DNA from: a virus
Strand: one strand, 5' to 3'
IMG/VR virus record: IMGVR_UViG_3300017963_003073
Coordinates: 1 to 39,974 of that record
Length of the DNA: 39,974 nt
The stretch's first letter is position 1. Each line of letters begins with the position of its first letter. Both the position numbers and the translations under genes were made by a program. Shown here in pieces: positions 1 through 39,974 of this stretch. The notes below the pieces were generated by a model. The model ran no database searches. It saw only the letters and a list, made by a program, of their open reading frames with translations, and was not told where the DNA came from.

Positions 1-107
1 CCAAAAAGCAGGTGGAACGGCGGCTTATTGCTATAGATGAACTGACCGAAGCCCTAGAAAACGAGTACAGCCGTTTGGCACTGGAATTTCAAGAGGCCGG
101 GGTATGA
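1..107 (+). CDS. C-terminal end of an unidentified protein (truncated by window start)
   Basis: An open frame runs from base 3 to a TGA at 105-107, giving 34 residues that end in LEFQEAGV. The segment is highly charged and looks like one amphipathic helix. The TGA overlaps the ATG of the next gene in an ATGA arrangement, the usual sign of translational coupling in an operon. Too little is present to assign a function. By position it could be a packaging or head gene, but that is only inference. Confidence 0.6.
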   Translation, partial: KKQVERRLIAIDELTEALENEYSRLALEFQEAGV

Positions 108-952
108 ATCGGCAAGGGTGGTTTGGCTGGACGGTTGTGCGCCATGGTAGTGACACATCCGGGAATTATCAACACCGGGGCCGGAAGGGCAAGAAGGGCG
201 GATCTTTGCCGGGTGGGGGCCATGGGGCCATCGGGATCGGGGTAGACCTGTCAGAGCAAGATCGGCGCAAGGCAGTCCAGGAGTACCGCCAAAAGCAACG
301 GGACAAGAAAACGGCAAAGCACCCAGTGGCCGGAACGTTGGAAGAGGCCAAGAAACAAAGCATTGGCCGCCAAGAGATTATCAATCACATTGTGGCCACG
401 AACCCCCCGAAGCAGGTCAAGAGCGGCAAGGTGACGGCGGAAGAGTGGGCCAAAGAATACATGAGCGATAGCGATCAAGAATTCGCTTTGGTGCAGGTGC
501 ATCCAGAAGCCATGCACTTTCCGGCTGAAGTGGACTTGCCCAAGGTGGGCGCTTACGCTCAACAGACCGGCCAACCGCCGCCGATCGTGGTGGATAGCAA
601 CCAAAAGATGGAAGCCAGGTTTGGGGGCGGCAAGCTAGAACGGGCCTATGGCCGCCAACCCCACACCGTGATCGACGGCAAGCACCGGGCAAAGGCCGCC
701 CTGGAGCAGGGGGCCAGTAGTATCCGGGCCTATGTGCCAAAAGGGAAACTTGGCGAAATATGGCAAAGATCACACGAGATCGAGCGTTCCAAGTTTGCCC
801 GAGAGTATCTAAAGAAGAAGGGCTTCCCTTTGCTGGAAGAAACTGGAGCCGGGTGGAAGGTGGACCGGCAAGGGCAAGAACGGACCTATACCCCCCGAGA
901 TATAGAGCGGATCGCAAGGAATACAGGCCATGAATGGACGTGGGGACAATAG
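104..952 (+). CDS. Tagged ParB-like domain protein
   Basis: This is a 282-residue protein. Residues about 1-45 carry the Gly/Lys-rich tag shared with four other proteins here (SGNYQHRGRKGKKGGS), preceded by a short W-F-G-W segment. The C-terminal half resembles a ParB/sulfiredoxin-like fold: a PPIVVDS strand at about 155-165, then VIDGKHRAKAALEQGA at about 193-208, the usual 'GxHR..A' signature. ParB-like domains bind nucleotides or DNA, and some act as nucleases or kinases; which applies here is unknown. The ATG overlaps the preceding TGA, and the end overlaps the next gene by 23 nt. The tag suggests a role shared with the other tagged proteins, perhaps carriage in the virion (inference). 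Confidence 0.75.
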   Translation: MNRQGWFGWTVVRHGSDTSGNYQHRGRKGKKGGSLPGGGHGAIGIGVDLSEQDRRKAVQEYRQKQRDKKTAKHPVAGTLEEAKKQSIGRQEIINHIVATNPPKQVKSGKVTAEEWAKEYMSDSDQEFALVQVHPEAMHFPAEVDLPKVGAYAQQTGQPPPIVVDSNQKMEARFGGGKLERAYGRQPHTVIDGKHRAKAALEQGASSIRAYVPKGKLGEIWQRSHEIERSKFAREYLKKKGFPLLEETGAGWKVDRQGQERTYTPRDIERIARNTGHEWTWGQ

Positions 953-2060
953 AGCGGCTTGGTTTTGGGGGCTTGTAGACAAGGGCTCCGGCAAGTCTGG
1001 AAACTATGGCCACAAAGGTCGGAAGGGTAAACGTGGGGGATCCGCTCCAGGTGGGGGCCACGGGGCGATCGGCATTGCCGCCGATGCTACACCGGAAGAG
1101 ATCCAAACGACTATAGATCGGCTCCGGGCCGCCAGGGCCAAAAAGAAGCCCAAGGAACCGGCCACGGGGGCCAGTGTCCAGGAAAACCTTGCTTGGCTCC
1201 AGGCGCAAGGGTATAGTGTTGCGTGCATGTCCAAAGAGGATATTATCAATGCAGAAGTGGAAGCCTTCAAGCAGGGCAACACTTACAAGTGGTCTACACA
1301 ACGCGATCTTGAGGATATGCGATCCGAACTGAAGCGGACATTCCCACGGGAGCAACTTAGACAGTGGGCGGAAGAAGGGGTGGAAATGGAAGAGATCCGG
1401 GATCGGATCAACGAGTGGACCGATGAACAGCTTGAAGCACGGCGGGATGAAGTTGGGTCCAGAATTCTTGATCAAGTCCGGCGCGTGCGAGAAGATCACT
1501 ATAGCGACTTTGATCCGGCCATCCAAAACGAGAACGATCTAAATGTGCTCATGACTGGCATGGTGGAAGCCCACAAGCGGGGCGATATTGGGCCGGATGC
1601 TACGTATGTTTTGCGGAACCAAAAGCCAGGCAGTAGGGAAGAGAGCTTGGGCGGCCAATATCTAGATGGCCAAGTAACTCTTTTCAATGGAAACTATGCC
1701 GAACTTGGGATCATGAATGCGCAAGGCGAATATGTAAGAAACACGGGCTACTATAGCACTAGGCCACTAGAAGCCGGGATCAGTAGTGCGCCCTATGCCT
1801 ATAGCAAGTTCTTCCATGGTGTAGTCACGCATGAATATGGCCATCACTTGGCTCACAAAGATACATCCATAGAAGAGCGGGCAAGATTTGCACTTGGGCG
1901 GTATGGTGAAGACATCAAAACGACGCTTACCGACTATGCTTATACGAACCAGGCCGAAGCGGCGGCGGAAGCCTACACACTGAAGCGGCACCCGGATTTT
2001 CAAAGCCTACCATCGGCCACTCAACAGATCGTGAATTACATTCTGGGAAGCGGGGAATAA
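930..2060 (+). CDS. Tagged zincin-like metallopeptidase
   Basis: This is a 376-residue protein. It starts with the Gly-rich tag (SGNYGHKGRKGKRGGS, residues about 23-38) and continues as a long charged helical region. Near residue 300 it reads VVTHEYGHHLAH, a classic HExxH zinc site. About 35-40 residues later comes an E-rich helix (NQAEAAAEAY) that could supply the third ligand. That arrangement fits a gluzincin-type peptidase domain of the kind found in phage head-associated proteins. The ATG at 930 lies inside the end of the previous gene, and the TAA shares a base with the next ATG (TAATG). Peptidase activity is inferred from the motif only. Targets could be virion proteins or host envelope and cytosolic proteins. 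Confidence 0.72.
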   Translation: MNGRGDNRAAWFWGLVDKGSGKSGNYGHKGRKGKRGGSAPGGGHGAIGIAADATPEEIQTTIDRLRAARAKKKPKEPATGASVQENLAWLQAQGYSVACMSKEDIINAEVEAFKQGNTYKWSTQRDLEDMRSELKRTFPREQLRQWAEEGVEMEEIRDRINEWTDEQLEARRDEVGSRILDQVRRVREDHYSDFDPAIQNENDLNVLMTGMVEAHKRGDIGPDATYVLRNQKPGSREESLGGQYLDGQVTLFNGNYAELGIMNAQGEYVRNTGYYSTRPLEAGISSAPYAYSKFFHGVVTHEYGHHLAHKDTSIEERARFALGRYGEDIKTTLTDYAYTNQAEAAAEAYTLKRHPDFQSLPSATQQIVNYILGSGE

Positions 2061-2257
2061 TGACCACTTTGCTTTTAAGCCGACAATGCCAGGGATGCAA
2101 GCGGCTCCAAGAGCCTGAAGATGAACGGTGGACGTGTGAAGCGTTCCCAAAGGGCATTCCAAAGGCGATCATGATGGAAGTGCACGATCATGCTTTGCCT
2201 TTTGAAGGGGATAACGGCTTGCTATTTGAGCCAAAGGAAGAGGACGGTGGAAAGTAG
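2060..2257 (+). CDS. Small Cys-containing conserved phage protein
   Basis: This is a 65-residue protein with a CxxC pair at residues 10-13, a third Cys in WTCEAFPKGIP, and a conserved HDHALPFEGDNG segment. The pattern C-C-...-C-x-AFPxGIP...DHxxPxxGDxG is one I associate with small proteins beside phage portal genes. The Cys/His content suggests metal binding. Its function is unknown. It follows the zincin gene with a TAATG overlap, and a diverged paralog follows the second zincin at 3245, so zincin plus small Cys protein behaves as a duplicated two-gene unit. Its end overlaps the GTG start of the next gene by 11 nt. Confidence 0.72.
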   Translation: MTTLLLSRQCQGCKRLQEPEDERWTCEAFPKGIPKAIMMEVHDHALPFEGDNGLLFEPKEEDGGK

Positions 2258-3248
2258 AGCCGGTTGGTTTGGCTGGACAATCGTGGACCGTGGCGGGCCA
2301 GGTTCTGGTAACTGGGGCCACAAGGGGCGCAAGGGGCAACGGGGTGGATCGTTGGCCAAGTCGGGCGGGGCCGCCTTTGCCCTGTACAAGTACCTGAAGA
2401 AAAAGAAGGCCGCATTATCAACACCCGCCGCCAAGGCCGTGATCGATGGGATCAAGGCCCAGAAGCCGGATGCCACGGATCGAGATATAGATATGTATCT
2501 CGGGGTCATGGAGATGGATAAAGAAAAGTTCGACTATTACGGCCAAAAGTTGGGCTTGGACGTGGATAAACTCCGGGATCCGTTCTTTGCTGAGATGGGG
2601 GAAGCGGAAAAGACCATGGAACGGCTCAAGATGCAGGTGCAGGACAATGCAACCTACCAATGGACCGGCACGAGCGGCAAAAAGTTTGTGGCCATCAATC
2701 AAGAAACGCCAGGCGATCTATATGAGAAGGTGGAAGGGAAGGTGGGGGCCACTTCAGCCGATACGATCGAGACACTGAAGGGCCAGGGAATCAAGGTCAG
2801 TGTGCAAGGAAACGTGCCGGAAGAGCGGTTGCACCGGGAGTTGTCGCAATTATCAAACTTGCTCCAAGAAAAGCCAATGCTACAAAAGATCTTTGCGGCT
2901 CAAGGGGGCCGGGTAGAATACCGGGAAAGGCCAGAATACAAGCCCACGGCGGCGGCTTCTTGGGATCATGACAAGATCGTGGTATGGCACAAAGAAGGCG
3001 ATTACCCCAACTTTCCCAACGTGTGGGCGCATGAGATTGGCCACGCACTGGAGAAAACCACCACGGTTACAGAAACATCAAAAATCTTTGGGAAGGGCCG
3101 CCACGTGAGTGCCTATGCTTGGACTAACTTCCAAGAAGACTTTGCGGAAACATTCACAAGTGTGATCTTTGGGGACAAGAAGGCCATGGACTTTGCAGGA
3201 CCAGAGAAGACAGGCTTTATCAATGACCTACTGGCAGGTGTGCAATGA
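2247..3248 (+). CDS. Tagged zincin-like metallopeptidase, second copy (GTG start)
   Basis: I place the start at the GTG at 2247. It is preceded by AAGGAAGAGG, and from there the N terminus (ESRAGWFGWTIVDRGG) aligns with the tagged gene at 104. A start further upstream would add unrelated residues. The 333-residue product has the tag GSGNWGHKGRKGQRGGS, a Lys-rich helical middle, and VWAHEIGHALEKT near residue 260, an HExxH zinc site. NFQEDFAETF about 35 residues later is a candidate third-ligand helix. It is the same architecture as the gene at 930 but strongly diverged, so an ancient duplication is likely. Function is inferred from the motif. Confidence 0.72.
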   Translation: MESRAGWFGWTIVDRGGPGSGNWGHKGRKGQRGGSLAKSGGAAFALYKYLKKKKAALSTPAAKAVIDGIKAQKPDATDRDIDMYLGVMEMDKEKFDYYGQKLGLDVDKLRDPFFAEMGEAEKTMERLKMQVQDNATYQWTGTSGKKFVAINQETPGDLYEKVEGKVGATSADTIETLKGQGIKVSVQGNVPEERLHRELSQLSNLLQEKPMLQKIFAAQGGRVEYRERPEYKPTAAASWDHDKIVVWHKEGDYPNFPNVWAHEIGHALEKTTTVTETSKIFGKGRHVSAYAWTNFQEDFAETFTSVIFGDKKAMDFAGPEKTGFINDLLAGVQ

Positions 3249-3442
3249 CCACGCCCACAATTATCCCATGCCAAGAACGGCGGTGCCGATGGCTCCGAGA
3301 TCCAAAAGGGCCACTAGATGATCCGGTTTTTGTATGTTACGCATTCCCAACCGGGATCCCGCAAGAGATCCTAGACGGCAAAAACGATCACACGGAACCC
3401 TATCCAGGGGATGACGGCTTTTTGTACCAGGCTGAAGAGTAA
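3245..3442 (+). CDS. Small Cys-containing conserved phage protein, paralog
   Basis: This is a 65-residue paralog of the protein at 2060. It keeps the first Cys pair in altered spacing (CQERRC), the VCYAFPTGIPQEI segment and the DHTEPYPGDDG segment. The ATG overlaps the TGA of the preceding zincin (ATGA). Its last 43 nt overlap the 3' end of the reverse-strand gene 3400-3720. Function is unknown; the conserved Cys and Asp/His residues suggest a metal or structural site. Confidence 0.72.
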   Translation: MTTPTIIPCQERRCRWLRDPKGPLDDPVFVCYAFPTGIPQEILDGKNDHTEPYPGDDGFLYQAEE

Positions 3443-3720
3443 TAGGCGATTGATCGGCGCATTTCTTCTAACCATTCTTTGGCATTGACCTGGACGCCGG
3501 TGCGATCGAGTGAGTTGGCCACGATGAACATGCCATACAAGCTTTGGATCACGGATTCAATTTGATCGGTGGGATGCAGGGCCAGGGCCGGGCCGATTTC
3601 TCGGGCAAGGCGCATGTTGCGATCTTTGCGCTTGTCTGCTACATTGGGGAAATAAAAAAAGTGCGCCCCCGGTGTCTTGAGTGCTTCACGCATTTGGGTT
3701 ATGTATTCAGATAGTTGCAT
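3400..3720 (-). CDS. Reverse-strand helical protein of unknown function
   Basis: This is a 106-residue protein with no recognisable motif. It reads as largely alpha-helical (for example AREIGPALALHPTDQIESVIQSLYGMF). It is the only reverse gene within the first 35 kb. A good Shine-Dalgarno (AGAAGGGAG) sits before the ATG, and a promoter lies just upstream. An isolated gene with its own promoter inside an oppositely oriented late operon looks like a moron, an accessory gene expressed independently, sometimes from a prophage. That role is inference. It ends by running 43 nt into the converging gene at 3245. Confidence 0.65.
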   Translation of the reverse strand: MQLSEYITQMREALKTPGAHFFYFPNVADKRKDRNMRLAREIGPALALHPTDQIESVIQSLYGMFIVANSLDRTGVQVNAKEWLEEMRRSIAYYSSAWYKKPSSPG

Positions 3721-3742
3721 GTGTGCTCCCTTCTACACGGGA

Positions 3743-3770
3743 ATTATACCATAAAATGGACAAAGGTAAA
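3743..3770 (-). promoter_or_regulatory. Promoter for the reverse gene at 3400-3720
   Basis: On the reverse strand a perfect -10 TATAAT (3748-3743) lies 16 nt from a weak -35 TTTACC (3770-3765). The predicted transcript would begin close to 3736, 15 nt before the ATG. The promoter overlaps the ribosome-binding site of the portal gene on the other strand. Confidence 0.6.
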
Positions 3771-3773
3771 ACT

Positions 3774-6011
3774 ATGGAGCCAAGATCAAACGATCAATTG
3801 GCCACAATGGCCAAAAAAGAATCAATAGAGCTTGCCCAGAAGGCCAGAGCGCCAAAATCATCGATCCAGTTACGAGTTACCGATCCGGCCAAGTTGGCCG
3901 GTGGCTGGAGTTCTGGACTAACCAACTTTGTGAACTTGTTGGCCGGTCAAGACCAGGGATGCCCGCCATGGTCGTGCCCCTTGCGCCGGGCTGATTACTT
4001 GGAAAGTGTTTGGCGCAATGATAGCCGGTTGTCAGGTGTGATCTTTACGATGGTTTCACGGATTGCTTCACTGGGGTGGGCCATCGTGGGGCCGGTTAAG
4101 AAGCTAAAACACTGGTATGACATGCTTGCGTGGGCGGATGAAGAGGGATGGACTCAGTTTATCAAACTGTTTTTTACCGACTATTTGACCACGGATGAAG
4201 GCGGCATACTCGAAACAACCCGGAGCTTTTACCCCCGTGGGCCACTCGTTTCCTTGTGGAATATGGACGCCAGGCACGTTATACCGGGGCCGGTTACACT
4301 GCCATCAAAGACAGGAGTGGCCGGGAAGAGCACCAAGATGAAGTCTTGGCCGCTTATTTTCAAAGATCAAGACAAGTGGAAGGGGCTCAAGAAGGGTCAA
4401 TTCTTGCGGGTCGCTTCACTGCCTACCACGGACCAATTCAGGCGGCGCATGGGGTTCTGCTTTATGTCTAGAATCTTGCGCTATGCCGCTTTGGCAGATG
4501 CCATGCTCAAGTTCCAAGAAGAGCGGGTGTCAAACTTGCCCCCGGAAGGCATTGCCACGATCTCAGGGCTCACACGGCCACAAGTTGAGAAGGCCATGCA
4601 GGAATACACCCTACAACGGAAGCAAAAGGGCCAATTGACATGGCCGGGCGTGCTCTGGTTGGTATCCAACACTTACGGCCAGGAGTGCAAGGTAGCCTTT
4701 ACAAGCTTCCGCCAGGTGTGGGAAAACTTTAGTGATCGGGAAGCCAACGAAGTCTTTTCTAAGGTCGTGGCCCTGGACGCCGGGATCGACGTGTCCGAGA
4801 TATGGCAAGTGGAATTCCACGGGGCAACCAAAGCCGCTTCTTGGCTCCAGCACAAAAAGAGCTTGGGCAAGGGATCGGCGGAATTTATTGTGGAATTCGA
4901 GCGGTGGATCGCCAGGAACACGCCGCCAGATATCGCTTTTCGTTTTGACACGCCGGACGATGAACAGGACATAACGCATGAGCGTATCCGGCAGATGCGA
5001 ATTAAGAACATCAAAGAACTTTGGGTGCCGCCTCAAGGCCAAGAAGAGGGCTTGCTATCAAAGGAACAGGCTTTGGAGCTATTGGCCATGGAGCAGGTCA
5101 TACCCAACTATATGGCCGCCCCGACTATAAGCACAGTGACCGACATTATCAAAAGCAATACAGGGGGCACCATTGGCCGGATGCACTTCCCTTCTGGGGC
5201 AATTGAGATTGACCGGCCATACTGGCAGTTGGATCAGTCTATGCTAACCGCCGCCGATCTGGACCTGGAGCCGGTCAACCGGAACGATCCGGGGATTGAA
5301 GCCCTATTGGATGAAGCGCCGCCCGAGTTGGTTACTCAACTAATCCCGATCGTCAAGCGGTGGGAAGACCTAAACGAGCAACTAAGGAAAGTGCTTAATC
5401 TATGGCAAAGGGATATCATAAGCGAGTTGGAAGCAAACCCGGACATTTTAGCCGATCCAAAGTATTGGGCTGGATGGGGCGATCAAATTTCAGACACGCT
5501 CATGCCCGCTTTTTATCAATCGGCACTCGAAGGCGGCATGAGTGTACTATCCCAACCCGGTCTAGATGTAAGCTTTGATCGGGTCAACCAAGTGGCACGC
5601 CAGGTTGCCCAAGAAGAAATGTTTGGCATGGTCAGTTTGACAGGTGATGAAAGCATAGTGCGATCACGCCGGGAACTGCTTGATCAAGTGCGCAAGGACT
5701 TGGCCACGGAAAAGATCGAGTGGAAGGACGTGGAAGGGCGCTTGGCTCCCTACTTTGGAGCGGGCCGGGCACGCATGATTGCCGTATCCGAGAACACCGA
5801 TCTTTGGGCCGGGGCTCAATTGCGAACGGCCACGGGTGCAGGGCTCAAGGAGAAGCGATCGATCCGGGCTGACATTGGCCGGGTGTGCCCCACCCACATA
5901 TGTGACGATGCCCAACAAGCGGGGTGGGTGCCGATAGATGAAGAGATCGTGCCCGATTATCAAAAGCCACGCTTCCACCCGTTTTGTTACTGTTTTTTGC
6001 AATTCAGGTAA
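3774..6011 (+). CDS. Portal protein fused to MuF-like head morphogenesis domain
   Basis: I chose the ATG at 3774, which has AAAGG 8 nt upstream; the longer open frame has no ribosome site. The product is 745 residues. The first 470 or so resemble a phage portal, with a wing/stem region containing FQEERVSNLPPEGIATISGLT, a feature of large portal families. After a linker, residues about 560-745 resemble the SPP1 gp7/Mu gpF family: ARMIAVSENTDLWAGAQLR, then Cys pairs (VCPTHICDD), GWVPIDEEI and a terminal HPFCYC. In most phages these are two genes. The portal forms the dodecameric DNA gateway, and MuF proteins are minor internal head proteins. No stop or frameshift separates the halves here. Confidence 0.8.
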   Translation: MEPRSNDQLATMAKKESIELAQKARAPKSSIQLRVTDPAKLAGGWSSGLTNFVNLLAGQDQGCPPWSCPLRRADYLESVWRNDSRLSGVIFTMVSRIASLGWAIVGPVKKLKHWYDMLAWADEEGWTQFIKLFFTDYLTTDEGGILETTRSFYPRGPLVSLWNMDARHVIPGPVTLPSKTGVAGKSTKMKSWPLIFKDQDKWKGLKKGQFLRVASLPTTDQFRRRMGFCFMSRILRYAALADAMLKFQEERVSNLPPEGIATISGLTRPQVEKAMQEYTLQRKQKGQLTWPGVLWLVSNTYGQECKVAFTSFRQVWENFSDREANEVFSKVVALDAGIDVSEIWQVEFHGATKAASWLQHKKSLGKGSAEFIVEFERWIARNTPPDIAFRFDTPDDEQDITHERIRQMRIKNIKELWVPPQGQEEGLLSKEQALELLAMEQVIPNYMAAPTISTVTDIIKSNTGGTIGRMHFPSGAIEIDRPYWQLDQSMLTAADLDLEPVNRNDPGIEALLDEAPPELVTQLIPIVKRWEDLNEQLRKVLNLWQRDIISELEANPDILADPKYWAGWGDQISDTLMPAFYQSALEGGMSVLSQPGLDVSFDRVNQVARQVAQEEMFGMVSLTGDESIVRSRRELLDQVRKDLATEKIEWKDVEGRLAPYFGAGRARMIAVSENTDLWAGAQLRTATGAGLKEKRSIRADIGRVCPTHICDDAQQAGWVPIDEEIVPDYQKPRFHPFCYCFLQFR

Positions 6012-6021
6012 AGGGGTAACT

Positions 6022-6324
6022 ATGCCGTATCCAAACGAGCACGCCGCCAGGATCAACGATCCGGGCAAGTACAAGCGAATACGCCGGGTCAATGACAAGT
6101 TTGGACCGGGTATCCATGCCATCTTTGGCTTTATGGCCACGCAACGGGAAGGTGGTGGGGAACTGCAAGCGATCCGCTTTGATCGGACAAAGTACACGCC
6201 AAAGCAAGCCCGGAAGTGGCTCCGGGAACATGATTACAAGGCTATGCTGGAAGAGGCAACAAAACCAAAGGCCGCATTGGTCAAGAAGTCGGCTTGGTTT
6301 CAAGGGTGGCATGTAACCCAGTAA
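6022..6324 (+). CDS. Conserved phage head-region protein (PNEHAARINDP family)
   Basis: The ATG at 6022 has AAAGGGG 7 nt upstream and gives 100 residues. An in-frame start at 5938 would lie inside the portal gene. The MPYPNEHAARINDPGKY...GIHAIFGF...LQAIRFDRTKYTPKQARKWLREHDY pattern is one I recognise from many phage genomes, alone or beside proteases and capsid genes. Its molecular role is not known to me. It follows the portal-MuF stop by 10 nt, in the same operon. Confidence 0.75.
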   Translation: MPYPNEHAARINDPGKYKRIRRVNDKFGPGIHAIFGFMATQREGGGELQAIRFDRTKYTPKQARKWLREHDYKAMLEEATKPKAALVKKSAWFQGWHVTQ

Positions 6325-6338
6325 AGGATTATCAATCA

Positions 6339-6839
6339 ATGGCTTGGGATGTGATCGATGAAGGGCAAGAATACGAGATCGATCTTGACGAATTCGACAA
6401 GGCGATCGGGAAAGCACTCCAGAGGGCTGCCAACGTGGTCCGCACCCCTTTGGCTACGCCGCCCACCAAGAAGCCAGGAGAAAAACACCTTGCCGGGCCA
6501 TTGCCGGGCGGATTCTACACGAACCGCCAACGAAAGTTTGTGCTTGCCGGGATCCGAAGCGGGGCCATCAAGGTGCCCTATCTCAGGACCGGCAACTTGC
6601 CACGTTCTTGGTCTATCTCGGAGCCCGAGAAGGAAAAGAGCGATCTAACCGTTACCGTTTACTCAGACGTTACAGAAGCGCCATACAATGAATGGGTACA
6701 GCAAGATAGCCGCCAGGCAAAGCGCCGCCAGGTGCCCATGCATAAAGATTGGCCGGTGCCCAACGATGTGGCGGACAAGAACGAGAAAAAAGTAAGCCAG
6801 ATCCTGGAAGCCGAGATGAAACATTGGGGCGGTGCGTGA
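6339..6839 (+). CDS. Putative neck/tail-completion protein (HK97 gp10-like)
   Basis: The start at 6339 is preceded by AAAGGATTATCAATCA, which contains a TTATCAA copy; the product is 166 residues. The middle shows a pattern seen in head-tail connector/tail-completion proteins of the gp10-like type: FVLAGIRSGAIKVPYLRTGNLPRSW, then a beta-rich segment with TVTVYSDVTEAPYNEWVQ. Such proteins join the neck to the tail tube. The assignment rests on pattern resemblance. The stop overlaps the next ATG (ATGA). Confidence 0.6.
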   Translation: MAWDVIDEGQEYEIDLDEFDKAIGKALQRAANVVRTPLATPPTKKPGEKHLAGPLPGGFYTNRQRKFVLAGIRSGAIKVPYLRTGNLPRSWSISEPEKEKSDLTVTVYSDVTEAPYNEWVQQDSRQAKRRQVPMHKDWPVPNDVADKNEKKVSQILEAEMKHWGGA

Positions 6840-7237
6840 TGACCTGGAGCCCAGAGTTTATTTTAGCCGGTATTGCCGCTCTTGGCGTGGGTGGGCTTTT
6901 GACTGAAGCCTTCCGGTGGATGGTTACGAACCGGAGCGAAAAGATCACCGATGCTTCCAAGTTGACAGATATGGCCCAGACCGTGGTACAATCTTATGAT
7001 CAACTCGTGGCCGATCTCCGGACTCAACTAGACGAGCAAAAGCTTCAGATCGAAGCTTTGCAAACTAGTTACACGGAAGCCCGGATCGATATTGGCATAC
7101 TGCAAACAGAGAATGAAGACTTGGCCAGGCAGATCGAAGCCTTGCACGGGGATTATCAATCCTTGGCTGAAAAGTACCAAGACTGCCAGAGCAAGCTAGA
7201 ACATTGCCCGGAGTGTCAAAAGGATCAAAATGGATAA
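6839..7237 (+). CDS. Membrane-anchored coiled-coil protein
   Basis: This is a 132-residue protein. Residues about 7-30 (FILAGIAALGVGGLLTEAF) form one hydrophobic helix, and residues about 40-125 form a continuous coiled coil (for example LRTQLDEQKLQIEALQ, ENEDLARQIEALH). A CPEC pair lies near the C terminus. The layout fits a membrane-tethered rod such as an accessory lysis or spanin-like protein, or a structural coiled coil. No lytic motif is visible, so function is open. Its ATG overlaps the preceding TGA. Confidence 0.65.
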   Translation: MTWSPEFILAGIAALGVGGLLTEAFRWMVTNRSEKITDASKLTDMAQTVVQSYDQLVADLRTQLDEQKLQIEALQTSYTEARIDIGILQTENEDLARQIEALHGDYQSLAEKYQDCQSKLEHCPECQKDQNG

Positions 7238-7430
7238 TAGGAAAGCTGTCCGGCTTGGTCCGGAAGAGATGCAACTAATTCAAAAGCTTAGATGCTTGCG
7301 AGTGAGCGAAAACCATGGTATAATGGTAGTTAAATGGGAGCCTTCCGCTCTCTCTATAGTCACGAAAACGGGCCAGATCGTTACCTACGAGTGCGGGAAA
7401 CGCCGCAAATCCGGAAACGGCACTATCTGA
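7230..7430 (+). CDS. Small hypothetical protein
   Basis: This is a 66-residue protein with AAGGATC before its ATG, overlapping the previous gene by 8 nt. It looks like a small beta-rich domain (HGIMVVKWEPSALSIVTKTGQIVTYE) with a basic C terminus. I do not recognise it. A promoter-like sequence lies inside it at 7296-7324, and a strong terminator follows at 7462. Confidence 0.5.
   Translation: MDNRKAVRLGPEEMQLIQKLRCLRVSENHGIMVVKWEPSALSIVTKTGQIVTYECGKRRKSGNGTI
7296..7324 (+). promoter_or_regulatory. Intragenic promoter-like element
   Basis: TTGCGA (7296-7301), a 17-nt spacer and a perfect TATAAT (7319-7324). A transcript starting near 7331 would run about 165 nt to the terminator at 7462-7495. 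It could produce a short RNA, or add transcription of downstream genes by read-through. Confidence 0.4.
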
Positions 7431-7461
7431 CCACCCTACCGGATCGGTATAGCCGATAACG

Positions 7462-7495
7462 CGGGCATGCGCTTTACGAGCGCATGCCCGTTTTT
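7462..7495 (+). terminator. Rho-independent terminator
   Basis: A perfect 12-bp stem (CGGGCATGCGCT at 7462-7473, AGCGCATGCCCG at 7479-7490) with a 5-nt loop is followed by TTTTT. It separates the portal/neck transcription block from the 2H phosphoesterase gene. Confidence 0.85.
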
Positions 7496-7517
7496 GCGTT
7501 TTGGGAGCAGGTGCATA

Positions 7518-8096
7518 ATGCAATATGGCAGGGCCATGGTGGCATTCTTTTTGCCCCCACACGCAAGTGAACAACTAGACTCATTCAAGGAGCATTTTCC
7601 GCCAGGCTCTGAGGTAACACCAATACAGGATTATCATATCACTTTGGCCTATATGCCAGAGGTCAAGGACAAAGAGCTTTTGCGGGAAGTGGTCCGGGGT
7701 TTTGCACAGAACGAGCACCCCGTATCCGGACAAATAGGCGGGATCGGGCGTTTTGCCCACGATGAAAAGGGCACAAACCCATTTTATACGTCTTTTGATG
7801 CGCCGGTACTGCCAGGCTTCCGCCAAAGGCTAGTAAAGAAGCTTGGCCAATACGGTTTCACAGTTTCAAAGTTGCACGGGTTTATTCCACATTGCACCAT
7901 GGCCTACATCCCGGCCAACACTCACAACCCGGCGCTTGTTGTCCCTTACATCGGGGTGACCTTTGATTGTGTTTGGTTGGCGTGTGATGACGATCGGGAA
8001 AGATTTTCATTACTTGCCACTGAAACACAGCTAAAAAAAAGACTTGGAAGCGGGGCCAATGCCCTAAAGCAGGTACTTAGCCATGCCAATGCCTAA
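7518..8096 (+). CDS. 2H phosphoesterase (2'-5' RNA ligase-like)
   Basis: The ATG at 7518 with GGAGCAGG upstream gives 192 residues. Two HxT motifs define the 2H superfamily: DYHITLAY (residue about 39) and PHCTMAY (residue about 124). The surrounding strands are typical of the duplicated fold. Family members open 2',3'-cyclic phosphates or cleave 2'-5' linkages. Some phage 2H enzymes (Acb1 type) destroy cyclic-oligonucleotide signals of CBASS immunity; others are RNA-repair or NAD-related. Which applies cannot be told from sequence. Its position just after a terminator suggests partly independent expression, and its end overlaps the next gene by 14 nt. Confidence 0.8.
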   Translation: MQYGRAMVAFFLPPHASEQLDSFKEHFPPGSEVTPIQDYHITLAYMPEVKDKELLREVVRGFAQNEHPVSGQIGGIGRFAHDEKGTNPFYTSFDAPVLPGFRQRLVKKLGQYGFTVSKLHGFIPHCTMAYIPANTHNPALVVPYIGVTFDCVWLACDDDRERFSLLATETQLKKRLGSGANALKQVLSHANA

Positions 8097-8979
8097 CAAC
8101 AGGTGGTTAGCACGTGTTTACAACGTGATCAACGCTTTGGGCAATAACAACATAGGCGTGTTGATCCGGGGTGAATCAAATGGTGTCAATTATCCGATCA
8201 AGGTCGATCCTGAAGCGGGTGGAACCGGCTCCCTTGCTGTCAACATCCAAGATCAATATACAAGGCTTATCTTTTTACCGCTTCACTTGCATACGGGCAA
8301 CATTATAACCTTGACGGCTCCGGCTTCCGTTGGCGACTGGACGATCGACGTGGCCGCCGGTCACGGCTTGACCGGTGGGGAGCCAGTTGCAACCGGGAAG
8401 GCCAATAACTGGTACTATGGCTATGTGGTAAGCGTGGCCGGGAACACTTTAACGCTTGATCGTGTGATCAACTTTGCAATGGCGGCGGGTACCACGTTTG
8501 AAGAATTCACGGAAGATATGGCCATAAATGGATCGGTTACCCGGCAAGAGTTCCACGGCTATAGCGTGCCCGATCTAGACTTTGACATCACTGGCATGCA
8601 CATTAGCATTGTATGCCCCGGCCAACCGGATGATTCACTTTTTGGCGACATTGCCGCCCTGACTCGGGGTATCAGCTTGCGCCAGTACAAAGGCGATACC
8701 GGCGAATACGAGAACATGGGCACAGCACGAACCAATGGAATGATGGCTTTGTTCACAGGCGGCGATGTGGTTTATACCGACAAGGCCGGTGGGGGTGCTT
8801 GGGGTGTGCGCGTGCGGGCCAGTTGGACCAATACATGGGGCGTTACCGTCCGGCTACGTGGGAGCACGAGCGGAAGCTATACGCCAAACGGGCGGGATGA
8901 AATACACATGATCATTCAAGACAACTTGACGGCGCTTGATTCTATGCACATCTTGCTAGTTGGGCACGTGGTCCAATAG
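8083..8979 (+). CDS. Putative virion fibre/decoration protein A
   Basis: This is a 298-residue protein. The first 11 residues, MPMPNNRWLAR, are identical to those of the next gene, and both continue with a short helix (VYNVINAL, ILEVLNGL). The remainder is beta-rich, with Gly/Thr/Asn-rich strands and no catalytic motif. A common N-terminal peptide on otherwise different bodies fits a docking helix that attaches alternative proteins to one site on the virion. The specific family is not recognised. Confidence 0.55.
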   Translation: MPMPNNRWLARVYNVINALGNNNIGVLIRGESNGVNYPIKVDPEAGGTGSLAVNIQDQYTRLIFLPLHLHTGNIITLTAPASVGDWTIDVAAGHGLTGGEPVATGKANNWYYGYVVSVAGNTLTLDRVINFAMAAGTTFEEFTEDMAINGSVTRQEFHGYSVPDLDFDITGMHISIVCPGQPDDSLFGDIAALTRGISLRQYKGDTGEYENMGTARTNGMMALFTGGDVVYTDKAGGGAWGVRVRASWTNTWGVTVRLRGSTSGSYTPNGRDEIHMIIQDNLTALDSMHILLVGHVVQ

Positions 8980-8991
8980 GAGAGATTATCA

Positions 8992-9348
8992 ATGCCAATG
9001 CCAAACAACAGATGGTTGGCCAGAATCTTGGAAGTTTTGAACGGCTTGGCCGATGGGTCGATCTCAGTTGCTACTACAGGCGGTGGGGCCGGGGGCACGT
9101 TGCATGATGGGACCGGCTTGGCTCCAGCAGTGGCCGCACCCTTGACGGCTTCAGTAACGGTTACCACGGTGTTGGTCCAGGCCGATCCAGATAACACGGT
9201 TTCTGTCTTTGTGGGCAATGCCGCTTCTCAGTCAGTAGAGCTTGTACCAGGCCAGGGCGAAACGTTACCAGTCAATGATCCCAGTCTGATTTATATTCAA
9301 AGTGCAGGTGGAGCCGGGCGTGTGAACTGGCATGCGGTGGGAGCGTAA
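8992..9348 (+). CDS. Putative virion fibre/decoration protein B
   Basis: This is a 118-residue protein starting with the same MPMPNNRWLAR as its upstream neighbour. The ribosome site AGGAG is separated from the ATG by AGATTATCA, with TTATCA touching the start codon. The rest is a Gly-rich linker (TGGGAGG) and a small beta domain (VFVGNAASQSVELVPGQGETLPV) resembling a compact barrel or jelly-roll decoration domain. Function is inferred from context between neck and capsid genes. Confidence 0.55.
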   Translation: MPMPNNRWLARILEVLNGLADGSISVATTGGGAGGTLHDGTGLAPAVAAPLTASVTVTTVLVQADPDNTVSVFVGNAASQSVELVPGQGETLPVNDPSLIYIQSAGGAGRVNWHAVGA

Positions 9349-9350
9349 TC

Positions 9351-10034
9351 ATGGGCGGTTTGCAATTATTCCAAGTGCCAGGTGGGGCCGGGGGGTTACC
9401 GGCTAACCTTGTGGTAGAAACACCACCAACCGGGACCGGCACAACCACGATTGAGCAAGATGGCACGGCGCATTTTACAGGGGATGCCACAACGTGGCGT
9501 GATGAACTAGGGCCGCTATTAGGATCACGTCTTGAATCCCCAGGCTCTGATATTGTCCAAAATCTAGCCGAAGTGTCCATAACGTTCAAAGCATCGGCCA
9601 GGTATCCAACGGACTATCTTGCTTATTCGTTACAGATTAACCATGATTGGCTTGTGCAATCAGTTGTAGAGTTCCATGTACATTGGTGGCAAGAAGTTGC
9701 AGAATTAGCCAATTTTTTGATGGGTTACCGTTGGCAAGTCAATGGGTTGGCCAAAACCACAGCTTGGACATTGGTACCTTTGAGTAATCCGATTTTTACG
9801 TATCCGGGCGCACCTTTTACACTTAACCAGATATCGGACGGTATAGGCACGATTACGCCCCCTGTTGGAGCAACACTATCAGACATTTTTCAGGTGCACT
9901 TTTGGAGAGATTATACCAATGCTTCCGGTCTTTTTACAGGGGCTGAAACGTCTGGATTGGATATAGAAACTATGTCAGCGGATATGCACCGAAGATCAGA
10001 CACGCTTGGATCTAGGTTAGAATATGCAAAATGA
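9351..10034 (+). CDS. Putative virion beta-sandwich/fibre protein
   Basis: This is a 227-residue protein that begins 2 nt after the previous stop. The N-terminal third is Gly/Thr-rich and uses the GC-rich codons of its neighbours. From about 9550 the DNA turns AT-richer, and the protein becomes a beta-sandwich-like domain with a FHVHWWQ strand (residues about 106-112) and many aromatic residues. I associate this layout with head-fibre or receptor-contact proteins of phages. The composition change suggests the C-terminal domain was acquired separately. The last 11 nt overlap the protease gene. Confidence 0.5.
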   Translation: MGGLQLFQVPGGAGGLPANLVVETPPTGTGTTTIEQDGTAHFTGDATTWRDELGPLLGSRLESPGSDIVQNLAEVSITFKASARYPTDYLAYSLQINHDWLVQSVVEFHVHWWQEVAELANFLMGYRWQVNGLAKTTAWTLVPLSNPIFTYPGAPFTLNQISDGIGTITPPVGATLSDIFQVHFWRDYTNASGLFTGAETSGLDIETMSADMHRRSDTLGSRLEYAK

Positions 10035-11235
10035 TACTTTAGTTTTTTCAAACCCAACCGAAGCAGGGCTTGTTGTCTGGAAGGCAATGGGGGATCAATG
10101 GTATGCCGCCATTGTCTCAAAGGCGACAACGGATCGAGTGGGGGAACTGGTAACAGTTAAGGGAATGGACTTTGCGATCAAGGTTGCAGAGCGGCACAAT
10201 TATCATTCCGGGCTCTACATCGAACATGCGGTGCCATGGACACGCATAGGGCGATCGGTGCGCGAGATGCGAATTGGCAAGTTTTGGATCGAGATCGGAA
10301 AGTTTGACAAGAACCCACTTGCAAGACTAGCCTACAAGGCACTGCAAAAGGCCAAAAACGGCGCGATCAAGTTGAGCGTGGGCTTCTTAACGCCAGCAAA
10401 GCAACGGAAACTTGGCGTATATACAAAGTTGTTGAAGTTTGACACGAGTTTGGTCCTAAAACCGGCTCACCCAGAAACACACATTCTAGTGGGAGGTAAC
10501 AAAATGAGTGATCTAATGCAACGGGTCTTGAAACTGCTTGGCCCTGAGAATCAGGAAGAAGAAGAACAGGCCATGGCAATGCTCAAGGAGTTGTTCACCG
10601 GGTCAAAGTCCATGGACGGTGATCTTGCCTTGGTGGGGAAGGCCGGAAAGAAGAACGATGAAGACGACAAGGGCGGCTTCCCGGCATTCCTGAAGAAGGT
10701 CAAGGCGGAAGACAAGGAACTGTTTGGCATGCTGGAAAAGATGGCAGAAGCAGATCCTGAGAACGAAGCCTTGAAGAAGGCATGTGCAAGCATGAAGAAG
10801 CGCATGGGCGAATATCCGGTCATGGAAGAAAAGCAGGATCCGGACATGGAAGAGGAAGAGGAAGAGGAAATGGCCGCCAAGGCAAAGAGCGGTGAAGGGG
10901 TTGAAACTCTTCTTACCGCCGTGGCCGAGATCGTGGACGCCAGGCTTGCCCCAGTCACTGAAGCCCTTGCCGGATTATCAACCACGGCGGGCCAGGTCGT
11001 GGAATTGACCGAACGGGTCAAGAACTTGGAAGCAGGGGACCAGGCGGCGGAAGTTATTGCGGCTTTGGTCAAGCGATTGCCGGAAATGTCTTTTGCTCAG
11101 TCCACCCGGCCATCCGATGAAGCCGAAGACGTTGGCGACACGGCGGACTTGATCGAAGAGCTTCAGAAGCGCCTTGATTTTGGCGACGATGAACCACAGC
11201 ACCCACTAGCGCACTTTATTGGCGCGGGCGAATAG
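10024..11235 (+). CDS. HK97-type prohead protease with C-terminal scaffold
   Basis: This is a 403-residue protein. Residues about 20-150 fit the U35/S78 prohead protease pattern: DRVGELVTVKGM, a His in YIEHAVPW (about 68), GRSVREMRIGKFWIEIG, and a Ser in KLSVGFLTP (about 118). The His/Ser pair is the expected catalytic core. From residue 161 onward the protein is acidic, helical and low in hydrophobics (EEEEQAMAMLKEL, MEEEEEEEMAAK), which is typical of a scaffold. A strong internal start at residue 161 would release the scaffold alone. The protease would remove scaffold during capsid maturation. Confidence 0.85.
   Translation: MQNDTLVFSNPTEAGLVVWKAMGDQWYAAIVSKATTDRVGELVTVKGMDFAIKVAERHNYHSGLYIEHAVPWTRIGRSVREMRIGKFWIEIGKFDKNPLARLAYKALQKAKNGAIKLSVGFLTPAKQRKLGVYTKLLKFDTSLVLKPAHPETHILVGGNKMSDLMQRVLKLLGPENQEEEEQAMAMLKELFTGSKSMDGDLALVGKAGKKNDEDDKGGFPAFLKKVKAEDKELFGMLEKMAEADPENEALKKACASMKKRMGEYPVMEEKQDPDMEEEEEEEMAAKAKSGEGVETLLTAVAEIVDARLAPVTEALAGLSTTAGQVVELTERVKNLEAGDQAAEVIAALVKRLPEMSFAQSTRPSDEAEDVGDTADLIEELQKRLDFGDDEPQHPLAHFIGAGE
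10504..11235 (+). CDS. Nested in-frame scaffolding protein (internal start)
   Basis: Inside the protease-scaffold gene, GGGAGGTAACAAA precedes an in-frame ATG at 10504, the strongest kind of ribosome site in the window. The product would be 243 residues, MSDLMQRVL..., acidic and coiled-coil-like. The leader closely copies that of the major capsid gene (ACCCAGAAACACA ... GGAGGTAACAA). Lambda C/Nu3 is the classic precedent for a scaffold nested in a protease gene. Production of the short form is inferred. Confidence 0.65.
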   Translation: MSDLMQRVLKLLGPENQEEEEQAMAMLKELFTGSKSMDGDLALVGKAGKKNDEDDKGGFPAFLKKVKAEDKELFGMLEKMAEADPENEALKKACASMKKRMGEYPVMEEKQDPDMEEEEEEEMAAKAKSGEGVETLLTAVAEIVDARLAPVTEALAGLSTTAGQVVELTERVKNLEAGDQAAEVIAALVKRLPEMSFAQSTRPSDEAEDVGDTADLIEELQKRLDFGDDEPQHPLAHFIGAGE

Positions 11236-11298
11236 CCAACCCATTCCGGAGCCTTTTGGCAGGAATGAAACCCAGAAACACATTTTGGAGGTAACAAG

Positions 11299-12747
11299 AT
11301 GGATCAGAACACATTATCAATGCTTGTCCGGTTGGCTGAATCGGGCCAGTCTGAAACCCTACTGAACTTGTTGGGCAATGACATGGGCGGTGTGGCCGTG
11401 CGCCGGAAAGCACTCACCAACACCCTTTTGTATGGCAATGGTGGACTTTTCACCGTTTGTGCAGATGACAACTTGATCAACGCATCGGTGAACGATGACG
11501 GCATTTGCGCCGTTATTCCCTGGAAGCCCACCACGGCGGACGTGCGCCGCCAACCCGTGATCACGGCGATCGGGCACTTGGGTGGCTATGCTCAACCCAC
11601 CGATCAATGTGGCGATCCCCCCGTGTCTGATTGGCGCGGGTGCGAACTCGAATGGTGCATTGGCCGTATCCGTGGCCGATCCCCCGAGTATGACCGGCTG
11701 GATCTTGGCACCCGATGGTGTGAGAAATACCCGATCTTCCGCACCTTTGGCAGTCTGACCGTTGGCGGCCAAACGATCGCTCCCACCGGCACCCAGATCC
11801 AGAATGATGCAGAGTGGGGAGCCGTGGCCGCCGCCATTCAGGTCCGCCAGATTCTAGGCCGATGGATCTACACCGGTAACAGGGCCACGAACCGGAACAT
11901 GTTTGATGGGTTCCAGATTCTGATCAACACCGGTTATACCGATGTCCAGAGCCGGATCCCGTGCCCCGCCGTGGACTCCAAGATCGAAGACTTTGAAAGC
12001 GATTGTATCAGTGACGAAACGAGCGGCAAAAACATCTATGCCTACTTGGAAGCGGTTGTGCAACGGATCATCCAGAGGGCACGCCAGGCCGGTCTAGGCC
12101 GCCCGAAGGCTGAAGACATGGTGCTTGTCATGCGCACTGAGATGGCCGAAGCCCTGTATGAGTATTGGGCTTGCCAGATCGGGCCGTGCTCCACCACGCT
12201 CCCGGTAGCCGGAACTGCAACCAACCAAGTGCAGTTTGTTTCTTCCGACTGGGCACGCCAGTTTGCCGATGACCTACGCCGCCGTGAAGTGCTCTTGGTG
12301 CACGGTATGTACATCCCGGTTGTCACGGATGACTATATGCCATTCACCAACGGGGCAAGCGGAAACCAGAGAATCAGTGATATCTACATCTTGACGCTTC
12401 AGATCTCGGGGCTCCCCAACGTTTACGGCGAATTCCAAGATTTTAGGGCGGGCGTGGGCGACTCCATCACCGGCTTCCAGGAAGAGCTTTACGGTGGACA
12501 GCCAACCGATGAAGGCCGCTTTTACGTGTGGCAGGAACGGACCAACACTTGCTTTGACGTGCGCTTGGCGGTGAAACCACGCTTGGTTGTGGCTATGCCC
12601 TTCCTTTGTGGCCGGGTATCCAACGTTTGCGTGACGCCGCTTAACCCGCCGTTGTCCAGCTATCCGCCAGATGGTAGCCCGTACTATCCCGATGGTGGTG
12701 CTTACGATGCCACGTATGACGCCGGGGACTGCGTGTATAGCGAATAG
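11299..12747 (+). CDS. Major capsid protein, cysteine-rich
   Basis: This is a 482-residue protein placed directly after protease/scaffold, with an excellent ribosome site (GGAGGTAACAAG). The length, an N-terminal helix-rich segment and a beta-rich body fit an HK97-fold coat protein, although no single diagnostic motif exists. It contains about 14 Cys residues, including DQC...RGCELEWC, RWCEKY, WACQIGPC and a C-terminal GDCVYSE. That is unusual for cytoplasmically assembled coats and suggests disulfides or metal sites that lock the shell. The last 35 residues are Pro/Tyr/Asp-rich and look flexible. Translation is probably very high. Confidence 0.78.
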   Translation: MDQNTLSMLVRLAESGQSETLLNLLGNDMGGVAVRRKALTNTLLYGNGGLFTVCADDNLINASVNDDGICAVIPWKPTTADVRRQPVITAIGHLGGYAQPTDQCGDPPVSDWRGCELEWCIGRIRGRSPEYDRLDLGTRWCEKYPIFRTFGSLTVGGQTIAPTGTQIQNDAEWGAVAAAIQVRQILGRWIYTGNRATNRNMFDGFQILINTGYTDVQSRIPCPAVDSKIEDFESDCISDETSGKNIYAYLEAVVQRIIQRARQAGLGRPKAEDMVLVMRTEMAEALYEYWACQIGPCSTTLPVAGTATNQVQFVSSDWARQFADDLRRREVLLVHGMYIPVVTDDYMPFTNGASGNQRISDIYILTLQISGLPNVYGEFQDFRAGVGDSITGFQEELYGGQPTDEGRFYVWQERTNTCFDVRLAVKPRLVVAMPFLCGRVSNVCVTPLNPPLSSYPPDGSPYYPDGGAYDATYDAGDCVYSE

Positions 12748-12760
12748 AAGGGCGGCTTGA

Positions 12761-13609
12761 ATGAGCCGAAGTGATAGGGGAAGCCCAAAGCGGGCTTCCC
12801 CCACTGTGCACCTTGTGGGCAAGCGGGATCCGTGGATCTTGGGCAGGTATGCCGATATCTTGACCGGGCGGCTTGGTTGGTCAATTGGAGAACGTCCTAG
12901 AACGGACGTGGCCTTGAACCTCTTTTGGCCTTACTTGTCGATCATGGTCGGGAATCCGCTCCCACGGACCAAGAACGCCGCTTTTTTCACTCACTTGGAA
13001 GAAGCGGAAAGTGGCCGCACCCAGTCAAAAATAAACAGATGGCACAATGCGGCCAGGGCTGTGGATCTCAGGATCTGTATGACTGCCAAGTACCGGGAGA
13101 TCTTGGCTCCCCACGGGCCAACGGTGCACGTGCCGGTACCCATAGAAGAGCAATTCACACCCCGCAAGTTGCGGGTGGGCGTGGCCGGGAAGGTCTATGC
13201 CCTATCTCGCAAGGGTGAAGACTTGGTGCGCCGGTTGGTCGATACTGGAGAATTTGATGTGGTTGGGGCGGGCGAAGGATGGCCGTGCCCGACCAAGTTT
13301 TACAAGTGGGCGGATATGCCCAAGTTTTATCAATCACTTGATGTGTTTCTGGTTACGTCTGAAGTAGAAGGCGGGCCGGTAACGATGCTAGAGGCGCTTA
13401 GATGTGGCGTGCCGGTTGTGGCTCCGGCACATGTGGGAATGGTAGATGAATTCCAAGTGCCCACATACGAGCGGGGCGATTTTCAATCAATGCTTGCCCG
13501 GCTCCGGGTCTTCCAGTTGGGAAGAGTGAAGCGATACCAGAGCGTGGCCAATAGAACGGTGGAAAACTTTGCGCAAGCCTGTCAACAAGCCATCAAACGG
13601 GTATGCTAA
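12761..13609 (+). CDS. Glycosyltransferase, GT4-like
   Basis: This is a 282-residue protein. The C-terminal half contains FYQSLDVFLVTSEVEGGPVTMLEALRCGVPVVA (residues about 190-225). This carries the E-x7-E motif and the G-x-P-V-V-A strand of GT-B retaining enzymes, which bind nucleotide sugars. The N-terminal domain is short compared with cellular GT4 enzymes (usually 350-400 residues), as is common in phages. The start is uncertain: the ATG at 12761 lies upstream of a hairpin, and a GTG at 12806 would also preserve the domain. As the first gene after the capsid, it probably modifies a virion protein (inference). Confidence 0.75.
   Translation: MSRSDRGSPKRASPTVHLVGKRDPWILGRYADILTGRLGWSIGERPRTDVALNLFWPYLSIMVGNPLPRTKNAAFFTHLEEAESGRTQSKINRWHNAARAVDLRICMTAKYREILAPHGPTVHVPVPIEEQFTPRKLRVGVAGKVYALSRKGEDLVRRLVDTGEFDVVGAGEGWPCPTKFYKWADMPKFYQSLDVFLVTSEVEGGPVTMLEALRCGVPVVAPAHVGMVDEFQVPTYERGDFQSMLARLRVFQLGRVKRYQSVANRTVENFAQACQQAIKRVC
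12777..12801 (+). other. Strong hairpin after the capsid gene
   Basis: A 10-bp perfect stem (GGGGAAGCCC, GGGCTTCCCC) has a 5-nt loop and no U-tract. It lies at the start of the glycosyltransferase reading frame, about 30 nt after the capsid stop. It may act as an attenuator or mRNA 3'-end stabiliser, keeping capsid message levels above those of the downstream genes. Confidence 0.6.
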
Positions 13610-13619
13610 CATAGGCGCT

Positions 13620-14258
13620 ATGTTTGTGGCTTATGGCCAGAAGGCGATCCAGTGCTTCTATGATTGTGCGGACTCGCTCCGAGTGCATCACCCGGACATG
13701 CCTATAGTGGTGATCGGGGATCAATCGATCAACTTCCCAAACTGCATGTGCCTACAGGAGCCAAGTACCGATATCGGAGCCAGGAGCATCAAGACTCAGA
13801 TTTGGCGGTATGTGCCCGATGGTTGGACATATGCGCTATACATGGACGTTGACACGCTTGTGTTGAAACCGCTAGATCGCTTCTTGCAACCACTGCTTGA
13901 CGGTTGGGAACTGGTTATGGTCCGGGATGAATTGGCGGATGTAGTGGATCGGTGCCGACTCAAGAACAATGAAGAAAAGCAACACATCAAGAATGCCTTT
14001 GGCACCGGCGAACTAACCCAGTTTGCGGGCGGTTTGTTTTCTTGGCGCATATGTCCAACAGTGCAACGATTCTTTGAGACTTGGCATGCAGAGTGGGGCC
14101 GTTTCAGCTTCCGAGATCAAGGGGCTTTGGTGCGGGCTTTGGCGCTTACACCGGTCAAGCTTTGGCCACTCGGGTGGGCGGCCAATGCTTCCAATAGAGA
14201 GCATGCCCTTGAAGTGTGGCATATACATGGCAAGGCCAGAATGGCAGGTGCACAATGA
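13620..14258 (+). CDS. Glycosyltransferase, GT-A fold with DxD motif
   Basis: The ATG at 13620 follows the previous stop by 10 nt and gives 212 residues; a longer in-frame start overlaps the upstream gene. YALYMDVDTLVLKPLDRF (residues about 71-88) has the DxD metal/nucleotide-sugar motif. It is followed by FAGGLFSWRICP and FRDQGALVRAL, matching the layout of GT8-like or related GT-A enzymes. It sits directly beside a GT4 enzyme and two further modifying enzymes downstream, so these genes probably build one modification together. The TGA overlaps the next ATG. Confidence 0.72.
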   Translation: MFVAYGQKAIQCFYDCADSLRVHHPDMPIVVIGDQSINFPNCMCLQEPSTDIGARSIKTQIWRYVPDGWTYALYMDVDTLVLKPLDRFLQPLLDGWELVMVRDELADVVDRCRLKNNEEKQHIKNAFGTGELTQFAGGLFSWRICPTVQRFFETWHAEWGRFSFRDQGALVRALALTPVKLWPLGWAANASNREHALEVWHIHGKARMAGAQ

Positions 14259-15280
14259 CGGCTTGGCTACAAGCATGGATTATCAATCAAGATCCGGTTG
14301 CCCAGTTGGCCACGGCCGAAAAGGGCGGGCCAGGCTCTGGGAACTGGGGTCATGCAGGTGTGAAAGGCCAAAAGGGTGGATCGGCTCCCAAGTCCGGCAT
14401 GGGTGCGGCCATGTCTTTGCGTACCGGCAAGGATTGGGAAGATCGCCAGATGAAGGCCATAGAGGACGCTTACTTGGCCGATGCTGAAGAGAATTCCAAG
14501 AGGCTTTATCAATCTTCCGTCCAGTCTGGGCTTTTGAAGGACAAAAAGCAAAAGATGGATACCCTGAAGAGCTACAAAGCACTCAAAGAACTAGATCGGC
14601 ATAGCATGTATGAGCCGATGGATGACTATCCGGCTATGGCGGAAGCCCTTACCTATACCACTAGCCATGGCAGTTTGAAACAAGCAAGGGCCAACTTCCA
14701 AGAAACGGCGGATCTGATGGCAGATCCGAATAAAGAAGAATGGGAGTGGAAGGTGCACCGGGTGGATGCCATTACACGGGCCAGGGGTGAACGAGTGCCG
14801 GGCTTGAAAGAAAAGGCCAAGCCCAAACCCAAACCGGTCGAAACGGCCAAACCATCCGGGCCGGAAGCAAAGAAGATCTTGGAAGCCAAACGGGTCACAG
14901 ATGACTATTACATAAACCGCCCAGTGAGCCGGAGAACGATCGGGGGTGGGGTTACCCAAGAGTGGCAGAAGGTCAAGGCCAAACCGGTCAAAGTGGCGGG
15001 CTATGAGGATCAAGACTTCTTTATTCACCGGCCACTTGGTGAAGGGAAGAGCGGTTGGACTATCTCAGAAGGCCGCACTGGTACATCCCTTATTGTGCAA
15101 TACGGCGGCACCCAAAGAGAAGCTATAAGGAAGCTGACAAACACACTGGACAAAATAAAGAGTGCAGGGCGGACCACGCTCCAGAACCAGATCACTAGTG
15201 CCGTGAATCAGAGCGTAAGCAGGGGCGATCCTTTGCGATCGCCACGATACGGCGGCACAGGAAGAGAGTACAAGGGGTGA
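14255..15280 (+). CDS. Tagged paralog A with shared C-terminal domain
   Basis: The ATG at 14255 overlaps the preceding TGA; the product is 341 residues. The N terminus MTAWLQAWIINQDPV leads into the tag GGPGSGNWGHAGVKGQKGGS. A helical variable middle follows (residues about 60-200), then a Lys/Pro linker (EKAKPKPKPVETAKP). The C-terminal domain of about 110 residues reads VTDDYYINRPV ... EWQKVKAKPVKVAGYEDQDFFIHRPL ... GWTISEGRTG and is shared with the next gene. I do not recognise the domain. It resembles small beta domains attached to large polyvalent phage proteins. The same N-terminal tag occurs on the zincins at the left end. Confidence 0.65.
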   Translation: MTAWLQAWIINQDPVAQLATAEKGGPGSGNWGHAGVKGQKGGSAPKSGMGAAMSLRTGKDWEDRQMKAIEDAYLADAEENSKRLYQSSVQSGLLKDKKQKMDTLKSYKALKELDRHSMYEPMDDYPAMAEALTYTTSHGSLKQARANFQETADLMADPNKEEWEWKVHRVDAITRARGERVPGLKEKAKPKPKPVETAKPSGPEAKKILEAKRVTDDYYINRPVSRRTIGGGVTQEWQKVKAKPVKVAGYEDQDFFIHRPLGEGKSGWTISEGRTGTSLIVQYGGTQREAIRKLTNTLDKIKSAGRTTLQNQITSAVNQSVSRGDPLRSPRYGGTGREYKG

Positions 15281-15284
15281 AGCG

Positions 15285-22989: not shown

Positions 22990-25900
22990 AATGCGCAAAC
23001 TTGGGCTAAAAGTGGCGCTTGCCGGGCTCCAGTCCTACCGATCCGGCATTCAGTCTATCAATAAAGACAACGCCGCAACCAAGCAATCAATGGCAGATGT
23101 GGCCCAAGGGAGCAAAAAGCTAGACTTGGGCATGGCCGCCTTGACCGGTGGAATGCAAGCCCTTGCCAGTAAAGGCATAGAACTGCTTTTGGGCGGGCTG
23201 AAGCGGTTGGGCAAAGAATTGTATGGTATGGCTTCTGAAGCCGGTGTGGTGGCCGGGCTGAAGGGTGCCTTTGAAGGTTTGTCCGCTTCCGTGGGCGTAA
23301 CCGGTGCGGAAATGCTCCAAAAGTTCAAAGTGGCCACGGGCGGCATGGTGACCATGAAAGATGCCATGATGAGTTTCAACAAGGCCGCCCAGTTGATTAG
23401 TACCGACTTTGCGACAATGATCCCCGATGCTATGGGGCACCTATCAAAGGTATCTCGTGCAACCGGGGCCAGTCTGGACTATTTGCTTGATTCTTTGGTG
23501 GTCGGTGTGGGCCGCCTATCCCCCATGATCCTGGATAACCTCAGTATCCAGGTATCCCTATCTGAAGCCTCAGAGCGTGCCGCCGAGATGTTTGGCAAGA
23601 ACACCAAGGCATTATCAAAACAGGAAAAGCAGTTGGGCATGGCCAATATCGTTATGGAAAAGTTGGCCGCCAACACGGCGCATATGCCAGGTGTGACCGG
23701 CACGGCAACCGCCGCAATGGCCAGCTTTGGCACACTTGTGAAGGACGTGCGGACAGAGATCGGGCTTAGATTCTTGCCACTCTTGAGCGAATGGATGGGG
23801 GTCATGAATACCGTGGCCAATGCCGTGCTCCCCAAGTTGATCCCGATGGCTGAAGCCGTGGCCAATGCGCTCATGGGCATTGTGGAATGGTTCAAGCGGA
23901 TGATACCGGCACAAGAGATCTTGAATGTGCTCAAGGACACCTTTGGCGGAATCAGGGACGTGATCACGGAAACCCTATCCGGGCCTATGGAGATCTGGGG
24001 AAACTGGTTTGGGATTATCAAGGCCCAGGTGGAAGGGATCACCAAGCTTTTGTTTGGTGATTTTGTGGGATCGCTCAAGTCCACGAGTGAAGCGGTAAAG
24101 ACCTTCTTTTACGAACGGGTTGGCCCAGCAGTCATGGAAGTATCCAAGTACCTGACATATTTCTTCCGAGTGGCCAGGGATGTTTTTGTGGGGATCACGG
24201 CGCTTTTGAAGGGTGACACGGAACGGGCCACAAAGTTCTTCCAAAAAGCGTTTCATACGGCTATAGCAGTAGTGATCGCCATGTTTAAGAACTTTGGCAC
24301 TCAGATCGTGGAATGGGGTAAAGCTCTGATTGCATCCTACAGTAAAGGGATCTTGGATGGGATCAAAGCGTACTTGGCCAATGCGCTCCAGGCAGTAGCC
24401 CAATTTATAGCCGGGTTTATGGCTCCAGGCTCCCCACCCAAGTTCTTGCCCGATATCGGAACGTGGGGTGCCGGGGCAATGAACGAGTACATCAAGGGCA
24501 TGGGGCATGCCGACTTTGGCATGTTATCAAGCTATACAGGGCAATTTCAGTCTGAGCTTGTCGGGTTGGTCCAGGCCGGAGATCTCGGAGCCGGTGCCTT
24601 TGCGGATACGTTTTTTGAACTGCGTGGAACCGTTATGCAGGTCATGGACACGTTCAAAGAAACGGGCAAAGTGGCGGCGGGTGCCCTGGATATCTTGCCC
24701 CAGAAACTTGGCAAGACAGGCGAAGCCATGGCAGAATTGATCGAAAAACAGCTTGCCATGGGGGCCATAGAAGACCAATTGAAGGCCGTGGCCGCTCAGT
24801 TTGACGAGATAAGCCAGGCTGAAGATGCTCTAAACGCCCAAGTGGACGCCGCCATGTCTCAAATAAGCGCCGGGTTGGCGGATGTGGCCCTTCAGGAAAA
24901 GGCGCTAGACGTGGCCTTGCAACCTTTTATCAATGACCTGGAGAAGCTGAAAGCGGCGGAAGTTGTGGCCACGGATGCTTTACGGGAGCAGTTTGAAGCC
25001 GGGGAAATTGGGTTGGAAGAGTACGAAGATCGGGTCAAGGCGGCCAAAGACCAGACAAAAGCGGCGCAAGCGGCGCTTAACGTGGAAAAGGCCAACCAAG
25101 TGGAAGCCCGCCAGGCACTGGACACGCAAAAAACGGCGCTAGAACTGCAAGAAGACTTGGTGCGGGCTGAAGCTGAAGCACAACAGGCGGCGATCGACCA
25201 GCAAAAGGCGCTTGTGCAAGAAGAAGCCGCCGCAATTGAGGCAAAACGCCAGGCTTTGGCGGAAGAGATTGCCGCAATCCAGGACCGGCTTGCGTTTCAC
25301 CGTGAAACATTATCAATTATGAAACAGCAAGAAGAGATGTTGAAGCGCATGCGAGAAGCCGAGACTGGAGCCGGTGGCGGTGCAGGTGCGGACGGTGAAG
25401 GGGATGGAGCTTTGCCGATCATACCGGGCATTGACATGCCGGTGATAGATATGCCCGCCCTTGAATCGATCGATGACTTTAGGACCAGGATGGAAGATCT
25501 TGGCTCTATGTCGATCGAGCCGTTTGATCTCGGGGAACTTTTGCCCGATGTGGAAGAAACAAAGCAACAAGTATCCACATGGTTTAGTGGCGCACTAGCC
25601 GGTATCCAAACGGCGGCGCAAAATTCGCCAATTGCACAGTGGATCTTGAATGCGCTCTTTGTCCAGTTGCCCCAGGTCGTGGAAGGGCTCCGGGCGTGGA
25701 TTGAAGCCAACTTTCCCAACGCTTACATAGCCATTTCTACCGCTTTTGAACAGGCCATGGCCGGTAATTGGCCGGGTGCTCTCCAGACGATGCAAGAGTA
25801 TTTTCAATCAGTGGCTGACCAGATCGGGCTTTGGTGGACTGAGAACGTGCAACCCCACCTTGACGCATTCAAGGAATGGTGGGATACAAATTGGCCGATC

Positions 25901-27133
25901 ATTCAGGCCGTGGCCGTGACTGCTTGGACGGTGATTAGTTCGATCGTGTCCGCCGTGGTTAATACTTTGGTTGAAACGGTATGGCCGCCGCTCCAGGAAG
26001 CCCTTGCATCACTCGGAAAAACCATGTCAAACTATGGGATCACTTGGGAAGGCGTCTGGAATGCTGTAAAGAAGGCGATCGGGATTGTAGCCGCCGCCGT
26101 GGGAGCGATCTTGTTGTCCCTTGTCGGGGTCATCGTTGGGATTATCAATGGCATAAGCAAGGGATTGGCCAACCTCATGGGAGCCTTCCAACTCATTTTT
26201 AACGGGATCATAGGTGTGATATCTGGATTTATGGTCTACTTTAAGGGTGTGTTTGAAGTCTTGGCCGGTATTTTCACTCTAGACTTTCCACGGATCTTGA
26301 ATGGACTAAAGATGCAGTGGGTTGGCTTCTGGACCTTCATCGAAGGCTTGATCGGGATCATTCTCGGAGCCTTTAAGGCGTGGTTTGGAAGCATAAGCGC
26401 CATTGTAAGCGGCTTTGTAGAAGGCGTGATCGAGTTCTTTAAGAATCTATACCAAGAACTTGTTGGCGGGTCGATCATCCCGGATATGTTGTCCGATATC
26501 TGGACGGTATTTACGGATACCTTGTCCGATCTCTTGACTAGCATAGGTGAATGGGTAGCCGGTGTGATCGATTGGTTTTTAGATCTAGTCAATGGGTTGG
26601 TAGGGCCAGAAGGAACCATAACGACCTTTGCCAAGGATCTAAAAGAAAAGTTTGTGGCCGCTCTAGAGGATGCAATAGAAGCGGGCGGTAAACTCTGGGA
26701 ATCGTTCAAGTCAATGGGTAAGAACTTGTTCCAGAGTTTTATTGATGGTATCAAGGACATGGTGCTTAACCTCAAGAATGCAGTTACAGGCGGGATCAAG
26801 GATGCCATCCAGGCCGGGAAGGAAGCCCTTGGAATGGGGAGCCCTTCCAAAGTGTTTCTAAACATGGCGGAAATGAGTGGGGAAGGATGGATCCGGGGTT
26901 GGGACAAGATGACGCCCAAGATCGAGCGTGACATGGCCATGAATGTGGCTCCGGCGCTCATGATGGGTGGAGCGAGTGCCCCGATCAATCCGCAAAATAC
27001 AACCCACAACATTGATCGATCCGTGAACTATGGCGAAAAAAGCATAACTATGCCGGTCACAGTTGTGGAAGGCCAAGTGTCACTTGCCCAATTCAAGGAA
27101 ACCTTCAGGCAGGTGCTAAACGAGAGAGGATAA
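22979..27133 (+). CDS. Tail tape measure protein
   Basis: This is a 1384-residue protein. It has an N-terminal helical/Ala-Gly-rich region, a long coiled coil at about 590-800 (for example LRAEAEAQQ-like Ala/Glu/Gln heptads), Trp-rich helices at about 900-1000, and a very hydrophobic stretch at about 1030-1180 (IGIVAAAVGAILLSLVGVIVGIING). Two SPxK-type motifs, APGSPPKFL near 481 and GMGSPSKVF near 1285, each begin a segment followed by GAGAMNEYIKGM or GEGWIRGWDKM, so the C-terminal module occurs twice. At about 0.15 nm per residue a tail near 200 nm is implied. Hydrophobic segments may form the DNA channel in the host membrane. Confidence 0.9.
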   Translation: MADKMRKLGLKVALAGLQSYRSGIQSINKDNAATKQSMADVAQGSKKLDLGMAALTGGMQALASKGIELLLGGLKRLGKELYGMASEAGVVAGLKGAFEGLSASVGVTGAEMLQKFKVATGGMVTMKDAMMSFNKAAQLISTDFATMIPDAMGHLSKVSRATGASLDYLLDSLVVGVGRLSPMILDNLSIQVSLSEASERAAEMFGKNTKALSKQEKQLGMANIVMEKLAANTAHMPGVTGTATAAMASFGTLVKDVRTEIGLRFLPLLSEWMGVMNTVANAVLPKLIPMAEAVANALMGIVEWFKRMIPAQEILNVLKDTFGGIRDVITETLSGPMEIWGNWFGIIKAQVEGITKLLFGDFVGSLKSTSEAVKTFFYERVGPAVMEVSKYLTYFFRVARDVFVGITALLKGDTERATKFFQKAFHTAIAVVIAMFKNFGTQIVEWGKALIASYSKGILDGIKAYLANALQAVAQFIAGFMAPGSPPKFLPDIGTWGAGAMNEYIKGMGHADFGMLSSYTGQFQSELVGLVQAGDLGAGAFADTFFELRGTVMQVMDTFKETGKVAAGALDILPQKLGKTGEAMAELIEKQLAMGAIEDQLKAVAAQFDEISQAEDALNAQVDAAMSQISAGLADVALQEKALDVALQPFINDLEKLKAAEVVATDALREQFEAGEIGLEEYEDRVKAAKDQTKAAQAALNVEKANQVEARQALDTQKTALELQEDLVRAEAEAQQAAIDQQKALVQEEAAAIEAKRQALAEEIAAIQDRLAFHRETLSIMKQQEEMLKRMREAETGAGGGAGADGEGDGALPIIPGIDMPVIDMPALESIDDFRTRMEDLGSMSIEPFDLGELLPDVEETKQQVSTWFSGALAGIQTAAQNSPIAQWILNALFVQLPQVVEGLRAWIEANFPNAYIAISTAFEQAMAGNWPGALQTMQEYFQSVADQIGLWWTENVQPHLDAFKEWWDTNWPIIQAVAVTAWTVISSIVSAVVNTLVETVWPPLQEALASLGKTMSNYGITWEGVWNAVKKAIGIVAAAVGAILLSLVGVIVGIINGISKGLANLMGAFQLIFNGIIGVISGFMVYFKGVFEVLAGIFTLDFPRILNGLKMQWVGFWTFIEGLIGIILGAFKAWFGSISAIVSGFVEGVIEFFKNLYQELVGGSIIPDMLSDIWTVFTDTLSDLLTSIGEWVAGVIDWFLDLVNGLVGPEGTITTFAKDLKEKFVAALEDAIEAGGKLWESFKSMGKNLFQSFIDGIKDMVLNLKNAVTGGIKDAIQAGKEALGMGSPSKVFLNMAEMSGEGWIRGWDKMTPKIERDMAMNVAPALMMGGASAPINPQNTTHNIDRSVNYGEKSITMPVTVVEGQVSLAQFKETFRQVLNERG

Positions 27134-27139
27134 TTATCA

Positions 27140-30049
27140 ATGCCATCTAATCCATATTCTGGAACACCAAAAGTATGCCGGATATGTAGCACGAGTGGGG
27201 CCAGGCCGATCGATCTGCTTAACGCTACGGGCATATGTATCACGAACCCGCCAGGATGGATCCCGGCTATCTCACAACTCAAGGGCGGCGGGGTGCGGAT
27301 CGGCTCTGAAAGTCTAGACGATGATACCATTGTGGCCGGTGGATACGGGCCAGTTACGGAAACTTTTCCAATAACCATTTCTACTACCACAGAAGTGGCC
27401 GCCAGGGTCCAGGAACTGCTAGAATGCCTTTGGGAAGCGGAACAATTTTGGTTGGAAGGATGGCAACAAGGATCCGTGTATCTCATGGTGCAACTCACAG
27501 AAGACCATGAACCCCGCTATGCCAGGATCAAAACCGGAGCCTACCAGATCGAGAACTATGCTTTTGGTGGTCGGGCTGGATTACCAAACAACACGATCGT
27601 ATTGGAACGTGAACCCAATTGGAAGCCGGTGCCCCCTGGAGAAATGATCGGGCCATTCAGGAACATGATCCAGAATCCATCTTTTGAACGGTGGATGGAT
27701 TATGGCCTTGTCCAGGAATGGCCATCCGGATGGGTGGAATATGCAGATCCAGCATGGTCCGGATCTGACCACTTGATCGAGCGTGAAGAGAGCCAGATAG
27801 CCGGGAACTATTACGGGCTCAAGATGTCCTTTACCGTGGCACCTTCAGGTGCAAGTTACTGGTATCTTTATCAAGGCGTGCGCTTGTTGCCCATGCAAGA
27901 TTATACTTTGAAGGTGTGGATCAATGCTGACTTTGGATCTGGAACGATAGAATCATTTTTTATCCGCTTCTTGGATCAAGTTTTTACCACGGTACATAAC
28001 GAGACTTGGAACGTGAATACTGCCCCGAGTGGATGGGTTTATGTCCACTTTACGACAACGGCGGAATGGTTGTACTACTATCTAGAAATGGGACTCTATT
28101 GCAACGGGACAGCAACCGGATCAACCGTTACAATAGATCGTATGTTCTTGACTGAAGGCACATGGACAGAAGATACATGGCCGGGTGACTTTTACATGGA
28201 TTCATCTATTGTCTGGAGCATATACGAATCGGAGCGGTGGGGGTGGGACATTCATGGGGCCGTGTTTCCGAGAGATCCAAAGCCCTATGTTGACTTTGAC
28301 GATCTTCCGGGTGACGTGGATGCACTCATGCGCTTTGCCCTGGAAGTGGAAGCAAAAGCGATCTATGATGGGGCTGAAACTGTGAACATGGTCCTGGAAA
28401 AAACGGCCATCTTTGCAGAAAAACGAGCAGAAGATCGGCGGTATCTCTATGATGACTGCTTGGGCGTGTACACATTGGGCGATAGCCGCCTTGCTGAATC
28501 TGCGATCAAGTTGACAGCCGTGGCGGAAGACACACCCAAAATGATCTATTCCAGGCAATACAATGGAGATGATATCACTAGAATGTTGAAACATTCTTTT
28601 AACCTCTTCCTAAAGTATGCCGCCACAAAAGATACGGAAGTGTGGGTGGGCTATTGGACAGGCGATCCAACCAAAGAAATATTGCTTGCCAAGGCTTCAG
28701 TTACGGGTGTAGCCGATGTGTACTATACACATATGCTTCTAGCCACGCCAACCGGGATTATCAATTGGCAAACCCCTTCTACTGAATACTTACCCGCTTC
28801 CATTGGTTTTAACGTTTACGTGGAGAACACAGAAGGGGACGGCACGGCGGATATCAGTATAGACGGCGCTTTTCTTTTGCCGTCCGATAACGGCGGGTGC
28901 TATGTCGAGAGCCCGATCTCCACGGGTCAATCCCTGACTTTGGACTCTACCAGTTTAAGCAAGCCAGTCCAACGGGCCTATAACCTTGCGCCGTTCTCCT
29001 TGGATGACAGCCAAAACACCAACGAAATAACGGCGATCCAGCAATATGCCACAAAGTTGTATGTTTTCTATGATACCGGGGCCGGGGGGTCGTCTGATTC
29101 CCAATTTGATGGATCGTACTGGGTCAACGGCGGCATGACGTATCCCGGCAATGCCGTGTATAGCACTGAGATTTTCAATGGTCAGTTGTTCATGGGCGAT
29201 TTTTCCGGTAACCTTTACTACTATGACGAATACACAGATACAACCGTTTTGCATACCGCCGTGGGCGGCGGCACGATCGTGGCCCTGAAGGCTTTTGGGG
29301 AAAATCTCTATGCCGCCTATGGGACCACGGTGGCTTCCGTGATCGGGGCCGGTGGAAACTTGGCGGCGGCACCCAATACACCGACAAGCTTGGCGACATA
29401 CAAGCATGAAATGTGGGTTGGATGTGATTCAGGGGTAACGCACTATTACCGGTTTGGATCGTTCTGGACAGTGGGGCCGGTGCTCCCTTGTGCCGATGAC
29501 ATTGTATCCATGATCGAGTTCAAAGAACGGCTATACATTGCTTGTGTGGATGGGGACGTGTACTATTGGGATGGGGATGCCCTAACATTATCAAGAACGG
29601 GTGCCCCGGTTACAGATGACAACGCCCACCAACTTGAGGTATTTAACGGTGAACTTTTCTTGGTGACAGGCGGAAGCACAACCAACACGGCAAGTCTATT
29701 CAAAACAAGCGATGGGATCACTTGGTCAACCGTTTGGGTAGAAGATGAATTTTTCGCCACGGTTGGGGATTCAATGGCCATGGAAGTGTTTGCCGGGCGA
29801 ATTGCGATCCCGATGGAAAAACCGTTTGGCTTTTCACAATGGACGGTGATTTGGCACGCGCCACTTATTGCCACGATGGATATACCGGATCACTCAGGGA
29901 CGGCGATCACGTTAATTCCAAAAGATCGGACTCGGGTGCATATTCTTTATGAGACTGAAGACGGTTGGTATACCGGTTACGATGGGGATTATACGAATGC
30001 TGTCAAGGTGTGGGTGTTGCCCCGTTGGCGAGCTCTAAGGAGCGACTGA
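27140..30049 (+). CDS. Large distal tail protein with carbohydrate-binding and propeller-like regions
   Basis: This is a 969-residue protein; its ATG directly follows TTATCA, with GAGAGGA upstream. Residues about 1-175 are in the position of a distal tail (Dit) protein and include CRICSTSG and a beta-sandwich-like region. About 180-345 looks like a carbohydrate-binding jelly roll (NPSFERWMDYGLVQEWPSGWV ... YWYLYQGVRLLPMQDYTLKVWI). After a middle domain, about 620-900 has repeated blade-like units (LYVFYDTGAGG, GQLFMGDFSGNLYYYD, ENLYAAYGTTVASV, ERLYIACVDGDVYYWD), suggesting a kelch/propeller fold. It probably sits at the tail tip and touches host surface glycans. Confidence 0.65.
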   Translation: MPSNPYSGTPKVCRICSTSGARPIDLLNATGICITNPPGWIPAISQLKGGGVRIGSESLDDDTIVAGGYGPVTETFPITISTTTEVAARVQELLECLWEAEQFWLEGWQQGSVYLMVQLTEDHEPRYARIKTGAYQIENYAFGGRAGLPNNTIVLEREPNWKPVPPGEMIGPFRNMIQNPSFERWMDYGLVQEWPSGWVEYADPAWSGSDHLIEREESQIAGNYYGLKMSFTVAPSGASYWYLYQGVRLLPMQDYTLKVWINADFGSGTIESFFIRFLDQVFTTVHNETWNVNTAPSGWVYVHFTTTAEWLYYYLEMGLYCNGTATGSTVTIDRMFLTEGTWTEDTWPGDFYMDSSIVWSIYESERWGWDIHGAVFPRDPKPYVDFDDLPGDVDALMRFALEVEAKAIYDGAETVNMVLEKTAIFAEKRAEDRRYLYDDCLGVYTLGDSRLAESAIKLTAVAEDTPKMIYSRQYNGDDITRMLKHSFNLFLKYAATKDTEVWVGYWTGDPTKEILLAKASVTGVADVYYTHMLLATPTGIINWQTPSTEYLPASIGFNVYVENTEGDGTADISIDGAFLLPSDNGGCYVESPISTGQSLTLDSTSLSKPVQRAYNLAPFSLDDSQNTNEITAIQQYATKLYVFYDTGAGGSSDSQFDGSYWVNGGMTYPGNAVYSTEIFNGQLFMGDFSGNLYYYDEYTDTTVLHTAVGGGTIVALKAFGENLYAAYGTTVASVIGAGGNLAAAPNTPTSLATYKHEMWVGCDSGVTHYYRFGSFWTVGPVLPCADDIVSMIEFKERLYIACVDGDVYYWDGDALTLSRTGAPVTDDNAHQLEVFNGELFLVTGGSTTNTASLFKTSDGITWSTVWVEDEFFATVGDSMAMEVFAGRIAIPMEKPFGFSQWTVIWHAPLIATMDIPDHSGTAITLIPKDRTRVHILYETEDGWYTGYDGDYTNAVKVWVLPRWRALRSD

Positions 30050-30050
30050 C

Positions 30051-31157
30051 ATGACGGCTTTGTTTTCACACAAAATGTTCACATCTATACTTGCCAGCAC
30101 TTTCAAACAGTTGGAAGAGATGACATGGCGGGTAGGTGACTCTTGGAGCCATAGCGCAACCGATCAAGAAGGATTCAAAAGCGGATCGGCCACGATCGGC
30201 GGAAACCGGGTCTATTTGAATGAACTATTCGAGAACGGGCTAGGACGGCATTGGAGAACGGAAGACTTTGAAGGCAATACGGCATGGGAAGGCATGGTGT
30301 GGTCGCTTCAACTTGTGGATGAAGGATGGCAGTATACCCGATCGCTTGATGCTTTTGCCAACCGGCTCCGAGTGTTGTACTCTTCAACCGCAACCGGCGA
30401 ACGATTGCATGCGCCTTCTTCCAGCACTTGGGAAGAGAATACCGATAGCCAGGCGCAATATGGGATCCGAGAGATGATCCATTCTATCGGTGAAACAAAC
30501 GCAACAAGAGCACTGGGGCTTGCAGATATCGAGCTTGCCGATCTTGCGTGGCCGGGCAGGTCTAAACGGTATACAGGCGCAACGGGCACAACCCTAAGTA
30601 TACAATTACGTGGCTATATGGATACGCTTGCATGGCGGATCTATAATGATCTGACCAGTGGGCTAGAAGATAGCAGTGTGATGGTAGATCGGATCGTGTC
30701 CGGTGTGGGCCAGTTTATCAATAGCACGGAAGTGGAAACTAATACTTTCGATTTTTCCGCCTATCACAACCGGGATCGGTACGCACTTAGTATCTTGCGC
30801 GATCTTGTGAGCACTGGGGACGGCACAAACCCGTGGATCATTGGCGTGTATGAAGATCGAGTGCTACATTATCAATCCAGGCCCACAACGGTGAATCTGC
30901 ATTGGGCCAAAGGAAGCCCAAACCCCACGCAGATCGGTGGCCAACCGGTGCAACCATGGATGATCCGCCCCGGCGACGTGATCCGCTCAGATTGGATATT
31001 GCCAGGATATGATCTTGACATTGCCGTGGGTGAAGATCCGATGGTTCTACAGGTCCGGGAAGCATCCTTTCAGGCTCCATATAGGGTATCTTTGACCGGT
31101 GCCGATGATGAACAGGTAGAAATCATGCTAAATCGTATTCAGAAAACAAGATGGTAG
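30051..31157 (+). CDS. Baseplate/tail-tip protein
   Basis: This is a 368-residue protein starting 1 nt after the previous stop. It is beta-rich with many Trp residues. It contains a region (IGVYEDRVLHYQSRP ... WMIRPGDVIRSDWIL ... DPMVLQVREASFQAP) that resembles the late part of phage tail hub or tail-associated proteins. No enzymatic motif is visible. Order (tape measure, distal tail, this gene, fibre) supports a baseplate hub or upper-fibre role. Confidence 0.55.
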   Translation: MTALFSHKMFTSILASTFKQLEEMTWRVGDSWSHSATDQEGFKSGSATIGGNRVYLNELFENGLGRHWRTEDFEGNTAWEGMVWSLQLVDEGWQYTRSLDAFANRLRVLYSSTATGERLHAPSSSTWEENTDSQAQYGIREMIHSIGETNATRALGLADIELADLAWPGRSKRYTGATGTTLSIQLRGYMDTLAWRIYNDLTSGLEDSSVMVDRIVSGVGQFINSTEVETNTFDFSAYHNRDRYALSILRDLVSTGDGTNPWIIGVYEDRVLHYQSRPTTVNLHWAKGSPNPTQIGGQPVQPWMIRPGDVIRSDWILPGYDLDIAVGEDPMVLQVREASFQAPYRVSLTGADDEQVEIMLNRIQKTRW

Positions 31158-31169
31158 GAAGGATTATCA

Positions 31170-32999
31170 ATGGTTACACCCCGAGATGATCAACTTGTAG
31201 AAAAACTTTGGCCGGATTTTGTGGGCCGGAATGAAGGTATACCGATCTGGAAGCAATTGGAACTTGGTTCTTTTTTTGATCCTGATGACCTATCCTTGGT
31301 GTTGCGGTTTGGTGACCACATGCTTAATCCATTGGGGAGCGGTTTGTATGGCAATTATTTCATCGGATCACGTGGTGAATGGTGCTTGAATCATCCTACA
31401 AACGCAACGTTTGGCTATCGTGGTTCAGTGACGCTTGTTCCATCACTCTGGACAGACTTGCCCGCACAAATGGTTTTACCACAAACAACAAACGAGTGCA
31501 ATAATCCATCATTCGATCATAACATAACAAACTGGTCGTCGGCATCGTTGGGCACTATTGCGCGATCTGTGGTGCGTGCGTTATCGGGCCATTCTTCTCT
31601 TCTTTGCACATCGGGCGGTGGAAGCTTTTATGCCCAAGCATGTTATACGGGATCAACAACCGCTTTTCTCGGCACGGACGATTATGCATGGAGCATTTGG
31701 TATTATAACTGGACGTTACCCGTTGGCGGTGATGTGCGCATGTTCGTTTATTGGACAGGTGGCGCAAACCCGCCGGCTGTCAGTCCCACACAAGTTGTGG
31801 GCACGGTCAAGGGCAACGGATGGCATTATGCACGTGCCATTTTCACGCCTGATTATGCTGATCGGACGTTTGGCCAATTTTATATCCAGCTGATGGGAAC
31901 AGCAAATGGGCAAGCCGCTTTTGTCGATTGTGCGCAAGTTGAACAGGGGCAGGACTTTTGTACGCCCTATGCAGATGGCAACAGAGGTGAAGGTTATCGT
32001 TGGGCAGGAACGCCCGGTAATAGTGTTTCATATCGCACAGCCAATGTGCTCAATCTGACCAACGAAGTAGATGTGTTGAGTCAAAATGATACTCTGACTT
32101 GTTCGTATTGGATTCAAGCATGGTACGATTCAACAGAAAACGGGCCGGGTACGATCTGGTACGTCCAAGATGTGCGCGGCGGCGCGGGTAACGATCTGCG
32201 CATCATATACAGCCAAACAAATCAATATTTTTATCTGTATCTTAACGGCACGAGCCTTGTCCCGTCTACAACGTTTACATTTTCGCGTGGCGATTGGATC
32301 CACCTTGGCGTGACTTTTGATTTTATCAATGACGAATACAAATTATACGTGAATGGAAGATTGATCGAAACGTGGACAAATCCTTTCGCATCAACCACAC
32401 TCACGTCATGGTATGTTGGCTCCGATTCTGCTTATGGGTTTAGCGGTTGTTGGGCTTATGGCGAGATTGCCGTTTTAGATCGAATTTTGACTGCCACGGA
32501 AATGCTTAACATTTATTCAAAACGACAACCAATAGTTGATCTTGAAGCCGCCGATATAACACAAGATGTAGGTATTTCTATCTATCGAAACGGTAGCCAA
32601 ACTATTACGACTGCTACATGGACAACTGTTCAATTCAATGCTGTTAATTATAACGAAGGCATGATCTTTGATTCAACTAACTATCGTGTGTATGTCACGC
32701 AATCAGGTTGGTACACGGTTGAATTTTCTTACCGGTTTGCAGCATCATCGGCAGGATTTAGACGTGGCGCAGAACTACAATTAAATGGTGTTGCTTTTGG
32801 GTATGATACCCGTTATCCTTGCGGGCCGTCTATGCCAACTATGGGTCAAGTTGTCCGCAAGTTGTATCTTTCAGTTGGTGATTATTTATCTGTGCGTGTG
32901 GATCAAGACACGGGCGGTAATCTTAGCCTGGATTATACCAACTATTCGCCACAATTAACCGTGCTCAAAATTCGCAATTTCCAGAAGGGACCACGTTAA
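31170..32999 (+). CDS. Receptor-binding tail fibre with LamG and C1q/TNF-like domains
   Basis: This is a 609-residue protein; GGAAGG plus ATTATCA precede the ATG. The N-terminal 100 residues probably attach it to the tail. About 110-285 is a jelly-roll-like domain (NNPSFDHNITNWSS). About 290-450 is a LamG/concanavalin-like domain (SYWIQAWYDS ... FTFSRGDWIHLGVTFDFINDEYKLYVNGRLIETW ... AEIAVLDRILTATEM-like end). About 465-605 resembles a C1q/TNF head (TWTTVQFNAVNYNEGMIFD ... YVTQSGWYTVEFSYRF). From about 31400 the DNA is AT-richer, with different codon use, indicating recent exchange of the receptor-binding part. Confidence 0.78.
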   Translation: MVTPRDDQLVEKLWPDFVGRNEGIPIWKQLELGSFFDPDDLSLVLRFGDHMLNPLGSGLYGNYFIGSRGEWCLNHPTNATFGYRGSVTLVPSLWTDLPAQMVLPQTTNECNNPSFDHNITNWSSASLGTIARSVVRALSGHSSLLCTSGGGSFYAQACYTGSTTAFLGTDDYAWSIWYYNWTLPVGGDVRMFVYWTGGANPPAVSPTQVVGTVKGNGWHYARAIFTPDYADRTFGQFYIQLMGTANGQAAFVDCAQVEQGQDFCTPYADGNRGEGYRWAGTPGNSVSYRTANVLNLTNEVDVLSQNDTLTCSYWIQAWYDSTENGPGTIWYVQDVRGGAGNDLRIIYSQTNQYFYLYLNGTSLVPSTTFTFSRGDWIHLGVTFDFINDEYKLYVNGRLIETWTNPFASTTLTSWYVGSDSAYGFSGCWAYGEIAVLDRILTATEMLNIYSKRQPIVDLEAADITQDVGISIYRNGSQTITTATWTTVQFNAVNYNEGMIFDSTNYRVYVTQSGWYTVEFSYRFAASSAGFRRGAELQLNGVAFGYDTRYPCGPSMPTMGQVVRKLYLSVGDYLSVRVDQDTGGNLSLDYTNYSPQLTVLKIRNFQKGPR

Positions 33000-33015
33000 A
33001 TACTCGGAATTTTGG

Positions 33016-33046
33016 GCGATCCTATTATGGGATCGCTCTTTTTTTT
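33016..33046 (+). terminator. Rho-independent terminator ending the structural operon
   Basis: GCGATCC (33016-33022) pairs with GGATCGC (33030-33036) around a 7-nt loop, followed by eight Ts. It lies 16 nt after the fibre stop and directly before the promoter of the ribbon-helix-helix/ATPase operon. Confidence 0.85.
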
Positions 33047-33051
33047 GTGTC

Positions 33052-33080
33052 TTGCAATGACGGTATAGATATGGTATAAT
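33052..33080 (+). promoter_or_regulatory. Promoter of the RHH-FtsK operon
   Basis: TTGCAA (33052-33057), a 17-nt spacer and a perfect TATAAT (33075-33080) follow the terminator. The predicted start near 33087 leaves a leader of fewer than 20 nt before the ribosome site AAAGG. This makes 33.1-35.2 kb a separately controlled unit. Confidence 0.75.
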
Positions 33081-33103
33081 TGAGGTATTGGAAAGGTATG
33101 TTT

Positions 33104-33322
33104 ATGACAGAGAAAAAAGTCAAGACTAGCTTCACCTTGAGCCAAACGGGTAAGGGGTTGCTGGAACAACTATCCGAGTGGTACGGGATCAGCATGTCCG
33201 CCGTTGTAGAAATGTTGGCACGAAAAGCGGCAAGAGCGGAAGGCTTGCTTCCCGGTGCGACTATCCAGCTAGAAGGGACCGATCATGAACGGGATCGGGG
33301 TATGGCTGAACGCCCTTTATAG
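33104..33322 (+). CDS. Ribbon-helix-helix DNA-binding protein
   Basis: Of the ATGs at 33098 and 33104, the second has AAAGG at the better distance (7 nt) and gives 72 residues. KVKTSFTLSQTGKGLLEQLSEWYGISMSAVVEMLARKAARAEG matches the CopG/Arc/MetJ fold: one strand, then two helices with GIS at the turn. Such proteins bind DNA as dimers and often repress their own operon or mark a DNA site for a motor. As first gene before an FtsK-like ATPase it could be the operon regulator or a DNA-site adaptor. The gene overlaps the ATPase gene by 38 nt. Confidence 0.7.
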   Translation: MTEKKVKTSFTLSQTGKGLLEQLSEWYGISMSAVVEMLARKAARAEGLLPGATIQLEGTDHERDRGMAERPL

Positions 33323-34574
33323 GGTGTTGACACTAGAGAAGGGCATCTTTTTCAATCTCGTGGGACGGCGGCGGGGGCTCCGAACCTACCTCATGCAAAT
33401 TCACCTACCAAACACGGCGGACTTGCAAAAGGTGCTAAAGCTGGATGAAGCTTTAGCTATGGCCATGGGGGTTGAGCATGTCCGAGTGGCCAGGAACAAA
33501 GCACTTGTTGACATAGATGTACCGCTCCCAGAATCGGAATGGAGATCCGTCAAGTTGAGCCAAGTATTATCAAACCGGGCGGAACGGCTGACCTTGGGCC
33601 ACGACTCGGGCGGCCAGGTGGTCAAGATGGATCTACAATCGCCACTTTGCGCCAACGTGCTCTTTGCCGGTATGCCAGGCAGTGGCAAGACTTTTTCAAT
33701 GATTGGCCTTGTCTTCCAGTGTGCCGTTATGTATGATCCACAAGACCTTCAGATCATCTTGATCGACTTCAAAAACGATCGGGCGTGGCAACCGCTCCAC
33801 ATGTTGCCCCACTTGGCACACCCACCCGTGAAGACTGAGCAGGAAGCCCGCCAGGTTCTGGAGTGGGTCCGAGATCAACGGCTGGAGCGTATCCAGTACA
33901 ATGGCCAAAGGCAGTTTCCACGGCTTCTTGTCGTGATCGATGAAATAGCAAGCTTGATCATGCACGCCGGAAAAGAAGGCCCGTTGGCAAAGTTGATCGG
34001 TGAAAGCACCGGCCAGGGCCGGGCACTGGGGATCAATTTGTTTCTGGGCACCCAACAGCCCAACCAAAAGACCATGGGAGCCTTTACCAATGCAGATATG
34101 CACGTGCGGATCGTGGGCCGGGTAACCAATGCCGACTATGCCGCCCACGCCACGGGCCGCCCCCAGACCGGGGCGGAACACCTTTGTGGTAAGGGTGACA
34201 TGTTGGCCTTCTTTGGGAGCGATATCCGGCACATCACAACGCTATACCTGGATCGGGACGCTCTAAAGCAGTTGCCTAAGAAGATCGAGCCCAAACCACT
34301 TTTGCTTCCGGCTTCCACCGTGGTCATGCCCGGCCAAAGCGGCCACGATACGGCAAAGATCTACAGTCCAGAAGTGATCGAAAAGACAGCTTTGGCCCTT
34401 TACTGGTTTTTTAAGTGGGGCAAAAGGCCCACGGCCAATTCTTTGCAATCGGAGCGGCACGGCTCCATGACCAACAGCCGGATCGCCAGGAACACGGCAC
34501 TAGACATTATCAATCAGTGGCCGGAACCGGCTGAAATCTTTGTGCGGAAGCTTATGGAAGGTAGAGAAATATGA
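33285..34574 (+). CDS. FtsK/HerA-family DNA-translocating ATPase
   Basis: This is a 429-residue protein. Walker A GMPGSGKT is at about 129-136, followed by IDFKNDRAWQPLHMLPHL, which is typical of FtsK/SpoIIIE motors. Walker B LLVVIDE is at about 214-220, and STGQGRALGINLFLGTQQPNQKTM is the arginine-finger/sensor region. The last 60 residues (WFFKWGKRPTANSLQSERHGSMTNSRIARNTALDI) look like a winged-helix DNA-binding domain, the place where FtsK carries its sequence-reading gamma domain. There are no obvious transmembrane helices; the downstream partner has them. It is probably a hexameric dsDNA pump for conjugation-like transfer, segregation or packaging. Its role in this phage is unknown. Confidence 0.85.
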   Translation: MNGIGVWLNALYRVLTLEKGIFFNLVGRRRGLRTYLMQIHLPNTADLQKVLKLDEALAMAMGVEHVRVARNKALVDIDVPLPESEWRSVKLSQVLSNRAERLTLGHDSGGQVVKMDLQSPLCANVLFAGMPGSGKTFSMIGLVFQCAVMYDPQDLQIILIDFKNDRAWQPLHMLPHLAHPPVKTEQEARQVLEWVRDQRLERIQYNGQRQFPRLLVVIDEIASLIMHAGKEGPLAKLIGESTGQGRALGINLFLGTQQPNQKTMGAFTNADMHVRIVGRVTNADYAAHATGRPQTGAEHLCGKGDMLAFFGSDIRHITTLYLDRDALKQLPKKIEPKPLLLPASTVVMPGQSGHDTAKIYSPEVIEKTALALYWFFKWGKRPTANSLQSERHGSMTNSRIARNTALDIINQWPEPAEIFVRKLMEGREI

Positions 34575-35026
34575 AGAAATTGCGCTTTTTTGGTATAGTC
34601 CTATCGCTTGCCTTGATCGGCGGATGCGTAACACTTGGGGGTTTTGTCGGCTTTGAGGTCATAAACAACCCCGAGATGCGCATGCTTTTGAAGGTATCCG
34701 CTTACTTGCTTGTAGCTTTGGCCTTGATCGGGGCCGTGCTCTTGTTTCTCATGGGCGTGATCTTGGTCATCGGCAAGGGCTTGGGGTTGAGCCAGGGGGA
34801 CACAAAGGCGGCGCTCCAGGCGGCTATTGCTTTGGCCAGGAGTTCAAACACGATCAACAAGCTTTATGGACGGATCCCACGTGGCCTTTTGCCGCCAGGA
34901 CAGGCCCAACCGCCGCCCGGTTATTATCATTGGCCAGTGAGTGCCATGGATGATGGCCCGATCGATGGCCATGCAACCACCCACGCCAGCACAGAGCGGG
35001 CCAATGCTGAAGCTTGGGAGCGGTAA
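34571..35026 (+). CDS. Two-helix membrane protein with lipobox-like N terminus
   Basis: This is a 151-residue protein whose ATG overlaps the ATPase stop (ATGA). MKKLRFFGIVLSLALIGGCVTLGG has a lipobox-like LIGGC with Cys near residue 19. A second hydrophobic segment (LLKVSAYLLVALALIGAVLLFLMGVILVIG, about 38-67) spans the membrane, followed by a Pro-rich, soluble C terminus. The tight coupling to an FtsK-like motor without its own membrane anchor suggests it is the membrane partner of that motor (inference). Confidence 0.65.
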   Translation: MKKLRFFGIVLSLALIGGCVTLGGFVGFEVINNPEMRMLLKVSAYLLVALALIGAVLLFLMGVILVIGKGLGLSQGDTKAALQAAIALARSSNTINKLYGRIPRGLLPPGQAQPPPGYYHWPVSAMDDGPIDGHATTHASTERANAEAWER

Positions 35027-35028
35027 CC

Positions 35029-35238
35029 ATGGATGTTTGGGTGGGCCATGCAGGGCTCAAACAGTGGCGGATCCAGAACCTGGAAGATCCGCCACAACCG
35101 CCCGAGTTATGGCAAGAAGTCATGATCCACTTTTACATTGACCACAAAGAGAAACCAATACCGGGCTATGTGAGCCGGATCATTGACCAAGAATGGTTTG
35201 TGGTCCGGGCCGGGAAACGACAAAAGCCCACCCTTTGA
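35029..35238 (+). CDS. Small hypothetical protein, last gene of the ATPase operon
   Basis: The ATG at 35029 gives 69 residues (MDVWVGHAGLKQWRIQ ... GYVSRIIDQEWFVVRAGKRQ), probably one small beta domain. It is not recognised. The TGA lies in the loop of the terminator at 35221-35252. Confidence 0.5.
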   Translation: MDVWVGHAGLKQWRIQNLEDPPQPPELWQEVMIHFYIDHKEKPIPGYVSRIIDQEWFVVRAGKRQKPTL

Positions 35239-35252
35239 GCGGTGGGCTTTTG
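35221..35252. terminator. Bidirectional terminator between converging operons
   Basis: A perfect 12-bp stem (CAAAAGCCCACC, GGTGGGCTTTTG) with an 8-nt loop. The A-run and T-run on the two arms allow function on both strands, ending the + ATPase operon and the reverse gene at 35269. Confidence 0.8.
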
Positions 35253-35268
35253 GGTTGGAGCAGGATTA

Positions 35269-36675
35269 TCAATCAGCCGCCAAGAGCACTTTCCCGTGCC
35301 GGATCATGCTTGGCTCTTCCCCGCCTTGCAAAAGGCCGATCCCATCCTGGAGCAGATCCCACGCATCTTCTAACTCTTCCACGGCATTGGTCAAAGCTTG
35401 GCTTCTGTACTTCTCAGGAATGCACCCTTGCAGGATGGCCAGGGCCGCCTTGATCACCCCTTGATCGTCTTCCAGTTGGGCCAGGGCCGGGCACTCGTTT
35501 GTGCTCCGGTGCAGGTGCTTGATCGCTTGCATTGTGGCCACTTCACGCCCCACGGGCAAAGTTATATCTGTGGCATCCGTTCTTGAATGCGTGTCCACGG
35601 TCACCGTTGCAAAGGTGTGGCCATTATGCTTCAAGTGCACCCGATCCGTTCTAAACGTTTCATCCCGATAGCCGCCAACATCCTCTTGAAACTTTTTCAA
35701 TAGCTCCAGGCGCTTGATCCCTCTTCTTTTGATCGTTTCACAGGCGATCATCCGCTCCGGATACAGCTTCAGGTACTGAGGCAAAAACCGGCGCTCTATG
35801 TCTCGAAGCACGGCGGCGGGCTCCCGGTCCAAGGAAAAGTTCATGGTGGGCTTGTCTTGATCGGCTGGATCAAAGAGATATCCGCCACGGTGGAAGTCAT
35901 CCGTTAGGCGGGGCCACTTGCCGGACACTTTGACCTTGGGCTTGTTGTTCATGTAAAAGTGAATGCCATAGCCGTCCACGTGCAAGATATCGCAATTTGA
36001 CCACTCGGGGTTGCCGGTATAGGTCCAGTCCGCACCCATCAAGTGGGCCACGTGCTTGCCCATCCAATGCAGGGCCGGTGTTTTTTCAATCGGGCGGGGG
36101 CCAATGTCCAACGCTTTGGGCTCCGGCTCCGGGGTGGGCTCTGGATCGACAAGGGCGGCTTCCGCCGCCTCTTGCTCTTCCGGGTATTCTGTCATAGCTT
36201 CCAGCACCTCAGTGAACCAACGATGTAGGGGCTCCTGGGTAGTCAAGTCCAAGACAAAAGAATAATCCCCATCGTAGCCCTGGATGGCCGGAGCATCCCA
36301 ACCATACTTTTCCTTGCCAGCTATAGCCGCCGCTTCAATCAAGGCTTTTGAGTGCTTCCGGATTAGGGAAGGGGAGCGGCCAAAGCACACTTCTTCCGCA
36401 CCTTCCGGCACCGGGGCATCTTTTTGCGCAAAAACCACACTGCCATCCGCCAGAATCCAAGAGTGGGAATAATGGGTGCGCTCCCATTGGCCATCATACT
36501 GGGAACCCGTAAAGGGGGCCAGCAGGTGCTTAACTTGGGCCTTACTTGGGCCATCGGACCAAACAACCCGCATGCCGCTCTTGCTTGTCACTGAAAACTT
36601 GGTGCCGGGATAATTGGCCTTCAAAAGCTTACGAACCATCTTTGCCGCTTCAACCGTTCCAATGTGCCTTGTCAT
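35269..36675 (-). CDS. Large protein with LPD29-type N-terminal domain
   Basis: The ATG at 36675 has GGAG about 10 nt upstream; an ATG five codons earlier lacks a site. The product is 468 residues. Residues about 1-75 (IGTVEAAKMVRKLLKANYPGTKFSVTSKSGMRVVWSDGPSKAQVKHLLAPFTGSQYDG) match what I know of large polyvalent-protein-associated domain 29, found in phage and plasmid multi-domain proteins. A Pro/Glu linker (PEPTPEPEPKAL) separates it from an unrecognised C-terminal half with VHLKHNGHTFATVTV. LPD proteins are often early, anti-defence or takeover factors; that is inference here. Confidence 0.65.
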   Translation of the reverse strand: MTRHIGTVEAAKMVRKLLKANYPGTKFSVTSKSGMRVVWSDGPSKAQVKHLLAPFTGSQYDGQWERTHYSHSWILADGSVVFAQKDAPVPEGAEEVCFGRSPSLIRKHSKALIEAAAIAGKEKYGWDAPAIQGYDGDYSFVLDLTTQEPLHRWFTEVLEAMTEYPEEQEAAEAALVDPEPTPEPEPKALDIGPRPIEKTPALHWMGKHVAHLMGADWTYTGNPEWSNCDILHVDGYGIHFYMNNKPKVKVSGKWPRLTDDFHRGGYLFDPADQDKPTMNFSLDREPAAVLRDIERRFLPQYLKLYPERMIACETIKRRGIKRLELLKKFQEDVGGYRDETFRTDRVHLKHNGHTFATVTVDTHSRTDATDITLPVGREVATMQAIKHLHRSTNECPALAQLEDDQGVIKAALAILQGCIPEKYRSQALTNAVEELEDAWDLLQDGIGLLQGGEEPSMIRHGKVLLAAD

Positions 36676-36735
36676 CGTATCTTGCTCCATTCTATACTTG
36701 GGCCGCCACGTTGGCCGCCCCTCAACTTCAGCTAT

Positions 36736-36791
36736 AGTGTATCATGGAAAAAGCGCCAGATCCTGACCTGAACCTGACACTTATCCAGACA
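36736..36791 (-). promoter_or_regulatory. Reverse promoter A with three TGTCAGG-like repeats
   Basis: On the reverse strand, TGTCTGG, TGTCAGG and GGTCAGG (36791-36762) lie 12 and 11 bp apart. They are followed by 20 bp and a -10 TACACT (36741-36736), then TGAAGTTGAG. Spacing is identical to promoter B at 38057. Repeats one helical turn apart with no -35 suggest an activator bound on one DNA face. It drives the gene ending at 35269. Confidence 0.65.
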
Positions 36792-36802
36792 GCCACTAGA
36801 TT

Positions 36803-37237
36803 TTAGTCCCAGTCTAGCCGCACCGACTCCGGCCAAAGGCCATCTTCTTGCTTCTCGTGCCACGTGGTATTTTCAATGGTCGGCTCTTTGGTCGTATCCA
36901 TCCAACCCCGCCGCACCGTGGCTTCTTGGTGAAACGTGGCTTCTGCCAACACTGTGGGAGCCAGTACCCGAACCACGCTTATGGTCACGGCTTTGGTACT
37001 CAGGTCTTCCGCCACATCGGCAAACACCGCTTCTAGGTCACACATTATCATTCCTTCCTGATTGTCTGGGAGCCGCCGCCACTGGGTGGACGTGCGCCCA
37101 CCGATGCGATCGGCTATTTCGCCATCAATCTTTTCGATCTCGTACTCTTCCCGATCCTTCAGGACCGGGGCTTTTGGATCATCGGACAGGGCAAAAAACA
37201 CCCTTGGATCATCCCTCAAAACTGCGATCTTTAACAT
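36803..37237 (-). CDS. Hypothetical protein, reverse operon
   Basis: The ATG at 37237 has GAAGGAAGC upstream and gives 144 residues (MLKIAVLRDDPRVFFALSDDPKAPVLKDREEYEIEKID). It appears alpha/beta, and no family is recognised. It begins 12 nt after the stop of the gene at 37249, so the two form an operon driven by promoter B. Confidence 0.6.
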   Translation of the reverse strand: MLKIAVLRDDPRVFFALSDDPKAPVLKDREEYEIEKIDGEIADRIGGRTSTQWRRLPDNQEGMIMCDLEAVFADVAEDLSTKAVTISVVRVLAPTVLAEATFHQEATVRRGWMDTTKEPTIENTTWHEKQEDGLWPESVRLDWD

Positions 37238-37248
37238 TTTGCTTCCTT

Positions 37249-37716
37249 CTAGCCCAGAACCGGGCAAAAGTGGAACTTTTTCATGAGCGTTTTGGACGCC
37301 GGTACCACTTCACCGTTGCGGAAAAAGCCGCCATTCCGCCTTATGCAATCCTCAACCCCGCCACTATTCAGGCTCTGGGGCTTGCGCTCGTGGATAAAAA
37401 GATAGGTCTTGTCAAACATGACATAAAAGGTTACGTACTTTTTGGGGTTGGCCTTCGACCACTGCATAACCGTGGCCATCAAATCCGTTTCATTGTCGAT
37501 ATGATGGAAAACGATTTCTTGCACCCCCGCCTTATTCAGGCGATCCGCTTCGTACTGGGCTACTCTTTTGGTCGTGTAGATGTACACAAGACCACTGCCA
37601 ACCAAAACGTGGTCCAACTCATTGACCACCGCCCAACCACGCCCACTTTTGACGTATTGCTTGCCATCGTTGGCCGTGTAAACTTCCCCACCGTGAAACT
37701 TTTTAACTGAAAACAT
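37249..37716 (-). CDS. Hypothetical protein, first gene of a reverse operon
   Basis: The ATG at 37716 (AAAGGACAAGC upstream) gives 155 residues. The N terminus MFSVKKFHGGEVYTANDGKQYVKSGRGWAVVNELDHVLVGSGLVYIYTTKRVAQYEADRLNKAG looks like a compact beta-plus-helix domain, and the C terminus contains a single CIRRNGGFFRNGE motif. Not recognised. It is preceded by a leader of over 300 nt. Confidence 0.6.
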   Translation of the reverse strand: MFSVKKFHGGEVYTANDGKQYVKSGRGWAVVNELDHVLVGSGLVYIYTTKRVAQYEADRLNKAGVQEIVFHHIDNETDLMATVMQWSKANPKKYVTFYVMFDKTYLFIHERKPQSLNSGGVEDCIRRNGGFFRNGEVVPASKTLMKKFHFCPVLG

Positions 37717-38056
37717 TGCTTGTCCTTTGTCTGGGTTATGCAAACTTGGAGCCAATTTGTTCCGCTTGTCGCTTTTGGCTTGTCCCTAGCTATGACACTT
37801 TGGGCCGGACGTTATCCGTTTTACAAGTCACGCTGTCAGTTGCGCGTGTGGCTCCAAGTTTGCCAGTTGTTTACCTGGATTGAATTGTGGGGCCGCAAGT
37901 CGCCCGGCGCTTTCTACGCTTGTACCCACCCCTATCAACTATGAGACTTTGAGATATGTATCTCTCGCTCATTTTGGACCTATGTTTCAAGGTGCCCGAA
38001 GGGGACTCTCCGGGTCCAGGTATTTTGTTGTTAACTCTTCCCTCAACTTCATACCC
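37717..38056 (-). ncRNA. Long structured 5' leader or noncoding region
   Basis: Between promoter B and the gene at 37716 lie about 340 nt with no credible gene on either strand. It holds a 15-bp perfect inverted repeat (GCAAACTTGGAGCCA at 37740-37754, complement at 37849-37863, 94 bp apart), whose inner arm lies next to the ribosome site. It also holds a GAGATA/TATCTC palindrome (37951-37964) and a GGACC...GGTCC hairpin region (about 37976-38018). It could be a regulatory leader, an origin or an operator cluster; the RNA class is not recognised. Confidence 0.4.
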
Positions 38057-38112
38057 AGTATAGCAGATCTGAAGCATAGTTTCCTGACATGAAGCTGACA
38101 GTTTACCAGACA
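38057..38112 (-). promoter_or_regulatory. Reverse promoter B with three TGTCAGG-like repeats
   Basis: On the reverse strand TGTCTGG, TGTCAGC and TGTCAGG (38112-38083), spaced 12 and 11 bp apart, are followed by 20 bp and a -10 TATACT (38062-38057), then 5 bp and TGAAGTTGAG. The arrangement is the same as promoter A base for base in spacing. It drives 37716 to 36803 through a long leader. Confidence 0.7.
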
Positions 38113-38116
38113 AAGT

Positions 38117-38143
38117 AAAATCCCCTGATTAACAGGGGATTTT
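38117..38143. terminator. Bidirectional terminator
   Basis: AAAATCCCCTG and CAGGGGATTTT form an 11-bp stem with loop ATTAA; A/T-runs on both sides allow use in either direction. It ends the reverse operon whose last gene stops at 38189. Confidence 0.8.
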
Positions 38144-38145
38144 AT

Positions 38146-38187
38146 TCCTTGCATTGCCAAGCAGAGCCTTGTCGTACCTTGCCTCTG
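38146..38187. repeat. Short degenerate period-5 repeat tract
   Basis: CCTTG CATTG CCAAG CAGAG CCTTG TCGTA CCTTG CCTCT: eight pentamers of the same type as the 200-nt tract at 39058. It lies between the stop of the gene at 38189 and the terminator. Confidence 0.6.
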
Positions 38188-38188
38188 A

Positions 38189-38773
38189 CTAATTCCAACT
38201 TTCAACAACAAATTTGCCAAAAACACCCCGGTATGTACCCAGACCAATAGCCAAACCACCACGAGCAAAAGCCGTTTTTAGCAATGTTTCGTCAACTTCA
38301 TCATTCTTGAATAGGCTGATTGTAAACTCCAAATTCCATGGCAATTCAACCACGGGGCGTTCTTTGGGATTTGGAATGCCTTTTGCTAATCGAGCAACAC
38401 GCCGATCCACATAGATATTAGCCCCTTCATCCCGATCGTCTTTGAATCCAGTCAACACAATCGGATTATCATTCCTCATTAGTGGAATGTTCGTTGGTGC
38501 AATCATCACAAAGCCCAATAGCGCATTGGCTAATGCGCTGTAAGATCGCCCCCCGATCAGCTTGGCCACTGATGTCGAATTCTTGGCGCTCAGAAATGAA
38601 GATATGTTGGCAGCCGGGATACAAAGCTGTTTTGTTCCCGGAAGAAAGTACATCTTGTCTTCCACGGGCAATTGTGTTTTGTTGTCTCCAGCATACCGAT
38701 CGAACATAATCGGTGTAATACCTTTCAGCTTCACCGTTCGTTCTATAATATCCGGCAATCCTAGCCTTGTCAT
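38189..38773 (-). CDS. Phage protein reminiscent of Cas7/RAMP folds
   Basis: This is a 194-residue protein with AGAAGGGAT before its ATG. The N terminus VKLKGITPIMFDRYAGD and C terminus ARGGLAIGLGTYRGVFGKFVVESW match a widespread phage group that begins 'GTxPLxM' and ends 'GLGxYRxxxGxF'. The Gly-rich end recalls the loop of RAMP/Cas7 RRM domains, which bind RNA or single-stranded DNA. No cas genes surround it. A role in nucleic-acid binding during replication or counter-defence is possible but unproven. It overlaps the GIY-YIG gene by 305 nt. Confidence 0.5.
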   Translation of the reverse strand: MTRLGLPDIIERTVKLKGITPIMFDRYAGDNKTQLPVEDKMYFLPGTKQLCIPAANISSFLSAKNSTSVAKLIGGRSYSALANALLGFVMIAPTNIPLMRNDNPIVLTGFKDDRDEGANIYVDRRVARLAKGIPNPKERPVVELPWNLEFTISLFKNDEVDETLLKTAFARGGLAIGLGTYRGVFGKFVVESWN

Positions 38774-39053
38774 TCTTTTTTATCCCTTCTAAAACGAATT
38801 GATCTAATACTGACGGCTCAATGTCAAACCATTCTTTACCACCGCCAGGTATACGGTAACCGCTCAAAACACGATGAAACCAAGTCTCAAGTTTATGTTC
38901 CTTTCCGTCACTACATTCTATCTTGCAATATATTATCAATAGGGCAGAATTGCCAGTTTGCAAAGCAGAAACACGAATGCTAACTTGCTGACTGGTTTTG
39001 CCGATCTTGAATTTGTTCGATTGCCCTTCTTGTAGAATGTAGACAAATCCCAT
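38469..39053 (-). CDS. GIY-YIG (T5orf172/MUG113-like) nuclease domain protein with overprinted tail
   Basis: This is a 194-residue reading frame. Residues 1-92 are a GIY-YIG domain of the T5orf172 type: GFVYILQEGQSNKFKIGKTSQQVSIRVSALQTGN (the YIL...KIG core with an Arg in RVSALQ), then HKLETWFHRVL with the catalytic-type Glu, and GKEWFDI. The remaining 100 residues have no domain character and are fully overlapped by the gene at 38189, suggesting a lost stop codon or a frameshift after the domain. The promoter is at 39388 and the ATG follows a 200-nt repeat tract. Confidence 0.65.
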   Translation of the reverse strand: MGFVYILQEGQSNKFKIGKTSQQVSIRVSALQTGNSALLIIYCKIECSDGKEHKLETWFHRVLSGYRIPGGGKEWFDIEPSVLDQFVLEGIKKNDKARIAGYYRTNGEAERYYTDYVRSVCWRQQNTIARGRQDVLSSGNKTALYPGCQHIFISERQEFDISGQADRGAILQRISQCAIGLCDDCTNEHSTNEE

Positions 39054-39057
39054 TAGA

Positions 39058-39255
39058 TAGCCTTACCAAGCCTTGCAATGCTACGCCATGCCAGACAATA
39101 CCTTGCCTTACCAAGCCGTACCTTACCCCGCATGGCCACGCCATACCTTGCCACGCTATTATCCAAACGAATAATACCAACCTTGCCTAACCTTGCCTTG
39201 CCTCACTAAGCCAGGCCGCGCCACACTTCGCCATGCAGAGCATCGCCATGCTCTC
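39058..39255. repeat. Degenerate pentanucleotide (period-5) repeat tract
   Basis: About 200 nt of pentamers of the kind CCTTG, CCTAA, CCATG, CCACG, CCGTA, CCAGG. C recurs at fixed positions on the + strand and G on the reverse strand. It is interrupted once by a TATTAT...ATAATA element at about 39157-39177. Frames through it give only repetitive W/G/R/A-rich peptides, so I treat it as noncoding. It forms most of the leader of the GIY-YIG operon on the reverse strand. Confidence 0.75.
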
Positions 39256-39264
39256 ATGTAAACA

Positions 39265-39383
39265 CAAAGCCCCCAACATCTATCACAAAAAAGCTAGATC
39301 TGTCAGGAATTAGCCGTTTGCAGATGTTGGGGGCTTTGGGCCCAAAACATATTTGGTTGTTATCTTTGGCCAATTCCTGACAG
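39265..39383. promoter_or_regulatory. Interleaved inverted repeats (pseudoknot-like topology) with TGTCAGG operators
   Basis: Repeat 1 is 17 bp and perfect (CAAAGCCCCCAACATCT at 39265-39281, complement at 39322-39338). Repeat 2 is TGTCAGGAATTAGCC at 39301-39315 with complement GGCCAATTCCTGACA at 39369-39383, one mismatch. The arms alternate 1-2-1'-2'. Repeat 2 contains the same TGTCAGG word as promoters A and B, and its distal arm lies at the start point of the promoter at 39388. Confidence 0.7.
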
Positions 39384-39387
39384 ACAT

Positions 39388-39415
39388 ATTGTATCACAAA
39401 ACGCATGGATGTCAA
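39388..39415 (-). promoter_or_regulatory. Reverse promoter of the GIY-YIG operon
   Basis: On the reverse strand, a consensus -35 TTGACA (39415-39410), a 16-nt spacer and TACAAT (39393-39388). The start point near 39381 falls in a TGTCTGTCAGG operator, suggesting repression by the same regulator that acts at promoters A and B. Confidence 0.7.
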
Positions 39416-39417
39416 AT

Positions 39418-39858
39418 CTAATACTCTTCTACAAAATCACAATTTTGGCACTGGGCTATAATCCGATAGCTAGATCTGAGACTGTCTCTTTTTTCTTTTG
39501 TAAATGCTTGCATAACCATTTTGTGGCCGCAAAGGGAGCAGGTCACCGGCACAGCATCCAGGTGGGACCGGAATTGTGCCCGAGTGTAACCGGCTTCCTG
39601 GAAGCAAAGGGCCACAATTGCCCGAGTTTCAAACCCCGGATCGGTATAGTCAATTATGTAATAGGCCATGTATGCAGGGTCACCGGCTAGGCGCTCCATT
39701 CGATATTCCACCATCTTCCGGGCACCAAAAAACCCGTTCATCCAGGAGCTAAATTGATCGCTCTGGGTCCAGGGGCAATATGGCATGCCGCCTTCCGCCG
39801 CCGTGTTGTTACTTTTCAGGCCGTGCTTGAATCCCTCAAAGATCGCTCTCGGGTACAT
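39418..39858 (-). CDS. RMF-like domain plus zinc ribbon protein
   Basis: The ATG at 39858 (TGGAG upstream) gives 146 residues. Residues about 7-45, FEGFKHGLKSNNTAAEGGMPYCPWTQ ... WMNGFFGARKM, resemble ribosome modulation factor (G-x3-G, a CP pair, and W-x2-G-x2-A), a module common in phages. A helical middle follows. The C terminus is a zinc ribbon (CSLCGHKM ... CQNCDFVEEY). RMF binds ribosomes in stationary-phase E. coli; in phages the module's role is unknown. It overlaps the end of the upstream gene by 23 nt. Confidence 0.65.
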   Translation of the reverse strand: MYPRAIFEGFKHGLKSNNTAAEGGMPYCPWTQSDQFSSWMNGFFGARKMVEYRMERLAGDPAYMAYYIIDYTDPGFETRAIVALCFQEAGYTRAQFRSHLDAVPVTCSLCGHKMVMQAFTKEKRDSLRSSYRIIAQCQNCDFVEEY

Positions 39859-39974
39859 AGTCTTTACGCTCCATTCGATATTCCACCATCTTCCGGGCAC
39901 CAAAAAACCCGTTCATCCAGGAGCTAAATTGATCGCTCTGGGTCCAGGGGCAATATGGCATGCCGCCTTCCGCC
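39692..39974. repeat. Perfect 108-nt direct repeat, offset 175 nt, at the window end
   Basis: Bases 39692-39799 and 39867-39974 are identical over 108 nt. Both copies encode the same RMF-like segment in frame on the reverse strand. The second copy runs exactly to the window edge, so its true length is unknown. Confidence 0.9.
39836..39974 (-). CDS. C-terminal end of a paralogous RMF-like protein (cut by window end)
   Basis: A reverse frame enters from the window end and encodes AEGGMPYCPWTQSDQF ... GFFGARKMVEYRMERKDYVPESDL, then TGA at 39838-39836. Its first 36 residues are identical, codon for codon, to part of the next gene because they lie in the 108-nt direct repeat. The rest of the protein is outside the window. 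Confidence 0.65.
   Translation of the reverse strand, partial: AEGGMPYCPWTQSDQFSSWMNGFFGARKMVEYRMERKDYVPESDL

Follow-up and report, generated by a model that had tools for sequence, protein, structure and literature searches.

The TTATCA array

The window analyzed here, a DNA stretch of 39,974 nucleotides (IMG/VR record IMGVR_UViG_3300017963_003073), is part of the genome of an uncultured tailed phage. Its + strand carries the gene of a 429-aa FtsK/SpoIIIE-like DNA translocase (33285–34574; Pfam PF01580, E=2.6e-20) and, from 166 to 38938, 53 copies of the hexamer TTATCA, none of which has a counterpart in reverse orientation (53/0 forward/reverse). Direct counting bore out the 46 TTATCAA copies on the + strand and none on the − strand that a first-pass annotation had reported by eye, and a count of all 7-mers places TTATCAA as the most frequent in the window. 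The copies start at 166, 378, 1243, 2415, 2850, 3217, 4159, 5146, 5513, 5957, 6329, 7153, 8986, 10975, 11314, 13327, 14280, 14506, 15307, 15533, 16377, 17513, 17707, 18880, 19627, 20867, 22697, 22859, 23612, 24015, 24524, 24927, 25310, 26142, 27134, 27868, 28758, 29588, 30715, 30869, 31164, 32323, 33567, 34507, 35266, and 38933. Seven further TTATCAT sites listed in that annotation are likewise all on the + strand (7/0), at 7631, 10200, 19305, 21243, 34924, 37045, and 38466; only the position given there as 19304 needed correction, to 19305.

A second form of the motif, [AT]TTTTCA[AT], occurs 16 times between 1996 and 37284, again on the + strand alone (16/0), with starts at 1996, 4356, 8003, 10044, 13479, 16550, 18516, 21772, 25800, 29171, 33348, 33692, 35693, 36082, 36869, and 37277. 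TTTTCA avoids the vicinity of TTATCA, and no close same-strand pairs, 10–40 bp apart, are present. The extended motif WTTWTCAW is found 68/0 in the window, about one per 590 bp, and 172/1 in a 100-kb relative (G001). The array is one-directional, unevenly filled, and quasi-periodic, with the consensus [AT]TT[AT]TCA[AT] and neighboring sites commonly separated by about 400 or 800 bp. The WTTTTCAW form, the clustering of gaps near 400 and 800 bp, and the further one-way words described below do not appear in the first-pass annotation, which also makes no mention of the precedents in T7 (EcoP15I) and in nicked phages such as tf.

Selection on the motif as DNA

The enrichment of TTATCAA survives shuffling of the window with codons preserved: 200 shuffles gave a mean of 13.1 copies (range 7–19) against the 46 present, an excess of about 3.5-fold, and not the 40 or so that the first-pass annotation had considered fatal to its proposal. 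Its own expectation of 2.4 copies, that of a random 7-mer, underestimates what this coding sequence would yield, while the codon null is conservative because the shuffles retain the codons used by the motif itself. Only 1.2 copies of the reverse 7-mer, TTGATAA, are expected under the codon null, and therefore its absence from the window says little by itself; the shorter TGATAA is seen 0 times against 4.5 expected in the window and twice against 15.7 in the relative.

By our own ORF calls, 46 of the 53 TTATCA sites lie within genes. As had been claimed, all three codon phases are used (11, 19, and 14 sites in + strand genes); two other sites fall in − strand genes and seven in no called gene of at least 140 aa. 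TTA, suspected earlier of being rare, is the rarest leucine codon of the + strand genes, and 11 of its 51 occurrences there belong to TTATCA. The orientation of the motif is indifferent to the direction of the genes, TTATCA being present at 16/0 and 3/0 in mostly leftward gene blocks. One such block, 35270–39974, holds TTATCA at 3/0 and WTTWTCAW at 7/0; the sites at this end of the array (35266–38939) start at 35266, 37045, 38466, and 38933 with orientation unchanged, and the first of them overlaps the end of a leftward ORF (35269–36690).

The codon shuffles and the constant orientation across mostly leftward genes rule out a codon or peptide preference, in agreement with the earlier argument, and identify TTATCA as a motif that is selected at the level of DNA, polar by strand, and independent of reading frame. 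Base skew is ruled out as the cause, since GC skew flips sign with gene direction and the motif does not. Stoperators of the mycobacteriophage L5 type follow transcription in their orientation and lie mainly between genes; this candidate was rejected on the unchanged orientation in mostly leftward blocks and on the location of 46 of the 53 sites inside called genes. Because their single orientation is maintained by selection whatever the reading frame or gene direction, the sites very probably constitute a functional oriented array, selected to act as DNA for an orientation-sensitive reader.

A one-strand replication signal, such as primase starts where a single strand is the lagging-strand template along the whole molecule, would mark one strand throughout, as expected for unidirectional replication. 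Such a signal does not, however, predict avoidance of the reverse word, the base skew tracks gene direction rather than the marked strand, and Pfam searches of 76 ORFs of the relative, a contig that may be incomplete, matched no family of primases, helicases, or DNA polymerases. We consider this explanation distinctly unlikely.

Conservation in a related phage

Searches of viral contigs returned only five records, G001 to G005; genome contig searches found no relative, and one conserved structural protein had no match in a phage collection. The window, G002, G003, and G005 represent one phage (99.8–100% identity). G004 carries GAACTG at 2/1 and [ACG]GCCAG at 9/2. The 100-kb relative is G001, with a tape measure protein 61% identical to that of the window. 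Its TTATCA count, of the kind the first-pass annotation had proposed for related phages, is 149/2, and no polarity switch occurs in its 100 kb, in a record that is classed as linear and may be incomplete. The likeness to DNA uptake sequences suggested earlier is not supported: those are found in either orientation and frequently in inverted pairs, whereas the window lacks reverse copies altogether, which leaves no such pair, and in G001 only 2 of 151 TTATCA copies are reversed.

Conservation was assessed for the 37 of 53 TTATCA sites that align without gaps; 31 of these are conserved in the relative against 15.8 expected, as are 13 of the 16 alignable TTTTCA sites, while GGGTCA is conserved at only 5 of 10. 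Some conservation is also seen for two words without polarity, GATCAA (P 0.004) and GATCGG (P 0.028). In all, 42 sites are common to the window and the relative by descent, a mapping that is ambiguous across tandem copies at 14216–16307.

Spacing of the sites

The fairly even spacing noted in the first-pass annotation is real: the coefficient of variation of TTATCA gaps in the window is 0.59 against 0.97 ± 0.13 for random positions, the lowest among 162 six-mers of similar count, although among 236 in the relative it ranks only fourth from the bottom. Gap lengths are concentrated around 400 and 800 bp and scarce at 500–700 bp, a pattern that is strong in the relative and weaker in the window alone; one of the counts behind it dropped gaps below 200 bp (TTATCA gaps kept: 49 of 52 in the window, 140 of 148 in the relative; WTTWTCAW gaps kept: 58 of 67 and 159 of 171). 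Within the window the periodicity is modest (P=0.03 and P=0.037 in two tests; fifth among 162 six-mers), and a jitter test on WTTWTCAW there prefers 195 bp (P=0.013). The tests on the two genomes are not independent because of the 42 sites shared by descent. The clustered gap length is similar along the whole relative, and phase memory wanes after about six steps. Empty lattice points showed no hidden weak sites: the motif matrix scored 48 mid-gap windows no higher than 96 antiphase windows (P=0.82). A search for an alternative word at these points yielded weak candidates only, and no convincing partner word was found at a constant distance from the motif.

These observations are compatible with a one-directional lattice with a repeat of about 400 bp, with vacancies and with phase kept over several steps, running across genes in every frame. 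Such a lattice could serve as a physical ruler for a processive one-strand DNA machine, be it a pump, a nickase, or a replication machine, a reading that we regard as plausible if somewhat short of probable. A ~400-bp repeat, if real, calls for a DNA machine of matching step or range. No precedent or counterpart for the spacing or the array was found among the papers listed in open-access literature searches, and we know of no description of a double-stranded DNA phage genome marked by such a lattice.

The clustered gaps are addressed directly by a different proposal, in which the sites give order to phage DNA, whether packaged or inside the cell, through a protein that binds every ~400 bp and builds a regular series of contacts or loops; DNA loops most readily over lengths of a few hundred bp. 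Simple anchoring, however, needs no single orientation, the similar gap length along the whole relative is contrary to spool turns of changing radius, and the fading of phase memory after about six steps, together with long gaps devoid of weak copies, also speaks against it. We judge a role in DNA organization unlikely.

Other one-way words and restriction evasion

TTATCA is not the only one-way word in this phage. [ACG]GCCAG occurs 101/0 in the window (613–39214, + strand; first copy at 613, last at 39209) and 232/2 in the relative, above the codon null. GGGTC occurs 34/0 (1455–39944, + strand; first copy at 1455, last at 39940) and 77/0, its reverse, GACCC, being absent. Both words may be separate from the TTATCA system. 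When polarity and enrichment are ranked together, TTATCA is surpassed by GCCAGG words in the window and in the relative alike, and the top seven in the window include TATCAA and not TTATCA itself. A GCCAGG spacing near 220 bp differed from random positions in some runs (P 0.01–0.03; 0.15 in the relative in one run) but did not hold up against the jitter null in either phage (P 0.14 and 0.22).

A single orientation is what evasion of Type III (or Type ISP) restriction alone would produce, since these enzymes cut only inverted site pairs. A published account (PMC3874151) describes T7, with 36 EcoP15 sites in one orientation, as escaping, and T3, with sites in both orientations, as not escaping. 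Our counts reproduced the T7 figure (36/0), and TTATCA resembles these EcoP15I sites in lying in one orientation with no reverse copies. GGGTC carries exactly the T7/EcoP15I signature, reverse sites lost and forward sites not gained: the forward word is not enriched (111 against 124 expected under the codon null) and the reverse is missing (0 against 88 expected). TTATCAA does not follow this pattern. Codon shuffles leave T7 CTGCTG unenriched (36 observed against 25.6, range 15–41), unlike TTATCAA with its 46 copies against 13.1 (range 7–19), and evasion predicts neither the conservation of sites (31 of 37 for TTATCA against 5 of 10 for GGGTCA) nor clustered gaps, whereas TTATCA is conserved and unusually evenly spaced. 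Type III evasion may thus explain GGGTC but not TTATCA, for which we consider it very unlikely as the sole cause. A mild doubt comes from T7, in which CAACAG (23/0 against 10.6/8.9 expected) is likewise both one-way and enriched, though more weakly.

Nick sites and a DNA motor as candidate mechanisms

Chromosome pumps and nicked phages already provide examples of strand-polar words. The leading mechanisms for TTATCA are of these two kinds: loading sites for a DNA motor and localized nick sites as in T5 and tf. Both leave the ~400-bp spacing unexplained.

By analogy with T5, phiKMV-like phages, and tf, a phage nickase might cut packaged DNA in one strand wherever the motif occurs. Copies on the opposite strand would then be absent because they would create double-strand breaks, and very close copies would be few because short pieces would be released. 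We know of no nickase that has been identified in T5, phiKMV-like, or tf phages. All 14 nick sites of tf, TACTRTGMC, are in its top strand, even in regions whose genes have the opposite direction, and a blind polarity scan of tf ranks ACTGTG, which lies inside the nick consensus, first (23/1). The sequence signature of the nick word is thus of the same kind as that of TTATCA; the codon-shuffle polarity scan, having found part of this word unaided, could be applied to all phage genomes. Like the tf sites, TTATCA is a one-strand word above the codon null that allows substitution at one or two positions, occupies similar places in the relative (31 of 37 alignable sites identical), and keeps to its strand whatever the gene direction. 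In the published report on these phages, related phages keep nick sites at similar places on one strand, and the function of the nicks is given as unknown (PMC3517423). HNH endonuclease families are encoded by our relative and a T5orf172-domain protein by the window, but such nuclease genes are common in phages. The tf signal is also much less pronounced and its sites are far fewer, 14 in 46 kb against 53 TTATCA and 16 WTTTTCAW copies of a different word in 40 kb, and its nick positions show no regular spacing, unlike the clustered gaps seen here. Nicking is a possible but rather doubtful explanation.

The reading that we favor, tentatively and at less than even odds, is that the orientation-sensitive reader is the phage's own FtsK/SpoIIIE-like motor (33285–34574), loaded one way at the sites. 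In its favor, an enriched one-way array and an ATPase of this family are encoded by the same genome. The motor would bind the sites through a C-terminal helix-turn-helix-like domain and, loaded facing one way, would drive phage DNA one way, in the manner of FtsK at KOPS; a site in reverse would load the motor in the wrong direction and be selected out. The motor is about 89–90% identical in the relative, against 61% for the tape measure protein, and gives a weak match to the alpha domain (E=0.042) and no Pfam match to the gamma domain. Its C-terminal 81 residues are predicted to adopt a helix-turn-helix-like fold (pLDDT 79), although modeling of the full-length protein failed (pLDDT 37.5). The structures that align with this C-terminal fold include the FtsK gamma domain (2j5o at rank 13 with Z 5.1, and 2ve9, bound to KOPS, with Z 3.8). 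The fold is not distinctive: 12 other entries rank higher, and Foldseek returned no match at E<=0.001. To our knowledge, no target word is known for any phage FtsK-like protein, and no word comparable to TTATCA was present in the scanned portions of three other phages with such proteins, amounting to 100 of 111 kb for Bobby, 50 of 147 kb for SIOphi, and 50 of 80 kb for TS-12.

The comparison with KOPS and Chi drawn in the first-pass annotation stands in part: orientation, enrichment, and the phage ATPase support it, while the lack of a switch in 100 kb of the relative and of anything comparable in the scanned parts of the three FtsK-encoding phages does not. TTATCAA is oriented and over-represented like Chi, which is recognized by the host's RecBCD or AddAB enzyme. 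KOPS, SRS, and TraB sites are, like the present motif, asymmetric and about 8 bp long, and TTATCA shares with the KOPS and SRS of FtsK and SpoIIIE an enriched word in one orientation with a motor of the same family in the same genome. KOPS orientation reverses at the dif/terminus point and its polarity is less strict; the array in the window, by contrast, is far denser, near-absolute in polarity, and clustered in its gaps near 400 and 800 bp, and in G001 it continues through 100 kb with no switch. With a dense, conserved, evenly spaced one-way word and an FtsK-like gene in one genome, the reader can be sought directly.

A one-way word beyond codon choice

The first-pass annotation had reported TTATCAA on one strand only, and a recount of the window agrees: 46 copies lie on the + strand and none on the − strand, together with the seven same-strand copies of TTATCAT that it had also claimed (7/0; pairs are forward/reverse copies throughout). 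TTATCA as a whole totals 53/0, preceded by A or T in 52 of 53 copies and followed by A or T in all 53, giving [AT]TTATCA[AT], with little further signal beyond the adjoining A/T; ATTATCAAT is a frequent extended form (19/0). The annotation had further argued that peptide or codon preference cannot explain the word. This was upheld by 200 synonymous shuffles preserving the protein and codon usage of every gene: the window's 46 copies compare with a shuffle mean of 13.1 (range 7–19), and the 117 in G001, a related IMG/VR contig, with 47.1 (35–57), so neither peptide nor codon choice accounts for the count. The two 6-mers most enriched by shuffle score, in the window and G001 alike, are TTATCA and GCCAGG. 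Six copies of TTATCA end 0–3 bp from a called start codon (window 8986, 27134 and 31164; G001 41772, 68861 and 70949).

The phage and its relatives

The 39,974-base virus record represents a tailed phage, judging by its genes for an FtsK/SpoIIIE-like ATPase, for tape measure and T5orf172-domain proteins and, as a marginal match (E=6.4e-4), for a portal-like protein. A phage collection searched with its first 20 kb gave no near match, and scans of genome_contigs found no relatives. G001 (100,482 bases) shares 86.7% DNA identity with the window across 23.7 kb, G004 is a third lineage (75–81% in aligned parts), and the window's own phage recurs as G002, G003 and G005 (99.8–100%), placing it in further IMG/VR samples (L026, L027 and L029–L030) and extending it upstream by ~17.7 kb. 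Genes for a terminase, two DNA methyltransferases, HNH endonucleases and an actin-like (ALP/MreB-type) protein are present in G001. Pfam scans of 76 of its ORFs yielded no match to a replication polymerase, helicase or primase, so G001 may be incomplete. The combination of its actin-like protein (L013:4249-5292) and FtsK-like motor (L016:13394-14686) would be in keeping with a plasmid-like prophage.

Orientation and conservation of the sites

TTATCA stays one-way in the related contigs (G001 149/2, G002 18/0, G003 15/0, G004 7/0, G005 36/0). A test for a polarity switch at an origin or terminus had been proposed earlier; across 100 kb of G001 no switch was found. In mostly leftward gene blocks the orientation is unchanged (16/0 in G001 75377-86300, 3/0 in window 35270-39974), while GC skew flips sign within them, so that orientation follows the genome strand rather than transcription or composition.

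Another form of the site, TTTTCA, is depleted near TTATCA (of its 80 copies, 26 lie no more than 230 bp away, where 46 would be expected) and is polar when flanked on both sides by A/T (16/0 in the window, 36/1 in G001). The joint consensus WTTWTCAW (W, A or T) counts 68/0 and 172/1. Of the window's TTATCA sites, 37 align without gaps, and G001 keeps 31 of these unchanged; nearby same-frame positions predict 15.8, and none of 5000 draws gave more than 26. TTTTCA (13/16, P=0.0016) and GCCAGG (33/55, P=0.013) are also conserved, as to some extent are the non-polar words GATCAA (P=0.004) and GATCGG (P=0.028); GGGTCA (5/10) shows no excess. With both site forms pooled over the mapped parts, 42 sites are common, nine window-only and seven relative-only. 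Three of the nine fall near the midpoint of 741–802-bp gaps in G001 (435/367, 373/368 and 341/455 bp), placement is mixed among the other six and among the seven relative-only sites, and some losses are paired with gains ~70–220 bp away. These few cases hint, from alignment, that selection may act on spacing rather than on exact places.

Spacing

Gaps between TTATCA copies are unevenly distributed, with 65 of 148 at 300–500 bp, 10 at 500–700 bp and 33 at 700–1000 bp in G001, and 16, 1 and 15 of 52 in the window. Gaps of at least 200 bp were scored for their fit to multiples of a single period, with gamma-distributed gaps as the null (3000 draws), and the best periods were 400–420 bp. No draw matched the observed score in G001, for TTATCA or WTTWTCAW; the window gave P=0.003 for TTATCA and 0/3000 for WTTWTCAW. 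TTATCA is the most periodic of 236 similarly frequent six-mers in G001 (7.5 at 400 bp; best non-overlapping word 4.1) and has the fourth-lowest gap variation; among 162 in the window it ranks fifth and first on these two measures, in keeping with the fairly even spacing first noted there. Against a local-jitter null the periodicity is clear in G001 (0/300) and marginal in the window (P=0.037), where the same test for WTTWTCAW favours 195 bp. Phase memory is lost after about six steps, median gaps in G001 are 412 bp (0–20 kb) and 430 bp (76–100 kb) with 842 and 735 bp between these regions, and a search for weak motif copies at empty lattice points found none. An organising lattice is an unlikely function of the sites, ranked third among the mechanisms considered.

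Other one-way words and control phages

Several one-way words coexist in this genome, and regular spacing is clear by the jitter test only for TTATCA in G001. Over both phages GCCAG counts 416/17 against a codon null of 257/140, with 15 of the 17 reverse copies being TGCCAG. [ACG]GCCAG is a second positive signal, enriched and one-way (101/0 in the window, 232/2 in G001); TGCCAG tolerates reverse copies. CAGGTG, GGGGCC and GAACTG have zero reverse copies in either phage. The mostly leftward blocks hold no reverse copy of these three words, GCCAG or GGGTC, GAACTG having no copy at all in the window block.

GGGTC counts 111/0 over both phages against 124/88 expected; on the + strand GACCC is absent from the window and G001, against shuffle predictions of 21 and 66, and GGGTC frequency is normal. 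This loss of the reverse without enrichment of the forward is the signature of the EcoP15I word in T7 (36/0; 36 against 25.6, range 15–41), whose one-way layout is reported to fit escape from this Type III enzyme (PMC3874151). TTATCA, in contrast, departs from that signature, and restriction evasion alone is the least probable of five mechanisms. T7 contains, in addition, the word CAACAG (23/0), which is one-way and enriched but weaker.

In phage tf the same scan ranks ACTGTG first (23/1), a word contained in the nick consensus TACTRTGMC (14/0); 14 nicks, every one in the top strand, are reported for this phage (PMC3517423). Localized nicks at the TTATCA sites are accordingly a possible reading, ranked second.

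The candidate motor

The sites very probably constitute a functional, oriented DNA array. Tentatively placed first among mechanisms is that they would load the phage's FtsK/SpoIIIE-like motor (window 33285-34574, +) one way. Its motor-domain match is strong and its alpha-domain match weak; AlphaFold gave an unusable model of the entire protein (pLDDT 37.5) and a helix-turn-helix-like C-terminal domain (pLDDT 79), which aligns with FtsK gamma (Z 5.1, rank 13) among many other DNA-binding domains. A comparable word is absent from Mycobacterium phage Bobby and Microcystis phage Mvi-JY20 (1–100 kb each) and from Bacillus phage SIOphi and Stenotrophomonas phage TS-12 (1–50 kb each); three of these four (Bobby, SIOphi and TS-12) have genes for FtsK-like proteins, and possession of one is therefore not enough to predict a polar word. 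Neither motor loading nor localized nicks accounts for the 400-bp repeat. Service as priming sites is improbable, standing fourth, after the lattice.

Additional sequence features

GATC is ~three-fold above base-composition expectation (window 457 against 154, G001 1121 against 387) and TGGCCA ~five-fold (58 against 10.5, 134 against 25.7); these two words are palindromes. CTAG falls below half of expectation in both phages, and G001 has a Dam-family methyltransferase match. L013:10507-18557 of G001 is a tandem series of related ORFs (~365–414 aa) with 85–87-aa ORFs between several; the four scanned all match phrog_33618 and minor-head families, and an HExxH-like motif is present in the four translated. 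Two adjoining related ORFs at window 14216-16307 share 147 of 320 aligned residues, with TTATCAA near each start (14280, 15307) between identical flanks. A predicted protein of G001 (L014:2647-3675) contains PDRFDLSYYPC three times consecutively, with A replacing P before the first copy.
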